A stretch of DNA of 64,000 nt. It comes from Desulfurispora thermophila DSM 16022 (GTDB taxonomy: Bacteria; Bacillota; Desulfotomaculia; Desulfotomaculales; Desulfurisporaceae). The notes under the pieces were generated by a model that was not told the origin of the DNA, made no database searches, and worked only from the letters and a program-made list of their open reading frames with translations. Every line of letters starts with the position of its first letter. Within the stretch, counting starts at the first letter, position 1. The stretch lies in NCBI RefSeq assembly GCF_000376385.1, contig NZ_AQWN01000012.1, positions 1 through 64,000 on the forward strand, in the 5' to 3' direction. The position numbers were made by a program, and so were the translations under genes. Below, in pieces: positions 1 through 64,000 of this stretch.

Positions 1-212
<212 letters not shown>

Positions 213-349
213 CTCTCTAAGTCTATCAGAAGACTCGCTTCTTGTGTCTGGCTTGCTTTTTTGTGCCGTCTGTCATCTTTTGCCATCCGTCTTCTCCCAA
301 ACGTCTGACGCCCGATGACTGACGACCGCTCTTTGCCTTTGCCTTGCGC

Positions 350-363
350 TGTTCAGTTTTCAA
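350..363 (-). other. rRNA leader motif
   Basis: The minus strand reads TTGAAAACTGAACA. This tract recurs upstream of 16S genes in Firmicutes and is thought to take part in leader folding, processing or antitermination. It lies between the promoter and the 16S 5' end. The wider segment 213-350 holds no gene. It contains a diverged copy of sequence also found in the 16S V1 insertion. Confidence 0.5.
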
Positions 364-409
364 GGATCGGTTTTTTTTATTTTTCCGCCGCTTGCCGGCG
401 GCATTGATT

Positions 410-438
410 ATAATATCATTTCCGGTATATATCGTCAA
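410..438 (-). promoter_or_regulatory. Putative rRNA promoter
   Basis: On the minus strand TTGACG (433-438) is followed 17 nt later by TATTAT (410-415), about 200 nt upstream of the 16S gene. An overlapping TATAAT at 407-412 would give a 20-nt spacer, so the first pairing is preferred. It sits just after the gyrA terminator, so the rRNA operon has its own start. Confidence 0.55.
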
Positions 439-446
439 GTACTTTT

Positions 447-489
447 TAAAAAAACAAATTCTGACAGCCATGTTATCGGCTGTCAGAAT
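447..489 (-). terminator. Intrinsic terminator after gyrA
   Basis: A perfect 12-bp stem (458-469 pairing with 478-489) lies 7 nt after the gyrA stop. On the minus strand it is followed by a T-rich tract (TTGTTTTTTT). It ends the dnaA-to-gyrA gene string before the rRNA promoter. Confidence 0.85.
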
Positions 490-496
490 CCGATTA

Positions 497-2926
<2,430 letters not shown>

Positions 2927-2937
2927 TATGTATCACC

Positions 2938-4863
<1,926 letters not shown>

Positions 4864-4892
4864 TTAAGTTAACCGAGCACAACATTGTCTCT

Positions 4893-5153
4893 TTACTCTT
4901 CAATAACCAGCGTCCTGCTCCGGGCGCGCCGGTGCAGGGTGGTGCAGGAAATGGGAGAGATGATCATTTTCCGGTCGGTGGTGATCACAAAGGATTTTTC
5001 CCGGCCCGGCCCGGCAATGTTGATGACCTCATATACATGTCCGGCCATTTGCATAAACTCTTTGGTCGGCGGCGCCGCAGCTGTTTTCATGTCCAGTATG
5101 GCCACGATGTTTTTGCTGGGGACCACTGCATCCCCGCCCAGGTGTAAAAACAT
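4893..5153 (-). CDS. remB: RemB/YaaB-like DUF370 regulatory protein
   Basis: This 86-residue protein has DUF370 features: N-terminal MFLHLGGDAVVPSKNIVAIL, a central beta-rich stretch, and an FVITTDRKMIISPIS segment near the end. DUF370 proteins (RemA/RemB) are small DNA-binding regulators; in B. subtilis remB (yaaB) lies exactly here, between recF and gyrB. I chose the ATG at 5153 because AGGAGAG lies just upstream and longer reading frames lack family similarity. The identification rests on both sequence and synteny. The target genes here are unknown. Confidence 0.85.
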   Translation of the reverse strand: MFLHLGGDAVVPSKNIVAILDMKTAAAPPTKEFMQMAGHVYEVINIAGPGREKSFVITTDRKMIISPISCTTLHRRARSRTLVIEE

Positions 5154-5169
5154 GCCTTTCGCTCTCCTC

Positions 5170-6273
5170 TTAAACACGAATTGCGCCCTTTTCCATGTAA
5201 AAAACGCTGGTCGCCGCCGGCAGGCCGGGCGGCAGGGCGGGCTGGCTGGTGGTGAGGAAACACTGGCCGGGGTAACCGGCCAGGAAATCCAGCACATTTT
5301 GCTGCCGCTGCCGGTCCAACTCGGGCAGGATGTCGTCCAGCAGCAGGATGGGGTAAAAACCCACCTGCCGGCGAAAAAGTTCCACGCCGGCAATTTTACC
5401 GGCCAGCACCAGGCTGCGGCACTGGCCGCGCGAAGCGAAGTGACGGGCCGGCCGTCCCTGCAGGAAAAAGGCGATGTCGTCGCGGTGGGGGCCCACCAGA
5501 GGCTGTTTTCTGGCTATTTCCTTTTCCTGCATCTCGGCCAGCATATAGTAATAGTTTTCCCTGATTTTTTCCAGGTTATATGGTTCGGGCAGTTTTACAC
5601 TGCACAGGTAGTTGAAATAAACGTTTTCCCCCCCACCGCTGATGGCAACATACTGTTTTTTAAAAAGCGGCGAGAGGTCCTTCAAGGTGCGCAGTCTTAC
5701 ATCCAGCACCCGGCTGCCGTGCTCCACCAGCTGGCCGTTCCATACGGCCAGCTGTTCCGCCCGCTGTTGCTGTTCCGCCCGGCGCAGCAGGGCGCTTTTT
5801 TGTTCCAGCGCCCGCTGGTAGGACCGGAGCAGGTGATAGTAATGCTTGCTCACCCGGCAGATGTCCCGGTCCAGCCAGCGGCGGCGCAGGTCGGGTGAAC
5901 CGGTGATGATGTCCAATTCCTCGGGGGTGAAGACAAAGGCCCAGCCGGGCTGAAAGATATTCAAACGGCCGGTTTTTTTCTGGTTTAAGTAAAAGGCGCT
6001 GCCACCGGGGGATATTTGCGCGGCCACTTCCCTGACATCGTCCTGCAGCTGAAATAGACCATGAAGATAGCACCCGCCTTCCCCCTCACTGATCAGGGGA
6101 GCGTGGCGCGAGGTGCGAAAGGAATGGCCGCAGCTAATAAGGTAGATGGCCTCCAGCAAATTGGTTTTACCCTGCCCGTTGGGGCCGGCAATTATATTCA
6201 AGCCGGGGCCGGGTTTGAACTCCCCGGTGGTCAGGTTGCGAAAACCGGCCGGTTGCAGACTGATCAGGCGCAT
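5170..6273 (-). CDS. recF: DNA replication and repair protein RecF
   Basis: This SMC-like ATPase loads RecA at single-strand gaps with RecO and RecR. The protein is about 367 residues, the usual size. It shows Walker A GPNGQGKTNLLEA near residue 33, the family segment GPHRDDIAF, and a C-terminal Walker B region ILLLDDILPELD. ATG at 6273 is preferred; an in-frame TTG two codons earlier is possible. It is 14 bp downstream of dnaN and 16 bp upstream of remB, so cotranscription is likely. Confidence 0.95.
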   Translation of the reverse strand: MRLISLQPAGFRNLTTGEFKPGPGLNIIAGPNGQGKTNLLEAIYLISCGHSFRTSRHAPLISEGEGGCYLHGLFQLQDDVREVAAQISPGGSAFYLNQKKTGRLNIFQPGWAFVFTPEELDIITGSPDLRRRWLDRDICRVSKHYYHLLRSYQRALEQKSALLRRAEQQQRAEQLAVWNGQLVEHGSRVLDVRLRTLKDLSPLFKKQYVAISGGGENVYFNYLCSVKLPEPYNLEKIRENYYYMLAEMQEKEIARKQPLVGPHRDDIAFFLQGRPARHFASRGQCRSLVLAGKIAGVELFRRQVGFYPILLLDDILPELDRQRQQNVLDFLAGYPGQCFLTTSQPALPPGLPAATSVFYMEKGAIRV

Positions 6274-6287
6274 GGGCAAGCTTTGGT

Positions 6288-7517
6288 CTAACTCTGCGTT
6301 TTGGGATAGGCCGGCACCAGAATGGACAAAAAGTCCATTTTTGCCGCCTGGTTGGGCAAAACCAGGACGGGAGAGACCGGATCGTCAAAGTGCATGGCGA
6401 TTTGCTCGCCCGGGACGGCCTTCAATAAATCGCTCAGGTATTTGACATTGAAATATGTTTGCAAAGCCGGGCCGCTGACCCGGGCCGGCACTTCTTCCCG
6501 GATCCAGCCGGTTTCCGACTTGATGTTCACGGTAACACTGTCCTGGTTCATGATAAAGCCCACGGCCGGATTGGTGTCCACCGCCAGCAGCGAGCAACGC
6601 TCTGCGGCGCTCAAGAGCTGGGCCGTGTTGATATGCACCGTGGTGGGCTGGTTTTGCGGAATGACCTGGCGGTAGGGCGGGAACTTGCCCTTGATCAACC
6701 GGCTGCTGATGGTCACGTCCTCGGTGGCGAAGGAGACGTGGGTAGCGTTGAAACTCAAAGAGATCCGGGCCGAGTTGGCGGCGATGCGGCTGGCTTCCTG
6801 CAGGGTGCGGGCCGGCACAATTATTTCCGCCAGGACTGGTTGCTCGGCCATGAGCGCCTGCAGCCCACCCTGGTGAACATCTTCTTCCTCCATTACCGCC
6901 GCACCATCCGGTAAGATGTTTTCTGCCACCGGTTGTTCCCTTTCACCATTCTCCGCTTCACCAACTAGAGACAACCTTTTCACCGCCAGACGAAATGTAT
7001 CGGTAGCCACCATGGTCAGGGAGTCTTCCCTGACTTCCAGCAGCACGCCTGTGAAAACCGGCCGGCTGTCCTGGCTGGAAACCGCAAAGATGACTTGTTT
7101 CACGGCGTTGCGGAATTGATCGCTGTCCAGGGTGAGGGATTCCTCCAGGCGGGGCAGGCTTTGCTCGGGATAGTCGGCCGGGTTGTAGCAGTTGATATTG
7201 AATTCCGAACTGCCGTAGGTAATATTGGCAATATTGGTAACATCATCCACCATTATTTCGATCCGTCCCTCGGGCAACAGGCGGGTGAAGTCGGTGATAT
7301 ATTTGGCCGGTATGACTGTCGCTCCCTCTTCCAGCACCTGGGCGGGCACGACGCACTGGACAGAAAAGTCCAGGTCGGTGGAACGCAAAAACAGTTGTCC
7401 GTTCCGGCACTCAAAGTAGATGCCGGCCAGGACGGGAAGAGGGCTGCGGGGGGAAACGCCGCGTCCGGCTATCTGCAACCCATGGATCAGGCTTTCTTTG
7501 GCTGTGGAAAGGCGCAT
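6288..7517 (-). CDS. dnaN: DNA polymerase III beta sliding clamp
   Basis: This is the ring-shaped processivity clamp. The N terminus (MRLSTAKESLIHGLQIAGRG) aligns well with other DnaN proteins, so I place the start at ATG 7517 with GGGTGA upstream rather than at 7556. The domain II signature SRPVFTGVLLEV and the C-terminal LVLPNQAAKMDFLSILVPAYP are present. At about 409 residues it is some 35-40 residues longer than usual. The excess is an acidic low-complexity insertion at about residues 185-227, between two conserved strands. It follows dnaA after a spacer with a DnaA box. Confidence 0.95.
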   Translation of the reverse strand: MRLSTAKESLIHGLQIAGRGVSPRSPLPVLAGIYFECRNGQLFLRSTDLDFSVQCVVPAQVLEEGATVIPAKYITDFTRLLPEGRIEIMVDDVTNIANITYGSSEFNINCYNPADYPEQSLPRLEESLTLDSDQFRNAVKQVIFAVSSQDSRPVFTGVLLEVREDSLTMVATDTFRLAVKRLSLVGEAENGEREQPVAENILPDGAAVMEEEDVHQGGLQALMAEQPVLAEIIVPARTLQEASRIAANSARISLSFNATHVSFATEDVTISSRLIKGKFPPYRQVIPQNQPTTVHINTAQLLSAAERCSLLAVDTNPAVGFIMNQDSVTVNIKSETGWIREEVPARVSGPALQTYFNVKYLSDLLKAVPGEQIAMHFDDPVSPVLVLPNQAAKMDFLSILVPAYPKTQS

Positions 7518-7591
7518 GTTCATCACCCGTGTTGTATAAGAATAAGATCGATCCACAAGATCAGCAGTATTAGTAATAGGGGCTGTGCATA

Positions 7592-7600
7592 TGTGGATAA
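7592..7600 (-). promoter_or_regulatory. DnaA box in dnaA-dnaN spacer
   Basis: TGTGGATAA on the plus strand is a perfect 9-mer DnaA box (TTATCCACA on the minus strand). With the boxes upstream of dnaA it suggests a bipartite origin around dnaA, as in Bacillus, and/or autoregulation. Confidence 0.7.
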
Positions 7601-7628
7601 GCGGGACAAACCATACCCAGCGCTAACG

Positions 7629-8966
7629 CTAGCTGTTTTTCAGCTTGTTGATAATTTCCTGCAGAGTCTCGTCCAAAGCGGGGTCGAGCTGTTTTTCCGC
7701 CGTGATGCGTTCACAGGCGTGCAGCACGGTGGTGTGATCGCGCCCGCCGAACAATTCGCCAATCTTGGGGTAGGATAGATCGGTCAGCTCACGGCACAGG
7801 TACATGCCAATCTGGCGGGGGAAGGCTACATTGCGGGAGCGGCGCTTGCTGCGCAGGTCTTCCGCCTTCAAGTTGAAATGTTCGGCCACCGCCTTCATGA
7901 TCAGCTGGCCGGTGATGGGCCTGGTCTTTTTCTGGGGCAATACGTCTTTGAGGACTTTCTCGGCCAGTTCCACGGTAATTTCTTTTTTATGCAGCGAGGA
8001 ATAGGCGATGATGCGGATCAACGCCCCTTCCAGCTGGCGGATGTTGGACTGAATTCTTTCCGCGATGAAGGCCAGCACTTCGTCGGGCACTTCCTTGTTT
8101 TCCAGCTGCATCTTTTTAGAAAGGATGGCAATTCTGGTTTCATAGTCGGGCGGCTGGATATCGGTGATCAGCCCCCACTCAAAGCGCGAGCGCAGCCGGT
8201 CCTCCAGGGTGGGGATTTCGTGTGGCGGCCGGTCGCTGGAGATGATGATCTGCTTGTTGGCCTCGTATAGCGTGTTGAAGGTGTGGAAAAATTCCTCCTG
8301 GGTGCGCTCCTTGTTGGCCAGAAACTGGATGTCGTCCACCAGCAATATGTCCACGCCGCGGTATTTGTTGCGAAACTCGGTGGTGGACTCATCGCGGATG
8401 GAGGCGATGAGCTCATTGGTAAAGGTCTCCGATGTGACATATGCCACCTTGCAGCTGCTGTCCCGGGCCAGAATATGGTGGCCGATGGCCTGCATGAGGT
8501 GGGTTTTGCCCAGACCCACCCCCCCGTAGATAAAGAAGGGGTTGTAAGTTTTGGCCGGCGAATCGGCAATGGCCAGCGAGGCGGCGTGGGCGAAACGGTT
8601 GGAGTTGCCCACCACAAAGGTATCGAAAGTATAACGGGGATTTAAGTTGCCACTCATGGGCTGTCTTTGTTGCTGGAACTGCTGGGCTACTTTTTTTAAG
8701 ACGGCCTCTTTTTCCTCGCTCAGGACGAAGTTGATGTGCACATCCCTGTCCAGCAGGTCGTAAATGATGCTCTTTAATATGGAAGACATGCGGTCAATAA
8801 GCCAGTCGCGGGAGAAAATATCGGGTACTTCTATGTATAAATCCTGCCCGGTTAAAGCCAGCGGGTGCATGGCCGCGCGCCAGGTTTCCATAATCGGACT
8901 GCTGACCCGGTTTTCCAGCTCGTTTAAAACATTTTCCCATATCTTGTCCAGTTGCACGTTTTGCAT
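7629..8966 (-). CDS. dnaA: Chromosomal replication initiator DnaA
   Basis: This AAA+ initiator binds DnaA boxes and melts oriC. The 445 residues contain the N-terminal oligomerisation/helicase-loading domain, a short linker, Walker A GGVGLGKTHL, Walker B ILLVDDIQFL, and the C-terminal DnaA signature FGGRDHTTVLHACERI. ATG at 8966 is the first in-frame start and gives the canonical N terminus. It is the first gene of the minus-strand replication string and lies beside the likely origin. Confidence 0.98.
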   Translation of the reverse strand: MQNVQLDKIWENVLNELENRVSSPIMETWRAAMHPLALTGQDLYIEVPDIFSRDWLIDRMSSILKSIIYDLLDRDVHINFVLSEEKEAVLKKVAQQFQQQRQPMSGNLNPRYTFDTFVVGNSNRFAHAASLAIADSPAKTYNPFFIYGGVGLGKTHLMQAIGHHILARDSSCKVAYVTSETFTNELIASIRDESTTEFRNKYRGVDILLVDDIQFLANKERTQEEFFHTFNTLYEANKQIIISSDRPPHEIPTLEDRLRSRFEWGLITDIQPPDYETRIAILSKKMQLENKEVPDEVLAFIAERIQSNIRQLEGALIRIIAYSSLHKKEITVELAEKVLKDVLPQKKTRPITGQLIMKAVAEHFNLKAEDLRSKRRSRNVAFPRQIGMYLCRELTDLSYPKIGELFGGRDHTTVLHACERITAEKQLDPALDETLQEIINKLKNS

Positions 8967-9199
8967 GATGGTTGCGGCCCCCTGCCCAATTACTTAAAAA
9001 AAGCCTCCGACTGACCAGTGGAGACTGCTGACATGCCTTATGCACAGATATATGCACATGTGAATTTGGAGTGCTGTGGCCAGTGTGGATGACCGGCCGT
9101 TTGCTTTATAGATCATAACAAATTTTTACCTGTATATCAACAAGAGAAAAATCAACAGGCTGTGATTTATGTGTATAACTTCCGGCGCTGGCTTTTTTC
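8967..9199. other. oriC: Probable replication origin (oriC)
   Basis: The gene-free stretch between dnaA and rpmH holds several DnaA-box-like 9-mers: TTATGCACA (9038-9046), ATATGCACA (9050-9058, one mismatch), TGTGGATGA (9084-9092, one mismatch) and TGTGTATAA (9170-9178). An AT-rich segment at about 9106-9160 could be the unwinding element. The position next to dnaA, the divergent rpmH side and the boxes agree with the standard Firmicute origin. Strand-skew analysis of the whole genome would confirm it. Confidence 0.8.
9112..9140 (-). promoter_or_regulatory. Putative dnaA promoter
   Basis: The minus strand reads TTGATA (9135-9140), a 17-nt spacer, then TATGAT (9112-9117), about 145 nt upstream of dnaA. 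DnaA-box-like sites lie both up- and downstream, consistent with autoregulation. Confidence 0.5.
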
Positions 9200-9229
9200 T
9201 TGACTTGATAAAAAAATCCGGGGTATAAT
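9200..9229 (+). promoter_or_regulatory. Putative rpmH promoter
   Basis: TTGACT (9200-9205) and TATAAT (9224-9229) are separated by 18 nt, about 70 nt upstream of rpmH. Confidence 0.65.
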
Positions 9230-9301
9230 TTTGCATGATGCGCCTTTGACCGGGAAAAATCTTCTTTGGCCCGGGGATTTTATTTTAAGGAGGTGTGGTG
9301 T

Positions 9302-9436
9302 GTGAAACGGACTTTCCAACCCAAAAACAGGCGGCACAAACGGGTGCACGGCTTTCTAAAGAGAATGTCCACCAAGGCCGGCCGGAATGTGATCAAACGC
9401 AGAAGGCTGAAAGGAAGAAAGAGACTTACCGCTTAA
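9302..9436 (+). CDS. rpmH: 50S ribosomal protein L34
   Basis: This short GTG-initiated frame encodes 44 residues beginning [19 protein letters not shown] and ending [12 protein letters not shown], which is the entire L34 signature. AAGGAGG at 9288-9294 gives a good ribosome site with the GTG at 9302. It starts the rpmH-rnpA-yidD-yidC-jag-mnmE-mnmG order typical of Firmicute origins. Confidence 0.97.
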
Positions 9437-9522
9437 GGCCGCTTGCTTTAAAGTGGCCTTTCCTGTATCGCTTACCCGCTCCATCTGGTTATAATAACCT
9501 AAAAAAAGGTGTTTTTTATTTT

Positions 9523-9846
9523 ATGTACCGCCTGAAAAAAGACCAGGAATTCAAACGCGTTTACCGGCAGGGCCGGTCGGTGGCCGGCAGGTATGTGGTG
9601 ATCTACTACCTGCCGGTGGGTGGTAACCAGAGCCGCTTTGGTTTTTCCGTGAGTAAAAAAATTGGTAAAGCGGTACAGAGAAACAGGATCAGACGCCTTT
9701 TGCGGGAGATCTGCCGTTTGCACTTGGACTACTTTGCCAGCGGGCATGACTATATTGTTATTCCCCGCCGGAGCGCTGCCGGGAGAAGCTTTGCTGAATT
9801 AAAAGAGGATATGCTCAAACTGGCCGCAAAGATTGGTCGTAATTAA
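9523..9846 (+). CDS. rnpA: Ribonuclease P protein component
   Basis: This is the protein subunit that helps the RNase P ribozyme mature tRNA 5' ends. The 107 residues start MYRLKKDQEFKRVYRQG and contain the RNR signature within KAVQRNRIRRLLRE. ATG at 9523 matches the family N terminus; the longer upstream frame overlaps rpmH and is not family-like. It lies 86 bp after rpmH in the standard order. Confidence 0.96.
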   Translation: MYRLKKDQEFKRVYRQGRSVAGRYVVIYYLPVGGNQSRFGFSVSKKIGKAVQRNRIRRLLREICRLHLDYFASGHDYIVIPRRSAAGRSFAELKEDMLKLAAKIGRN

Positions 9847-9912
9847 TCATAGCGAAGGACGTATTGCTGGAAGCTATCCAGTGTGCGCTTTTATATGGAG
9901 AGGTGGCGGAAG

Positions 9913-10137
9913 ATGCGCTCCGGGTGGCTGGCGGGTCTTTTGGTGATGGCTGTAAGGTTTTACCAGAAGTACTTATCCCCCTTGAAAGGTCCCACATGCC
10001 GGTTTTATCCCACCTGTTCTCAGTATGCGATTACAGCTCTGGAAAAGTATGGTATAATAAAGGGAGGATACCTGGCTCTGGTCAGGGTATTAAAGTGTCA
10101 TCCTTTTCATCCCGGGGGATATGACCCGGTAAAATAG
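9913..10137 (+). CDS. yidD: Membrane protein insertion efficiency factor YidD
   Basis: This small protein of about 74 residues has an N-terminal amphipathic segment and the conserved [20 protein letters not shown] and [12 protein letters not shown] motifs. YidD assists YidC-dependent membrane insertion. ATG at 9913, seven bases after GAGGTGG, is preferred over the upstream ATG at 9883. It sits between rnpA and yidC, as in most bacteria. Confidence 0.95.
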
Positions 10138-10159
10138 CTTTATTGCGCGGGGAGGCGGT

Positions 10160-10849
10160 TTGTTGTTCCAAAAACTGGTTGATTTTATGGCCGGTGCGCT
10201 GGACTGGCTCTATCACCTGACACTGCAAATGGGTATTGGCAACTACGGCCTGGCCATCATCCTGTTCACCATTATCATCAAGGTGCTTTTATACCCTCTT
10301 TCCTTGAAACAGATGAAGTCCATGTTCATGATGCAGCAGCTGGCGCCGCAGATCAAGGAGATCCAGGACAAGTACAAAAACAAAGACCCGCAAAAGATGC
10401 AGCAAAAGATAATGGAACTGTACCGGGAGAACAATGTCAATCCCATGGCGGGTTGCCTGCCCATTTTGGTTCAGATGCCCATACTGATTGCCCTGTACCG
10501 GGCCCTGTTGCACTTTAATTACAAAAATGTGGCTCACGCCAAATTTTTATGGATTGCCAATTTGAGCCACATTGGTGACCCTTATTATATTTTGCCAGTA
10601 CTGGCGGCCGCGACCACTTACCTGCAGTCCAGGCTGACTACCAATATGGCCGACCAGACCCAGCGTATGATGCTGTATATGATGCCGCTGTTCATCGGTT
10701 GGATTTGCACCACAGTGCCGGCCGGACTGGGGCTTTACTGGGTGATGTTCAATGTTCTGGGTATTGGCCAGCAGTATCTGGTAAATAAGCAGACGCTGGC
10801 CATGAAGGAGGCTATGGCAAAAAGTGGTGGAAGTAGAAAAGACGGCTAA
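10160..10849 (+). CDS. yidC: Membrane protein insertase YidC/SpoIIIJ family
   Basis: The 229-residue Gram-positive-type YidC lacks the large periplasmic domain of proteobacterial forms. It has about five hydrophobic segments, an NYGLAIILFTIIIK first helix, a charged cytoplasmic hairpin (about residues 55-95), and the conserved NPMAGCLPILVQMPILIALYRAL segment. The start is TTG at 10160 behind GGGGAGG. It inserts Sec-dependent and -independent membrane proteins. It overlaps jag by 26 bp. Confidence 0.95.
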   Translation: MLFQKLVDFMAGALDWLYHLTLQMGIGNYGLAIILFTIIIKVLLYPLSLKQMKSMFMMQQLAPQIKEIQDKYKNKDPQKMQQKIMELYRENNVNPMAGCLPILVQMPILIALYRALLHFNYKNVAHAKFLWIANLSHIGDPYYILPVLAAATTYLQSRLTTNMADQTQRMMLYMMPLFIGWICTTVPAGLGLYWVMFNVLGIGQQYLVNKQTLAMKEAMAKSGGSRKDG

Positions 10850-11444
10850 GACAGTGCAGGAGGCCGTAAACCTGGCACTGGCCGAGCTCAATGTGAGCAG
10901 GGAAGATGTGGATGTGGAGGTTTTGGAAGAGCCTTCCCGCGGCATTTTCGGTTTGATTGGTACCCGGCCGGCCCGGGTGCGGGTGAAGGTGAAAAATACT
11001 GCCGCCAGCAGATTGAGAAAGTTATTGGATGATATCCTGGCGGCCATGCATTTGCAAGCAGAGATCTTTATTAAAGAGGAAAATGATTGCCTGGCCGTGA
11101 GCATGTTCGGCAAGGATCTGGGCACGCTGATCGGCCGGCGGGGCGAGACCATGGATGCCCTGCAGTATCTGCTCAACCTGGCGGTGAACAAAAATCAGGA
11201 AAAGCGTTACAAGATCTTTCTGGACATAGAAGGTTACCGCAAAAAACGTGAGGAGACGCTGCAAAAGCTGGCCCTCAAACTGGCGGAAAAGGCCCGCCAG
11301 CGCGGCCGCAATGTGGTGCTGGAGCCCATGAGTTCCCTGGAGCGGCGTATCATCCACACCGCCCTGCAGGGTATCAGCGACATAGCCACCTACAGCGAGG
11401 GCGAGGAGCCCTACCGCAAGATCATTATTGCGCCGAAAAAATAA
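10824..11444 (+). CDS. jag: RNA-binding protein Jag/KhpB
   Basis: The 206 residues show the Jag N-terminal domain (TAKTVQEAVNLALAELNV...GIFGLIGTRPARV), a KH domain around GKDLGTLIGRRGETMDALQYL, and a C-terminal R3H domain (SSLERRIIHTALQ). Such proteins bind RNA and influence cell elongation and division. The GTG start at 10824 overlaps the end of yidC, indicating translational coupling. A terminator-like hairpin follows. Confidence 0.94.
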   Translation: MVEVEKTAKTVQEAVNLALAELNVSREDVDVEVLEEPSRGIFGLIGTRPARVRVKVKNTAASRLRKLLDDILAAMHLQAEIFIKEENDCLAVSMFGKDLGTLIGRRGETMDALQYLLNLAVNKNQEKRYKIFLDIEGYRKKREETLQKLALKLAEKARQRGRNVVLEPMSSLERRIIHTALQGISDIATYSEGEEPYRKIIIAPKK

Positions 11445-11455
11445 TACTGGATAAG

Positions 11456-11490
11456 AAAACCCAGCGGGCCGCAGAGCTCTCTGGGTTTTA
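11456..11490 (+). terminator. Hairpin between jag and mnmE
   Basis: AAAACCCAG (11456-11464) pairs with CTGGGTTTTA (11481-11490), ending in a short T tract just before mnmE. It may attenuate readthrough from the rpmH operon. Confidence 0.55.
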
Positions 11491-11507
11491 ATATAGGATG
11501 TGAGCGA

Positions 11508-12974
11508 ATGACTAATTTGACACTGGACAGCGATACCATAGCCGCCATAGCCACCGCTCCGGGGGAGGGGGCCATTGGCATTGTGCGCCTGTCCGGGCCG
11601 CGGGCGGTGGATATTGCCGGCCGGATCTTCCGGCCGGGCAAGCGGCCGGACGCCCCACCATGGCAGCCCCAATCGCATCGCATTTACTACGGCCACATCA
11701 TTGACCCGGACAGCGGCCGGGTGGTGGACGAGGTGCTGGTGGCCGTGATGCTGGCCCCCCGCACCTACACGCGCGAAGATGTGGTGGAGATCAACTGCCA
11801 CGGCGGGCTCACGCCCCTGCGGCGCATTTTGGAGCTGGTGCTGGCCCAGGGCGCTCGCCTGGCCGGGCCGGGCGAGTTTACCAGGCGGGCCTTTTTAAAC
11901 GGGCGCATCGACCTGGCCCAGGCCGAAGCGGTGATCGACATCATCCGGGCCCGCACCGATGCGGCCCTGCGCCTGGCCGTGCAGCAACTGGGCGGCGGCC
12001 TTTCGCAACGTATTGCCGAATTGCAGCAAAGGCTGCTGGGTATGCTGGCCGCCGTGGAAGCCGTGATTGATTTTCCCGAGGACGACCTGCCCGAGATGGA
12101 GCTAAACAGCCTGGGGCGGCAGGCTTCAGAGGTGGCGGAGGAGATTTCCGGACTGATGCGCTCGGCCTTTGCCGGGCGGGTATACCGGGAGGGACTGCGC
12201 ACGGTGATTGTAGGAAGGCCCAATGTGGGTAAGTCTTCCCTTTTAAACGCTTTGCTGAAAGAAAGCCGGGCCATTGTCACCGATATTCCCGGCACCACCC
12301 GCGACATTATTGAGGAGTATTTGAATATAGACGGTGTGCCCGTGCGCCTTTTGGACACGGCCGGCCTGCGGGAAACCGCCGACCCGGTGGAGAAAATCGG
12401 CGTGCAGCGCACACGGCAGGCTCTGGAGCAGGCCGACCTGGTGCTGGTGCTGGTGGAGGCCGGGCGGGAATTGGAGCCCGAGGAAAAGGAGCTGCTGAAC
12501 GAACTGGACCCGCAGCGGACTATATTAGTGGTGAACAAGGTGGATTTACTGGAGGAAGCGGACGGGCAGGCTGCTGTCTCTGGCGGAGGGCGGCGGGAAG
12601 AAGCAGCGGGCAGGGCGCCGGTGCGGCAGGTGGCTGGCACTGCTGACGACTGGCCCGGCCGGGTGGTGTTTATTTCCGCCCTGCGCGAGCGGGGTTTGGA
12701 GGAATTGAAAAAGGCCATCCTGGATATAGTGCACAGCGGGCAGGTGGCCGCGCCGGGTGAGGGAGTGCTGGTGAACCTGCGCCATGAGCAGGCCCTGCAG
12801 CGGGCCTACCTGCACCTGGTGGAGGTGCGGGAGGCGGTGCACCGGGGGGTGCCGCTGGAACTGCTGTCCATCGATCTGCGCCAGGCCTGGGAGGCGCTGG
12901 GCGAGATCACGGGCACGGCGGTGGCCGGGGATATTGTGGAGCGCATTTTCAGCGATTTTTGTATTGGGAAGTGA
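11508..12974 (+). CDS. mnmE: tRNA modification GTPase MnmE
   Basis: With MnmG this GTPase installs carboxymethylaminomethyl groups on wobble U34 of certain tRNAs. The protein has the N-terminal tetrahydrofolate-binding domain (TIAAIATAPGEGAIGIVRLSG), the G domain motifs GRPNVGKSSLLNALL, DTAGLRET and NKVD, and the terminal catalytic CIGK box. At 488 residues it is about 30 longer than usual, owing to a Gly/Arg/Ala-rich insertion after NKVDLLEE in the G domain. mnmG follows after 13 bp. Confidence 0.97.
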   Translation: MTNLTLDSDTIAAIATAPGEGAIGIVRLSGPRAVDIAGRIFRPGKRPDAPPWQPQSHRIYYGHIIDPDSGRVVDEVLVAVMLAPRTYTREDVVEINCHGGLTPLRRILELVLAQGARLAGPGEFTRRAFLNGRIDLAQAEAVIDIIRARTDAALRLAVQQLGGGLSQRIAELQQRLLGMLAAVEAVIDFPEDDLPEMELNSLGRQASEVAEEISGLMRSAFAGRVYREGLRTVIVGRPNVGKSSLLNALLKESRAIVTDIPGTTRDIIEEYLNIDGVPVRLLDTAGLRETADPVEKIGVQRTRQALEQADLVLVLVEAGRELEPEEKELLNELDPQRTILVVNKVDLLEEADGQAAVSGGGRREEAAGRAPVRQVAGTADDWPGRVVFISALRERGLEELKKAILDIVHSGQVAAPGEGVLVNLRHEQALQRAYLHLVEVREAVHRGVPLELLSIDLRQAWEALGEITGTAVAGDIVERIFSDFCIGK

Positions 12975-12987
12975 GAGGTGAATCCCC

Positions 12988-14895
12988 TTGCAATACATAG
13001 CCGGAGAATACGACGTGATAGTGGTGGGTGCCGGGCATGCGGGCTGCGAGGCGGCGCTGGCGGCGGCCCGGCTGGGCTGCCGCACGGCGGTGCTCACGCT
13101 GAATATGGACAACATCGCTCTCATGCCCTGCAACCCGGCGGTGGGCGGCCCGGCCAAAGGTCACCTGGTGCACGAGGTGGACGCCCTGGGCGGGGAGATC
13201 GGCCTGAACACCGACCGCACGGCCATCCAGATGCGCCTTTTGAACACCAAAAAAGGCCCGGCGGTGCAGGCGCTGCGCGCTCAGGCCGACAAAAAGCGCT
13301 ACCAGTTTTCCATGAAGTGGGTGCTGGAAAGCCAGCCCAATCTGGATGTCAAGCAGGTGCTGGTGGAAAAACTGCTGGTGGAGAACGGCCGGGTGCGGGG
13401 CGTGGTGGGCAGTACGGGGGCCACTTTTTACGCCCGGGCGGTGGTGCTGACCACGGGCACATATTTGAAGGGGCGTATAATTATCGGCGACCTGGCTTTT
13501 ACCGGCGGGCCCAACGGCCAGCAGGCGGCTATGGCTCTTTCCGACTGTTTGGCCGACCTGGGCTTAAAATTAATGCGCTTTAAGACCGGCACGCCGGCCC
13601 GGGTGGACCGGCGCAGTATTGATTTCAGCAAGATGACCGTGCAGCCGGGGGATGAAGTGCTGCGCAATTTTTCCTTTATTTCACCGGTCAGGGAGAGGCG
13701 GCAGGTGCCCTGCTGGCTCACCTACACCACGCCGGAGACGCACAAAATCATCCGTGACAACCTGCACCGCTCGCCTCTGTTCAGCGGTTTCATTCAGGGC
13801 ACCGGGCCGCGCTACTGCCCTTCCATTGAGGATAAGGTGGTGCGCTTTGCCGAAAAGGAGGAGCACCAGGTTTTCATTGAGCCGGAAGGGCTGGAGACCA
13901 ACGAGATGTATGTGCAGGGCATGAGCACCAGCCTGCCCGAGGACGTGCAGGTGGCCATGCTGCGCACCATTCCCGGTCTGGAAAGGGTGCAGGTGATGCG
14001 GCCGGGCTATGCCATTGAGTATGATGCCATCGACCCCACCCAGCTCAAACTATCCCTGGAATGCAAGAACATCGGGGGTTTGTTCACGGCCGGGCAGATC
14101 AACGGCACTTCGGGTTACGAGGAAGCCGCCGCCCAGGGTATCATGGCCGGCATCAACGCCGCCCACTATGTGCTGGGCAGGGAACCCTTCATTTTGACGC
14201 GGGACGAGGCCTACATCGGCGTGCTGATTGACGACCTGGTGACCAAGGGAACCAACGAGCCCTACCGCTTGATGACCGCCCGGGCCGAGTACCGGCTGCT
14301 GTTGCGCCAGGGCAATGCCGACCTGCGCCTGACCGAAAAGGGCTACCAGATTGGTCTGGTCACGCCGCAGCGCTACGAGCGGCTGCTCAAGAAAAAGCGT
14401 TTTATTGAAGAAGAAAGAGAACGGCTGAGCAAAACTATTTTGCCGGTAAGTGAGCAGGTGCAGGCCGTGCTGCAAAAGAAAGGCTCCACACCCCTCACCC
14501 AGCCCGTACCGGCCATCAATGTGCTGCGCCGGCCGGAAATCGGCTATGCCGACCTGGTGGCCATGGGCGCCGGGCGGCCGGCTGAGGAATCCGGGGAAGC
14601 GGCCGACGTGGACGCCTTTGTGGAGGAACTGGAAACCCAGATCAAGTACGAGGGGTATATCAAGAAGCAGCTGCAGCAGATTGAGCGTTTCCAGCGGCTG
14701 GAAGAAAAGCTCATCCCGCCCGATATTGATTACGAGCAGGTGCCCGGCCTGAAGACCGAGTGCCGGCAAAAGCTGCAGCGCATCCGCCCGGCCTCGCTGG
14801 GCCAGGCCTCGCGCATTTCGGGCGTCAGCCCGGCCGACATCGCCGTGCTGCTGGTTTATCTGGAACAGTATTACCGGCGGAAAGGGGGAAGTTGA
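12988..14895 (+). CDS. mnmG: tRNA uridine-5-carboxymethylaminomethyl modification enzyme MnmG
   Basis: This FAD/NADH-dependent partner of MnmE has 635 residues. The N-terminal dinucleotide fold is [19 protein letters not shown], followed by the family motifs [15 protein letters not shown] and [20 protein letters not shown], and the C-terminal MnmE-binding helical domain. The start is TTG at 12988. Its last 71 bp overlap the convergent bioB gene. Confidence 0.97.
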
Positions 14896-15850
14896 AGCCT
14901 ATATCTTTAAGCATTTGCCGGTCGGTGGCCACATCCTCACCCGGTGTGGTCAGATAGTTGCCGATCATCAGGCCGTTGGCCCCGGCCAGCAGGGCCAGGG
15001 GCACCAGGATGCGCAGTCCGGTGCGGCGGCCGCCGCACAGGCGCAGCACGGCCCGGGGCAGCATGAGCCGCCACACGGCCACCAGACGCACCAGTTCGGC
15101 CGGCGGTGGGGGTTGGTGACCGGCCAGGGGTGTGCCGGGGATGGGGGTGAGAAAGTTGATGGGCACCGAGTTTATACCCAGCTGGCGCAGTTCGGCGGCC
15201 AGTTCCATGCGCTGGCGGGGGCTCTCCCCCAGGCCGATGATGCCCCCGGCGCACACCTTAAGACCCGCCTGCCGGGCGGCGTGGATAGTGGCCACCCTTT
15301 CCTCCCAGCTGTGGGTGGTACAGATGCGGCTGTAAAAGGCGCGGCAGGTTTCCAGGTTGTGGTGGTACATGGATAGACCTGCTGCCTTTAGTTGCCGGGC
15401 CTGCTGGTAGCTGATAATGCCCAGGGAGGCGCAGACCTCTAACTCTGTGTGCCGGCGGATCAGCTCCACGGCGCGCAGCACCTGATCCAGGTCGCTCTGG
15501 CTGATTCCCCGCCCGCTGGTGACAATGGAAAAGCGGGTCGCTCCGTCCTGGGCGGCCTGCTGTGCTTTTTGGAGTATTTCCTGCGGCGTAAGTAGCGGGT
15601 AAACCGGAGCGCCGGTCTGGTAGCGGCCGGACTGGGCGCAAAAGGCGCAGTCCTCACTGCAGCGCCCCGAGCGGGCGCTTGCAATGGCGCACAGTTCCAC
15701 CCGGCCGGCATAATGAAAATGTTCTGTAACACGGGCCGCCGCGGCGATCAGCGGCGGCAGTTTGATTTCCGGGCTGGTGTACAAATGCAGGGCCTGCTCC
15801 AGTGATAATGGCATGCCCTGCAAAATTTGCCGGGTAAGTCTATGAAGCAT
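14825..15850 (-). CDS. bioB: Biotin synthase
   Basis: This radical SAM enzyme inserts sulfur into dethiobiotin. The radical SAM CxxxCxxC is in [14 protein letters not shown] (about residues 60-75). Other BioB blocks are [36 protein letters not shown] and a C-terminal [12 protein letters not shown]. The 341-residue frame runs about 20 residues past the usual end (KDIGF) into the antisense of mnmG, a convergent overlap. It is the last gene of bioY-bioD-bioA-bioB, separated from bioA by 124 bp. Confidence 0.95.
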
Positions 15851-15974
15851 GGTTTTTACCCCCTCTATTTCGCTTATTCAGAGATTATACCTGTGTTTGG
15901 CCAGCGAAGTATGTATTTCGATGATGTTGTTACTGCTTTGGGGTTTGTGGTTGGTGAAATGGTCAATGCTTTTT

Positions 15975-17348
15975 TTATTCACCGGTGACCCCGGCAATGC
16001 TTTGATAGGTAATTTCCAGTATTTGCCGCAGCTCATCAATGCTCATGGTCAGCACGGGCATGAGCACAATCACATGGCCCAGGGGGCGCAGGATCAGCCC
16101 CTTTTGCCGGGCAGCCAGGATGACACGGTGGCCAATTTGCGCCCCGGGCGGGTAGGGCTCTTTGCTGGTACGATCCAGTACTAGCTCAATGCCCACCATC
16201 AGTCCTTTTTGACGCACATCGCCCACATGGGGCAAAGAGTAGAATTTAGCCAGCTCGCCGGACAAAAAAGCCGCTTTTTCCGGCAGTTCTTGTAATAAAC
16301 CGCTTTGCTCAAATAAGTCCAGGCTGGCCAGTGCCGCCGCGCAGGCCAGCGGGTTGCCGGTGTAGGTGTGGCCGTGGTAAAAGGTACGCCCCTCTTCCGG
16401 CCGGCCCAGAAAGGCGCGGAAAATTTCTTCTGTGGTCAAGGTGGCGGCCAGGGGCAGGTAGCCGCCGGTGATACCTTTGGCCAGGCAGAGAATATCCGGC
16501 GAAACCTCCTCATGCTGGCAGGCGAACATTTTGCCCGTACGGCCGAAACCGGTAGCCACTTCGTCGGCGATGAACAAAAGGTTATACTGCCGGCAGAGTT
16601 CCCGGGCCCGGCGCAGATATCCGGGCGGAGAAACAATCATACCGGCGGCGCCCTGCACCAGTGGTTCCATAATCATGGCGGCCAGTTCGTGCTGATGTTT
16701 TTTGATAATCTTTTCCAGCTCCTGCAGGCATTCCCTGCGGCAGTTGCTTTTTTCCTGCTGCCAGGGGCAGCGATAACAGTAAGGTGCCGGGGCGGTAATC
16801 GTTTCAAAAAGCAAAGGGGCAAAAATGCGGTGAAAAGTGTCAATGCCGCCCACACTGACCGCGCCGATGGTGTCGCCGTGATAGGCCAGCTGGAGACAGA
16901 GAAACTTTTTCTTGTGCCGGTATTGTTCATTCCCCTGCTGTTGCCAGTACTGGTAGGCCATTTTAATGGCTATTTCCACGGCGGTGGCGCCGCTGTCCGA
17001 ATAAAATACCTTGCTTAAACCGGCGGGCGCCATTTGCACCAGCCTTTGGGCCAGCAGTATGGCCGGGACATTGGATAGACCCAGCAGGGTGCTGTGGGCC
17101 ACTTTTTCCAGTTGGCGGATTATGGCCCGGTTTATCCGGGGGTGGCAGTGGCCGTGCACAGTTACCCAGAGGGAAGAAACACCGTCCAGATATTTGTTGC
17201 CGTAGATGTCGTACAGGTAACTCCCCTCTCCCCTTTCGATGATCAGGGGCTTTTCCTGCTGGTATTGCTGCATCTGGGTAAAGGGATGCCAGATGTATTC
17301 TTGATCCCATTTTTCCAGGACGGTGGGATCAATGGTAGCGGTTTGCAT
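15975..17348 (-). CDS. bioA: Adenosylmethionine-8-amino-7-oxononanoate aminotransferase
   Basis: This PLP enzyme makes 7,8-diaminopelargonate from KAPA, usually with SAM as amino donor. The 457 residues show WHPFTQMQQY near the N terminus, DSGATAVEIAIKMA, the pocket aspartate in LLFIADEVATGFGRTG, and the Schiff-base lysine in CLAKGITGGYLPLA. It is the third gene of the biotin operon. The KAPA-forming genes (bioF, bioW/bioC) are not in this window. Confidence 0.96.
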   Translation of the reverse strand: MQTATIDPTVLEKWDQEYIWHPFTQMQQYQQEKPLIIERGEGSYLYDIYGNKYLDGVSSLWVTVHGHCHPRINRAIIRQLEKVAHSTLLGLSNVPAILLAQRLVQMAPAGLSKVFYSDSGATAVEIAIKMAYQYWQQQGNEQYRHKKKFLCLQLAYHGDTIGAVSVGGIDTFHRIFAPLLFETITAPAPYCYRCPWQQEKSNCRRECLQELEKIIKKHQHELAAMIMEPLVQGAAGMIVSPPGYLRRARELCRQYNLLFIADEVATGFGRTGKMFACQHEEVSPDILCLAKGITGGYLPLAATLTTEEIFRAFLGRPEEGRTFYHGHTYTGNPLACAAALASLDLFEQSGLLQELPEKAAFLSGELAKFYSLPHVGDVRQKGLMVGIELVLDRTSKEPYPPGAQIGHRVILAARQKGLILRPLGHVIVLMPVLTMSIDELRQILEITYQSIAGVTGE

Positions 17349-17402
17349 AGCCGTTTACTCTCCCTTCAACTTCTTGCCAGGCTGTGCCTGGCAGGTATAG
17401 CG

Positions 17403-18116
17403 TTAACCAATCAAGGCCCGCCAGTTCAGGTGTTGCCTTACGGCGTGCACCAGCCCGGCGCAGTGCCCTTTTTCTACATCCAGCCCGGCCAGCCGGGGCA
17501 GGGTGCCCAGCAGAGGCAAGCCGGTCAGGCGGGGGAGGATTTTTAGATTATCTTGCTCCACCGGGCCGGCCTCGCCCGGCAGGCCATTAACCACCAGCCC
17601 GGCTAGGGACAGACCATGCTGCCTGGCATAGGCAACAGTAAGCAGGGTATGATTAATGGTGCCCAATCCGGGGCGGCACACCACCAGCAGGGGGTAACCC
17701 AGATCGCGGGCCAGATCCACCATGAGATAGTTATCCGTGATGGGTACGGCCAGCCCGCCGGCTCCTTCCACTAAAACAAACTCGCTGGCGCGGACTTTTT
17801 CTGCGCACCAGGCCAGCAAGGTTTCTCTGTCCAGATTAATTCCACTTAAGGCGGCAGCCAGATGGGGGGAACAGGGCGGTTCCAGGCAGTAACAGCATAA
17901 ATTTGCCGCGGCTTCTGCCGGCCAACCGGCTGCGCGGCAGTAAAAGGCGGCATCGGGCGGCAGCAGGCGGCCATTTTTTCTCACCGCGCCGCTTTGTACC
18001 GGTTTTAAGGCCACAGCCTGCACACCGTTCTGGAGTAACACGGCCAGCAAGCCGGCGGTGACGGCGGTTTTCCCCACTCCCGTGTCGGTGGCCGTGATGA
18101 AAAAACCTTTTTTCAT
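17403..18116 (-). CDS. bioD: Dethiobiotin synthetase
   Basis: This enzyme is an ATP-dependent carboxylating ring-closing synthetase. The 237 residues have the N-terminal P-loop TATDTGVGKTAVTAGL, a Lys-x-Val substrate motif (LKPVQSG), and the conserved EGAGGLAVPI. It overlaps bioY by 4 bp (ATGA), indicating coupling, and precedes bioA by 54 bp. Confidence 0.95.
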   Translation of the reverse strand: MKKGFFITATDTGVGKTAVTAGLLAVLLQNGVQAVALKPVQSGAVRKNGRLLPPDAAFYCRAAGWPAEAAANLCCYCLEPPCSPHLAAALSGINLDRETLLAWCAEKVRASEFVLVEGAGGLAVPITDNYLMVDLARDLGYPLLVVCRPGLGTINHTLLTVAYARQHGLSLAGLVVNGLPGEAGPVEQDNLKILPRLTGLPLLGTLPRLAGLDVEKGHCAGLVHAVRQHLNWRALIG

Positions 18117-18694
18117 GCCTCTTTACCTCCTGCCGGGGTAACAGTGCTCACAAACTGCCCCAGGCGTGCTCTGACTTTTTCTGCCAGCAAAGCGGCCACC
18201 AGGCAGAGGGCTATATCCCCCGGCAGGCAGAGCAGGGCCCCGAACCAGATGGCTGTGGCCAGGGGGAAGTGCAGGTGCAAAAGATAATTTTTGATGAGAT
18301 AAAGATGGGCCACGCCCAGTCCATAGACCACGGCCAGGCCAACCAGGTTGTACAGGAACAGTCTGGCCGGTGGGGCGCCGGGGTCTTTTTCCGCCAGCCG
18401 GCCGATCAGCCAGGCTGCGCCGGCAAAACCCACCAGGTAGCCGAAGGTGGGCTGCAGCACATAGGCCGGTCCGCCGCCGTAGGCGAAAACCGGCGCCCCG
18501 GCCAGCCCCACACTTATGTACACCAGTTGACTGAGCAGGCCCAGCCGGGCTCCTAAAAGCAAGCCGGCAAAGATGACAAAGAGCCACTGCAAGGTGAAAG
18601 GAACGTGGGGCACGGGCACTTTGATGAATGCCCCCACTGCTGTCAGAGCGGCAAAAAGAGCGGCCAGCACCATGTCGCGGGTGGAGAAGCGCAT
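18113..18694 (-). CDS. bioY: Biotin transporter BioY (ECF S component)
   Basis: This 193-residue protein has about six membrane helices and BioY motifs (TAVGAFIKVPVPHVPFTLQWLFV, PVFAYGGGPAYVLQPTFGYLVGF). It is the substrate-specific subunit of an energy-coupling-factor transporter; no EcfA/EcfT genes are nearby. ATG at 18694 is supported by AAAGGAGG upstream and by the family N terminus. It is the first gene of the operon, and its ribosome site lies inside a BirA-type operator. Confidence 0.94.
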   Translation of the reverse strand: MRFSTRDMVLAALFAALTAVGAFIKVPVPHVPFTLQWLFVIFAGLLLGARLGLLSQLVYISVGLAGAPVFAYGGGPAYVLQPTFGYLVGFAGAAWLIGRLAEKDPGAPPARLFLYNLVGLAVVYGLGVAHLYLIKNYLLHLHFPLATAIWFGALLCLPGDIALCLVAALLAEKVRARLGQFVSTVTPAGGKEA

Positions 18695-18695
18695 A

Positions 18696-18727
18696 ATGTA
18701 AACCTCCTTTAAATGGTAAGTTAACAT
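18696..18727 (-). promoter_or_regulatory. BirA-type biotin operator
   Basis: On the minus strand ATGTTAAC (18720-18727), a 16-nt spacer and GTTTACAT (18696-18703) form a near-perfect dyad. This matches the published pattern for Firmicute BirA sites (TTGTTAAC-like half sites 14-16 nt apart). It spans the bioY ribosome site and lies just downstream of a good promoter, so bound BirA would block initiation and/or elongation. The repressor gene is not in the window. Confidence 0.7.
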
Positions 18728-18729
18728 AT

Positions 18730-18757
18730 ATCATATAAAAAACTGGCATAATGTCAA
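18730..18757 (-). promoter_or_regulatory. Biotin operon promoter
   Basis: TTGACA (18752-18757) and TATGAT (18730-18735) on the minus strand are 16 nt apart, immediately upstream of the BirA-type operator. Confidence 0.7.
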
Positions 18758-18955
18758 CAGTAGAAAATTATCAGGTTTACATTATTTATAAGAAGATCAG
18801 TGGATTTTGTTTTGCTTTATTTTTCACCAAAATATGGTTATAATCTTAACTACCAGAATTGATCATAGAAACTACCTCTGAAAAACCATCCCCCTGGGGG
18901 TGGGACGAAGCCAGCGGGCTTTTTTCGGGGCAGTTTCACAAAGGAGCTGAAGTAT

Positions 18956-19294
18956 ATGCATTGCCCTCATTGTCAGGTGGAAATGGTTCCGGCCAGCAAG
19001 CAGGGTGTGCTCATTGATGTATGCCCCCGCTGCCGCGGCATCTGGCTGGACAGGGGTGAACTGGAAAAAATCATGGAGCGCGTAGCACAAAGCGTGGTGG
19101 ATTATGACCAGTTGGCGGGACATGATTATTCCGGTCATATAACCACCAACACTGCACCGGGGGCAGGACAAATTCCGCCCTATCAGCCGAATAAACCTGC
19201 TTATGGGCACGACCCGTATGGTTACGGGCATGGATACAAGCACAAAAAGAAAAAGCACGGTGTTTTGAAGCTCTTGGAGGAAATTTTTGATTGA
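18956..19294 (+). CDS. Zinc-ribbon (TFIIB-like) protein
   Basis: This 112-residue protein has an N-terminal zinc ribbon with two cysteine pairs, MHCPHCQVEM and DVCPRCRGIWLDRGELE, matching the zf-TFIIB family. A central Pro/Gly/Tyr/His-rich linker and a lysine-rich tail (HKKKKHGVLKLLEEIFD) follow. AAAGGAG lies 10 bases upstream of the ATG. The function is unknown. It is 29 bp before rsmG and may be cotranscribed. Confidence 0.8.
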   Translation: MHCPHCQVEMVPASKQGVLIDVCPRCRGIWLDRGELEKIMERVAQSVVDYDQLAGHDYSGHITTNTAPGAGQIPPYQPNKPAYGHDPYGYGHGYKHKKKKHGVLKLLEEIFD

Positions 19295-19323
19295 TGCAAA
19301 AGGTTTCAGCGGAGGTAGTATAA

Positions 19324-20115
19324 TTGGCAGAATATTCCCTGGCCGGTGAGGCCGGTTCGGTATGCGAACCCTTAAAACAGTGTGCCGCCTGGCTGGGCCT
19401 GGAGTTTACGCCCGGGCAGCTGGAAAGGTTTGCTCTGTACCACGAGATTTTACGCCGGGAAAACGAGAAATATACTCTTACCGCCATTACCGCACCTGCC
19501 GAAGTGGCCATAAAACACTTTGTGGATTCGCTGGCGCTTCTTAAGTTCTGGCCCGACCGTTTTACCCTCTCCCCTGCCGGCTCGCTGCCGGAGAACACGG
19601 CATTGCCCTTTACTGTTTCCCTGCTGGACATTGGCAGCGGGGCCGGCTTTCCCGGCCTGCCGCTCAAAATTGTGCTGCCCGGGCTGCATGTGCATCTGAA
19701 CGATTCGGTACAGAAAAAGGTAAAATTTTTAGAACTGGCCGGGCGCGAGCTGGGTCTGCCCTGCCCCGTGCTGCCCGGCCGGGCCGAGGAGCTGGGGCGT
19801 GATAAGCGCTGGCGGGACGGTTTTCAGCTGGTGGTCAGCCGGGCCGTGGCCGCTTTAAATGTGCTGGCCGAATACTGCCTGCCCCTGGTGCGGCCGGGCG
19901 GCTTTTTCATTGCCTGGAAAGGCGCCGGAGTGGATGAAGAAGTGGCCGCGGCCGGCAGAGCGCTGGCAGTATTAAATGGCCGCCTGGCAACGGTGCACAA
20001 GTTCAAACTCCCCCTGCTGGGAGATGAACGCGCCCTGGTGGTGGTGCAAAAGACCGCTCCCACACCGGCCGCCTATCCCCGCCGGGTGGGACTGCCGGCC
20101 AAAAAGCCGCTGTAA
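19324..20115 (+). CDS. rsmG: 16S rRNA (guanine527-N7)-methyltransferase
   Basis: This methyltransferase modifies G527 of 16S rRNA using SAM. The 263 residues contain NEKYTLTAIT, HFVDSLALL, and the SAM-binding glycine motif LLDIGSGAGFPGLPLKI. The start is TTG at 19324 following GGAGGTAG. The last 24 bp (ending at the stop) are repeated exactly at 20823-20846 beyond mazEF. rsmG normally precedes parA/parB near the origin; those genes are absent here. Confidence 0.95.
   Translation: MAEYSLAGEAGSVCEPLKQCAAWLGLEFTPGQLERFALYHEILRRENEKYTLTAITAPAEVAIKHFVDSLALLKFWPDRFTLSPAGSLPENTALPFTVSLLDIGSGAGFPGLPLKIVLPGLHVHLNDSVQKKVKFLELAGRELGLPCPVLPGRAEELGRDKRWRDGFQLVVSRAVAALNVLAEYCLPLVRPGGFFIAWKGAGVDEEVAAAGRALAVLNGRLATVHKFKLPLLGDERALVVVQKTAPTPAAYPRRVGLPAKKPL
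20092..20115 (+). repeat. 24-bp direct repeat, copy 1 (3' end of rsmG)
   Basis: The last 24 bases of rsmG, starting CTGCCGGCCAAAAAG and ending with the TAA stop. An identical copy is at 20823-20846. The two copies bracket mazEF exactly. Confidence 0.95.
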
Positions 20116-20141
20116 TATATATTTACATTTTATGTGCAAAG

Positions 20142-20160
20142 GTATATACTGTGTATATAC
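20142..20160. promoter_or_regulatory. Repeated palindrome upstream of mazEF
   Basis: Two copies of the palindrome GTATATAC (20142-20149 and 20153-20160) are 3 bp apart, about 80 bp upstream of mazE. This is a plausible autoregulatory operator, since MazE/MazEF complexes typically repress their own promoter. Binding is inferred, not shown. Confidence 0.45.
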
Positions 20161-20236
20161 TATAGTGACATTTGGTAATTAGCCGGGTAGTCCGCGTTGA
20201 TCGGGTGGGCCGAATTATATAAAGGAGTGTAAGGCT

Positions 20237-20470
20237 ATGCAGTCCCGGATTGTAAAATGGGGAAATAGTTTGGGCTTGCGTATACCCATATCGGTAGCCA
20301 GAAAAGTGGGTCTTTTGGAAGGATGCCCGGTGGAGTTTCAGATTGCAGAGGATGCTCTGATTATTCGCCGCAGTTATCAAAGCCTGGAAGAAATGCTGGC
20401 CCGGGTAACTCCTGATAATTTGCATGGTGAGATGGACACTGGTGAGCCGGTGGGCGGGGAAATATGGTAG
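20237..20470 (+). CDS. mazE: Antitoxin MazE
   Basis: The 77-residue protein has an N-terminal AbrB/SpoVT-type swapped-hairpin domain (MQSRIVKWGNSLGLRIPISVARKVGL), typical of MazE. The acidic C-terminal tail (residues 50-77) would bind MazF. A strong AAAGGAG precedes the ATG. It overlaps mazF by 7 bp, the usual coupled arrangement. Confidence 0.92.
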   Translation: MQSRIVKWGNSLGLRIPISVARKVGLLEGCPVEFQIAEDALIIRRSYQSLEEMLARVTPDNLHGEMDTGEPVGGEIW

Positions 20471-20811
20471 CAGGGGATCATTATGTTCCCGGGCGGGGCG
20501 ATCTTGTCTGGCTGCAGTTTAATCCCCGGGCAGAGCATGAGCAGGCGGGGGAAAGGCCTGCACTGGTTATTTCTCCCCTTTCTTACAACCAAAGGGTGGG
20601 TTTGGCCCTGATGTGTCCTGTAACATCTAAAGTGAAAGGCTATCCCTTTGAGGTTTTGCTGCCCGCTGATCTGCCGGTTTCCGGAGTGGTCCTGGCCGAT
20701 CAGATTAAAAGCCTGGACTGGCGGGCCCGGGGGGCCAGATTTATCTGTCGGGTGCCAGAAAAGGTGATGAGAGAGGTTATAGAAAAGCTGCAGCTGCTTA
20801 TTTTCTTGTAA
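20464..20811 (+). CDS. mazF: mRNA interferase toxin MazF
   Basis: The 115 residues are a complete MazF/PemK: PGRGDLVWLQFNPRAEHEQAG near the N terminus (catalytic Arg region), RPALVISPLSYNQ, the central TSKVKGYPFEV and VVLADQIKSLDWRAR. It acts as a sequence-specific endoribonuclease kept in check by MazE. The cassette sits between two copies of a 24-bp piece of rsmG. Confidence 0.93.
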   Translation: MVAGDHYVPGRGDLVWLQFNPRAEHEQAGERPALVISPLSYNQRVGLALMCPVTSKVKGYPFEVLLPADLPVSGVVLADQIKSLDWRARGARFICRVPEKVMREVIEKLQLLIFL

Positions 20812-20822
20812 AACACCCTGGC

Positions 20823-20846
20823 CTGCCGGCCAAAAAGCCGCTGTAA
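20823..20846 (+). repeat. 24-bp direct repeat, copy 2
   Basis: Exact duplicate of the rsmG 3' end (20092-20115), located 11 bp after the mazF stop and outside any gene. See the finding on mazEF insertion. Confidence 0.95.
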
Positions 20847-20851
20847 AAAAC

Positions 20852-20877
20852 TATCCCCGGAGCAACTGCTCCGGGGA
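20852..20877. terminator. Bidirectional intrinsic terminator
   Basis: A strong GC-rich hairpin (CCCCGGAGCA pairing with TGCTCCGGGG) with T tracts on both strands, between mazF (plus) and the cold-shock gene (minus). It was probably the original rsmG terminator. Confidence 0.85.
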
Positions 20878-20902
20878 TGGCTTTTTCGGTTACCTGGCAG
20901 GT

Positions 20903-21106
20903 TTAAAGAATGCGCACATTGGCCGCCTGCGGGCCGCGGTTGCCGCTGACCACGTCAAACTGCACCGCTTGCCCTTCTTCCAGAGTCTTGAAGCCGTCAC
21001 CCTGGATGGCCGAGAAGTGCACGAAAACGTCGTGACCGTCATTGCTCTCGATAAAACCGTAACCTTTTTCCGCGCTGAACCATTTTACTTTTCCTTGCAT
21101 GTTCAA
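20903..21106 (-). CDS. Cold-shock domain protein
   Basis: The 67-residue protein contains the RNP1-like KGYGFIE and RNP2-like VFVHFS motifs of the CspA family, and begins MQGKVKWFS (after an extra MN). These proteins bind single-stranded nucleic acid and melt mRNA structure. The untranslated leader from its promoter (21227-21254) is about 110 nt, as is common for cold-shock genes, and may mediate temperature control. It converges on mazF. Confidence 0.96.
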
Positions 21107-21226
21107 TGCCCCCCGTTAGTTTTTTTGATTAAAAAGCGGATCACCTAACAGTATACCTTTAAACCGAACCTGCTAATCAGGGGGCGCAAGATATCCTGGC
21201 ATTTCCTTCTTTTTAATACTCATCCA

Positions 21227-21254
21227 AGTATAGCACACCTGGCCGAAAAAGCAA
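21227..21254 (-). promoter_or_regulatory. Putative promoter of the cold-shock gene
   Basis: On the minus strand TTGCTT (21249-21254), a 16-nt spacer and TATACT (21227-21232). It gives a leader of about 110 nt. Confidence 0.55.
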
Positions 21255-21355
21255 GGGCAAAAGGAAAATAATTATGAGATTGTGATCATAAGAGAGTATT
21301 GGTAGTATTGTAAATATAGAATATGATAATAATATTACTATCAGGAGGTGGCAAC

Positions 21356-21646
21356 ATGTATATCAAGCCATCGGCCAGTATTCGGCAAAATTATAATGAA
21401 ATAGCCCATCTGTGCAAATCCACCGGTGAACCTGTATATCTAACCAAAAATGGTGAGGGCGACCTGGTGGTCATGGATATAGAAGCCTTTGTGCGCCGGG
21501 AAAAGATGCTGCAGCTGCGGGAAGAACTGCTGGCGGTGGAAGAAGAACGTCTGGCGGGACGCCAGGGGGTTACTCTGGATCAGTTGAATGATTATCTGGA
21601 ACAAATTATTACAGAGGCAGGAAAGGAAGAAGATGGGCAAATATGA
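21356..21646 (+). CDS. Phd/YefM-family antitoxin
   Basis: This 96-residue protein has an N-terminal Phd/YefM fold (MYIKPSASIRQNYNEIAHLC, PVYLTKNGEGDLVVMDIEAF) and a charged C-terminal helix that would wrap a partner toxin. ATG at 21356 with AGGAGG at 21343-21348 is clearly the start, rather than the longer frame from 21323. It overlaps the RelE/ParE gene by 14 bp. The family typically neutralises the toxin and autoregulates. Confidence 0.88.
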   Translation: MYIKPSASIRQNYNEIAHLCKSTGEPVYLTKNGEGDLVVMDIEAFVRREKMLQLREELLAVEEERLAGRQGVTLDQLNDYLEQIITEAGKEEDGQI

Positions 21647-21941
21647 GGTTATTGTCTCGGAGCGCGCCCGCCGCATGCTGGCAGGCCATTTACAACTTCT
21701 GGCCTGGAAAAGCCCTGCTGCCGCCCGTACATTAAAAGATCAATTGATAGATGCCATGCAGTCCTTGAGTACAATGCCGGAACGTTATCCTTTTCTGGAA
21801 GCGAAATATATTCCCCCCAATAAATATCACAAAATGGTGGTGCAAAAAAGATATCTGGTTTTGTATCAGATTAAGGACCGGGTGGTTTACGTTGACTTAA
21901 TAATAGACTGCAGACAGGACTACCAGTGGTTGCTGAAATAA
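21633..21941 (+). CDS. RelE/ParE-family toxin
   Basis: The 102 residues begin MGKYEVIVSERARRML and include a MVVQKRYLVLYQIKDRVVYVDLIIDCRQDY strand-rich core typical of RelE/ParE toxins. I cannot tell a ribosome-dependent nuclease from a gyrase poison by sequence alone. The ATG at 21633 follows GGAAGAAG and overlaps the antitoxin gene. Its stop directly abuts the stop of a degraded minus-strand gene. Confidence 0.85.
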   Translation: MGKYEVIVSERARRMLAGHLQLLAWKSPAAARTLKDQLIDAMQSLSTMPERYPFLEAKYIPPNKYHKMVVQKRYLVLYQIKDRVVYVDLIIDCRQDYQWLLK

Positions 21942-22324
21942 CTACAACTGCAGCTCCACATGATTATCGGCCGGGGCGGGATCCAGGGAAAGGGACAGCA
22001 GCAGCCGGCCGGCTTTTTTCTTTTTCACTCCCTGTTGAACCAGGTAACCGGTCAGCAGCCGGGGAACCAGATCGCGCAGGCCCTTTACCAGATAATCCCG
22101 TTGCGGTCTTTTTTCAGGTAGTCGTTAAAGGCCTTGCCCGGCCGCACCAGCAAATCCGGATCGAAAAAATGGAGATCGGAAAAAATGGCCAGATAAAGGC
22201 CGCTGTTTCGGGCATTCTGGTTGACCCTGGCCGGGAGCCTGTGGAGCGGCCGCAAACCGCCAGCAGACAGCAGAAGGGACAGGCAGCAAAATTCGGAAAG
22301 GCGCGAATAATCCGGGGTGGGCAT
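21942..22324 (-). pseudogene. Frameshifted gene of unknown function
   Basis: A minus-strand frame starts at ATG 22324 (MPTPDYSRLSEFCC...) and hits a stop after 79 codons at 22085. One base over, coding-like sequence resumes (RDYLVKGLRDLVPRLLTGYL...) and runs to a stop at 21942. The break falls at a run of six A (minus strand, about 22115); a seventh A would restore one frame of about 127 codons. It is therefore either a degraded gene or a sequencing indel. I do not recognise the product. It lies between the Phd/RelE pair and the phosphorothioation island. Confidence 0.55.
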
Positions 22325-22566
22325 GGTTTCTCCCCATCCTGTGGTAAAGGCTTGAACAGTCCCGGTTGCTTCTACCAGAAAAAACTCATTCCTGGTGCAT
22401 TGGGGGACTTTTGGTCATCATATGCCGGATGGGGGAAAAGGGTGCTGGTTGTTCCGGACAGAGCATAACAATCAAAAGTGCGGCCATTTACTGCGGGAAA
22501 AGAAGGAAAGAATGTTCGGATGTAGAAATAAGCACCAGTATAAAATGTCGCAAGGAGCCTGTCAAA
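22325..22566 (+). other. Upstream region of the phosphorothioation island
   Basis: No convincing gene. A TATAAA at about 22540 could be a -10 element, with a weak -35 about 18 nt upstream. AAGGAG at 22552-22557 is the ribosome site for the DUF4007 gene. A frame open from 22366 is in phase with that gene, but its residues do not resemble the family. Confidence 0.4.
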
Positions 22567-23496
22567 ATGCATTCAGCGGTTTTATACCCCGAGGAATACC
22601 TGGCCCAGGGCAACATGGGCCGGCACGAAACCTTTACCCCGCGTTACGGCTGGCTGGTCAAGGGCTGCCGGGCCGTGCAGGAGGACCCGCATATCTTCCG
22701 GGCCCCCGACGCCATCGAACACCTGGGGGTGGGCAAAAACATGGTGGTCGCCATACGCTTCTGGTGCCTGTGCTGTAAACTGATTCAGCCGGGCAGCGGC
22801 GGCGCCTGCCAGCTCACAGAGCTGGCGCAAAAGCTATTCACCGGTCCCGCCGCCTACGACCCCTACCTGGAGGACGAGGGTACCCTCTGGCTGCTGCACT
22901 GGCAGATCTTCCTGCCCCGGCTGGAAGCCGTAAGCTGGCCCCTGGCCTTTAACAAATGTCAGTTAACCAGTTTTGATACCAGGCAGCTGGCCTGGATGCT
23001 GTATCAGGCCGGACAAAAATATGAACGCTGGCAGGGAATATCCCCCACCACCTGGGAGCGCGACGCTTCCTGCCTGCTGCGCATGTACGCCGATGACCGG
23101 GCGGCCGGAGATATCGACTGCCCCTTCACCCGGCTGGGCCTGCTCCAGCGGGTGCCGGGAAGCAACCAGTTTGCCTTTCACACCGGGGAAAAACCCGGCC
23201 TGCCCCCGCTCATCTTTGCCGCGGCCTGCTTTTCCTACATGCAGCACTACAGCGGGCAGGGCGTGCGCACTATCACCCTGCAAAAACTGAGCTACGACTT
23301 CAACTCCCCCGGTGTGGTCTTTAAAATACCCGAGAGTGCGGCCGGCAGTCTGCTGGAACAGGCTGCAGAGATGATGCCCCTGTTCTCCCTGGAACATGTG
23401 GCCGGAAATGTCCAGTTACACCTGCGGGAAAAGAATCTCACACCTGAACACCTCTACTGGTTGGCTTTAGAAGAATATTACAAGGAGTCAATCTGA
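22567..23496 (+). CDS. sspB: DUF4007 protein, SspB-like
   Basis: The 309-residue protein shows the DUF4007 layout: HETFTPRYGWLVKG (about residues 20-33), LGVGKNMVVAIRFWCL (about 53-68), LTELAQKLF, then YDPYLEDEGTLWLLHW and the PLAFNK strand. In the SspABCD system the DUF4007 protein SspB is reported as the nickase that prepares DNA for single-strand sulfur incorporation. The start at ATG 22567 is set by AAGGAG nine bases upstream and by where similarity begins. The SspC-like gene follows with no gap (TGA then ATG). The assignment rests on the family pattern plus its neighbours. Confidence 0.78.
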   Translation: MHSAVLYPEEYLAQGNMGRHETFTPRYGWLVKGCRAVQEDPHIFRAPDAIEHLGVGKNMVVAIRFWCLCCKLIQPGSGGACQLTELAQKLFTGPAAYDPYLEDEGTLWLLHWQIFLPRLEAVSWPLAFNKCQLTSFDTRQLAWMLYQAGQKYERWQGISPTTWERDASCLLRMYADDRAAGDIDCPFTRLGLLQRVPGSNQFAFHTGEKPGLPPLIFAAACFSYMQHYSGQGVRTITLQKLSYDFNSPGVVFKIPESAAGSLLEQAAEMMPLFSLEHVAGNVQLHLREKNLTPEHLYWLALEEYYKESI

Positions 23497-26400
23497 ATGT
23501 CGCAGAATGTAGATTTGCTCAGCCAATACATTCATCCCGGAGGGGCGGCAACCCGTTCCGTGCACATAGAGCGGGACAGAGATGCTTTCACTTTGCTGCA
23601 AAACTACCAGCCGGGTCCGGCCGGCGCGCAGGTGATCGGCCGCCTGGCCACTGCCCTGCAGGGAGAAAAAATAAGCGCCTGGTCGCTCACCGGTCCCTAC
23701 GGCATGGGCAAATCTGCCCTGCTGAGCTTTTTGCTGGCTCTCTGTGGCCCTGCGGCCAGCAAATCCAGCCGCCTGGCCTGGCAGCGGCTGCGGGCGGTGT
23801 GTCCGGCCCTGGCGGAGCAGTTGCAACTGGGTCTAGAAAACGCTGCCGGACGGGGCGGCCTTTACACCATAGCTGTTACCGCTGGCTATGAACCTTTGAG
23901 CGCTACCCTGCAACGGGGTTTGCAGCAGGCGCATACTGACCGACAAACTACCGCCGCACCGGCCGCTTTGCTGGAAAACTACCGGCAGTTGCCAGAGCGG
24001 GCCGGTCGCCCCCTTTTGCTGGTGATCGACGAATTTGGTAAAAACCTGGAATACCTTTCCTACCATCCGGATCGGGGTGACCTTTTTATTCTGCAGCAAC
24101 TGGCCGAAAGCCCCGGTATATATGTAATAGTTTGCCTGCACCAGGCTTTTGAAGAATACGCCGCCGCTCTTTCCACCGCCCAGCGACGGGAGTGGGCCAA
24201 AATTCAGGGCCGCTTTGAGGACATTTCCTTTGTGGAAAACAATGATCATTTACTCCTGCTCATGCGCCGCGCCCTGCAGAAAAACCTGCCGCCACTGCTG
24301 GCAGATAGAGTGCGGCAGTGGGCCCGCCGGGCGGCCGAACAGGCCCGCCGTTTTGCTTCTCACCTGCCCGCTTTGCAGGACGAGGATATTTTATACCAGC
24401 TTTATCCTTTGCAGCCCCTGACAGCACTGGCCCTGGCCGAGCTGTGCCGCCGTCTGGCCCAGTACAGCCGCACCCTTTTTTCCTTTTTGGGCAGCGGACA
24501 CCAGCTGGCCCTGCCCGCCATATTGAGCCGCCTGATCCTGCCCGCCGCCGGGCCGCTACCCGCCCTGGGGCTGGATGCGCTCTACGACTATTTTATCGGC
24601 AGCACCTCCCTGCCCTATCTGGACCGGCCAGAAGCCCGGCGCTGGCTGGAAATTCAAGATATGATCGACAGTGCTGGCGACCTGCCTCCCCTGGAGCAAA
24701 CCCTGCTGAAAACCATTGGCCTGCTCAATTTGTTGGGCGGTGGTGCCGTTTGTCCGGCCAGTCCTGAGGCCATTATATCCCTGGTGGAACTATCCGGTCA
24801 GGCTGATGCAGGTCAAACAATGGAAGCACTGCAAAAGTTGACCGCTGAGGGCAAGCTGCTTTATCGCCGCTATGCCGGGGAATATCGTCTCTGGGAAGGT
24901 AGCGATTTCGATATTGCCAGTGCCCTGCGCCAGCAAAAGGAGAGTCTGGCTCTGCAGCCCCTGGAGCAAATATTGAACCAGTACCTACCCCTTTCGCCCC
25001 TGGTGGCTGCCCGCCATGCTCTGGAAAAGGGCACTGTGCGCTCATTTGAGCGGCGCTGGGTGGATGTGGAGAACGTAAATGAAGAGCTGGTCCCGGCCAG
25101 AGGATACGACGGTCTGTTGCTGTACTGCTACGGCCTGGCCGTAGATCCACCCGCGGTGCCCGCCCGCTGCCGGGATGGAAGGCCCCTGCTGGTGGCCTAT
25201 GCCCCGGTGAAGAATGCTTTGAAGGAAAAGGCATTGGAGATCAGCGCCCTGAAGGTACTGCTGGCGGAACGGGAAGAGCTGGCCCATGATGCGGTGGCCC
25301 GGCGGGAAGTAAAATATCGCCTGCAGGTTGCGGAAACCGCTTTTCGCACTCTGGTTACCAGGGTTTACGCTCCGGGTTCGCCCCATGTACAATGGCTGAG
25401 CGACGGTCAGCCGGTGACCCTGCACAGCAGCCGGGAACTGGGCCGGGAGCTTTCCCGCCTTTGCGATGAGGTTTACAAAAGTTGTCCGCACATTAAAAAC
25501 GAGATGATCAATTACGACAAGCTGTCCAGCGCTGTGGCCAGGGCCCGCCGCGAACTGTTGGAAGCCATGGCCGAAAAAGCTGAACAGGAAAACCTGGGCC
25601 TTGGGGGCTTTGGCCCCGAGGTGGCCCTGTACCGTTCGTTGCTACTTTGCACTGGCCTGCATATTCGGCAGCCGTCCCAGGAGCAATGGGTACTGGTTTT
25701 GCCCGGTACAGACCCCAGCCTTTACCCTCTGTGGCAGGAGCTGGACCGCCTGCTGGCTGCTGCGCCGGAGGGAATCAATGCAGCGGCTGTGCTGGAGCAG
25801 TTGCATGAGCCACCCTTCGGTCTGCGCCAGGGACCGGCTGCGGTTTTGCTAGGTCATTATTTATTGGTAAAGGCCGATGAAATTGCTGTTTTTCAGGAGA
25901 AAATCTACCAGCCATATCTCAGCGGGGCGACCCTCTCTTTGCTCAGCAAAAGGCCCGATTTGTTCCTGCTGAAAAAAATTGCTGTGAGCGATCTGCAGCG
26001 CAGCGTTTTTGCCGCCTACCGGAATATGCTGCAAAAGGCCAGCATTGCCGGTGCCCGGGGATTGCGCAATCAGTCCCTGCTCACAGTGGTGACGCCGCTG
26101 GTGCAATTCGCCCGGGGGCTTTCCGGTTATGCCCGCCAGACCCGGCAGGTTTCCCCCGCTGCCCGGCGGGTGCTGCTGGCCCTGCAAAATGCCACCGACC
26201 CGCTGGATTTGCTCTTTCAGGAATTGCCCGCCGCGCTGCACATTGACCTGACAGACGGCAGCGCGGAAACAACAGCCGCACTGCAACAGCGACTGCTGGC
26301 GGCTCTGCAGGAACTGGCCCGGGCTGATGAAATATTGCAACAAAAAGTGCAGGATCTGCTCTTGCAAACCTGGCCGGCAAAAAATTTGCAGCAGCTTTAT

Positions 26401-26844
26401 GATATAATGAAGGAAAAAGCTGCCGGTCTGGTGGATTTTTGCCGCGATCCGGAACTAAAACCTTTGCTGGTGGCCATGCTCCGGACGGCGGAAACTCCGG
26501 AAATATGGGCCCGGGGTATTGCCGGCGCTGTGCTGAAAAAGCCTCTGGACAGCTGGCAGGATAGTGATTTGCTGCTCTTTGCCGAAATGCTGCCCAACCT
26601 GGCGGCACGGCTGGAGGAACTGGAACTGCTGCGGGCCGGAGCCCGGGCCGGTAGTTCCCAACAGGTATTGCTCACCTTAAGTACTCCTACCGGTAAGCGG
26701 CACCGGTTTGTTTCCGCCGGCGAAACGATGGATGGCGATGTCCGGCACCGGGTGGCCGAAATAATGGCTCTGCCGCCGGAAAAGGCCCGGGCCGTGCTGC
26801 TGGCTCTGGCCGAGCAGATCATGCAAACAGAAAGTGGTGATTGA
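23497..26844 (+). CDS. sspC: Large P-loop ATPase, SspC-like
   Basis: The 1115-residue ATPase has Walker A GPYGMGKS at 66-73 and a Walker B-like LLLVIDEFGKNLEYLS (about 173-188). A long helical C-terminal half (about 550-1115) has no motif I can name. Its place between SspB- and SspD-like genes matches SspC, the ATPase of the single-strand phosphorothioation machinery. It also resembles BREX-type BrxC/PglY ATPases in size and motif spacing, but BREX partners are absent. The sspB stop abuts its ATG, and its 3' end overlaps sspD. The last gene of the island shares its DEFG-x-x-LE signature. Confidence 0.68.
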   Translation: MSQNVDLLSQYIHPGGAATRSVHIERDRDAFTLLQNYQPGPAGAQVIGRLATALQGEKISAWSLTGPYGMGKSALLSFLLALCGPAASKSSRLAWQRLRAVCPALAEQLQLGLENAAGRGGLYTIAVTAGYEPLSATLQRGLQQAHTDRQTTAAPAALLENYRQLPERAGRPLLLVIDEFGKNLEYLSYHPDRGDLFILQQLAESPGIYVIVCLHQAFEEYAAALSTAQRREWAKIQGRFEDISFVENNDHLLLLMRRALQKNLPPLLADRVRQWARRAAEQARRFASHLPALQDEDILYQLYPLQPLTALALAELCRRLAQYSRTLFSFLGSGHQLALPAILSRLILPAAGPLPALGLDALYDYFIGSTSLPYLDRPEARRWLEIQDMIDSAGDLPPLEQTLLKTIGLLNLLGGGAVCPASPEAIISLVELSGQADAGQTMEALQKLTAEGKLLYRRYAGEYRLWEGSDFDIASALRQQKESLALQPLEQILNQYLPLSPLVAARHALEKGTVRSFERRWVDVENVNEELVPARGYDGLLLYCYGLAVDPPAVPARCRDGRPLLVAYAPVKNALKEKALEISALKVLLAEREELAHDAVARREVKYRLQVAETAFRTLVTRVYAPGSPHVQWLSDGQPVTLHSSRELGRELSRLCDEVYKSCPHIKNEMINYDKLSSAVARARRELLEAMAEKAEQENLGLGGFGPEVALYRSLLLCTGLHIRQPSQEQWVLVLPGTDPSLYPLWQELDRLLAAAPEGINAAAVLEQLHEPPFGLRQGPAAVLLGHYLLVKADEIAVFQEKIYQPYLSGATLSLLSKRPDLFLLKKIAVSDLQRSVFAAYRNMLQKASIAGARGLRNQSLLTVVTPLVQFARGLSGYARQTRQVSPAARRVLLALQNATDPLDLLFQELPAALHIDLTDGSAETTAALQQRLLAALQELARADEILQQKVQDLLLQTWPAKNLQQLYDIMKEKAAGLVDFCRDPELKPLLVAMLRTAETPEIWARGIAGAVLKKPLDSWQDSDLLLFAEMLPNLAARLEELELLRAGARAGSSQQVLLTLSTPTGKRHRFVSAGETMDGDVRHRVAEIMALPPEKARAVLLALAEQIMQTESGD

Positions 26845-27682
26845 GTTGTCGAAAAACCCTCCCCGCACCCGCCATATCCTGGCCCTTTCCGGGGGCAAAG
26901 ACAGCGCGGCCCTGGCCGTGTATATGCGGGAAAAATATCCCCATCTGCCCCTGGAGTATGTTTTTACCGACAGCGGTTGTGAACTGCCCGAGACCTACGA
27001 GTATCTGGATCGCATCCGGGCCGTGCTGAATATTGAGATTACTGTGATCAGGCCGGAGAAAAGCTGGGAAAACTACTGGTCGCTGGTTAAGGTAAAAAAG
27101 ACACCGGCTGGTGTTTTCCCTTATCTGCCTTCTCCCAAACAGCGCTGGTGTACTGAGGTTTTGAAATTAATTCCTTATGAAAAGTGGATAGAGAGTAGTT
27201 ATCCTGGTTGTACTATTGTTAGTTACGTAGGATTACGTGCAGATGAAAAAAGAGAAAGAAAAGGCTTAATTTCGGGCAATAAGAATATTGTTACTCATTT
27301 CCCTTTTATAGAGGATGGCTTAACGTATGAAGATATAAGTTGCTTACTAGAAAAATCAGGGCTTGGCTTCCCTGCTTACTATAAATGGAGAAAGCGTTCC
27401 GGCTGCTACTTTTGTTTTTACCAAACCAAGCGGGAATGGCTGGGGCTTTATGAACATCATCCCGAGCTTTTTTTTAAAGCTATGAGTTATGAAACAGTAA
27501 TACCTGAAGCCGGGGTACGTTTTACATGGTGTGATGATATGAGTTTGAATGAACTGTTGAAAAGAAGGGACGAGATAATGAATCAACCTCTTGCCGGTGA
27601 TATTGAATTAAGGCCAGTAGAAAGGCTCTCCTGTATTTTAGATGGTGTTTTGGTGGAAAGAGGGGCATTACAATGGGCATAG
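26834..27682 (+). CDS. sspD: PAPS-reductase-like PP-loop protein, SspD/DndC-like
   Basis: This member of the phosphoadenosine-phosphosulfate-reductase/ATP-pyrophosphatase family has 282 residues. The PP-loop SGGKDS is at 19-24, followed by FTDSGCELPET (44-54), RWCTEVLK (104-111), YVGLRADEKR (131-140) and a C-terminal SGCYFCFYQTKREW (189-202). Cys106, Cys191 and Cys194 could bind metal or an Fe-S cluster, as in DndC. In Ssp and Dnd systems this protein activates the DNA backbone for sulfur incorporation. A GTG at 26834 is the likely start. From about 27150 the base composition becomes clearly AT-rich and stays so into the next gene. Confidence 0.8.
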   Translation: MVIELSKNPPRTRHILALSGGKDSAALAVYMREKYPHLPLEYVFTDSGCELPETYEYLDRIRAVLNIEITVIRPEKSWENYWSLVKVKKTPAGVFPYLPSPKQRWCTEVLKLIPYEKWIESSYPGCTIVSYVGLRADEKRERKGLISGNKNIVTHFPFIEDGLTYEDISCLLEKSGLGFPAYYKWRKRSGCYFCFYQTKREWLGLYEHHPELFFKAMSYETVIPEAGVRFTWCDDMSLNELLKRRDEIMNQPLAGDIELRPVERLSCILDGVLVERGALQWA

Positions 27683-30174
27683 ATGATTTTTTAACAGAAA
27701 TGGACATGCAATTAAAAAGGGGTAGTTTTAAGCCGCACAAGCTGATATTGATATTAGCCGTGCTGGACTTACTTAAGGAAAACCCGGTCAATAAAATTTA
27801 CTATGATGAAAGATTAAGACAAAGATTTACTTTTTATTTCCAAATATTCGCTGATGAAGGTGATCGAAATAGGCCATACAATCCCTTTTTTCACTTGCAA
27901 AATGATAGATTCTGGAAGATAGTTCCAATAAAAGGACGAGAAGGCCATTTTGCAGCAATGAAGAAAATTGGAGGGCCTGGTGAGCTGATCCAGAATGTTT
28001 CCTACGCATACTTAGATGAACCAGTATTATGGGAATTTTTGGACCCTGACAGGGCGGAAATAATTAGAAGCAAAGTAATTAGTATCTTGATGAAATATAA
28101 GGAGAAATGCTTAGCTAACAAAAAAACTGATGTGCCATTAAGTAGCAATCAGGATGATATTACCTCTAACAATACTTACAAATCGACTCCGCTTTTTGAC
28201 ACCCCGCTTATGACAGAATTCCCTCACATAATAACATCGCCTTCCCATCAGGCTGCACAATCAATCCATTCACAAAACAATATCCCTCATGATCTTGACA
28301 TCCTATCACTTCCAGCATACGAACAAAGCTTTTACAGCCAGTGGGAAACCAGCACTTCCGGCCTGCCCGGTCAGCCCGCAGCCATTATGGCGGAAAGGGA
28401 CGGTGAATTTATGCGCAATGAATTTGTGGATTATTTGAATACCCTGAGCAATACTACAGCGGCCAATGAAAATGCCCTGGCAGAAAGCCAGCTGAACAGC
28501 CGCTTTTTTTCCCGGGTACGGGTAGTGCATCCTCTGGAAAGTTTTATAACTGAACAACTGATGAATGGCTGTGGCCGGGTGGTGCTAACCGGTCATGCCG
28601 GCGATGGCAAAACCACCCTGGCCTTTGCCGTGTTGCAAAAGCTGGGCCTGACGGTGCGGCAACTGAAGTGGAGGCAGGAGTTTCCCGCACAGCGCCTGGT
28701 GGTAATCAAGGATATGAGTGAACTGCCGGTGGAACAGCGGGGCCAGGTGATGCAGGAACTCTGGCAGGAAGAGGAGTGGCGCTATCTGGTGGTATCCAAT
28801 ACCGGTACACTGCTGGAGGCGGTAGGCTGGCTGGAAAAAAATCTGCCGCAATATGGTTTAAAGAAGAAATTGCTGGATGGTCTGCTGGCGGATGGGCCGT
28901 ATAGGCTGGCCGAACGAATAATGATCATCAATGCCGGGAGTATCATCAATATTGATCCGGCCCTGGAAGTATTAAAACGCATGCTGGAGCCGCAAAACTG
29001 GTTTGATTGCCAGCAGTGCATCCATGGTCAGCACTGTCCTGTTTTCTACAATGTACGGCTTTTGCAGCAGGGCTGGGACACGGTGAGGCAGCGCCTCTGG
29101 CTGCTTTACCGCCATCTGTATGAATACGGCTGTCGGTTGACCATGCGCCAGATGGTGGCCCATCTGGCCTATGCCCTGACCGGCGGTACCGATTGTCGGC
29201 AGGTAGCGGGGATGGTGCTAAATTCGCACCGGGCAGCTTTGCGGGGGAGGCTTTTTTTCAACCGCTTTTTTGGGGACGACGGCCAAAAGGAGGATGGTGC
29301 GGCCGGCCAGCTGTACGCGGTGCGCCGGCTGAGGCAGGCCGGTTACGGACAGATTCTGCAGCCGGCCCTGGAACAGCGCCTCTGGCTTACCGAAGACCGG
29401 AGCTGGACCGATTATCCCCTGGCGGATGAACTGGGCCGGGAGATTGTAGATACCTGTACAAAAAGCTACAACAGCCGGGAAAAAGCTGCCCTGCGGCGGC
29501 AGATGCGCCGCCTGCTGTATTTCTGGGGCACCCGCTGGGAGGAAGCAGGTGGCGAAGGGGAGCGGGCGGCGGAGGATTTTATCGCTAAATTTCTGGATTC
29601 GCCGGCCTTGTTTGATTATCTGCAGATGATGTCCGAAAAATCCGATCATTACCGGGAGAAAATCCGGGAATATAAGAGAAAAGTGGGACATGTGCTCCAG
29701 GAGTATTTCGCCGGTTCCTGCCTGGCGGAAAATGAAAAGCGGGAAGATATATACATTCCTTTGAGCCGGCCGGACCGGCCGGTGCCGGTGCTCTTTTTGC
29801 TGGCCCGCTATTTTCTGGATGATTTTGACCTGGAACTGCGGAAAACCTTTGAGGTGGGAAAATATAAGCGACGGGCTCTTTTCCTTTTTCTTAAAGATAA
29901 GCCGGAATTATGCCTGGAACTCAGTTTACCCTTTATGGATTATGTGGCCCGCCGGCACCGTGGAGAGATGACGGCCGATTTAAGTGCTTTTTATGCCAAC
30001 CGCCTGCAGCGCTTCAAGGCCCAGTTGATCAAGCATTATCCTCATCTGCAGCGCTGGGAGCTGTTTAGCGATGATGGCCGGAAAGGCAGTCTGATGTACC
30101 TGAAGGCCGGGCGAAGCAGGCGAATTAAACTGGAATTTTATGCCGGTGAACTGGAGGTGTCTTTCTATGAATGA
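27673..30174 (+). CDS. Putative phosphorothioate-sensing ATPase (SBD-like domain + DptF/SspF-like P-loop)
   Basis: The 833-residue protein appears to have three parts. Residues 1-145 resemble the sulfur-binding domain of the phosphorothioate-dependent nuclease ScoMcrA: KPHKLILILAVLDLL (20-34), a charged helix with FTFYF, then PYNPFFHLQNDRFW (68-81). Residues 150-240 form a Ser/Thr/Asn/Gln-rich linker. The rest is an ATPase with Walker A GHAGDGKTT (307-315) and a possible metal site CQQCIHGQHC (446-455), a layout recalling DptF. ATG at 27673 overlaps sspD by 10 bp. I infer a restriction-module ATPase that reads backbone sulfur; the domain match is by eye and needs a profile search. Confidence 0.6.
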   Translation: MGIDDFLTEMDMQLKRGSFKPHKLILILAVLDLLKENPVNKIYYDERLRQRFTFYFQIFADEGDRNRPYNPFFHLQNDRFWKIVPIKGREGHFAAMKKIGGPGELIQNVSYAYLDEPVLWEFLDPDRAEIIRSKVISILMKYKEKCLANKKTDVPLSSNQDDITSNNTYKSTPLFDTPLMTEFPHIITSPSHQAAQSIHSQNNIPHDLDILSLPAYEQSFYSQWETSTSGLPGQPAAIMAERDGEFMRNEFVDYLNTLSNTTAANENALAESQLNSRFFSRVRVVHPLESFITEQLMNGCGRVVLTGHAGDGKTTLAFAVLQKLGLTVRQLKWRQEFPAQRLVVIKDMSELPVEQRGQVMQELWQEEEWRYLVVSNTGTLLEAVGWLEKNLPQYGLKKKLLDGLLADGPYRLAERIMIINAGSIINIDPALEVLKRMLEPQNWFDCQQCIHGQHCPVFYNVRLLQQGWDTVRQRLWLLYRHLYEYGCRLTMRQMVAHLAYALTGGTDCRQVAGMVLNSHRAALRGRLFFNRFFGDDGQKEDGAAGQLYAVRRLRQAGYGQILQPALEQRLWLTEDRSWTDYPLADELGREIVDTCTKSYNSREKAALRRQMRRLLYFWGTRWEEAGGEGERAAEDFIAKFLDSPALFDYLQMMSEKSDHYREKIREYKRKVGHVLQEYFAGSCLAENEKREDIYIPLSRPDRPVPVLFLLARYFLDDFDLELRKTFEVGKYKRRALFLFLKDKPELCLELSLPFMDYVARRHRGEMTADLSAFYANRLQRFKAQLIKHYPHLQRWELFSDDGRKGSLMYLKAGRSRRIKLEFYAGELEVSFYE

Positions 30175-31891
30175 GCTGCCGCCCCTTTTTCCCCGGCAGC
30201 TGCCTCTCAAACGTATGGACCGGCGAGACTGGAAAGAGAATAAAAACCCGGCCATGCGCCTTTTTGGCAAACGGTTTTTTGTGGATCAGCGGGCCATGGA
30301 GTTGCTGGTCGAGTTTTTGGGTGTGCTGCTGACCCGGGAAAAATGGATTGGCCGTGCTGAAAGGCCGGCCCACAGGCAGGATTGGGCGCAGAAAAGCGTG
30401 CTGCCTCCCCTGCCCGTTTTGCGCAGCTGGCCGGAAAACCAGGCGCTTTGCTACCGCCTGCCGGTACATCTAAATGTGAAGCTGCTGGCCTTTTTCCGGC
30501 GCACCCCGCCGGACAAGCAGCATGCAGTGCATGAACAGCAGTATATCCGGCTGCGGCAGGAACTGAAGGAAAGGCTGGGCTCCCGGGACCGTGTGGGAAC
30601 GGCCCGGGCGGACGTGCTGGAGCAGTTGCTGGCCGGGCTGCAGGGATCGGGTGCCGGACGCCTCTGGTCGGCCCGTACCTTTTACCCCCTGGCGCCGGCT
30701 TTGCTTATGCAAGAGACCATTTTTAATATTACAAAAACCAAATCCAAAGAAAAAAAGGATGGGGAATTGAGCTGGGAAGATACCATTGAAAAATTAAATG
30801 AATATTACAGTGTTTCCAAACACCGTTTCCTGGCCCGGGGTGGTGAGGTGCTGTATTTGCAGCTGTGCAATCTTTTTCGCACTTCCCCGGAGGAGTTTGG
30901 TGCCTGGCTGGGCCGCTGGCAGGATGTGCTGGAGGTGCGGCCCGAGGAGGCTGATCTGGAGCAGTTGCACTCCGGCCTGAACCGCTACCTGCCGGAACTG
31001 GCCGGGGGCGCGCTGGGCCGGCTGCTGCAGCATCTGGTGGATTATATCGAGAACCTGGACCCCGAAACCAGGCAGAAAGTGGCGGAAAAGGTGGGTACAC
31101 TGGAATGTGAGTACTGTGCGGCCGACACCTGGCCGGAAACCTACCTGTTTGCAGTGGAGCTGTACCGTTTGCTGCAGGCTGATCTGGATCCGGTGCAGCG
31201 TCTGGATATGCTCATGCTGCTTTGCGCGCTGCAGGTGCTGCGGACCATCTGTGCCCAGAGTGCCCGTTACGGGGGCAGGGGAGAAAGGCCCGCTCCGGAA
31301 AATCCGCTGGGTTACACCTGGCTCTTTACGCCCGGCCGGGCTTCTCCCGCCCTGCGCCTGGCGGCGGCCGGTCATCTGGAAGTGCTGCAGACCATGATCT
31401 ATACTGCACTGCGCCATCCGGCACTGGAAAGTTATGTTCAGAGGGCGGTGCAGGAACTGAAAGGCGGCGCCGGTGCAAAGACCTTGAAAAAAGAAGCGGG
31501 CAAACTGTGGAAGGAAGCCGATGATAAGTACGGTTACAAGCTGCTGCTTTCCCTGGGCAAGCAGGTGGGCATCATTGCTCCCCGCACCGGTCGGGGAGCC
31601 CGCTTTGTGCTGGAGGAAAGGCTGCTGCGCCTGCTGGTGCTCACGGTCTTGCCCCCCGGGCACAGCTGTACCTATCCCGAGTTTTTGCAGCGGGTTTATG
31701 CTCATTACGGCATCGCTCTGGAGGGAGTGCAGTTGCGGGAGGCCCTGCGCTTTGCGGGCCGGTTTGCCGGTACCGATTTTATCCTGCCGGAGAGAGAATG
31801 GCCCGTTGCCATGCTGCGGGCGGCCGGTTTTCTGGTGGAACTGTCCGATGCTTTTTCGCTGGTGAAAAACACCTTTGGTTCAACTAGCTGA
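30167..31891 (+). CDS. Restriction-module protein of unknown fold (DptG/SspG position)
   Basis: This 574-residue soluble protein has no motif I can name. It is leucine- and arginine-rich, mostly helical by composition, with a basic N-terminal third (MNELPPLFPRQLPLKRMDRR) and a Lys/Glu-rich segment around residue 190 (TKSKEKKDGELSWED). ATG at 30167 with GGAGG eight to nine bases upstream is preferred over 30140. It overlaps the preceding gene by 8 bp and precedes the HerA-like ATPase by 16 bp. Synteny with DptF-DptG-DptH suggests the G subunit; sequence alone does not prove it. Confidence 0.55.
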   Translation: MNELPPLFPRQLPLKRMDRRDWKENKNPAMRLFGKRFFVDQRAMELLVEFLGVLLTREKWIGRAERPAHRQDWAQKSVLPPLPVLRSWPENQALCYRLPVHLNVKLLAFFRRTPPDKQHAVHEQQYIRLRQELKERLGSRDRVGTARADVLEQLLAGLQGSGAGRLWSARTFYPLAPALLMQETIFNITKTKSKEKKDGELSWEDTIEKLNEYYSVSKHRFLARGGEVLYLQLCNLFRTSPEEFGAWLGRWQDVLEVRPEEADLEQLHSGLNRYLPELAGGALGRLLQHLVDYIENLDPETRQKVAEKVGTLECEYCAADTWPETYLFAVELYRLLQADLDPVQRLDMLMLLCALQVLRTICAQSARYGGRGERPAPENPLGYTWLFTPGRASPALRLAAAGHLEVLQTMIYTALRHPALESYVQRAVQELKGGAGAKTLKKEAGKLWKEADDKYGYKLLLSLGKQVGIIAPRTGRGARFVLEERLLRLLVLTVLPPGHSCTYPEFLQRVYAHYGIALEGVQLREALRFAGRFAGTDFILPEREWPVAMLRAAGFLVELSDAFSLVKNTFGSTS

Positions 31892-31907
31892 TAAAGGAGC
31901 GTTCGGC

Positions 31908-34900
31908 ATGTATTTTTTGTTGAACACGGTTTTGGACTGGCTGCAAAGACAGCTGGATGCATTGACCGGGGAACAGCAAAAACTGGTTGTCGTGCTGCCC
32001 TCCTGGGATAGCGGTTTGCTGCTGGCTCTGGGCCAGCGGCTGCGCGAGCTGGTGGCCGGCTGGCCCCTTCCCATACAACTCCGGTACAGTGTGGCCTATC
32101 GGCTGGGGCAGGAATGGCGGCAAAAGGGTTCTTTGGCGCAGCAGCAGGATCTGGCGGAGATCAGGCGGCAGGGCTGGTACAATGAGGATGACAACCTGAC
32201 CGGGCAGCGCAATCAGCTGCCGGAAGACCGGCCGCTGCTGGTTGTGCTGGCCGGGGCGGAGCACATTCCCGACCGGCACAGCCTGCAGGATTTTTATCAT
32301 TTGGATCAACCGGCGCTCTGGCGGGAAGCGCTGGCCGGCAGTACCCGGGCCTGGGTGGCGGAAAAATTTGCCCGGGCTTTGGGCCAGGAGACAGCCGACG
32401 GTGTAGAACTGGCCAGCGCCGTGCTGGATTACCTCTACGAGCGCGGGCTGGCCGATTTACCGGCCATCAGTGTTTTTCTGGAAAACCTGGACCTGCAGCC
32501 GGCAGACAGCGGACAGATCGCCTGCCGGCTGCTGCTGGGCAGTTTGCCCGCTCTGGGTCAGCCGGCGCTATCCGGACTGGTGCTAAAAAAGATTTCCCGT
32601 TCAGCTAAAGGTGGCCCGAAGGCCTTCTGGCGCGGGAAATGTGCGGGTTACCTGCAGCAGGCCCAGCAGTTTTTCAGCTACCGGTCCTTTCTGTCCCCTG
32701 CCGACCGGGAGAAGTATTTAGAAATTATTCAGAAGCTGCTTGATCATGATGCCGCGCTGGAGCGGCTGGAAAGCCGGGAATGGCGGCTGGGAGTTTACCG
32801 GACGGCGGAGGAACTGCTGCGGGCGGTAGAGCAATACATTGCCCAGCCTGCGCCGGCCCTGGCCGATGCGCTGCGCCGGGTCGACTTTGTGCTGATCAGC
32901 GATGAGATCTTGAATTATAAGCCCAAAAAGACAGATATGGAACCGCCGGATACGGATCCGCCCCCCTCCCGGGGGCCGGTCCGCCTGGAAGGACTGCTGC
33001 CCGAGGTGTTTTTGCGGGCCATCTGGCTGACCGCCTGTGAGATGAAGAAAGAATGGAAAGGTGTGCGGCTGGAGGATGTTGCCCGGATCAGGCTGCAGAG
33101 CGAGGTTTTTAAGCATGATTTCGTACCGCTGCAGGACGAGGAGGCGGAAGGAGCCGATGAGCGGGCGCAAGAGTTTTTACAGCACCTGCTGGGCGGTATA
33201 GATGGCTGGCTGGCCTACGGCCTGCAGCTGGGCACGAGTGACCAGGAACTGGGAGTGGAAATAAATCTGTGCCCGGCCGGCCGGGCGGCGGAAGAGCTAA
33301 CCTATGTATACAGCGGGGCGTCCATCCCCCGCCTGGAGTTTTATTGTGCTTTTGTTCACCGGGATGGCGAAACGCTGCAGCGGAAATTTTACTGGCCTCT
33401 GCCGGACCATCATCCCTGCCGCTTGCTGGAGGCTCTGTTAAAGTGGGCATATGAGTATTACCAGGATAGAGCCAGCGGGCTGCCCCTGTTTTATTTGTCC
33501 GGAGTGAACAGCCTGGTGGGAGTGCGCCAGGACGAGGAGGCCTGCCGGTTGCTGCTGCGCTTTTTGCAGGGCGATCCGGAGCAAAAGCGGATAGTGGATC
33601 TGCTGGAGTTTACCGCGCAGCCGGGGGGTGAACAACCCGGGAAAGCTCTAAAAGAGTTGGCTTTTTATTACCAGCAGTTTATCAAGGCTACTTATGAACG
33701 GGGGCTGTTTTCTGCCCTGGACGTGCGCAGGCATAGTGAGATGGAATACAACAACATGGCCGGGGCCTATCTGCAGTCTTTGGAGCAATGTCTGCAAAGT
33801 GTCGGTACAGCAGGCAAAGAGGCGATGTTGTTACTGTACAAGGCCTTTTTAGTGGTGGACAGTTCTCTGTACGGTAAACCCGGGTCGGTGTGGGAAAAGG
33901 ATCTGCCGGCGGCGCTGGTTACACCGCTGCATCCGGTGATGCTGGAGATGCTTCACTTTCAGTTCAGCTACCTGCTGGAATGTTTGGTTTATCTGCTGGA
34001 AAAGGGACTGAGCGGCAGCCGGGAGGTGGCTTTTAATGCCGCCAGCTGGCAGCGGCTGGTGGAACTGGCGGCGGTACGACGGGCTCTGGGAGTGGTGATC
34101 AGCGGACAGAAACTGGAGGGTATGGGGCGCGATTTCGCCTATCTGCAGGTGCTGGGTCAGGCCGGTGCGGACGATGGGGAAACCGACAGCCTGGATTTTG
34201 CCGAGGAGGAAATGGATGAGGAAGATGAAGATGACCATCCGGAATATTTGCAGCGGGGTCGGCTGGCCGAACTGGTCAAAGGCATTTTGCTGGACTATCA
34301 GGAGATGCACCCCTATGCTGCCGATGGACTGACACTGGCGGTTTATGCCGGACGTTCCCTGCCCCAGATTCTGGCCGGTGTGGATGAATTTTTGCGGATC
34401 ATGGTGAAGGAGCGGGAAGAGGAGGCGGCAGACTACTATACGTTGCAGCTGATGGTGTATACCAGGGCCCACAGTGAGTGGACGGTGCGGCGCTGGCTAA
34501 GGGCCTGGCAGCAGAGCTGGCAGCAGGGCGATGTCGGAGGAGAAGGTGCTCACTGGAGCCACTGCCGTTTGACCGTGCAGTACCGGATGGTAGAAGATAA
34601 AAAGTTTATAGACCTGGAGGGCATGTTAAGAGATAACCGCTGCGATCTGATCTTTTTAAGTGAATTTTTTATGGACAGTGAAAGCGAGTTTTATCCGCTG
34701 GAGCAAGATTTTTCCCGTTTGACGGAAAATTACCGCTATTTCCCGGTGCTGGAAAAGGTGTGCTGTCGCAACCGGGGTGCCGGGAGTGAATACAAGCGGC
34801 AGCGGGTGTTGACCAATCACCGCTTTCGCAGGGCTACCGCCCATGCCCGGCTGGTGCACCGGCTGCAAAATCCGGTTAGTCCGCACGGGCAGGTTTTGCT

Positions 34901-37343
34901 TCTGGAAACGCGTGGTGTGGGAGATTTTCAAAAGGTGTTGCGTGCCGCTCACGCCAGCGGTGTGTGGGTGGTGTGTATTGATCCGGCTATGGACGAATAT
35001 GTGATTACTTCTCTGGAGGATGATGGTAAAAAAAGTCCGGATATTATCGGTTTTGGCACCGGGGTGGGCTCCCACGGTGAGGCCAATTTCACCATTTCCA
35101 CCAGCCTCTTTAAATTGTCCGGTGTGCAGGACAGGATTGCCCGCTGGGTGCGCAAGCTGTTTCCCGGCCAGTTAACCGAAAGCCAGGCCGGGGAAATAGC
35201 CCGGGCTTTTTGCCGGCGCGATCCGGATCAGCGACCGTATTTAAGCGGCCTGTCGCTGATCAAGTCTACCGGACCGGAAAGGTTTTTCCACGAATTTGTG
35301 GCCGGAAGCATGGTACGCCTTATGCTCCAGCAGCAGGCGGAGGAAGATAGTTTTTGTGATGTACTGGTTTCCCTGGATGCTTTTCCCCACTGGTTCAAGC
35401 GGGATGAGCAGCGCCCCGATTTTCTGCACCTGAAAGCTGCTCTGGTCGGCGGCCGGGTGCGGGTGCAGGCCCGTCTACTGGAGTGCAAACTGGGCAGGGA
35501 AAATGAGGAGCATGTGCAAAAAGCCGGGCAGCAGCTGCGGGCAGGCCTTTGTCAGCTGGCGGAGCGGTTTATGCCCTGCCCGCCGGGGGCTATAGCGGGT
35601 GTGCAGGACAGACCGGACCAGCGTTACTGGTGGCTGCAGTTGCACCGGTTGATTGCCAGCCACGGTGTGAGCGGCGAGCAGTACGACAGGGTACTGGCAG
35701 CCCTGGAACTGCTCAGCGAGGGGTATTTTGATCTGGAGTGGCAGGCGGCGGCCTTTGTTTTCTGGACCGACCGGCCGGGGGATGAGATACAGCGCGAGGT
35801 GCTCTGTGAGGTGGAACTGCCGGGCCAGAATGTGCTGACTGTACCGGTATTTCGGTGTGGCCGGGATTTTATCCAGCGCCTTTGTTTGCGCAATGACCAG
35901 CCGGTGGAGCTGCTGGATTGGCCGGTTTGCCGGTATGTTGGCCGCGAGCTGCCGGCTATAGCGGGAGCGGCTGCTGAAACACCGGCAGATCCCCCTGTTC
36001 TGGAAGATGACGGGGGAAGCGTTTCGCCGGTTTCGGAAGAGGAAGTGCCAGAAACAATATCTCCGGTGCCTTGCGGGGCTGACGAAACGTGGCAGCGGCG
36101 GTGTCTGCCGGATTTGTTGACTGCCCAAACACAAGTGGCGACAGCGGCGGAAGCATTAATCGAGGGCGATGCTGCGGTTCGGTCGGTTGAGGAATGTCAA
36201 CCTGTGCCGCAGCGTATATTGCTGGGGTATGGTGCGGGTGAGCGCCCGGTGTACTGGGAGTTCGGTCACCCGGATTTGCCCAACCGGCACCTGTTGATTT
36301 TCGGCGCTTCGGGTACGGGCAAGACTTATGCCATCCAGTGTTTGCTGGCCGAGCTGGGCCGGCACGGCGCAAACAGCTTGATTGTGGATTACACCAGCGG
36401 CTTTACCAGCGGGCAGCTGAACCCGCTGTTTGTCCAGCATTTTGCGCCCCGCCAGCATGTGGTGCGCCAGCAGCCGCTGGGGATCAACCCATTCCGGCGG
36501 CAGAGGTACGTGGAGGAAGGTATTGAACTGATTGATAATCCAGCTCAGGTGGCCGGGCGGTTGGCGGGCCTGCTGGGCAAGGTTTACCATCTGGGGGAAC
36601 AACAGTATGCAACGCTGTACAATATCATCCAGGAAGGGGTACAGCAGGCCGGAGACGGCTTTACCCTGCCCGGCCTGCTGGAAAAACTGCGGGAGTACAG
36701 TGAAGCCGGGGGACATAATGCCAGCCAGGCTCTTTCGGTTTTTAATAAGATCCGCCCCTTTGTGGATATGAATCCATTGGGGCCGGGGCGCAGCGGCTGG
36801 GAAGAATTGTTCACCGACCGGCAAAACCGCTGTCATGTGATCCAGTTGATCGGCTTTGAAGCCCAGATGGCCCAGTTGATCACCGAATTTGTGCTGCTGG
36901 ATCTGTACTGGTATTACCGTTCCTGCGGCAGTGAAGCCCGGCCCCGCCCGGTGGTGCTGGATGAGGTGCAGAACCTGGACCACAGCGAGGGCGGGTCGCT
37001 TTCCAATATGCTGCGGGAGGGGCGCAAGTTTGGCCTTTCCCTGCTTTTGGCTACCCAGACGCTGAGTAATTTGAAGCAGGAGGAACGCGACCGCCTCTTC
37101 CAGGCCGCCCACAAGCTGTTCTTCCGCCCGGCCGATACCGAGCTGCGTTCCTTTGCCAGCATTATCGCCCAGGCTACCGGCGGGCAGGTGGAAGACTGGG
37201 TGCAGCGGCTGGCCAGCCTGGGTCGGGGTGAGTGCTATTCGCTGGGCTACGCCCGACGAGAAGGCGATGATAAGCTAAGGGCCAATTACTGTGTCAAGAT
37301 CAAAGTGACCTCGCTGAAAAAGCGCCTGACAGGAGAGGATTAA
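31908..37343 (+). CDS. Giant HerA/FtsK-like ATPase, DptH/SspH-like
   Basis: The 1811-residue protein has a large N-terminal region (1 to about 1400) without recognisable motifs. It includes an acidic stretch (EEEMDEEDEDDHPE) near residue 765. The C-terminal HerA-type translocase domain has Walker A FGASGTGKTYAIQ near 1465 and Walker B RPVVLDEVQNLD near 1680. LLLATQTLSNL near 1705 is followed by a terminal arginine-rich segment. Size and C-terminal ATPase match DptH/DndH of phosphorothioation-dependent restriction. The start at 31908 follows AAAGGAG; an ORF from 31875 overlaps the previous gene. The next gene begins one base after its stop. Confidence 0.7.
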   Translation: MYFLLNTVLDWLQRQLDALTGEQQKLVVVLPSWDSGLLLALGQRLRELVAGWPLPIQLRYSVAYRLGQEWRQKGSLAQQQDLAEIRRQGWYNEDDNLTGQRNQLPEDRPLLVVLAGAEHIPDRHSLQDFYHLDQPALWREALAGSTRAWVAEKFARALGQETADGVELASAVLDYLYERGLADLPAISVFLENLDLQPADSGQIACRLLLGSLPALGQPALSGLVLKKISRSAKGGPKAFWRGKCAGYLQQAQQFFSYRSFLSPADREKYLEIIQKLLDHDAALERLESREWRLGVYRTAEELLRAVEQYIAQPAPALADALRRVDFVLISDEILNYKPKKTDMEPPDTDPPPSRGPVRLEGLLPEVFLRAIWLTACEMKKEWKGVRLEDVARIRLQSEVFKHDFVPLQDEEAEGADERAQEFLQHLLGGIDGWLAYGLQLGTSDQELGVEINLCPAGRAAEELTYVYSGASIPRLEFYCAFVHRDGETLQRKFYWPLPDHHPCRLLEALLKWAYEYYQDRASGLPLFYLSGVNSLVGVRQDEEACRLLLRFLQGDPEQKRIVDLLEFTAQPGGEQPGKALKELAFYYQQFIKATYERGLFSALDVRRHSEMEYNNMAGAYLQSLEQCLQSVGTAGKEAMLLLYKAFLVVDSSLYGKPGSVWEKDLPAALVTPLHPVMLEMLHFQFSYLLECLVYLLEKGLSGSREVAFNAASWQRLVELAAVRRALGVVISGQKLEGMGRDFAYLQVLGQAGADDGETDSLDFAEEEMDEEDEDDHPEYLQRGRLAELVKGILLDYQEMHPYAADGLTLAVYAGRSLPQILAGVDEFLRIMVKEREEEAADYYTLQLMVYTRAHSEWTVRRWLRAWQQSWQQGDVGGEGAHWSHCRLTVQYRMVEDKKFIDLEGMLRDNRCDLIFLSEFFMDSESEFYPLEQDFSRLTENYRYFPVLEKVCCRNRGAGSEYKRQRVLTNHRFRRATAHARLVHRLQNPVSPHGQVLLLETRGVGDFQKVLRAAHASGVWVVCIDPAMDEYVITSLEDDGKKSPDIIGFGTGVGSHGEANFTISTSLFKLSGVQDRIARWVRKLFPGQLTESQAGEIARAFCRRDPDQRPYLSGLSLIKSTGPERFFHEFVAGSMVRLMLQQQAEEDSFCDVLVSLDAFPHWFKRDEQRPDFLHLKAALVGGRVRVQARLLECKLGRENEEHVQKAGQQLRAGLCQLAERFMPCPPGAIAGVQDRPDQRYWWLQLHRLIASHGVSGEQYDRVLAALELLSEGYFDLEWQAAAFVFWTDRPGDEIQREVLCEVELPGQNVLTVPVFRCGRDFIQRLCLRNDQPVELLDWPVCRYVGRELPAIAGAAAETPADPPVLEDDGGSVSPVSEEEVPETISPVPCGADETWQRRCLPDLLTAQTQVATAAEALIEGDAAVRSVEECQPVPQRILLGYGAGERPVYWEFGHPDLPNRHLLIFGASGTGKTYAIQCLLAELGRHGANSLIVDYTSGFTSGQLNPLFVQHFAPRQHVVRQQPLGINPFRRQRYVEEGIELIDNPAQVAGRLAGLLGKVYHLGEQQYATLYNIIQEGVQQAGDGFTLPGLLEKLREYSEAGGHNASQALSVFNKIRPFVDMNPLGPGRSGWEELFTDRQNRCHVIQLIGFEAQMAQLITEFVLLDLYWYYRSCGSEARPRPVVLDEVQNLDHSEGGSLSNMLREGRKFGLSLLLATQTLSNLKQEERDRLFQAAHKLFFRPADTELRSFASIIAQATGGQVEDWVQRLASLGRGECYSLGYARREGDDKLRANYCVKIKVTSLKKRLTGED

Positions 37344-37344
37344 G

Positions 37345-38178
37345 GTGAGTGAGCTTTTGCCCATCAATTTTCATAAAACTTTCCTGCCCGAGCGGCGCCT
37401 GCTGGGTGCTTTGCTGGAATACGCCGCTCTGGGCAGGGAGGGCAATTACCAGGAGATAGCCAGGGACACCGGCATACCCATGGGCAAATCTTCGGGCAAG
37501 GTACCGGCCATGCTTGATTATGCCCGCGGCATGGGACTGATCACGCTGGTCCGGGGCGGCGGGCCGGGTCGCAAAAGGCCCCGGCTGACCGGCTTCGGGC
37601 AGGTGGTATACGCTGCGGATCGCTATCTGGGACGTCCCTTTAGCCAGTGGCTGGCGCACATGCACCTGTGTTTGCCCCGGGGGGGAGCGGTGGCCTGGCA
37701 TCTGGTGTTTGTGACCGGGCGCCGGGCGCTGGGCAGCCGTTTTGCGGCTGACCGGGTGGAGCATTATCTGGTGGAACACTTTGGGCCGGGGCGCAGCCGC
37801 ACCGGCCCGCTCCTGCGCACATACCTGGAAGATGCTGCGCTGGGCCGGGCGGGGGTGCTGGTTAGGCAGCAGGATGAGCTGACGCGCCGCCGGGCGCCCC
37901 TGGAAGAGCCTTATGCTCTGCCCTATGCCGCCTTTATTCTGGAGCTGTGGGAGAAATTTTTCCCCGGTCGGGAACAGATTACGGCGGATGAACTGGCAGG
38001 AGAAACCGGCTGGCCGGAGATGTGTTTGTGGTCCCGGGAGGAGCTGGAACAGGCCCTGGAACTGGTGGAACAGACCGGATTTTTTACTCTGGACCGGCAG
38101 CGGCGGCCCTGGATTCTGGAAAGGCGGGCGGTGGCTGCCGATGCCTGGCAGGAGCTGGGCCGGGCCTGGGAGGAATAG
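37345..38178 (+). CDS. Second, divergent DUF4007/SspB-like protein
   Basis: The 277 residues parallel the first DUF4007 protein block by block. FHKTFLPERRLL matches HETFTPRYGWL, GKSSGKVPAMLDYARGMGLI matches GKNMVVAIRFWCLCCKLI, and LTGFGQVVYAADRYLG matches LTELAQKLF...YLED. FSQWLAHMHLCLP and AVAWHLVFV match the LLHW and WPLAFN segments. Identity is low, so this is a distant paralogue recognised by motif order. The start is GTG at 37345 behind AGGAGAGG, one base after the HerA-like gene. It may be a nicking or DNA-recognition partner for the ATPase that follows, mirroring the sspB-sspC pair. Confidence 0.6.
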   Translation: MSELLPINFHKTFLPERRLLGALLEYAALGREGNYQEIARDTGIPMGKSSGKVPAMLDYARGMGLITLVRGGGPGRKRPRLTGFGQVVYAADRYLGRPFSQWLAHMHLCLPRGGAVAWHLVFVTGRRALGSRFAADRVEHYLVEHFGPGRSRTGPLLRTYLEDAALGRAGVLVRQQDELTRRRAPLEEPYALPYAAFILELWEKFFPGREQITADELAGETGWPEMCLWSREELEQALELVEQTGFFTLDRQRRPWILERRAVAADAWQELGRAWEE

Positions 38179-38253
38179 CCCTGCCTCCTGGAGAGAACCA
38201 GAGAAGACAGTCCGACAAGCCCTGGCCGGAGGCTGGAATGAGGAGTGATCGTG

Positions 38254-41200
38254 ATGCGCTGGCAGGATATTGTTGACCTGCGGCAGGATTTGTTATTCAA
38301 CGGGGCGGTAGCATTAAGCTGGCTTGAGGAAAACCCCATGCTGGCTGAAAAGGCGGCACGGCATTTCATTTTCCACGGTCCGAGCGATAGTACGGCCGGG
38401 CTTACCGATACGGCCAGTTTTACCGCCGAGCTGTTGGAACGACTGACCGGTGGAGGAAACGATCCCTTTATGATGGCCGTAGCCGGTTATGGTACGGGTA
38501 AATCCCACCTGGCGGTCACTTTGAGCACGCTGCTGACCGAACCCCGGAGCCAGCTGGCCGGGGAAATTTTGGAACATCTGGAACTGGCCGATCGGGAAAT
38601 GGCTGCCCGGGTGAGGGAGTATCTGGCTGGACTGCCGCAACCTTATCTGGTGGTGGCCATCAATGGCATGCGAGACTTCGATCTGGGTCAGGAAATTATC
38701 CGCCAGGTGCTGCGCACTTTGCAGCGGCTAGGCATCAGTACATCGGTGCTGGAGGAATTGCGGCCCCGCTTCAAGACAGCGATTAATTTTGTGCGGTCTT
38801 TTTATACTCACCTGCAGGAGGATTTTGTGGCCCGGTTTGGTGATGGGTGCACCGAGGGGCAGATTGTATCCCTTTTGCAGGAGCAGGATGAGCTGGCTTT
38901 TCGAGCGGTAAGCGAGATATACAGCCAGAAGATGGGGGCGCCCATTCACACGGTGGGCCAGGAATCGCTGCCTGATTTCATCCGGGTAGTACAGGAGCAT
39001 TACTGCGGCCCCAATCGCCCCTTTGCCGGCCTGTTGATAATATTTGATGAATTTGGCCGCTATCTGGAGTTTGCTGTGCAAAAGCCCCATGTGGCCGGAT
39101 CCGGTGTACTGCAGCAGCTTTTTGAGGCGGTGCAGACCTACGGTCAGCGGGTTTTTCTGTTGCTATTTATTCAGTATGAGCTGCGGGCCTATATTTCCCG
39201 CGTGGCTCCCGAGCTGCGGGATGAGCTGGATCGCTATGTGACCCGCTATGATGCTGTGAGTCGTTACCGTCTTTCCAGCAATCTGGAGACCTTGATCGCC
39301 AGTTTGCTGGCCACAAAGAATGCCGATGAACTGCAGCGGCGGGTGGCGGAAAACCGGGGCGAATATGAAAAGTGTTGGCAGCTGCTGTCCGGGATGCTGC
39401 CGGTGTCTGCTGTTCGCCCCCTCTGGCGAAATCGGGATGATTATCAACGGGTGGTCTGTAAAGGTTGCTGGCCGCTGCATCCGCTTTCCACCTGGCTGTT
39501 GCAGCGCCTGGCGGCGGGCCGGGAACTGCAGCAGCGCTCGGCGGTTACGCTGCTGGTGGAGGCCTACCGCTTTGCAGCGGAGCGGGAACAGCCGCCGACG
39601 GCGCTGCTCCGGCCGGTAGATTTGCTCACCGGGGATCTGCTGGAGGAGTTTGTGGCCAGCGAACGCCTGGGCGGCAGAGGTGCGGCGGCCCAGGCCTACC
39701 AGGAAGTGATACACAAGTATGGGCAGCGTTTTTCGCCCGAGGAGAGCACGGTGCTCAAGGCGGTGCTGCTGGCAACCCGCCTGGGGCTGAAGATAGAGAA
39801 CCGTACCGTTTATCGAGCCCTGCTGGTTCAGTGCTGCGGATTGTCCGAGGAAGATTTGGTGGCAACTCTGGAGGCGCTGGAGGGAGAATACGGGGTTTTA
39901 AGCTGGAATGCGGCTCTGTGCCAGTACGACATTGTGGCCGATGCGGTACCGCGTCAGGAATTTCTGGAACGCTTAAAACAGCGGGCCAAAGGGGTGGGGA
40001 TGCAGCAGCGGGCGGAGATTTTCCGTCGTCAACTGGCCGGCTGGCTGGAGAAGAAGGAATATCTAGTGGATTTTGCCAGGGAAAATAACATTGCCACACC
40101 GGAATTCAGGTACGAGGTGGTTTTTAGCGATATAACCCTGCTAAAGGCCCAGCTGGAGTTTGCCCTGGGCAGCTGGCGGGAAGCGCTGGCGCCAGACAGG
40201 AGCCGGGGTCGGTTGATTTACTGTTATGTGGGACCGGAAAGCCACCTGGAACTGGTGCGGCAGGAGACACAGCGTCAGGTGGACCACCTGCTGGCCGGGG
40301 AGGCGGCTGCCGGCCGCTACGGGGCGCCGCTGGCCGTAGTATTTTTGCCCGACAGTCAGGGCGAGCTGGGCCAGCTGCTGGCCGAGTACTGGGTACTGCA
40401 GGAAGAGATGAGCCCGGAGGAAAGATCCCGCTATGGCCACTTCATCCAGGAACGGCAGACATCCCTGCTGCGGGAGATGGATGACTGCTTTAACCGGCTG
40501 GTGGAATGCCGTCAGTATTTGACCGCTACAGGCGGGATGGTGTGCGGTGGGGAACTTTCCCGGGTGCTGAATAATCTGTTTGCGGATGTCTACCCGGCCC
40601 GCATTCCTTTTCCTTTTGACGGTTTTGAGAAGACTAAAGGCCTGGCGGCGGGAGATTGTGAGACTTTTACCCGGCAGCTTTTCCAGGGCGGTTTAACCAA
40701 AGACTGGATTGCCGCCCTGCCGTCCCGCACAAAAAATCGGGCTACTGAGTTATTTATTAAAACCTGGCAGGCAATGGGCGATACCGGACAGGTGCGGCTG
40801 AAACCGGGCCACCCGGCAGTGCGCCGCCTGTTTGACTGGCTGGACAGCTGGCTGGAAAAGGGCGAGGCGGACATCCCGGCTGCCCTGGACCCGGCAGAAC
40901 AGATGGAAACCGGGACGGTGGAAGGTACTGTTGATGCCGGGGGCGGCGGATTGCTTTCCCTGGGTCGGGTTTTGCGGATTTTTTGTGGTCCGCCTTTTGG
41001 CCTGAACCTGGCTTCGGCCGGGCTGGTGCTGGGGCTTTATTATTGCCGTCGTCAGGACAGCTTGCAGTTGCTGCACAAAGGCCAGCCGCTGAAAACAGCG
41101 GACTGGCTGCACCTGGCCTTTGCCGGCAAATTCCTGGATCTGGCGGTACTGGATGAAACCGGGTTCTGCCGCATTTCCCAGCAGGATGTTTCGGAATGGC

Positions 41201-42585
41201 AAAAATTGCTGGATGAATGGGAAAGTGCCGCAGCGCTGGACGAGCTGCTGCAGATGGAGAAAAAAGCGGAGGCACTGCGGCAAAAGGCAGCGCTGCCGGG
41301 GGAACTGTACTACCGGTTGGAGCTATTAAAGAAAAATAATAACGAACATCGGGCCAGACTGAGAGATTACGAAAGCAGACTGAATAATGCTCTGGAACGC
41401 CTGCAAAAGGGCCGCCAGCATCAGGATGTGAGCCTTATTTCCTGGGCGGCAGCCGACCTGGCCGGGCTGTGCAATCAGGTGGGCAATGATAAAACTTACT
41501 GGGGCCGGCAGCGATGGGAGGAAGTATCCCGCCATTATGCCGGGGCGCGCCTGCTGGTGCAGCAGCTTTTCCCGGCCTGGCTGCCCGGCCAGACCGCCAG
41601 CAGCGAGGTGCAGCTGCAGAAACTGAGGCAAAAGATGAAGCGGGTAAAAGAAAATCTGGAAAATATAGATCTGGACGAAGAAAAGGAACAGCTGGCCCAC
41701 CATGTGCACCAGGTGGAGGAGTATGTGCAGGAACTGGAGAAAATCAAAAAAGTATGTGATGATGTGAGTCAGCTGGCGAGAAAGCCGGTGGACGACCGGG
41801 TAACGGTGGTTACATTGCGGGGCTGGCTGGAGCAGGTGCAGGAGCTGGCCGGGCGGCTGGAGCAGGCCAGAAAACGGTTGAATATTGCCGGGTACCAGAT
41901 TGATGAAGCCAGGCGCCAGCTGGCCGAGTTTCAGAAAAAGTGCCATCAACAGCTGGAGACCATCAGTGAGAGGGCAAAGAGATTATTTAACTTCCAGACA
42001 GTACAGAGCATGACCGACCTGTACGACCTGGCCCGGCAAGCCGCTGCGCTGTGTTATCTCTATAGAGGCAGCCCCAAAGATTTAGAGGATCTGGAACTGG
42101 TGAAACGCCAGGCCGAATTGATGGACGGACACTTCCAGCGTCTGGAGCGGGAACAGGAGCAGCTGGACGATGCAGCGCTGCGCGGGCTGTGCCGGTTGCT
42201 GCTGCAAGAGCTGAACGAGGCATTTGTGGATGATCAGCCGCCCCTGGATGGAGAAATGATCTATGAAAGCATGTTGAATTTACTGCTTTCCGAGCGGCGG
42301 CGGCGGGCAGCGCATTGGCTGGAGCGCCATTTACCGGAGGAGACGCAGATAGGCGCCCTGTCCGCCGAGCGGTGCGCCCGGGCGCTGCAGGTTTTACAGC
42401 AAAGGCCGCCCTATTTGAACTCAGAACAGCTGGAACAGGTGCAGCAGGCTGTGGCGCTTTTACAGCAGCGACTGGACAACCTGGCTGTGGAAGGGCTGCT
42501 GGCCCGCCTGCGGGAAATGCCCCTTCACCAGCAGCGGGCTTTTTGGCAGCGCCTGCAGCAGCTGGCTACAGCGGAGGGGTGGTGA
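38254..42585 (+). CDS. Second SspC/BrxC-like P-loop ATPase with coiled coil
   Basis: This 1443-residue ATPase has Walker A GYGTGKSH (78-85) and Walker B LLIIFDEFGRYLEF (260-273). The latter closely parallels VIDEFGKNLEYLS in the upstream SspC-like protein. After it come helical repeats and a charged coiled-coil region (about 1110-1310, rich in KxxxE and LExxRK patterns). I start at ATG 38254 because AGGAG ends nine bases upstream; GTG at 38245 would overlap that site. It is the last gene of the island, 75 bp after the DUF4007-like gene. The role is unknown. The B/C-like pair could be a second modification unit, a restriction effector or a regulator. Confidence 0.62.
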   Translation: MRWQDIVDLRQDLLFNGAVALSWLEENPMLAEKAARHFIFHGPSDSTAGLTDTASFTAELLERLTGGGNDPFMMAVAGYGTGKSHLAVTLSTLLTEPRSQLAGEILEHLELADREMAARVREYLAGLPQPYLVVAINGMRDFDLGQEIIRQVLRTLQRLGISTSVLEELRPRFKTAINFVRSFYTHLQEDFVARFGDGCTEGQIVSLLQEQDELAFRAVSEIYSQKMGAPIHTVGQESLPDFIRVVQEHYCGPNRPFAGLLIIFDEFGRYLEFAVQKPHVAGSGVLQQLFEAVQTYGQRVFLLLFIQYELRAYISRVAPELRDELDRYVTRYDAVSRYRLSSNLETLIASLLATKNADELQRRVAENRGEYEKCWQLLSGMLPVSAVRPLWRNRDDYQRVVCKGCWPLHPLSTWLLQRLAAGRELQQRSAVTLLVEAYRFAAEREQPPTALLRPVDLLTGDLLEEFVASERLGGRGAAAQAYQEVIHKYGQRFSPEESTVLKAVLLATRLGLKIENRTVYRALLVQCCGLSEEDLVATLEALEGEYGVLSWNAALCQYDIVADAVPRQEFLERLKQRAKGVGMQQRAEIFRRQLAGWLEKKEYLVDFARENNIATPEFRYEVVFSDITLLKAQLEFALGSWREALAPDRSRGRLIYCYVGPESHLELVRQETQRQVDHLLAGEAAAGRYGAPLAVVFLPDSQGELGQLLAEYWVLQEEMSPEERSRYGHFIQERQTSLLREMDDCFNRLVECRQYLTATGGMVCGGELSRVLNNLFADVYPARIPFPFDGFEKTKGLAAGDCETFTRQLFQGGLTKDWIAALPSRTKNRATELFIKTWQAMGDTGQVRLKPGHPAVRRLFDWLDSWLEKGEADIPAALDPAEQMETGTVEGTVDAGGGGLLSLGRVLRIFCGPPFGLNLASAGLVLGLYYCRRQDSLQLLHKGQPLKTADWLHLAFAGKFLDLAVLDETGFCRISQQDVSEWQKLLDEWESAAALDELLQMEKKAEALRQKAALPGELYYRLELLKKNNNEHRARLRDYESRLNNALERLQKGRQHQDVSLISWAAADLAGLCNQVGNDKTYWGRQRWEEVSRHYAGARLLVQQLFPAWLPGQTASSEVQLQKLRQKMKRVKENLENIDLDEEKEQLAHHVHQVEEYVQELEKIKKVCDDVSQLARKPVDDRVTVVTLRGWLEQVQELAGRLEQARKRLNIAGYQIDEARRQLAEFQKKCHQQLETISERAKRLFNFQTVQSMTDLYDLARQAAALCYLYRGSPKDLEDLELVKRQAELMDGHFQRLEREQEQLDDAALRGLCRLLLQELNEAFVDDQPPLDGEMIYESMLNLLLSERRRRAAHWLERHLPEETQIGALSAERCARALQVLQQRPPYLNSEQLEQVQQAVALLQQRLDNLAVEGLLARLREMPLHQQRAFWQRLQQLATAEGW

Positions 42586-42611
42586 GACGGTACCGGGATG
42601 CCGTTTGTTAC

Positions 42612-42770
42612 TCATTCTCCCTCCACTTCGGCAAACACCGCCTGAAGGTCCACGGTCAACTCGGGCAATATGCCGGCATTGACCAGGCCGCTGGTGGCGT
42701 ACAGTTCGGGCCGCCCGTAGCGGCCTTTTTCGTTGAGACGGAAAATGGTGAGCAGGCGGGGTTCGTACAT
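42612..42770 (-). pseudogene. Remnant of a Uma2-family endonuclease (C-terminal fragment)
   Basis: A 52-codon minus-strand fragment (MYEPRLLTIFRL ... ILPELTVDLQAVFAEVE) matches the C-terminal end of Uma2-type proteins, which commonly finish with a 'LxGLxVDLxxVF' segment. The catalytic PD-(D/E)XK core is absent, and AT-rich unrelated sequence begins just upstream. It is a truncated leftover at the right edge of the defence island. Confidence 0.6.
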
Positions 42771-42798
42771 ATGTATTATTAAAATAATTGAAGACTTA

Positions 42799-42828
42799 TT
42801 GACTATTTGTAAGAAGTTTTGTTATATT
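42799..42828 (+). promoter_or_regulatory. Putative promoter of the YheO-like regulator
   Basis: TTGACT (42799-42804), an 18-nt spacer, then TATATT (42823-42828), about 38 bp upstream of the ATG. Confidence 0.5.
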
Positions 42829-42865
42829 GATAACAAGGCTAAAAATTTTTTTGGGGTGGTGAGAG

Positions 42866-43528
42866 ATGGTGGAAGGTTCCCGAAGGGAGAACATCCATCC
42901 TATTCTAAAGAGCTACCTGCCCCTGGTGGAGGGGCTGGGCCGGACTCTGGGCCGACACGTGGAGGTGGTGCTGCACGATGTTTCCCGCACCGAGGCCAGC
43001 ATCATTGCCATAGCCAACGGCCATGTCACCGGGCGGGGGGTGGGTTCGCCGGCCACCGACCTGCTGATGGAATACATTGCTGCCGATGCTGAGCGGCGGG
43101 TGGACAGCGTGCTAAATTATCTGACCACCGCCCGGGACGGCCGGAAGCTCAAGTCTTCTACTTTTCTGATCCGGGATGAAAAGGAGCAGGTAATTGGTGC
43201 CCTGTGCATTAATATGGATTTGACCCATTTGGATATGGCCAAAAAATTCCTGGAAGAGCTGGCCTGGACCGAGACCGACCAGTCGCCGGAGAGCTTTCCG
43301 GAAAATGTGGGTGATTTTCTCCAGATCATGCTTAAAAAAGCGCTATCTCTGGTGGACAGGCCGGTTACCCTGCTCAGCAAGGAAGAAAAGGTGAAAGTGG
43401 TGCAGTATCTGGACAAAAACAAGGTGTTCAATATCAAGGGTGCGGTGGACATAGTGGCCCGGGAACTGGGTGTTTCCCGGTATACAATATACAATTATTT
43501 AGACGAAATCAATGCCGGCAATATTTAA
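42866..43528 (+). CDS. YheO-like PAS/HTH transcriptional regulator
   Basis: The 220-residue protein has an N-terminal YheO-type PAS-like domain (ILKSYLPLVEGLGRTLGRHVEVVLHD, IANGHVTGRGVGSPATD). The C-terminal helix-turn-helix is IKGAVDIVARELGVSRYTIYNYL. Related regulators (e.g. DauR) control amino-acid catabolic genes. It sits 122 bp upstream of tryptophanase on the same strand and probably regulates it; the effector is unknown. Confidence 0.85.
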   Translation: MVEGSRRENIHPILKSYLPLVEGLGRTLGRHVEVVLHDVSRTEASIIAIANGHVTGRGVGSPATDLLMEYIAADAERRVDSVLNYLTTARDGRKLKSSTFLIRDEKEQVIGALCINMDLTHLDMAKKFLEELAWTETDQSPESFPENVGDFLQIMLKKALSLVDRPVTLLSKEEKVKVVQYLDKNKVFNIKGAVDIVARELGVSRYTIYNYLDEINAGNI

Positions 43529-43650
43529 CAACCGGCCACCCATAAAGGACCCCTGTTCAGGCAGGCCGGGCCCGGTGTTTTAAGGGGGTTTGCCCGGTGT
43601 TACATCAACAAGTCATACATTAAAATTCACAATACATGGGGGTACAGAAC

Positions 43651-45039
43651 ATGATTGACTTCAGCAAGGCGGAACCGTTCAAGATCAAAATGGTGGAACC
43701 CATCCGGATGATCTCCCGGGAGGAGCGGCAGGCAGCTTTAGAGCGGGCCGGTTACAACCTGTTCCTCTTGAGGGCTGAGGAAGTGTACATCGACCTTTTG
43801 ACCGACAGCGGCACCGGGGCCATGAGCGACTATCAGTGGGCCGGTTTGATGCTGGGGGACGAGTCCTACTCGGGGAGCAAAAACTTTTACAACTTGAAAA
43901 ATGCCGTGGAAGATATTTTCGGTTATAAGTACACCATTCCCACCCACCAGGGCCGGGGTGCCGAGCAGGTGCTCTTCCCCATTTTGACCAAACACCCGGG
44001 GGCCTATGCTTTAAGCAACATGCACTTTGATACCACCAAAGCCCACGTGGAGCTGGCCGGCGGTCGGGCGGTGAACTTTGTGATTGAAGAAGCCTTTGAC
44101 ACGGGCACATATCACCCCTTCAAGGGCAACTTCGATCTGGAGAAAATGGAGGCCTTTATTCAAAAAGAGGGCGTGGAGAACATCTCTTTCATTTTGATCA
44201 CGGTCACCTGCAACAGCTGTGGCGGCCAGCCCGTGTCCATGGCCAACATCCGGGCGGTGAGCCAGCTGGGCAAAAAATACGGCATCCGGGTGTTCATTGA
44301 CGCGGCTCGCTATGCGGAAAACGCTTACTTTATCAAACAGCGGGAAGAGGGTTACGCCGACAAGTCCATCAGAGAAATTGTGAAAGAAATGTTCAGTTAC
44401 GCCGACGGCTTTACCATGAGTGCCAAGAAGGACGCCATTGTCAACATCGGGGGCCTGCTTGGCATCAAGGAGGACGAGGAGCTGTACAACCTGTGCTGCG
44501 CCCGCACGGTGCCCATGGAAGGTTTCATCACTTACGGCGGTCTGGCCGGCCGGGATATGGAAGCGCTGGCGCGGGGCCTGTATGAAGGCCTGGATGAGCA
44601 CTACCTGCGCTACCGCATCGGTCAGGTGGAATATCTGGGTAAACGCCTGCTGGACGGCGGCGTGCCCATTCAGTATCCGGTGGGCGGACATGCCGTGTTT
44701 GTGGACGCCAAAAAGATTTTGCCCCACATCCCCTACTACCAGTTCCCGGCCCAGGCCCTGGCCAATGAGCTGTACCTGGATGCCGGCGTGCGCGGGGTGG
44801 AGATTGGTTCCTTCCTGCTGGGCCGCGACCCGGACACCGGGGAAAACCTGCAGTCGCCCATGGAGCTTTTGCGCCTGACCATTCCCCGCCGGGTTTACAC
44901 CAACAACCACATGGATGTGGTGGCAGATGGTCTGATTGGCATTATGGAAAAGGCCGACCGGCTGGTGGGCCTGGAGTTCACCTATGAGCCCAAAATTTTG
45001 CGCCACTTTACCGCCCGCCTGCGGCCAGTGGGCAGGTAA
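43651..45039 (+). CDS. tnaA: Tryptophanase (tryptophan indole-lyase)
   Basis: This PLP-dependent beta-eliminating lyase has about 462 residues. It shows [30 protein letters not shown], and the PLP-lysine motif [13 protein letters not shown]. It could be confused with tyrosine phenol-lyase, but the LRHFTARL near the end keeps the histidine that tryptophanases have where TPL has Phe. [13 protein letters not shown] and [14 protein letters not shown] also match TnaA. It converts Trp to indole, pyruvate and ammonia. The ATG at 43651 lies after GGGGG; an in-frame ATG at 43636 lacks a ribosome site. A transporter gene follows after 18 bp. Confidence 0.88.
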
Positions 45040-45057
45040 GCGGACGGGGGGATATTG

Positions 45058-46368
45058 ATGGCGGGACGAGAAACTTTCTCGGGTAAAATTGGTTTTATTC
45101 TGGCCTGCGTGGGGGCGGCTATGGGCCTGGGCAGCATCTGGATGTTCCCCTGGCGCCTGGGATCCTTTGGTGGAGCGGCTTTTCTGGTGCCCTACCTGTT
45201 CTTCACCTTTGTACTGGGCGTGACCGGTCTGATGGGCGAGTTTGCCTTTGGCCGCAGCCAGCAGAGCGGCGCCATCGGGGCTTTTGAAAAAGTCTTCCGG
45301 GAAAAGGGCCGGGGTTACGGCGCAGTCCTGGGCACCATCCCGGTGCTGGGTGTGACCGGCGTGTTTATCTTTTACTTGATTGTTTGTGGCTGGGTGCTGA
45401 AGTATTTTGCCCTGGCTGTAAGCGGCGTTTTTAGCAAGCTGGATCTGCCGGCCTATTTCGGCAACTTTGCCGGGCAGCCGGAAAGCATTGTCTGGCACCT
45501 GCTGGCCATGCTCATTACCCTGTTTATTGTGATGAGAGGCGTGCAGGGAGGCATCGAAAAGTCCAACAAGATCATGATGCCCGCCCTGTTCATCATTTTG
45601 TTAGTCCTCATGGTGCGTTCCCTGACCCTGCCGGGAGCCATGAAAGGTGTGGAGTTCCTGCTGGTGCCCAACTGGTCCCATCTGGCCGACCCCAAGACCT
45701 GGGTGATGGCCCTGGGCATGGCCTTTTTCACGGTTTGCCTGGGCGGTGCGGCCATGGTGGTGTACGGCAGCTATCTGAAAAAGGATGAGGATATTCCCTC
45801 TTCCGCCATCAATACGGCTTTCTGGACCACCATTGCCTCATTGCTGTCCGCCTTTGTGACCATTCCGGCCGCTTTCGCCTTTAATATGGATCCCCAGGCC
45901 GGGCCGCCGCTGTTGTTTATCACAGTGCCGCAGATTTTCAGCACCATGCCCGGCGGTTACCTGTTCGGTATCCTATTCTTCCTCTGTGTGATCTTTGCCG
46001 CCATTTCCTCGGCCATCAACCTGATGGAGGTGCCGGTGGAGGCGGTGATGGACCGGTTCAATCTCAGCCGGAACAAAAGCGTATTTTTGGTGGCGCTGCT
46101 GGGCTTTCTGGCCGGCATTCCCCTGGATATAAATATGAACCTGTTCGGGATGTTTGCCGACCTGGTTACCGTCTACCTGGTACCGGCCGGGGCCGTGCTT
46201 GCCGCCTTCGTCTTCTTCTGGGTTTACGGTGTGGGCCGGGCCCGGGAGGAAATCAACCGGGGAGCAGCCCGTCCCCTGGGCCGCTGGTGGGAATTTCACG
46301 CCAAGTATATTTTTGTGCTCACATCGGTGGCAGTGCTGGTGCTGGGTGTAATCATGGGTGGTTTTTAA
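45058..46368 (+). CDS. Sodium-dependent NSS-family transporter (probable tryptophan uptake)
   Basis: This integral membrane protein of about 436 residues has 11-12 hydrophobic segments of the neurotransmitter:sodium symporter (LeuT/TnaT) type. The first-helix signature is CVGAAMGLGSIWMFPWRLG, with the unwound NSS motifs and GGAAFLVPYL after it. It follows tnaA closely, as TnaT does in Symbiobacterium, so tryptophan is the likely substrate. The ATG at 45058 follows GGGGGGA. A 355-bp non-coding stretch follows. Confidence 0.85.
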   Translation: MAGRETFSGKIGFILACVGAAMGLGSIWMFPWRLGSFGGAAFLVPYLFFTFVLGVTGLMGEFAFGRSQQSGAIGAFEKVFREKGRGYGAVLGTIPVLGVTGVFIFYLIVCGWVLKYFALAVSGVFSKLDLPAYFGNFAGQPESIVWHLLAMLITLFIVMRGVQGGIEKSNKIMMPALFIILLVLMVRSLTLPGAMKGVEFLLVPNWSHLADPKTWVMALGMAFFTVCLGGAAMVVYGSYLKKDEDIPSSAINTAFWTTIASLLSAFVTIPAAFAFNMDPQAGPPLLFITVPQIFSTMPGGYLFGILFFLCVIFAAISSAINLMEVPVEAVMDRFNLSRNKSVFLVALLGFLAGIPLDINMNLFGMFADLVTVYLVPAGAVLAAFVFFWVYGVGRAREEINRGAARPLGRWWEFHAKYIFVLTSVAVLVLGVIMGGF

Positions 46369-46461
46369 TGACCCGGTTGGGTACGGCGGTTTAAGCTGCT
46401 GTGCGCGCATGTACCGGCCGGTATGGGCTGATTTTTTGTCCCGGGCAGGTATATTTTGGGG

Positions 46462-46489
46462 TTAACAAGGTGTTTTTTTGCTATATAAT
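46462..46489 (+). promoter_or_regulatory. Putative ridA promoter
   Basis: TTAACA (46462-46467), a 16-nt spacer, then TATAAT (46484-46489). It gives ridA a leader of about 225 nt containing a strong hairpin. Confidence 0.6.
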
Positions 46490-46499
46490 TGTGGACAAA

Positions 46500-46528
46500 G
46501 CGGCCCGGTCCCACCGCGACCGGGCCGC
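46500..46528 (+). other. Strong hairpin in the ridA leader
   Basis: GCGGCCCGGT pairs perfectly with ACCGGGCCGC across a 9-nt loop, immediately after the probable transcription start. There is no T tract, so it is not an intrinsic terminator. It could stabilise the RNA or mark a small RNA. Nothing else is evident in 46369-46722. Confidence 0.5.
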
Positions 46529-46722
46529 GTCCTGTCGTGCCGGGTGGTGTGGCCTGTGCCCGCTGGTGGAAGTTCATTTGGAAAAGGATTTTTCGCTTAT
46601 AAGGAAAATGGTGAAAGGGAAAATATTTAAAGTGTAGCTTCAGGTATTAAGGTAATTTGTGTGCGTAGCAGTAGTTTTACAGCGCCAGGCTGTAGGATAT
46701 ACACTGAACAGGAGTGATAGCT

Positions 46723-47103
46723 GTGGTAGAAAAAGTGCAAATCCATACGGACAAAAGCCCCGCGGCCATCGGGCCCTATTCCCAGGCCATTCGCTGCGGC
46801 AACCTGATTTTCACCAGCGGTCAGATCCCTCTCACCCCGGCGGGCGAGTTGGTTAGCCAGGATGTGCAGGAGCAGACCCACCAGAGCCTGCGCAACATAA
46901 AGCATATCCTGGAAGCGGCCGGCAGCAGCCTGGACAGGGTGGTTAAAACCACGGTGTTCATCAGCGACATGAACGATTTTCCCCTGGTGAACCAGGTGTA
47001 CCAGCAGTATTTTCAGCCTCCCTACCCCGCCCGCAGCTGCGTGCAGGTGGCCCGCCTGCCCCGGGATGTGAAGGTGGAAATTGAGGCCATTGCTTTGGTG
47101 TAA
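46723..47103 (+). CDS. ridA: RidA/YjgF-family enamine/imine deaminase
   Basis: The 126-residue protein has the family blocks [22 protein letters not shown] and [20 protein letters not shown], including the active arginine of the PARS segment. RidA hydrolyses reactive 2-aminoacrylate and similar imines formed by PLP enzymes, which fits a neighbourhood with tryptophanase. AGGAG at 46710-46714 favours the GTG at 46723 over the one at 46714. Confidence 0.92.
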
Positions 47104-47174
47104 GGAAGCACCTTTATGGTGCGTATCGGCATTCTCATTGGTTTTGCCCCGGTAGAACAAATCTGGCATAGCAA

Positions 47175-47207
47175 AACAAAAGCCCGGCTTTTAACCGGGC
47201 TTTTGTT
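47175..47207. terminator. Bidirectional terminator between ridA and the SCIFF gene
   Basis: AACAAAAGCCCGG pairs with CCGGGCTTTTGTT. T tracts occur on both strands, ending both convergent transcripts. Confidence 0.85.
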
Positions 47208-47208
47208 G

Positions 47209-47355
47209 TTACTTGCTTTGTTTCAGGCAAACCTGGTTGCCCACGGTGCAGGACGTTTTGCAGGCCGACTGGCAGGATGTCTGGCATTCGCCGCAGCCGC
47301 GGCCGGCCTGGCTTTGCTGCAGAGTGCCTTTGTGCAGGGTGCGGATATGTTTCAA
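47209..47355 (-). CDS. scfA: SCIFF ribosomal peptide precursor (six cysteines in forty-five)
   Basis: A 48-residue TTG-initiated peptide begins MKHIRTLHKGTL and carries six cysteines (positions 21, 24, 28, 32, 36, 43) in GCGECQTSCQSACKTSC plus QVC. This is the near-invariant SCIFF peptide of Clostridia, cross-linked (thioether) by a radical SAM maturase. AAGGAGG is 8 nt upstream of the TTG at 47355. The maturase gene, usually adjacent, is not in this window. The mature peptide's function is unknown. Confidence 0.93.
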   Translation of the reverse strand: MKHIRTLHKGTLQQSQAGRGCGECQTSCQSACKTSCTVGNQVCLKQSK

Positions 47356-47684
47356 GACAAAAACCTCCTTCATGGAAAATATGGCGGCGGTGCCGGAGTG
47401 CCCGCGGTATCCTGGTGCAGGAGATACCGGGGCTGGTGGTGGCCGCCTGTGCGCTGGCGGGGTCACCTTCACCCGGGTCCTGGTACAGGATATGTTCCGG
47501 TAGCCGGCGGCATGCCCGGTCCGGGGTGGGCTTTTGTGCCCCGGAGCCCGGAGCGGGCAAAGCATGCCGGACGGGAGGGGCACACTTTTCCAGAAGCTAT
47601 TATACCCGCTAAAGGCCATCCGGGGCAAGGGATGTTTTAGTGCTGTTTTGGTCTTAATTTGTGGGTTCATTGTGACAGGGAGGG
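47356..47684. other. Non-coding stretch upstream of the SCIFF gene
   Basis: No frame here resembles a protein. The stretch carries the SCIFF ribosome site and presumably its promoter, then flanks the insertion element. The bases directly beside the element's right end (47665-47684) would be the guide portion of its omega RNA. Confidence 0.4.
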
Positions 47685-47850
47685 GTGAACCTCCTCCGGG
47701 ACAAGCCCGGAGGCTTCTCCACGAAGGTTTCTCATGTCATCGGAAGGCTGCCCGGTTTAACCCGGGTCTTACGCCTGCCTCGTGAGCTACATCCCGGCAA
47801 ATGCCGGGAGGCCCGGTCCATGAGCGTCTACTACTCATCGTAGATATGTT
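47685..47850 (-). ncRNA. Probable omega RNA / right end of the element
   Basis: The segment runs from the tnpB 3' end to the right end. It is rich in hairpins (ATCCCGGC...GCCGGGAT-like and CCTCCGGG/CCCGGAGG) and ends in GGAGGTTCAC, the typical junction between TnpB omega-RNA scaffold and guide. The guide would derive from flanking DNA at about 47665-47684. This is inferred from known TnpB biology and position. Confidence 0.55.
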
Positions 47851-49096
47851 AAGCCACTCTTTGGGGTGCTAATACCATCGGCCGCAGGTAGTCCACCATT
47901 AGGGGCAGCTTGCGCCCATTGGTAAACCCGCCGTTTACGGACTTATCCAGGATGCCACTGGCTCCCAATACGTCGCGGTGGATGCCTGTGAACCCGCAAG
48001 AAGCATTACCGCACCGGTACACGCGCCCAGTTTGTTTGGTATATTCCCCGCATACCGGGCAGGTGCCGGAGGTGCCGCGCTCATCCACCGGTATCAGTTC
48101 AATGCCGTGACGCTTGAGCTTGTATTCCAACATGTCACGCAACTTGCCGAAGGCCCACTGGCTTATACGTTGGTTATGCTTTTTACCGCAGTCCTTTTTG
48201 CGCACGCCTTCCGGGTTGCCGATATAGACCGTTTTGACGTTCCTTTCCATACACCAGCGGACGGCGTTGGTAGATATGTTGTGCAGGATGTGCTCTATCC
48301 GTCGCTCAATCCAGTTGAGGAAACGGTATTTTTTAACCAGCAATCGCCTACGTTTCCGGGAACCTTTCTTTGTTTTGGAAATGGCCCGCTGATATTTGCA
48401 CAATTCCTTGTTTCTCAACCGGTTGAGTGACCGGAGCAGCCTGCCGCTGATCACTAAAGCATCATTGCCCTCGGTAATAGTTATGGCATGCACTTCGCCC
48501 GGGTCAATGGCCGCGGTAACGTCGCCCCGGACTTTTGTCAGGGCCGGTTTTTCCACCGTTACGTGCAGCCAATATTGATTGCGGCGCCAGACCAGTTGCG
48601 CCTGATGGATTACGGCGCCGGCAAGCCTTTCCGGCAGTTTTACCATCAGCGGTTCTGCGCCCCGGCCGTTGGAAAGCCTCAGTGTCCGTCCCATATGGGT
48701 GATGGCTGATTCTTTCCAGGTGACTGTGAAAAACCTTTTCCGCCGGTAGGGATATTTCCATGCGGTGCCGCCCTGTTTGTGCAATTCAGCAGTGCGCTCA
48801 CAGCATTCGAAATAGGTTTCTACCACGGCTTGTACCGATTGGGAATGGATGTCGTATTTGCCTTTGAGCAGGCTTTTGATTGCGCCTTCTTTCAGCCAGT
48901 AATGATGCCTGCCGTATACCGTGCGGTGAATGTTGCAGGTAGCGTTCCAGACTTTGGCCGCTTCCATTTGCAGATTGCGGGCCAAATTGATTTGCTCCTG
49001 GTTAAGGTGCAGGGGAAACTTTTCCACCAGAATGTCCACGGATTGCTCGATGGTCCGTTTTAGTTTCTTGACCGCATTGTTTTTGCATCGACTCAT
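47849..49096 (-). CDS. tnpB: TnpB-family RNA-guided nuclease of the IS element
   Basis: The 415-residue TnpB has the RuvC-like catalytic residues visible: AAIDPGEVHAITI (Asp), VYIGNPEGV (acidic/neighbouring strand), and the C-terminal zinc ribbon CPVCGE...YRCGNASCGF followed by HRDVLGASGI (last Asp). The Glu of RuvC motif II appears to be in the GNPEGV strand. It looks intact, so it may still be active as an omega-RNA-guided nuclease. ATG at 49096 follows GGAGGTGAAA. The upstream tnpA is deleted. Confidence 0.88.
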   Translation of the reverse strand: MSRCKNNAVKKLKRTIEQSVDILVEKFPLHLNQEQINLARNLQMEAAKVWNATCNIHRTVYGRHHYWLKEGAIKSLLKGKYDIHSQSVQAVVETYFECCERTAELHKQGGTAWKYPYRRKRFFTVTWKESAITHMGRTLRLSNGRGAEPLMVKLPERLAGAVIHQAQLVWRRNQYWLHVTVEKPALTKVRGDVTAAIDPGEVHAITITEGNDALVISGRLLRSLNRLRNKELCKYQRAISKTKKGSRKRRRLLVKKYRFLNWIERRIEHILHNISTNAVRWCMERNVKTVYIGNPEGVRKKDCGKKHNQRISQWAFGKLRDMLEYKLKRHGIELIPVDERGTSGTCPVCGEYTKQTGRVYRCGNASCGFTGIHRDVLGASGILDKSVNGGFTNGRKLPLMVDYLRPMVLAPQRVA

Positions 49097-49102
49097 TCGG
49101 TT

Positions 49103-49220
49103 TCACCTCCCTCCGGGGTGATTTTTGGGCTTCGATGTATTTGCGAATAGTCTCGGCGCTTACGTTGCCGGCGGTGCCAATATTGATGTTGTAGACGCAG
49201 TGGTTTGTTTTTTCTTCCAT
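49103..49220 (-). pseudogene. Internally deleted tnpA (IS200-type Y1 transposase)
   Basis: The frame begins MEEKTNHCVYNIN, the canonical TnpA N terminus, then jumps directly to IGTAGNVSAETIRKYIEAQK, which resembles the TnpA C-terminal end. The HUH motif and catalytic tyrosine region are lost in a deletion of roughly 100 codons. A TATAAT-like promoter lies just upstream. Confidence 0.75.
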
Positions 49221-49378
49221 ACTTCAATTATACCATAAGAGCAAATGTTTGGGCATATTTTTATCGCCCTGTCGGGCGATGCCTCTTTCATCCCACCCCA
49301 CAAGGGGGTGGGTTTTCAGAGGCTGTTTCTATAAAAATATATATAAAAACACTGATAAATATATTAATATGGCATATA

Positions 49379-49422
49379 ATATTATCAGGAATCTCCTGAT
49401 GAAAGAAAGGATCTGATAATAT
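49379..49422. promoter_or_regulatory. Inverted repeats over the antitoxin start
   Basis: ATATTATCAG (49379-49388) pairs with CTGATAATAT (49413-49422), and within it ATCAGGA-ATC-TCCTGAT (49384-49400) is a perfect dyad. They surround the ribosome site and overlap the ATG of the antitoxin gene, as expected of an autoregulatory operator. Confidence 0.5.
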
Positions 49423-49750
49423 GCCGGAAAAAATTACGGTCAGCAGTGTTCTGAATTCCCTTGTGCCAATTTCCCGGTTCAATAAGGGGGAGGCAAACAA
49501 AATCTTCGAAGAGGTTAGAGAAGCAGGCTTTAAGATTGTGTTGAAAAACAACACCCCGGCGTGCATACTCCTAAAGCCTGAGTTGTATGAGCAAATGCTG
49601 GAAACCATCGAGGAATACCGTCTGCTGCTGGAAGCCGAAAGACGGATGGAGAACGCAAAACCGGAGGACTTTATCCCGCAGGAGAAAGTTTTATCTGAGC
49701 TTGGCATAAATAAAGCGGATTTAGATAATACAGATTTGGAGATAGAGTAG
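49421..49750 (+). CDS. Orphan Phd/YefM-like antitoxin
   Basis: The 109-residue protein resembles Phd/YefM antitoxins: ISRFNKGEANKIFEEV, FKIVLKNNTPACILLKPELYEQML, then an acidic C-terminal tail. No toxin frame follows; the next codons after 49750 end after about 11 residues, then a terminator. It is either solitary or a relic of a toxin pair that lost its toxin beside the insertion element. Confidence 0.75.
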   Translation: MPEKITVSSVLNSLVPISRFNKGEANKIFEEVREAGFKIVLKNNTPACILLKPELYEQMLETIEEYRLLLEAERRMENAKPEDFIPQEKVLSELGINKADLDNTDLEIE

Positions 49751-49786
49751 CTTATGTGGTTTGAAAGTGGTAAAGGTTTAAATGCG

Positions 49787-49822
49787 TAGCCCCTTGCACT
49801 GCGGCAACAGTCCAAGGGGCTA
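49787..49822 (+). terminator. Terminator after the orphan antitoxin
   Basis: TAGCCCCTTG pairs with CAAGGGGCTA, followed by TAATTTTA. A second hairpin (GATACCTCG/CGAGGTATC, 49836-49858) lies between it and the convergent clpB. Confidence 0.7.
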
Positions 49823-49918
49823 TAATTTTATACCTCGATACCTCGGCATGGCGAGGTATCACGAGCCGTTCTGGTTACCAGTATGCCCACTTTTATTGGG
49901 GACAACTGTGATAGTATC

Positions 49919-52528
49919 TCAGGCTCCGCCCTTTGCCGCCCGCACCACCACCCGGCCGTCCTGCACACCTATGTGCACGCGGCTGCCGGGTGTGGCCTCG
50001 CCGGCCACCAGCAGGCGGCTTAAAGGCGTTTCCACGGCCTGTTGCACCAGCCGCTTTAAGGGCCGGGCGCCGAAGCCCGGGTCGTAGCCCTGGTTGGCCA
50101 AAAAGGTCAGGGCTTCGTCCGACCAGGTGAGGGTGAGGTCGGCGCTTTCCTTGATGCGGGCGGCCAGGCGCTCCAGCACCAGGGCGGTGATCTGGCGCAT
50201 GTGCTCCAGGCTCAGGGCGTGGAAGACCACCACTTCGTCCACCCGGTTTAAGAATTCGGGCCGGAACTGGCGGCGCAGCAGCTGCATCACCGCTTCCTTC
50301 ATGGCGGTGTAATCCTGCACGCCGCGCCGGGCGAAGTCCAGGATTTCCTGGCTGCCGATGTTGGAGGTCATGATGATCACCGTGTTCTTGAAGTCCACCG
50401 TGCGCCCCTTGCCGTCGGTGAGCCGCCCGTCGTCCAGGATCTGCAGCATAATATTGAACACATCGGGGTGGGCCTTTTCTATTTCGTCAAAGAGCACCAC
50501 GCTGTAGGGGCGGCGGCGCACCGCTTCGGTGAGCTGGCCGCCTTCGTCGTAGCCCACATAGCCGGGCGGGGCGCCAATCAGCCGGGCTACGGCGTGTTTT
50601 TCCATGTATTCCGACATGTCCAGGCGGATCATGTTGCGTTCGTCGTCAAAGAGGGCCTGGGCCAGGGTGCGAGCCAGTTCGGTTTTGCCCACGCCGGTGG
50701 GCCCCAGGAAGATGAAACTGCCGATGGGGCGGTTGGGGTCCTTGATGCCGGCCCGCGCCCGCAGTACGGCGTCGGCCACGGCTTTGACGGCCTGGTCCTG
50801 GCCGATCACCCGCTCGTGCAGCACTTCCTCCAGGCGGAGCAGTTTTTGCTTTTCGCCCTCCATGAGGCGGCTGACCGGGATGCCGGTCCAGCGGCTGACC
50901 ACGGCGGCAATCTCGGCTTCGTCCACTTCTTCCTTCAGCAACATGTTGTGCTTCTGCTTGCCGGCCAGGCGCTCTTCCTCGGCTTTGAGGCGGCGCTCCA
51001 GGTCGTGCAGGCGGCCGTATTTGAGCTCGGCCATGCGGTTTAGGTCGTATTCCCGCTCGGCCTTTTCAATTTCCAGCTTGGTGTCCTCGATTTCCTTCTT
51101 CAGCTGGCGCAGGCGGGAGATGGTTTGCTTTTCGGTCTGCCACTGGGCCTGCATGGCCGCGGCGGCGGCTTTCAAATCGGCCAGCTGGGCCTGTAGTTTT
51201 TTCAGCCGCTCCTGGGAGGCCGGGTCGTCCTCTTTCTTCAGGGCGGCCTCTTCAATTTCCAGCTGCATCACCTGGCGGGTGATCTCATCCAGCTCGGCGG
51301 GCAGGCTGTCGATCTCGTTGCGCAGGCGGGCCGCAGCTTCATCCACCAGGTCGATGGCCTTGTCGGGCAGGAAGCGGTCGGAGATGTAGCGGTCCGAGAG
51401 CACGGCGGCCGCCACCAGAGCGCTGTCCTTGATGCGCACGCCGTGGTGCACTTCGTAGCGCTCTTTTAAACCGCGCAGGATGGAAATGGTGTCCTGCACC
51501 GAGGGCGGCTGCACCAGCACGGGCTGGAAGCGCCGTTCCAGGGCGGCGTCCTTTTCGATGTGTTTGCGGTATTCGTCCAGTGTGGTGGCGCCGATGGCCC
51601 GCAACTCGCCCCGGGCCAGCATGGGCTTTAGGAGGTTGCCGGCGTCCATGGCCCCTTCGGCCGCGCCGGCTCCCACCACGGTGTGCAGTTCGTCGATGAA
51701 CAGGATGATGCGCCCTTCGGACTGCTGCACTTCTTTGAGCACGGCTTTGAGGCGCTCCTCAAATTCGCCCCGGTATTTGGCGCCGGCAATCAGGGCGCCC
51801 ATGTCCAGGGCGATGATGCGCTTGTTTTTCAGCCCCTCGGGCACGTCGCCGGCCACAATGCGCCGGGCCAGGCCCTCCACAATGGCGGTTTTGCCCACGC
51901 CGGGCTCGCCGATGAGCACCGGGTTGTTTTTGGTGCGGCGGGAGAGTATCTCCATGGTGCGGCGGATTTCCTCGTCCCGGCCGATCACCGGGTCCAGTTT
52001 GCCGGCGGCGGCCAGCTGGGTGAGATCGCGGCCGTATTTTTCCAGGGCTTCGTAGGTTTCCTCCGGGTTGTCGCTGGTGACGCGCTGGTTGCCCCGCACG
52101 GCGCGCAGGGCCTGCAGGATGCCGTCGCGGCGGGCGCCGGCGGCGGCCAGCGCTTCTTTTAGTTCGGGTTCGCCTTCATCTAGAAGGGCCAGCAGCAGGT
52201 GCTCGGTGCTGATGTACTGGTCCTTCATCTCGCGGGCTTCTTTTTCCGCCCGGGCCAGGACGCGGGCCAGGGCTGGGCTTAAGTGCAGTCCCCCGCCCGC
52301 GCCGTGCACGGCGGGCTGGCGGGAGAGCAGCGCGCGGGTTTTATGCAAAAGGCCGTCCGGGTCGCCCCCGGCCTGCTGCAGCAGGCGCGGCACCAGCCCG
52401 CCCTCCTGTTCCAAAAGGGCTAAAAGCAGGTGTTTGCCGGTGAGTTCCTGGTGGTGTTTTTCCAGGGCCAGGTTCTGGGCGGCCATGATGGCCTCGCGGG
52501 ATTTCTGGGTGTAGCGGTTAAGGTCCAT
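49919..52528 (-). CDS. clpB: ATP-dependent chaperone ClpB
   Basis: This hexameric AAA+ disaggregase works with DnaK/DnaJ. The 869 residues hold the N-domain double Clp repeat, NBD1 with Walker [14 protein letters not shown], the ClpB-specific coiled-coil middle domain (about 410-520), and NBD2 with Walker [14 protein letters not shown]. The middle domain and size separate it from ClpC/ClpA. It is 46 bp downstream of the dnaJ-like gene, so dnaK-dnaJ-clpB form a chaperone operon. Confidence 0.97.
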
Positions 52529-52574
52529 TATATTGCCCCCCTTTCGCTATTGCTGATTTGCGTTCATTTTGTGG

Positions 52575-53585
52575 CTATCTTCTGCCCAGGCGCAATTTGG
52601 CCAGTTGCCTGTACAGTTCCCGTTCTTCCTCCGAGAGGTGTGCGGGCAGGTCAATGGCTATCTGCACGTACTGGTCACCCCGGCCGCCGCCCTTGATGGG
52701 CCAGCCCTTGCCCTTCAGGCGCAGCTTTTTGCCGCTGCGCATGCCGGGCGGTACGCTCACGGCGACCGGGCCGTCCAGGGTGGGCACGGTGATCTTGTCG
52801 CCCAGGGCGGCCTGGTCCGGGGTGATGGTAGCCGTGCTGTGGATGTCGCTGCCCTGCAGCTGGAATTGCGGGTGGGGCAGCAGCTTTACTTTTAAGTACA
52901 GGTCGCCGCGCGCACCGCCCGCCGCCCCCTCCCCGCCCTGCCCTTTCAGGCGGATGCGGCTGCCCTCGCTCAAAGCGGGCGGGATTTTCACTTCCAGCGT
53001 TCTGGTCTGGGGCAGGCTGCCCGTGCCGCCGCAGCGCGGGCAGAGGCCGGCTGCCGAAAGGCCGGCGCCGCCGCACTGGGGGCAGGGCTGGGAGGTGTTG
53101 AGCTGGATGGTTTTGCTACCGCCCCGGTAGGCTTCCTCCAGGGTCAGTTCCAGTTCGCTCTCCATGTCCCGGCCGCGCCGCGCCCGGGGGGTGCGGCGGG
53201 TGCGCCGGGCAGCGTTAAAAGCGGCATCCCGGCCGAAGAGCATTTCAAAGAAATCGGAAAAGCCGCTGCCAAAGCCCGTGAAGTCGGCCGGGTCGCCCTG
53301 GTAGAAGAAAAAGTCGCCCATGTCGGGCGGCGGCTGCCACTCCTGGCCGGCCTGCCAGCCCGCGCCCAGCCGGTCGTATTTGGCGCGCTTTTCCGGGTCA
53401 CTGAGCACTTCGTAGGCTTCGTTGATCTGCTTGAATTTTTCTTCGGCCTGTTGTTTTTCCTTGGGGTCGGTGAACAGGTCGGGGTGGTACTGGCGGGCCA
53501 GCTTGCGGTAGGCGGCTTTGATCTCCTTGTCGCTGGCGCCGCGCTCCACGCCCAGTATTTGATAGTAGTCCTGAAATGCCGGCAT
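52575..53585 (-). CDS. DnaJ/CbpA-like co-chaperone with half zinc finger
   Basis: The 336 residues begin with a J domain ([33 protein letters not shown] intact). A linker with Phe/Gly/Asp follows, then the C-terminal substrate-binding domain. Only two of the four CxxCxGxG repeats of a true DnaJ zinc finger remain ([16 protein letters not shown]), intermediate between DnaJ and CbpA. It stimulates DnaK ATPase. It lies 266 bp after dnaK; that gap (53586-53851) is GC-rich with no gene I can support. Confidence 0.9.
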
Positions 53586-53851
53586 GTGGTTTCACCACCT
53601 TTGTGTTTGCCAAAAGCCAACATTGGGCCGCGTTTTCCCCGCTCGCCCGAACTCCGCGCCGGGTAGCACTGGCGGCTCGGCTGCGGGCGGGCCGGGCCGC
53701 CCCGGATTCGACATCCTGTCTCAACCGGGGCTGGCGCGGACATCCTATCCGCGCCTCCCGGCCCGCTTCCGCATCCTCGCCGAGTGCTACGGCCGGCTCT
53801 CCGTACGGGCTCGCTCAGGAAAATCGCGGCCGGTCAACGCTTGTGCTGCCA

Positions 53852-55753
<1,902 letters not shown>

Positions 55754-55887
55754 TGTCCAGACCTCCTTTGAATAATTTGATACTGGTTTGGTTGTCCCGG
55801 ACCGGTGTTTTTTCTCCGGCTTTTTTATTGATTAGGGAAATTTCACCTTATTAGTATTGCCCGGAAACTGCCGGCCCATAATCTGAT

Positions 55888-55904
55888 ATTGACTATCCTT
55901 GACT
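55888..55904 (-). promoter_or_regulatory. CtsR-like operator upstream of dnaK
   Basis: On the minus strand AGTCAAG-GAT-AGTCAAT is a heptamer direct repeat with 10-bp period, the layout of CtsR boxes (RGTCAAA-NAN-RGTCAAA). CtsR controls clpB/dnaK-type genes in Firmicutes. The last base of each heptamer deviates, so binding is uncertain. Confidence 0.5.
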
Positions 55905-56100
55905 ATAATATTGGACTGTTTTTTGTTGGAAGGCAAGAACCGAATTTATTGATAGTCACTTAAATTTGCTGGTTATGGTGCGTTATCAGAAAATATAATG
56001 TTGTATTTGATAAAATTGTTAACTTTCAATTGCCAGCACCCAAAACTAATAAATACAATCGCGCCGGATCGCTTGAATAAAGAGAAATTGATAAAAGAAA

Positions 56101-56120
56101 GGGCTGCCGCAGGGCAGCCC
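56101..56120 (-). terminator. Terminator after the AhpD-like gene
   Basis: GGGCTGCC/GGGCAGCCC hairpin. On the minus strand it is followed by TTTCTTTTA. Confidence 0.6.
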
Positions 56121-56196
56121 GAAGGAAAAAAATGCTTGTATGTAGCTTTAATACTCCAGTCACTAGCTTTGGGCCGGGCGGGCTAAACTATTTCGT

Positions 56197-56520
56197 CTAC
56201 TCCTCCCCCAGCAGTTTGAGCACCTCGGTGGAATAGGCCACGGCCGGGCCGCCGCCCATGAGCATGGCCACGCTGGCCGCTTCCAGGATTTCCTGCCGGC
56301 TGGCCCCCAGCTCTTTGGCCCGCTTGACGTGGTGGGCGATGCAGTAGGAGCAGCGGACGGCTACGGCGATGCCCACGGCAATCAGCTCTTTTTGTTTGGC
56401 GGAAAGGACGCCGTCTTTGATCACCGCACCGTGCAATTGCATAAAGCCCTTCATTACCTCAGGCAGTTCCCGCGCCAGCTGCATTTCCAGACTGGGGCTG
56501 TGGTGTTTTTCACAGGACAT
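56197..56520 (-). CDS. Carboxymuconolactone decarboxylase/AhpD-family protein
   Basis: The 107-residue all-helical protein has the CMD/AhpD redox motif (VAVRCSYCIAHHVKRAKELG), with CxxC followed by His. Such small proteins are peroxidase partners or thiol-redox proteins rather than true decarboxylases. It ends with ASVAMLMGGGPAVAYSTEVL. ATG at 56520 follows GAGG. It appears to be transcribed alone on the minus strand. Confidence 0.88.
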   Translation of the reverse strand: MSCEKHHSPSLEMQLARELPEVMKGFMQLHGAVIKDGVLSAKQKELIAVGIAVAVRCSYCIAHHVKRAKELGASRQEILEAASVAMLMGGGPAVAYSTEVLKLLGEE

Positions 56521-56619
56521 GGGTTTTACCTCCTCGCATGTATTATTTCTTCTTTCTGCAAGATTCCCCGCATGGCGATATAATATCCTTTTCTCAATAA
56601 TCTCCTGCCGTTTTTCTGC

Positions 56620-57072
56620 TCAAAGCTCTTTAAGCCACCGCACATATTTCCTGCGGCCATTTAGCTGGTTTATTAATTTTTCATCGCACGTCCAGTATTC
56701 GCACATCTCTCCAGTTCTTTCCGTCACCACTTCAGCAACAGCGAGGAATGACGCATCGTACAGAGTAGGCAAATCGAAATAGCGACTGATTTTCCATGCT
56801 TGCTCCATTACCGCATCGTCCGACAAATACTCAATCCCCGGGAAATTCCTGAACTCAAGCCACAGATCGTTCGCCTCCTGTACGGTCAGTTTGTTTACCC
56901 TGCGCATCTTTCTGAGAACACTACCCACTTCTGCCCAGGCAAACGCCGGGAGAACAATAAGCTGTCCACTGAGAACCACCTTGTCCAGTAAAGCCAGTGC
57001 TTTGTCTGTATCCTCTTCTTCCACCAGGGTTTTCACCAGTACGGATGTGTCCAAACATATATATCTACTCAT
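56620..57072 (-). CDS. vapC: PIN-domain ribonuclease toxin, VapC-like
   Basis: The 150-residue PIN domain has the N-terminal CLDTSVLVKTL (first Asp), a mid-protein acidic residue in AFAWAEVGSVLRK, and the C-terminal YDASFLAVAE with a downstream WTCDEKL. This supplies the usual acidic quartet. It overlaps the antitoxin gene by 8 bp and is probably cotranscribed with it. Confidence 0.88.
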   Translation of the reverse strand: MSRYICLDTSVLVKTLVEEEDTDKALALLDKVVLSGQLIVLPAFAWAEVGSVLRKMRRVNKLTVQEANDLWLEFRNFPGIEYLSDDAVMEQAWKISRYFDLPTLYDASFLAVAEVVTERTGEMCEYWTCDEKLINQLNGRRKYVRWLKEL

Positions 57073-57370
57073 GGCGTCCCGGTCTTTCTCTCAACTCCCG
57101 TACAATTTGAGTAGAATCGCTCCACTTTCCTCTTCTGGCAATTTTAGCCCTGAGTTGAGCTATTTTTCCCAGGCGTTCTATTCTGGCTTTTTTTAACATT
57201 TCTAATTCAGATCCGCTTGCCTTTTGCATATTCTCGAACGTTTCTGCATCGATCAAATACGCTACAGGCCTGGAACGCTGCAAGATGGCAACCGGCTCTC
57301 TGGTTTTACTTATTTCCAGTAAAACTTTGCGTATGCTTACTCTCAGATCGGTTACATTCACCATGCGCAT
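57065..57370 (-). CDS. Phd/YefM-type antitoxin partner of the PIN toxin
   Basis: The protein is about 101 residues from the ATG at 57370, chosen because AGGAGTG lies 8 nt upstream. The N-terminal Phd/YefM segment is VNVTDLRVSIRKVLLEISKTREPVAIL. The C-terminal tail is rich in Arg/Lys/Glu. PIN toxins with Phd-type antitoxins are common. Confidence 0.85.
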   Translation of the reverse strand: MRMVNVTDLRVSIRKVLLEISKTREPVAILQRSRPVAYLIDAETFENMQKASGSELEMLKKARIERLGKIAQLRAKIARRGKWSDSTQIVRELRERPGRHE

Positions 57371-57473
57371 TGCATACACTCCTGAATGTAGCATTGAGTG
57401 TATTATAGTATATTATGGAAATGTTTGCAATATTTCTAAGTTCATGGTCAAGCTCTAACAGAAATAATAATAA

Positions 57474-57512
57474 AGCCCGGGGAAGTGCCTTTTTATGGTC
57501 ACTGACCCGGGT
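57474..57512 (-). terminator. Terminator after paaK
   Basis: AACCCGGG pairs with CCCGGGCTT across a loop; on the minus strand TTTATTATTATTT follows. It lies just past the paaK stop. Confidence 0.6.
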
Positions 57513-57524
57513 TTCATTGATATC

Positions 57525-58871
57525 TTACTCCTCCCGCAGATCATACACCCGCTTGCTTTTCTTTTCGCTGCGCGGCAGGCTGCCGCAGGGCACTACCTCT
57601 ACATCCACCAGCACGCCGATGCGCGCTTTGATGTTGCGCCGGCAGCTTTCCGCCACCTGTGCCGGGTCGAAGCCGGCTTCGCCTTCCACTTTCAGCAGCA
57701 TGTTGTCTTTGCCCTGATGGCGGGTGAGGATGATCTGGTATTCGCTGCTGGCTCCCGGCGTCTGGCGCAGCACGTGGTCGATCTGGCCGGGATAGATGTT
57801 TACGCCCTTGATTTTGATCATGTCGTCGGTGCGGCCCAGCACCCGCTGGATGGTGGGGTAGGGACTGCCGCAGGGACAGGGCGCGGGTTCAATGGCCGTG
57901 ATGTCGTGGGTGCGGTAGCGCAAAAGGGGCATGCCCTCCTTGGTCAGGGTGGTGATGACCAGTTCGCCCTGCTGGCCGGGGGGCAGCTGTTTGCCCGTGG
58001 CCGGGTCGATGATCTCAAAAAGCAAGTGGTCATACCAGTAGTGCAGGCCGCGGTGCTGCGGGCAGTCGATGGCGATGCCCGGACCGTAAATCTCGGTCAG
58101 GCCGTAGATGTCGAAGGTTTCGATGCCCAAAAGTTCTTCAATGCGGGCGCGCATTTTTTCGCCCCAGCGCTCCGAGCCGAAAATGCCCTTTTGGAGGGCT
58201 ATTTTATTTTGCAGGCCGCGCCGGGCCACTTCTTCGGCCAGCAGCAGGCCGTAGGAGGAGGTGCCGATGAGCACGGTGCTTTTCAGGTCCACCAGCATTT
58301 CCAGCTGTTTTTCCGTGTTGCCTGGCCCGGTGGGTACGGCCATGGCTCCCAGCCTTTCCACGCCGGCCTGGAAGCCGATGCCGGCCGTCCACAGGCCGTA
58401 GCCCGGCGTGATCTGCACCCGGTCGCGCCTGCCTATCCCGGCCAGGGCCAGGCAGCGGGCCATCATCTCGGCCCAGACGTTTACATCGCCGGCCGTGTAG
58501 GGCACGATGACCGGTTTACCCGTGGTGCCCGAGGAGGAGTGGATGCGTACCACCTGCTCTTCGGGCACGGCCATGAGTCCCAGCGGGTAGGCGTCGCGCA
58601 GTTCGCTCTTGCTGGTGAAGGGCACCCGCTCCAGATCGGCCATGGTCTTGATGCCGGCCGGGTCCACGCCGGCCTGGTCCAGTTTGCGCCGGTAAAAGGG
58701 AGAGCTCAAATACAGGCGGGGGATGAACTGGCGCAGCTGTTGTTCCTGGAAATGGAATATGGCGTCCAGCGCCGGGGGTTTTTCCTGTGAGAGCTGCAGG
58801 GCCATATGGACACCCGATCTGGTGCGCTGTGAGGCCGGGGTGGCTTTCAAGCGCACAGCCGGGCTTTGCAC
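57525..58871 (-). CDS. paaK: Phenylacetate-CoA ligase (aryl-CoA ligase)
   Basis: This adenylate-forming ligase of up to 448 residues has the P-loop-like HSSSGTTGKP, FDIYGLTEIYGPG, RYRTHDITAIEPAPCPCG, and a C-terminal lysine region. Beside ior genes it probably activates arylacetates, or runs in reverse to make ATP from aryl-acetyl-CoA. The start is uncertain: the GTG at 58871 overlaps AAGGAGG, GTG at 58856 is spaced 14 nt from it, and ATG at 58805 lacks a ribosome site. It is 104 bp after iorB. Confidence 0.9.
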   Translation of the reverse strand: MQSPAVRLKATPASQRTRSGVHMALQLSQEKPPALDAIFHFQEQQLRQFIPRLYLSSPFYRRKLDQAGVDPAGIKTMADLERVPFTSKSELRDAYPLGLMAVPEEQVVRIHSSSGTTGKPVIVPYTAGDVNVWAEMMARCLALAGIGRRDRVQITPGYGLWTAGIGFQAGVERLGAMAVPTGPGNTEKQLEMLVDLKSTVLIGTSSYGLLLAEEVARRGLQNKIALQKGIFGSERWGEKMRARIEELLGIETFDIYGLTEIYGPGIAIDCPQHRGLHYWYDHLLFEIIDPATGKQLPPGQQGELVITTLTKEGMPLLRYRTHDITAIEPAPCPCGSPYPTIQRVLGRTDDMIKIKGVNIYPGQIDHVLRQTPGASSEYQIILTRHQGKDNMLLKVEGEAGFDPAQVAESCRRNIKARIGVLVDVEVVPCGSLPRSEKKSKRVYDLREE

Positions 58872-58975
58872 CTCCTTGTGGTGTTTTAACGTCGTGCCCG
58901 GTGTATCTTTCCTGAGCGAGCCCGGTAAATAATTTAAGGTGAGCTAAGGATGCACACTTGTGATTGGTTTGCAGA

Positions 58976-59635
58976 TTACGCTGTAATACTCAGATCGGGT
59001 GCCGGGGCGGGCCGGGCTGAGCCGTTGAGCGCGGGCTGCATTTGCTCATAGCCGGCCTGGAAGGCCCGCTGGTTTACGGCGTGCAGTTTTTCCGGCAGCA
59101 TGGTCAGCAGGCTGGCCAGCAGTTCGCCGGGCGTAAAGGGCAGGCCGGGCAGGGCGGCGAAAGCGCCCAGCAGGGCCGCGTTGGCGGTTTTGATGTTGCC
59201 CGCCGCCCGGGCCAGGTCGGTTGTGTCCAGCAGGTACAGCCGGCCGCCCCGGGCGGCAATAGCCCGGGTCAGGTATGAGGTAAGGGCCTGCTGGTCGTAG
59301 GTGGACAGGCCCAGGCGCACGGTGACAGGCACAATGGCCGTCCGGCTGACCAGGGCCGTGCCGCCCGGGCGCAGTTTGGCCAGGCCGCGCACTGCCTCGG
59401 CCAGCTCCAGTCCCAGCAGAAAATCGGCCCGGCCGTCGGGTATGATGGGGCCGTGGATGCCGGTTCCCAGGCGAACGTGGCCGGTGACCGGCCCTTCCCG
59501 CTGGGCCATGCCGATCACTTCCGATGTGCGCACGGGCAGGCCTTTGCCCATGGTTGCCCGGGCCAGGGTGTGGGCGGCCAGCACGGAACCCTGGCCCCCC
59601 ACGCCGCAGATGACTATATCCAGTCTTTCCATCAT
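58976..59635 (-). CDS. iorB: Indolepyruvate ferredoxin oxidoreductase, beta subunit
   Basis: The 219 residues form the gamma-type domain of 2-oxoacid:acceptor oxidoreductases (DIVICGVGGQGSVLAAHTLA, RTSEVIGMAQREGPVTGHVR). With IorA it oxidatively decarboxylates aryl pyruvates to aryl-acetyl-CoA, reducing ferredoxin. ATG at 59635 has AGGAG 8 nt upstream; the longer frame overlaps iorA and is not family-like. Gene spacing from iorA is 2 bp. Confidence 0.93.
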   Translation of the reverse strand: MMERLDIVICGVGGQGSVLAAHTLARATMGKGLPVRTSEVIGMAQREGPVTGHVRLGTGIHGPIIPDGRADFLLGLELAEAVRGLAKLRPGGTALVSRTAIVPVTVRLGLSTYDQQALTSYLTRAIAARGGRLYLLDTTDLARAAGNIKTANAALLGAFAALPGLPFTPGELLASLLTMLPEKLHAVNQRAFQAGYEQMQPALNGSARPAPAPDLSITA

Positions 59636-59637
59636 GA

Positions 59638-61533
59638 TTATCGCTCCTTTATTTGAATGGCCTCCGCCGGGCAGACCTGGGTGCATACACCGCAGCCGTG
59701 GCAGCCTGCTCCTGTTTGCACCGTGCCGTCGGCCTGTCGTTCCAGGGCCGGACAGCCCAGTTCTTCCACGCACTGGCCGCACGCCAGACAGGCCTGGCTG
59801 TCCACTGCGCAGCGCTTTTGCGACCGCACCAGCGCCACACATTCCCTTTGCAGCACTACCACGGCCGGGCCGGGGTGCAGGACGGCCTGGCGGATTGCCG
59901 CCTGCGCTTCACCCAGATTGTAGGGGTCGGCTTCCATGACCAGGCCGGCCCCGCAGGCCCGGGCGATGGCGGCGATATTAATTGCGGGCGCTTTGTTGCC
60001 ACTGGCGGTGCGCCCCAGGCCGGGGTGGGGCTGGTGGCCGGTCATGGCCGTGGTGCGGTTGTCCAGCACCACCACAGTGATGTCCGTGCCGTTGTACACC
60101 GCGTTGATCAAACCGGGGATGCCGGTGTGGAAAAAGGTGGAGTCCCCGATAAAGGCGATGTGTTTGCGTTGGGGTTCGGCCCGCTGCAGGCCGGCGGCTA
60201 TGGTGATGCCCGCCCCCATGCACAGGCAGGTATGGGTGGCGGAGAGGGGCGGCATGGCCCCCAGGGTGTAGCAACCGATGTCGCCGCAAAAGACCACGTC
60301 CAGGTCGGCGGTGGCCTGCCGTGCCGCGTAGAAGGAAGCGCGGTGCGGGCAGCCGGCGCACAGCACGGGCGGGCGCATGGGCAGGGGCGGTGTGGTGTCG
60401 CTCCGGGTGTTGCCCGGGTTGGGGCAAGCAGGCACCTGTCCCCGGTCGGTGCTGTCCAGTGGGGTTTCGGCGGTGGGCGGCAGGTACGAGCAGGAAATGG
60501 CCGGAGCAAAACGCCGGGCAAATTGCTCCAGCACGTGCCGCACTTTGTCCACATCCAGTTCGCCTTCCCGTGGTACCAGACCGTCCTGTTTGCCGGATAT
60601 GGTCACGGGCAGTTGGTCGCGCCAGGCCAGCAGTGCCACCTGTTCTTCCACCACCGGGTAGAGTTCTTCCACCACCAGCACGTGCTTGACCTGGCTTAGC
60701 AGTTGCCGCACCGGCTGTTCGGGCAGGGGGTAAGGCGTGCCGATGTGCAGCACAGTGGCCTCTATACCCGCTATCTCCAGCGCTTCCAGCACGTATCCGG
60801 TACTCACGCCGCAGGAGATAATGCCCAGTGTATCCCCTGTGCTCTGGCGCACCAGCCGGTTGAAGGGCGACTGCTGCAGGATCTCCCGGGCCTTGTCCTG
60901 CTGGGCGTTCAGCCAGGGGTGGCGGCGGGCGGTCAGGGAAGGCAGGATGACCCAGCGCGGGTCTTTATCAAAGCCTTCCACCGCCCGTGGTGTTGGTTGG
61001 GTATCGGGCAGGGGCACATCCTGGCAGACGTGGCAAACCCGGGTGGTGGGGCGCAGCAGCACGGGCAGGCCCAGTTTTTCGGAAAGGTCAAAAGCATAGC
61101 GGGCCATATCCTTGGCCTCTTGCGGAGTGGCCGGGTCCAGCACGGGCAGTTTGGCCAGGCGGGCCACAAAGCGGCTGTCCTGCTCGGTTTGCGAACTGTG
61201 CGGGCCGGGGTCGTCGGCCACCACCAGCACCAGTCCCCCTTTGACGCCAATGTATGCCAGGCTCATCAGGGGGTCCAAGGCCACATTCAGCCCCACCTGT
61301 TTCATGGCCGCCAGGGCCCGCGCTCCGGCGTAAGAGGCGCCGATGGCCGTCTCCAGAGCCACTTTTTCATTGACCGACCATTCAGCGTATATGTTGTGCT
61401 CCCCGGCGAGCTGGGCCAGGGTGGCCAGGATTTCCGAGGAAGGGGTGCCCGGATAGGCGGCGGCCACCTGCACGCCCGCTTCCAGGGCTCCGTAAGCGAT
61501 GGCCTGGTTGCCCATGAGCAGTTTTACTGGCAT
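59638..61533 (-). CDS. iorA: Indolepyruvate ferredoxin oxidoreductase, alpha subunit
   Basis: The 631 residues combine the pyrimidine-binding domain (NQAIAYGALEAGVQVAAAYPGTPSSEI), the TPP-binding domain (CGDIGCYTLG, MGAGITIAAGLQ, GDSTFFHTGIPGL), and two C-terminal ferredoxin-type clusters (CLACGQCVEELGCP, CHGCGVCTQVCPAEAI). The enzyme uses thiamine pyrophosphate and Fe-S clusters in the cytoplasm to oxidise indolepyruvate, phenylpyruvate and hydroxyphenylpyruvate. It is the first gene of iorA-iorB-paaK and follows a long leader. Confidence 0.95.
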   Translation of the reverse strand: MPVKLLMGNQAIAYGALEAGVQVAAAYPGTPSSEILATLAQLAGEHNIYAEWSVNEKVALETAIGASYAGARALAAMKQVGLNVALDPLMSLAYIGVKGGLVLVVADDPGPHSSQTEQDSRFVARLAKLPVLDPATPQEAKDMARYAFDLSEKLGLPVLLRPTTRVCHVCQDVPLPDTQPTPRAVEGFDKDPRWVILPSLTARRHPWLNAQQDKAREILQQSPFNRLVRQSTGDTLGIISCGVSTGYVLEALEIAGIEATVLHIGTPYPLPEQPVRQLLSQVKHVLVVEELYPVVEEQVALLAWRDQLPVTISGKQDGLVPREGELDVDKVRHVLEQFARRFAPAISCSYLPPTAETPLDSTDRGQVPACPNPGNTRSDTTPPLPMRPPVLCAGCPHRASFYAARQATADLDVVFCGDIGCYTLGAMPPLSATHTCLCMGAGITIAAGLQRAEPQRKHIAFIGDSTFFHTGIPGLINAVYNGTDITVVVLDNRTTAMTGHQPHPGLGRTASGNKAPAINIAAIARACGAGLVMEADPYNLGEAQAAIRQAVLHPGPAVVVLQRECVALVRSQKRCAVDSQACLACGQCVEELGCPALERQADGTVQTGAGCHGCGVCTQVCPAEAIQIKER

Positions 61534-61846
61534 TGGTGATCACTCCCGTCAGTTATTGGGGCGGCATAATTTTCTGCCCGGCTATGGATGAGCCGGGGCG
61601 GGCAGAACCTGGTACGCCGTGCGGAAAAAACAAAAAACCGGGCCTGAGCCCGGTTTTTCCGCCAGCAAAAGATCCTCGCGGTGTTTTTCGGTAAAAAATA
61701 AAAAACACCGCTCGTCTCTGCCCCGGCTCAACTAAACTCTGCTCTGCTCAGCTGGGTATAAACTTGTATCAGGGTAAATTCTCGAATACTCTCAACTGGT
61801 CTGCGGCACATTCCTGTACCGCAGTTTGTTCCCATACTTAAGCTCA
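61534..61846 (-). promoter_or_regulatory. Structured leader of the ior operon (possible attenuator or riboswitch)
   Basis: About 310 nt of untranslated leader follow a good promoter. It contains a hairpin CTGCGGTAC...GTGCCGCAG near the 5' end, a long stem at 61678-61711 (GCGGTGTTTTT/AAAAACACCGC), and a terminator at 61633-61658. A terminator inside a leader suggests conditional readthrough. Short stretches (CTGAT...TATACC.AGC) recall a TPP riboswitch, and the enzyme needs TPP, but I cannot fold a full aptamer. No T-box sequence was found. Confidence 0.45.
61633..61658 (-). terminator. Intrinsic terminator within the ior leader
   Basis: AAAACCGGGC pairs with GCCCGGTTTT across CTGA-type loop bases; on the minus strand TTTTTTGTTTTTT follows. 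It lies 100 bp upstream of iorA. Confidence 0.8.
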
Positions 61847-61875
61847 ATTATAAAGTCCGGTATACGTGTCGTCAA
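61847..61875 (-). promoter_or_regulatory. ior operon promoter
   Basis: TTGACG (61870-61875), a 17-nt spacer and TATAAT (61847-61852) on the minus strand: a near-consensus housekeeping promoter. Confidence 0.75.
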
Positions 61876-61898
61876 GTGGTTACTGTTGCGCTATGGCG

Positions 61899-62123
61899 TT
61901 ATAGCAAGTCAATCAATTCTTCCACCGTCAGTCCGGCCTGGTTGAGGATGGATTTAACAACAATGGGGCTAAGTACTTCGCCTGCATGTACCGGCACCGT
62001 AACGAGCGGGCGTCCAGGCCTGGACAGGTGGTAATGACTACCGGATACTCTTACCACTTCAAACCCTGCCCGTTGCAAGGCCCTTAAAATTTCCTTTCCT
62101 GTCACGCGGGGTAGCCGTGTCAT
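61899..62123 (-). CDS. hicA: HicA-family toxin
   Basis: The 74-residue mRNA interferase has a double-stranded-RNA-binding-like fold. The catalytic-histidine motif is VRVSGSHYHLSRPG, followed by VTVPVHAGEVLSPIVVKSIL. It overlaps hicB by 4 bp, with the antitoxin first, a frequent arrangement. A terminator-like hairpin pair lies downstream in the ior leader. Confidence 0.92.
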   Translation of the reverse strand: MTRLPRVTGKEILRALQRAGFEVVRVSGSHYHLSRPGRPLVTVPVHAGEVLSPIVVKSILNQAGLTVEELIDLL

Positions 62124-62347
62124 ACCACACTTACCTGTACTTCCGCAAATTCCACATCGCTGTCAGGAATCGGCTGGCCTATGGCCTTTGCTGCCTCAAG
62201 GTAGCCGGTTATAGCTTCCTGGATACGCTCCAGAGCTTCTTCTCTGTTTTTGCCCTGAGAGATACAGCCGGGTAGTGCCGGCACAGTGACGACAAACACC
62301 TTTTCATCCGGGCACCACTCCAGGATTACCTTAAACCTGCGCTGCAT
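62120..62347 (-). CDS. hicB: HicB-family antitoxin
   Basis: The 75 residues have the HicB partial RNase H-like fold (KVILEWCPDEKVFVVTVPALPGCISQGKNREEALERIQEAI). The ATG at 62347 follows GGAGAGGAGG, so the longer frame from 62398 is not used. There is no separate DNA-binding domain, so regulation may be indirect. Confidence 0.9.
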   Translation of the reverse strand: MQRRFKVILEWCPDEKVFVVTVPALPGCISQGKNREEALERIQEAITGYLEAAKAIGQPIPDSDVEFAEVQVSVV

Positions 62348-62446
62348 TTGGGTCCTCCTCTCCTCTGGTAAGAGTGCCGGGCTTTCTGATGGGGCCACTG
62401 ATTCTCAAGTATATCATAGCACATCGCCAAAGATAGGCAATGCGGT

Positions 62447-62480
62447 AAAAACACAAAAGGCTTCCTTATTACGGAAGCCT
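62447..62480 (-). terminator. Terminator after the tRNA-Gly remnant
   Basis: AGGCTTCC/GGAAGCCT hairpin followed on the minus strand by TTTGTGTTTTT, 10 bp past the tRNA 3' end. It would end tRNA transcription. Confidence 0.75.
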
Positions 62481-62487
62481 GGCCAAA

Positions 62488-62534
<47 letters not shown>

Positions 62535-63286
62535 TTTCAGGAGGCCAATAATTGTTGCCTTCACCTATTATTAAATGCCAGTATTTATGCGGCTTTCAGC
62601 GATTGATGGTTTTTACCCAGTCGCTAATTTTTTTAAGGTTTTTTATTTGCATTGCAGTAATTTTGCAGTAAAAAAAATTCCCAAAAACCGTTGGCGGACA
62701 AAGCTTTCATACAGCGCATCAAATATACCCGCGCAACCTAAACCATTTTAACGTAAAGCGTTCAATTAGCATGTTGGATATTAGCGTCTACCTTATTTGC
62801 TAATGAATTTTTGATAAATATTTTTGAATAGCAGCAGGAAAATTCCTCTTTGTGTCGTATAGACCCTAACTTTTCTTAGTTCTTATTATTAATTTTACTA
62901 CGTGTGTTCATATGTGACTGAGACATATGTTACGCGCGAGTAAGATAAACGACAATAAATTGCGTTTTCCTTTCAATACGGGACCATGCTCATGAATTTG
63001 AGAGTAGACCAGGTTAAATGTACCAATGCTATAATTTTAGGAGCTAGATAAAGCTGTTCCGCGAAAGGGGGCAATTGCTATATATAGCTGAGCAGGGAAA
63101 TGCGTAACAGGCATAGAAAGTAATTTAAACAAATGAATGCAGCGCAAATGAACACACTTACAATTAAAAAAAAAGCCCCACCTGTGGCCAGCAGCGACAG
63201 GCGGTTCACTCATAAAGATATAAAAAGATTGCGTGTACGTTACATTATAAAAACGAGTGGACTTATAAGTCAAAGTTTGCTGAGGG

Positions 63287-63334
63287 CCACAGGACGGGGT
63301 CTATTCTGGTATGTCCCCGTACCTGTGGTTTTTT
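63287..63334 (+). terminator. Terminator-like hairpin in the element
   Basis: CCACAGG-A-CGGGG pairs with CCCCG-TA-CCTGTGG, followed by TTTTTT. No plus-strand gene is evident just upstream, so it may end a small RNA or block readthrough. Confidence 0.5.
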
Positions 63335-63384
63335 GTCGCTTATAGCGACCGTAACTTTTAGTTACTCGTTATAGCGTGTTAACA
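63335..63384. promoter_or_regulatory. Tandem palindromes upstream of the excisionase-like gene
   Basis: GTCGC-TTATA-GCGAC (63335-63349), GTAAC-TTTTA-GTTAC (63351-63365) and TGTTAACA (63377-63384) lie in series. They are followed by TGATAA/ATGATG repeats to about 63422. They could be operators for an element regulator or part of an element origin. Confidence 0.4.
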
Positions 63385-63487
63385 CTTAATGCCATTTGAT
63401 AACACATGATAATATATGATGCTGCATGAAAAAGATTGGGATAGACTTGTCAGCCTTGGCAACATTAATTAGTTAGGGGGTAGCCAA

Positions 63488-63691
63488 ATGGCTAAACAAT
63501 GCAAGCAGTTAGACTGGAGCACCTTGCCGGCATTTTTCGGCCCTCGAGAACTGGCCCGCCTGCTGGGCATTGGCGAGGCAGCGGCATATACTATGGCCCG
63601 CCAGCCGGGCTTCCCTGTGCTCAAGGTGGGGCGCCAGTACCGCATTAGCCGGGAGGGCTTACAACGGTGGCTTGAGCAGCAACTTGGATAA
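63488..63691 (+). CDS. Excisionase-like small helix-turn-helix protein
   Basis: The 67-residue protein carries a MerR/excisionase-type DNA-binding domain: GPRELARLLGIGEAAAYTMARQPGFPVLKVGRQYRISREGLQRWLEQQL. This is the HTH_17 pattern with a wing ending in the recognition-strand RQYRISRE. AGGGGG precedes the ATG at 63488. The context (integrated element, primase next) suits an excisionase or element regulator. Confidence 0.82.
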   Translation: MAKQCKQLDWSTLPAFFGPRELARLLGIGEAAAYTMARQPGFPVLKVGRQYRISREGLQRWLEQQLG

Positions 63692-63754
63692 GCCCCGCTC
63701 CCCAGGGCAAAAACAAAAGCCCGCGCGGGCGCGGGCAGACGTGGGAGGAACCTC

Positions 63755-64000
63755 ATGGCCAGTATAGCACAATTCACGGTTAATATCCAGTCCATTGAAC
63801 ATATACTCTCCCGATTAAATGGTGTAAAACCTGACGGTAAAAGTGGATACTTTGCCTTCTGCCCCGCTCACCCTGATGGTACCAAACAGCGCCGGCAAAG
63901 CTTACACCTTTCCCTCAAGGATGGAAAGATACTCCTTCACTGCTTTGCTGGCTGTTCAACCGAAAACATAGTCCAGGCCCTGGGCCTCTCAATGAAAGAC
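63755..64000 (+). CDS. DNA primase-like protein, N-terminal zinc-finger region (partial)
   Basis: The frame is open from ATG 63755 (GGAGG upstream) to the window edge: 82 residues. It contains a CHC2-type primase zinc finger, FCPAHPDGTKQRRQSLHLS then KILLHCFAGCSTENIVQALGL, with Cys-x2-His and Cys-x4-Cys ligands. Mobile-element primase/helicase proteins often start this way. The rest lies outside the window. A hairpin (GCCCGCGC/GCGCGGGC, about 63718-63736) lies between it and the excisionase-like gene, with a T tract only on the minus strand. Confidence 0.8.
   Translation, partial: MASIAQFTVNIQSIEHILSRLNGVKPDGKSGYFAFCPAHPDGTKQRRQSLHLSLKDGKILLHCFAGCSTENIVQALGLSMKD

Follow-up and report, generated by a model that had tools for sequence, protein, structure and literature searches.

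A second SspB/SspC-like pair linked to a diverged SspFGH module in Desulfurispora thermophila: a candidate five-gene restriction arm

The locus described here raises the question of why a phosphorothioate (PT) defence cassette that already carries SspB, SspC and SspD should encode a second DUF4007-like protein (B2) and a second SspC-like ATPase (C2) behind its restriction genes F, G and H. The window, that is, the whole stretch analysed, comprises 64,000 nucleotides from Desulfurispora thermophila DSM 16022 (positions 1 to 64,000 of contig NZ_AQWN01000012.1). All eight cassette genes (Table 1) are present and lie in a single strand direction, with neighbours that overlap or stand 0-66 nt apart, so that the compact co-oriented gene string described in an earlier note on this DNA holds; the gap ahead of C2 is 75 nt with a start at 38254, and an alternative GTG start is possible at 38245. 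The SspB, SspC and SspD of known PT defence are found here in one operon, and SspD has a single match in its own genome. Six matches to aminotransferase class V, which are cysteine desulfurase candidates, occur in the genome, none of them on the window's contig. A scan counted 12 promoter-like sites against 8.9 expected and 36 terminator-like sites against 24, and was given no weight.

Table 1. Features of the cassette in the window. Scores for SspB, SspC, SspD, SspF, SspG and SspH are bits or E values against PADLOC models.
Feature	Position	Strand	Basis
B1, SspB (DUF4007), modification arm	22567..23496	+	DUF4007 E 5.5e-77; SspB 281 bits; 6juf E 3e-38
C1, SspC ATPase, modification arm	23497..26844	+	SspC 1088 bits
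D, SspD, PAPS reductase type	26834..27682	+	SspD E 8e-89
F, SspF-like NTPase with N-terminal sulphur-binding domain (SBD)	27673..30174	+	SspF 130 bits, residues 249-538
SBD of F, residues 8-123	27694..28041	+	8h0l (SBDHga1) E 8e-19; NF045808 E 2e-7; pocket positions
G, SspG-like protein	30140..31891	+	SspG 53 bits, C-terminus only; G position kept in related loci
H, SspH-like putative nuclease-translocase	31875..37343	+	HerA/DUF87 6e-9; DndH 181 bits; SspH 50 bits
PD...ECK putative nuclease motif of H, residues 1181-1205	35415..35489	+	Alignment of 56 H proteins
Walker A in HerA part of H, residues 1477-1484	36303..36326	+	53-56/56 at the motif's conserved positions
B2, second DUF4007 protein, 277 aa, probable restriction arm	37345..38178	+	DUF4007 E 9e-7; SspB fold (predicted); B2 clade
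C2, second SspC/BrxC-type AAA+ ATPase, 1443 aa, probable restriction arm	38245..42585 (start in the earlier note 38254)	+	SspC 7e-21; BrxC fold; C2 clade
Walker A of C2, GYGTGKSH	38485..38508	+	63/63 aligned C2
Walker B of C2, FDEFG	39043..39057	+	62-63/63 aligned C2

Profile comparisons indicate that the homology of B2 and C2 to B1 and C1 extends along most of each protein. B2 matched DUF4007 at 28.7 bits (cut-off 27; E 9e-7) and SspB at E 5e-4, while C2 matched SspC at 72 bits (E 7e-21). In hhalign, with profiles from related loci, the alignment of B1 with B2 spanned 263 columns (98.9%, E 3e-17) and that of C1 with C2 spanned 804 (99.95%, E 8e-38). The AlphaFold model of B2 (pLDDT 96.2) matched SspB (6juf) with a Z score of 20.7 across 270 residues, the best non-SspB entry reaching 7.4. 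The earlier note had staked its reading on the 277-residue protein being DUF4007-like, and by its predicted structure B2 is indeed a protein of the SspB/DUF4007 fold, although it retains 10 of the 31 aligned near-invariant positions of SspB. C2, the 1443-residue protein that the earlier note had read as an SspC-like ATPase, is an SspC/BrxC-type AAA+ ATPase: it carries the Walker A and Walker B motifs of an ATPase of the Orc/Cdc6-BrxC type, and its model over residues 1-1111 (pLDDT 86.6, pTM 0.52) matched BrxC with a Z score of 19.5 across 472 residues. The Walker A followed by a DEFG-x-x-LE Walker B that had been read in both ATPases is present in C1 and C2 alike. No nuclease was recognised in B2 or C2, the C2 model stopping at residue 1111 and the fold search barely probing the protein beyond residue 561, and a profile comparison (hhalign) of G with B1 or B2 gave no signal of homology.

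A C2-based survey yielded 78 C2 loci from many phyla, loci cut by a contig end being set aside as not assessable. B2 lay ahead of C2 in all 77 assessable loci, and upstream of the pair H was found in 73 of 74 loci, G in 50 of 51 and F in 48 of 48; the pair does recur behind SspFGH-like genes in other genomes, a point for which the earlier note had proposed a survey. In a G-based survey the pair stood behind H in 10 of the 10 strong matches that could be read past H. It was present in 11 of 12 loci of the diverged FGH class but in none of the four whose FGH is of the published type, which agrees with the earlier view that this layout differs from the published one; locus G361 has the pair, and locus G467 keeps FGH without it. 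Left out were L105 (wrong contig), G602 and G766 (which end inside H) and G736 (G at 31 bits, no class given). The two samples overlap, in that L024 and L025 are the G056 and G066 loci and G662 is apparently L030 (identical G, and contigs of equal length). Within the C2 survey the one case of the pair away from FGH was a broken remnant, locus L099, in which B2 is broken and C2 has no H within 9.5 kb. At locus L029, C1 lies under a longer antisense ORF; the tally including this C1 is 35/38. Viral or plasmid carriage was considered and rejected: viral contigs gave no confirmed C2 relative, and none of the five plasmid records with a partial match covered 80%.

To compare the inheritance of the pair with that of its neighbours, distances were taken from the 33 loci in which all eight genes were long enough. 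Given BCD, the partial correlation with FGH was 0.84 for B2 and 0.88 for C2; given FGH, the partial correlation with BCD was 0.02 and -0.03, respectively. In a tree made by a quick method from every second one of these 33 loci, the window and G361, a single branch with an SH-aLRT of 100 set all B2 apart, and likewise all C2, which indicates that each is one old clade. The earlier note would have abandoned its view if the last two genes moved independently of the first six. The outcome took another form: the five genes from F to C2 travel as a block, and it is BCD, the first three, that are semi-independent.

These distances bear directly on the proposal that B2-C2 is a second-specificity modifier, sharing SspD with B1-C1 and marking another motif. 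The homology of the pair to SspB-SspC and its intact ATPase motifs would suit such a role, as would a partial correlation of C2 with BCD (0.39, p 0.028) in 10 loci with a long SspD. Over the whole 33-locus set, however, B2 and C2 follow FGH and not BCD, the genome has one SspD, few of the SspB near-invariants are left in B2, and in the C2 survey the pair lies away from FGH in the broken L099 alone. This option of the earlier note is therefore very improbable. Nor do the distances favour a shared target site, as B1 and B2 co-vary no more than FGH accounts for (0.06). We hold it doubtful that B2-C2 finds the same sites as B1-C1, with paralogous machines in both arms and the SBD of F deciding by the presence of sulphur; on that reading the restriction arm would derive from a duplicated site-recognition engine, and the machines that read and write the mark of self would have a common ancestor.

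The restriction genes themselves are homologous to the published families but appear strongly diverged from them. Against the PADLOC models for SspF, SspG and SspH, the F, G and H of the window scored weakly (130, 53 and 50 bits), compared with 755, 682 and 2577 bits for those of locus G404, and in the G tree the window's class forms a separate clade. The H-K and P positions of the SBD pocket of F are kept in 29-30 of 30, and the domain is absent from the long-SspD Clostridia loci (0/12); F also gave a weak match to nSTAND3 (E 0.015). H ends in a HerA-type C-terminus (DndH E 7e-54) and contains a PD...ECK sequence in which P, E, C and K are conserved in 56/56 and D in 55/56 aligned H proteins, and which we take to be a PD-(D/E)xK motif. 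Among the options in the earlier note, a nuclease arm built from modification parts comes closest, except that the nuclease motif that can be recognised lies in H, outside the pair; a regulator, also listed there, may still apply. Because the pair tracks FGH, B2 and C2 form old clades and the linkage is fixed, SspFGH can be divided on sequence grounds into two apparent classes, the published three-gene class and a diverged class with an F-G-H-B2-C2 restriction module.

From the linkage and the distances, B2-C2 is very probably part of the restriction arm. Our reading of the locus as a whole, to which we assign a probability of roughly 0.6, is that an SspBCD PT arm is combined with a five-gene restriction arm, F-G-H-B2-C2, in which the pair would act as a recognition and loading unit; recognition and loading as a mechanism, taken by itself, has an even chance of being correct. 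B2, a putative winged-helix DNA binder of the SspB fold, and C2, an Orc/Cdc6-BrxC-like ATPase, would load on or scan DNA and pass it to the F-G-H nuclease-translocase, after which the SBD of F would inspect the backbone for sulphur and H would cut if the mark were missing. Since B2-C2 is homologous to SspB-SspC and inherited with the restriction arm, that arm would draw on a copy of the unit with which the modifier finds its sites. Reading of PT by the SBD, as proposed here, cannot apply to the long-SspD Clostridia loci, whose F lacks the domain. According to the available text of Wang et al. (mBio 2021, PMC8092258), the three-gene SspFGH gives protection although it has no B2-C2; not every FGH, then, needs the pair.

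The main rival casts B2-C2 as a brake or licensing unit, which would keep FGH from acting on DNA that belongs to the host or carries PT, and would release it on invaders. Linkage and co-inheritance with FGH fit this equally, and linkage alone cannot separate a loader from a brake. A brake would also be useful, since cells without PT suffer from the toxicity of unrestrained SspFGH, as far as described in the accessible part of PMC8092258. Nevertheless, the published class functions without the pair (0/4 here), G467 retains FGH in its absence, and a simple inhibitor would presumably need less than a conserved ATPase and a DNA-binding fold, so that we consider a brake unlikely. It is less probable still that B2-C2 is a separate BREX-like effector behind FGH, blocking phage replication alone. 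BrxC is the closest fold to C2, and Type 4 BREX, in the available text of its description (NAR 2026, PMC12839542), likewise unites a BrxC-type ATPase and a DUF4007 protein, together with an SspD/BrxP of the PAPS-reductase type. However, no PglZ or BrxL match was found among the eight cassette genes, which have the F-G-H restriction genes instead, and the fixed order behind H together with distances locked to FGH argues for one complex or pathway, bearing out the earlier claim of a single system. Pbe-type restriction was also rejected: the available parts of PMC6459918 and PMC10853773 describe a different gene set, and no Pbe-named model was among the defence-model matches.

The locus can be set against the known systems. 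SspABCD-SspFGH, as far as PMC8092258 could be consulted, resembles the window in having SspB-SspC-SspD beside F, G and H, a Walker A in F and an FtsK/HerA-like C-terminus in H. Its SspFGH, however, consists of three genes, whereas the window, which is not a three-gene restriction cassette free of an SspB/SspC pair, adds B2-C2 and has an SBD in F and diverged FGH. No description of a second SspB/SspC pair with SspFGH was found in the literature searched (supplements and subscription papers lay outside its scope); the available text of PMC12839542 does not mention SspF or SspH, and that of PMC10853773 does not mention SspFGH. The HerA/FtsK capture systems (NAR 2024, PMC10853773; BRC, NAR 2026), in the portions available, share with the window a HerA motor, an Orc/Cdc6-BrxC ATPase and a DUF4007/SspB-like protein, but the window is joined to an SspBCD arm. 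The BRC system, on the same partial basis, has PglZ, TGT and GNAT beside HerA, DUF4007, an Orc/Cdc6 ATPase and a STAND NTPase, and no match to its PglZ, TGT or GNAT was found among the eight cassette genes.

These comparisons suggest one SspFGH class, spread over many phyla, with a five-gene restriction arm, of which the window's copy is weakly matched by the PADLOC models. They also bring PT restriction into relation with the HerA capture systems and with the BrxC ATPases of BREX type. In other strains ~10-15% of motifs carry the PT mark (available text of PMC8092258), and the proposed arm makes it testable how restriction locates its targets and spares the host at that level of marking. DndFGH is like the window in that the H C-terminus matches DndH, and differs in that SspBCD and B2-C2 are the partners here. 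The long F of locus L014 has NERD and kinase domains, as reported for DndF in the available text of PMC10853773.

The cassette in the window comprises eight genes running in one direction, whose neighbours overlap or are spaced by 0-66 nt, and profile searches identified their products as SspB, SspC and SspD (B1, C1 and D, the modification arm BCD), SspF-like, SspG-like and SspH-like restriction proteins (F, G and H, or FGH), a DUF4007 protein (B2) and an SspC-like ATPase (C2). The genome (2.82 Mb, 99.6% complete, of the same order as genome G056) holds a single copy of SspD, and its class V aminotransferase genes lie on contigs other than that of the window. SspA is a class V aminotransferase.

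Coordinates of the cassette and of individual features in the window and in surveyed loci
Sequence	Position	Strand	Feature
Window	1-211	-	16S rRNA gene 5' end, at the window edge, which is the contig edge
Window	20849-21244	-	Match to the Rfam cspA thermoregulator (83 bits; gathering score 78); opposite strand, upstream of the cassette
Window	22567-42585		Eight-gene cassette
Window	42866-43528	+	YheO-like PAS plus HTH regulator, directly past the cassette
L014	7438-11991		1517-residue F in which an SBD, a NERD nuclease-related domain and two protein kinase domains precede the P-loop part
L030	14463-20636		D-B-C set behind C2, i.e. arms in reverse order
L099	9549-10813		C-terminal B2 part and partial C2, without H; apparent decay or sequencing break
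L150 (genome G467)	6088-8673	-	TIGR04096 'phosphorothioation-associated putative methyltransferase', 586 bits, directly past H at the pair's place

Scanning genome contigs with the C2 alignment gave 78 loci, with record titles naming Bacillota, Deltaproteobacteria/Desulfobacter and kin, Chloroflexi, Bacteroidota, Verrucomicrobia, Acidobacteria, Cloacimonadota, Spirochaeta, Thiocapsa and others. B2 lay ahead of C2 in all 77 assessable loci (L068 fell outside this set), at most 300 bp away in 76, and H lay upstream of the pair in 73 of 74, at most 300 bp from B2 in 68. In the remaining five, H and B2 were separated by 1.8-8.4 kb of other genes (7.4-8.4 kb in L062, L064 and L088; 1.8 kb in L091 and L097). 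Of the products encoded in the L064 insert, three are BrxC_BrxD-type ATPases, one is a DEAD-box helicase and one, of 269 aa, has no match; the L062 insert has similar ORF lengths, and that of L091 encodes an AAA_21 ATPase and a DUF4276 protein. Together with the Thiocapsa loci, L091 and L097 make the H-B2 junction a site of insertion in 5 of the 73 loci. F was present in all 48 loci assessed for it and G in 50 of 51. Among the 38 loci with more than 2 kb of examined sequence ahead of the start of F, 37 have SspD and 35 have the full set of SspB, SspC and SspD, the exceptions to the full set being L031 (a C1 fragment, no B1), L046 (C1 cut by the contig end) and L084 (BCD not seen and H broken, by apparent decay or a sequencing break). 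C2 fell into several ORFs in L037, L041, L057, L074, L082 and L094, again apparent decay or sequencing breaks. SspD was found in 44 of the 50 genomes searched out of the 78. The modification arm had two layouts, B-C-D, in which SspD is short, and D-B-C, in which it has about 550-590 residues, and a gene of about 375-400 residues frequently preceded F; the one copy scanned, in L075, encodes a class V aminotransferase.

In a survey not selected by C2, searching 398 and 395 genomes of two phyla by G gave 12 strong matches (>540 bits). The pair stood behind H in all 10 that were readable past H, the other two contigs stopping inside H; these 10 overlap the C2 survey and include the window, L036, L040, L056 and G662 (apparently L030). 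In 369 gammaproteobacterial genomes, four loci matched one PADLOC SspG model: G361, with all eight genes; G467, with B-C-D-F-G-H and no pair; and G404 and G282, with FGH convergent to BCD and no pair. Nor was the pair found, within the stretch examined, in G585 or the second G118 locus (C11). In a scan that covered G404, G585, G118-C11 and the window, the first three each had an F, G or H that matched the PADLOC SspF, SspG and SspH models strongly, while the window's matches were weak; the bit scores for F, G and H were 755, 682 and 2577 in G404 against 130, 53 and 50 in the window. The pair occurred in 0 of 4 loci of the published FGH class and in 11 of 12 of the window's diverged class. On the G tree the four published-class loci lay on one side of a branch (100/100), with 39 pair-bearing rows and G467 opposite; G585 and G118-C11 were long branches whose exact placement is unsure.

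The accessible part of the mBio 2021 report (PMC8092258) describes a three-gene SspFGH cassette in which every gene is essential, against the five restriction genes, F-G-H-B2-C2, found here. In the accessible parts of NAR 2024 (PMC10853773) and NAR 2026 (PMC12839542), Orc/Cdc6 ATPases and SspB-like proteins are placed in HerA systems, and BrxC and DUF4007 in type 4 BREX; the five-gene arm was not found in those parts, and our literature search returned no account of it. We file the system as a variant of SspBCD-SspFGH-type phosphorothioate (PT) defence, with a BREX/Ssp-type ATPase and reader pair in its restriction arm.

Distances were compared in the 33 loci with all eight genes (23 short-SspD, 10 long-SspD). 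Correlations were 0.87-0.94 within F-G-H-B2-C2, 0.76-0.90 within B-C-D and 0.71-0.83 between the two sets; restricted to the 23 short-SspD loci, they were 0.82-0.95 among the five restriction-arm genes and 0.33-0.65 between the sets. Partial Mantel values for B2 were 0.84 with FGH given BCD (p 0.001) and 0.02 with BCD given FGH (p 0.38), those for C2 being 0.88 (p 0.001) and -0.03 (p 0.66); a contrary result was that C2 against BCD still gave 0.39 (p 0.028) in the 10 long-SspD loci. B1 and B2 showed no co-variation beyond FGH (0.06). The linkage and these sequence comparisons show that the pair travels with F-G-H, and a role for B2-C2 as a second modifier is unlikely. In quick-method trees of 18 rows each, with B1/C1 rows drawn partly from loci that lack the pair or lack FGH, a single branch separated B2, and likewise C2, from all sampled B1/C1 (SH-aLRT 100). 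The pair is old and has become fixed within the restriction module; it did not arise by a recent duplication in place.

Profile-profile comparison found B1 and B2 homologous over 263 columns (98.9%) and C1 and C2 over 804 (99.95%). The B2 model (pLDDT 96.2) matched SspB 6juf at Z 20.7 across 270 residues, with FokI second at Z 7.4. The C2 model (residues 1-1111; pLDDT 86.6, pTM 0.52) best matched the Acinetobacter BREX ATPase BrxC (Z 19.5, 472 residues), followed by Orc/Cdc6 proteins at Z 12-13.5, and both Walker motifs were present in 62-63 of 63 C2 sequences. B2 retained 10 of the 31 aligned positions near-invariant in 42 B1 sequences and had its own near-invariant set across 81 sequences, including T-G-I-P-x-G ... 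G-K-V, so B2 is not decaying but under a constraint of its own.

Most likely, SspB1-C1-D and a cysteine desulfurase would put sulphur into DNA and F would read it; B2-C2, the copy of the B-C unit that belongs to the restriction arm, would scan or bind DNA and load F-G-H, and H would travel along the DNA, cutting where it is unmarked. The protein families imply the modification and cutting steps, while homology, fixed linkage and co-inheritance point to the role of B2-C2. The main rival, that B2-C2 is a brake or licensing unit, is compatible with the same linkage.

As for the parts that would read and cut in the loading account, P-D ... E-C-K is shared by 55-56 of the 56 aligned H proteins, the HerA part of H has a Walker A, and the window's F has an N-terminal domain resembling the sulphur-binding domain (SBD) SBDHga1 (8h0l, E 8e-19). 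The sulphur cavity of ScoMcrA contains a histidine and arginine pair (lysine in most homologues) and a proline, according to the accessible part of PMC6224610; their apparent counterparts in the F SBD, a correspondence read from motifs, are an H-K pair in 29 of 30 aligned rows and the cavity proline in 30 of 30. The SBD was found in F of 27 of the 30 short-SspD loci with the F start available (absent in L040, L052 and L098), in none of the 12 Clostridia-group loci, whose F has about 560-610 residues, and was not matched in F of G404 and G282. Where F lacks it, some other part must read PT, or the reading must happen in a different way. The F of L014 is like DndF in its NERD and kinase domains, as DndF is reported in the accessible part of PMC10853773.

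Follow-up and report, generated by a model that had tools for sequence, protein, structure and literature searches.

The SspF protein of a phosphorothioate (PT) defence operon in Desulfurispora thermophila DSM 16022 carries an N-terminal sulfur-binding domain (SBD), and among related operons the part of sspD from codon ~76 to its end behaves together with the SBD as one exchangeable cassette. We think it probable that the SspF-borne domain is a PT reader that restrains SspFGH on self DNA, and that the exchanged part of sspD makes up, with the SBD, a cassette that sets specificity. In this model we computed the homology, fold and pocket conservation of the SBD, its fusion to SspF, the operon and the block exchange; from these we infer PT binding, the direction of signalling and the setting of the motif by the exchanged part of SspD.

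Organisation of the operon

The window, meaning the whole stretch analysed, comprises 64,000 nt of D. thermophila DSM 16022 (contig NZ_AQWN01000012.1, positions 1-64,000; assembly GCF_000376385.1). It contains an SspBCD-SspFGH operon on the + strand, in which the writer genes sspB, sspC and sspD and the restriction genes sspF, sspG and sspH are all present:

22564..23496, + strand: sspB (DUF4007), 310 aa (PADLOC SspB, E-value 2.9e-84)
23497..26844, + strand: sspC, AAA+ ATPase, 1115 aa (PADLOC SspC, E-value given as 0)
26834..27682, + strand: sspD, PAPS-reductase-like sulfurtransferase (writer), 282 aa (PADLOC SspD, E-value 7.8e-89; PAPS_reduct)
27673..30174, + strand: sspF, SBD-ATPase fusion, 833 aa, ATG start (open reading frame)
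27673..28128, + strand: SBD, SspF residues 1-152 (homology, AlphaFold2 model, structure comparison)
28129..28416, + strand: Ser/Thr/Asn-rich linker, SspF residues 153-248 (sequence)
28417..30174, + strand: SspF/DndF-type P-loop ATPase core, Walker A GHAGDGKTT (PADLOC SspF, E-value 3.3e-38, profile matched from position 1)
30140..31891, + strand: sspG, 583 aa (PADLOC SspG, E-value 7.4e-15)
31875..37343, + strand: sspH, 1822 aa, HerA/FtsK-type ATPase (PADLOC DndH/SspH; DUF87)
37345..38178, + strand: second DUF4007 protein (Pfam DUF4007; a similar gene lies behind sspH in loci L110 and L089)
38245..42585, + strand: SspC/BrxC-like ATPase, 1446 aa (PADLOC SspC, 7.2e-21)

The SspG and SspH matches were moderate, and DndH profiles scored SspH higher in PADLOC. 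A sequence-only reading of this DNA had named a HerA-like effector, which corresponds to SspH, where a DUF87 domain (HerA/FtsK-type ATPase; Pfam) spans residues 1470-1674. A housekeeping IscS may substitute for SspA in this system. Position 1 of the PADLOC SspF profile aligns at residue 249 of the window SspF, so that the first 248 residues are extra relative to the profile. The same reading had described these as an SBD-like N terminus joined by a Ser/Thr/Asn linker to a P-loop ATPase of 833 residues, and both the reading frame (27673-30174, +, ATG) and the linker, which runs over residues about 150-248 ahead of the Walker A motif, agree with that description.

Identification of the sulfur-binding domain

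The N-terminal ~150 residues of the window SspF are an SBD. As a single sequence they matched PDB 8h0l (SBDHga1) with an E-value of 8.3e-19, and a 7-sequence profile of the domain matched the same entry with an E-value of 2.6e-28. The NCBIfam model NF045808 (PT-DNA-binding restriction endonuclease) matched residues 7-88 with an E-value of 1.2e-8; the match spans positions 7-87 of the 284 in the model and stays under its whole-protein cut-off. An AlphaFold2 model of the domain (pLDDT 96.8) was compared with known structures, yielding a Z score of 18.4 for 8h0l (SBDHga), 11.8 and 11.7 for ScoMcrA-SBD (5zmn and 5zmo), and 11.3 for SprMcrA-SBD (7cc9); no other winged-helix protein scored above 9.4. 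The resemblance far exceeds chance. That to ScoMcrA-SBD, for which structure prediction had been proposed as a check, holds at the level of the fold, and the helix on which it was first noticed is as described, with KPHK at SspF residues 20-23 and LAVLDLL further along.

In ScoMcrA the Rp sulfur is bound by H116, R117, Y164, P165 and A168; most homologues have Lys for R117, and only some keep the lid Tyr, Y164 (PMC6224610). By spacing, the ScoMcrA sulfur residues lead to H22, K23, N70, P71 and H74 in the window SspF: H22 and P71 are 49 residues apart, as are H116 and P165, and P71 and W81 are 10 apart, as are P165 and W175 (PMC6224610). The positions concerned are:

27736..27741, + strand: sulfur pocket His22-Lys23, equivalent to ScoMcrA H116 and R117 (invariant in 13 SBDs; mapping from PMC6224610)
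27880..27885, + strand: Asn70 (lid/base-contact position, equivalent to Y164) and Pro71 (pocket floor, equivalent to P165) (alignment, ScoMcrA mapping)

H22, K23 and P71 were invariant in all 13 SBDs of alignment A3 (12 SspF-fused SBDs and the SBD-HNH protein of L091, at 21-62% identity to the window SBD). H74 and W81 are invariant in alignment A2, but the search pattern itself partly produced this, and they were set aside. The block PYNPFFHLQNDRFW (SspF residues 68-81) had been equated with the Tyr-Pro sulfur pocket of ScoMcrA; the Pro half of this stands, with Pro71 at the place of Pro165, while the lid Tyr is absent, Asn70 occupying the place of Tyr164 and Tyr69 sitting one residue off. Conservation around residues 68-75, suggested at the same time as a further check, was likewise found for Pro71 in the 13 SBDs and not for residue 70, which depends on the operon type defined below.

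It is very unlikely, in our judgement, that the domain is a degenerate winged-helix module for DNA binding or protein docking (of SspF to SspD, for example) which has lost sulfur reading, its co-variation with SspD then reflecting contact. The missing lid Tyr would fit this, a protein interface would also yield the joint exchange reported below, and the DndF section of the survey by Rakesh et al. regards N-terminal wHTH fusions as co-effectors (PMC10853773). Against it, H22, K23 and P71 stay invariant at 21-62% identity whereas surface elements differ, SBD homologues do not conserve the Tyr lid anyway (PMC6224610), and the top structural match, SBDHga, was solved with PT-DNA.

Distribution of SBD-SspF fusions

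Searches of the surveyed genomes by SBD and by ATPase retrieved 13 SBD-SspF fusion proteins. They are carried by the window genome, Desulforamulus putei (L018/G061), Desulfofundulus G051 and G077 (the latter D. thermosubterraneus DSM 16057, contig L043), genomes G011, G181, G184, G469, G378, G348 and G558, a Desulfovibrionaceae MAG (L047) and a Gallicola MAG (L027). Among close SspF relatives in these genomes, 10 of 11 have the SBD fused; the sole one without it, in G244, has no sspD upstream on its contig, and that genome gave a distant SspD-like match only. The fusions come in a short form of ~750-835 aa (SBD-ATPase) and a long form of ~1500 aa, in which a NERD nuclease and two protein kinase domains lie between SBD and ATPase (Pfam; three ~1500-aa proteins scanned, from L011, L014 and L043). 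In a Bacillota MAG (L019, the same locus as L091; G203), a 290-aa SBD-HNH protein takes the place behind sspBCD. SspF profiles match nearly all of a canonical E. coli SspF (L123), which gave no SBD match.

Viral contigs gave no confirmed relative, and on plasmids no SBD-SspF was recognised, the matches being annotated HNH endonucleases or a hypothetical protein. The window genome yielded neither a second SBD (SBD query, at an E-value of 0.001) nor a second SspD (SspD query), so that a silent alternative cassette was not seen.

Exchange of the sspD-SBD block

Two Desulfofundulus operons, L011 and L012, share 98% DNA identity except for ~1.2 kb. Their proteins are 99% (SspB), 98% (SspC), 60% (SspD), 35% (SBD), 99% (SspF ATPase), 96% (SspG) and 98% (SspH) identical. 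Identity is near 100% up to sspD codon ~75, drops abruptly and is regained at sspF codon ~195-200. Through the exchanged block L012 is collinear with L014 and L011 is not, and L011 is therefore likely the recipient. Over all operons, the identities of SspD and SBD correlate at 0.80, those of SBD and ATPase, which belong to one protein, at 0.42.

We divided the operons into type I (the window, L010, L011, L089, L090 and L091) and type II (L012, L013, L014, L015 and L096). The SspD and SBD trees are concordant, both parting the two types at 99-100 support, and are at odds with the remaining operon genes: L011 joins L012 in the SspC, SspB, SspG and ATPase trees. In AU tests the grouping of L011 with L012 was rejected by SspD (p = 3e-7) and SBD (p = 3e-79), and the type split was rejected by SspC (5e-6), SspB (4e-4) and ATPase (0.005) and not rejected by SspG (0.066); these p-values are somewhat optimistic, since the split was named once the identities had been seen.

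An unsupervised change-point scan for the most deviant low-GC3 segment across sspC-D-F, given no location, delimited the following segment in the window, which matches the part swapped between L011 and L012:

27086..28329, + strand: putative cassette of writer and reader parts, open to exchange, from codon 85 of sspD to codon 219 of sspF (GC3 change-point scan)

GC3 is 0.35 in this segment and 0.64 in the rest of sspC-D-F (LLR 60.9). Similar segments were found in L010, L011, L012, L014, L089 and L096, the segment in L047 covered approximately the SBD alone, and L013, L015, L088 and L090 showed no such segment or a blurred one. Amino-acid make-up as the mere source of the low GC is an explanation weakened by the use of GC3. 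In the distant operons L047 and L088, joint exchange of SBD and SspD was not clear.

Neighbouring genes are co-inherited by linkage alone, and joint exchange is in itself no proof of functional coupling. The SBD might thus be a self-reader while the swap is ordinary homologous recombination of adjacent sequences, with no selection for specificity; we rate this as improbable. The two coding parts do adjoin, the edges of the block lie in conserved flanks, as homologous recombination predicts, and coupling is weaker in L047 and L088. What such recombination accounts for less readily is a low-GC3 block with similar edges in several operons and an SspD at 60% identity between flanks at 98%, which is exceptional given that three E. 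coli operons conserve SspD better than SspB and SspC (the opposite of the swap, in few loci). The SBD positions that discriminate the types also fall partly at mapped base contacts.

Residues separating the two types

Within SBD residues 1-150, 15 aligned columns are fully distinct between types, including positions 66 and 70, which map to the base-contacting D160 and Y164 of ScoMcrA, and positions 96, 99 and 102; the pocket residues are constant. The loop holding residues 96-102 is probably the counterpart of the base-reading loop, by a mapping that does not come from superposition. Discriminating residues are over-represented at the mapped base contacts, to a modest degree (p about 0.02). 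In SspD, residues 11-78 are nearly alike between types. A 9-residue insert at residues 87-95 occurs in type I only, the alignment lacking it in type II and in six other SspD proteins (three from E. coli and one each from Vibrio, Pannonibacter and Thermomicrobium), and further type differences lie at residues 80-84 and 199-245. The two segments are:

27092..27118, + strand: 9-residue SspD insert, residues 87-95, type I only (alignment)
27958..27978, + strand: candidate recognition loop, SspF residues 96-102 (MKKIGGP), type-dependent (AlphaFold2 model, type comparison)

Proposed mechanism

In the model that we favour, SspB, SspC and SspD would place the sulfur mark in self DNA, the N-terminal SBD of SspF would hold the marked linkage via His22, Lys23 and Pro71, and the neighbouring bases would be sensed through residue 70 and the 96-102 loop. 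PT binding by the SBD would keep the SspF ATPase, SspG and the HerA-like SspH restrained, and DNA lacking the mark would come under attack. Recombination would move the C-terminal two thirds of SspD together with the SBD as one block, so that the written and the read motif would change together; such a joint swap is expected if SspD sets the motif, because a mismatched SBD would be self-toxic. We see an even chance that the C-terminal two thirds of SspD and the SBD form a swappable specificity cassette, and that the type I version in the window has a motif different from CCA for both writing and reading.

According to the parts of PMC8092258 drawn on here, SspFGH damages non-PT DNA and is toxic to PT-free cells, and this toxicity is relieved by sspBCD and not by Dnd-type marks, from which it follows that SspFGH reads a sequence-specific mark; the reader is not named in those parts. 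The SBD would be the obvious reader in the window SspF, and sparing of self DNA through it, as the sequence-only reading had proposed, would fit this behaviour. The sign of the signal could also be the reverse, PT loading SspFGH on self DNA or stimulating its ATPase and the complex then seeking invaders, which we regard as unlikely. SspE and DndI, which are stimulated by PT (PMC11662687), provide a precedent, and SBD-HNH enzymes are PT-dependent nucleases (PMC6224610), one of which occupies the same position in the sspBCD operon of L019, where the mark might activate rather than restrain. The toxicity of canonical SspFGH without PT and its relief by PT, as given in those parts of PMC8092258, point instead to inhibition, though canonical SspFGH has no SBD and the sign could differ in SBD-bearing complexes.

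If the favoured model is true, the block would do for a backbone modification what specificity exchange does in restriction-modification, the clade would be a ready source of PT readers with differing sequence preference, and marking and reading could switch specificity in one step through the joint sspD-SBD swap. The SBD-SspF clade gives a direct handle on self/phage discrimination and on how the motif is set, through a covalently attached candidate reader whose pocket is known and can be mutated and through L011 and L012, two natural operons at 98% identity whose sole difference is the sspD-SBD block. The open-access literature searched held nothing on how SspFGH-type complexes distinguish sulfur-marked self from phage DNA or on which SspBCD subunit sets the motif.

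Comparison with known systems

The window system shares SspB, C, D, F, G and H with SspABCD-SspFGH of Vibrio anguillarum FF-93 (PMC8092258), including the SspF ATPase core and the HerA/FtsK-like SspH. The defining mark of SspABCD-SspFGH is single-stranded PT at 5'-C(PS)CA-3'. Canonical SspF has no SBD (in the E. coli example checked), while the window SspF is fused to a putative reader; sspF follows sspD on the same strand, unlike the arrangement in FF-93; and the window SspD has the 9-aa insert that the E. coli and Vibrio SspD examined lack. The window SBD has the same fold as ScoMcrA, SprMcrA and SBDHga, with the sulfur-pocket His, Lys/Arg and Pro at the same spacing, and differs from ScoMcrA in having Asn in place of the lid Tyr. 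In ScoMcrA and SprMcrA the SBD belongs to a type IV restriction endonuclease, whereas here it sits on the SspF ATPase beside the writer genes.

The 2024 survey by Rakesh, Aravind and Krishnan contains, in the sections consulted, wHTH and wHTH-NERD-kinase-kinase fusions at the N terminus of DndF (PMC10853773), the latter probably of the same architecture as the ~1500-aa SBD-NERD-kinase-kinase-SspF relatives. In its DndF section the fused domains figure as co-effectors and the wHTH is not named as a PT reader, although the survey elsewhere equates the SBD with a wHTH; DndG and SspB are proposed there as the DNA recognition parts, and a writer-reader exchange is not described in these sections. 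SspE and DndI are likewise PT-sensing effectors paired with PT writers, but their PT sensor is a hydrophobic pocket within a DUF262 domain and not an SBD (PMC11662687). The sequence-only reading had held the fusion to be undescribed. This stands in that neither an SBD reader in SspF nor a writer-reader cassette turned up in the open-access literature searched, and needs qualifying for the wHTH fusions already placed on DndF by those sections of the survey. What is new is the sspD-SBD exchange, a larger point that the sequence-only reading had not noticed; the SBD-SspF fusion is not unique to the window.

In type I restriction-modification, recombination in HsdS swaps the recognition part, and modification and restriction change together. 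The sspD-SBD cassette resembles this exchange in behaviour and not by homology to HsdS. HsdS is one shared subunit, whereas the cassette joins the writer part of one protein and the reader part of another, encoded next to each other, and in the sspD-SBD system it is the DNA backbone that carries the mark, unlike in type I HsdS systems.

SspF architectures and SBD-HNH genes

In Desulfofundulus and relatives, SspF was found as a single polypeptide in which the sulfur-binding domain (SBD) is followed by NERD, two kinase domains and the ATPase (SBD-NERD-kinase-kinase-ATPase), with a PglW-like middle part, so that one chain unites a sulfur reader with a nuclease fold and protein kinases. The three loci were:
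L011:9438-13991, Desulfofundulus
L043:9977-14539, Desulfofundulus thermosubterraneus DSM 16057
L014:5173-9681

The slot occupied by SBD-SspF in other loci is taken in a Bacillota MAG by a 290-aa SBD-HNH protein (L019:6641-7513) after sspBCD, and its SBD is of type I, one of the two classes of the putative exchangeable sspD-SBD cassette. Having a phosphorothioate (PT)-dependent nuclease next to the PT writer of the same locus would be expected to kill the cell, unless PT restrains the enzyme.

Neighboring genes in the window

Downstream of sspH, the window and locus L110 share a gene pair, possibly an additional module of the operon to which sspH belongs:
Window 37345-42585, 3' of sspH: DUF4007 protein, then SspC/BrxC-like ATPase
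L110:1-2841, 3' of sspH: DUF4007 protein, then SspC/BrxC-like ATPase
L089:3-494, 3' of sspH: similar DUF4007 gene, running past the edge of the sequence stretch covered

In the window, inspection by eye pointed to small ORFs resembling toxin-antitoxin genes (MazF-like and PHD/RelE-like in appearance) immediately upstream of the defence operon (20464-21941), and to a putative IS200/IS605-type TnpB of 415 aa with a zinc-finger CPVCG...C (47849-49096, minus strand).

SBD-like genes in other settings

Poribacteria (L021, L022, L028) carry a tandem pair of SBD proteins, each of ~315-324 aa. Genome G049 encodes a 731-aa protein (L017:8868-11063) with an internal SBD-like stretch and a region that resembles, by eye, a McrB-type AAA+ part. 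A gene of 737 aa comes after it, and the pair is possibly a sulfur-reading McrBC-type enzyme. Finally, in Parabacteroides (L062:7479-10417) a BrxP gene precedes a standalone 141-aa SBD-like gene, with a gap within ~10 bp. This BrxP setting is that of BREX type 4, a PT-type system, which, given this adjacency, may likewise have an SBD reader.
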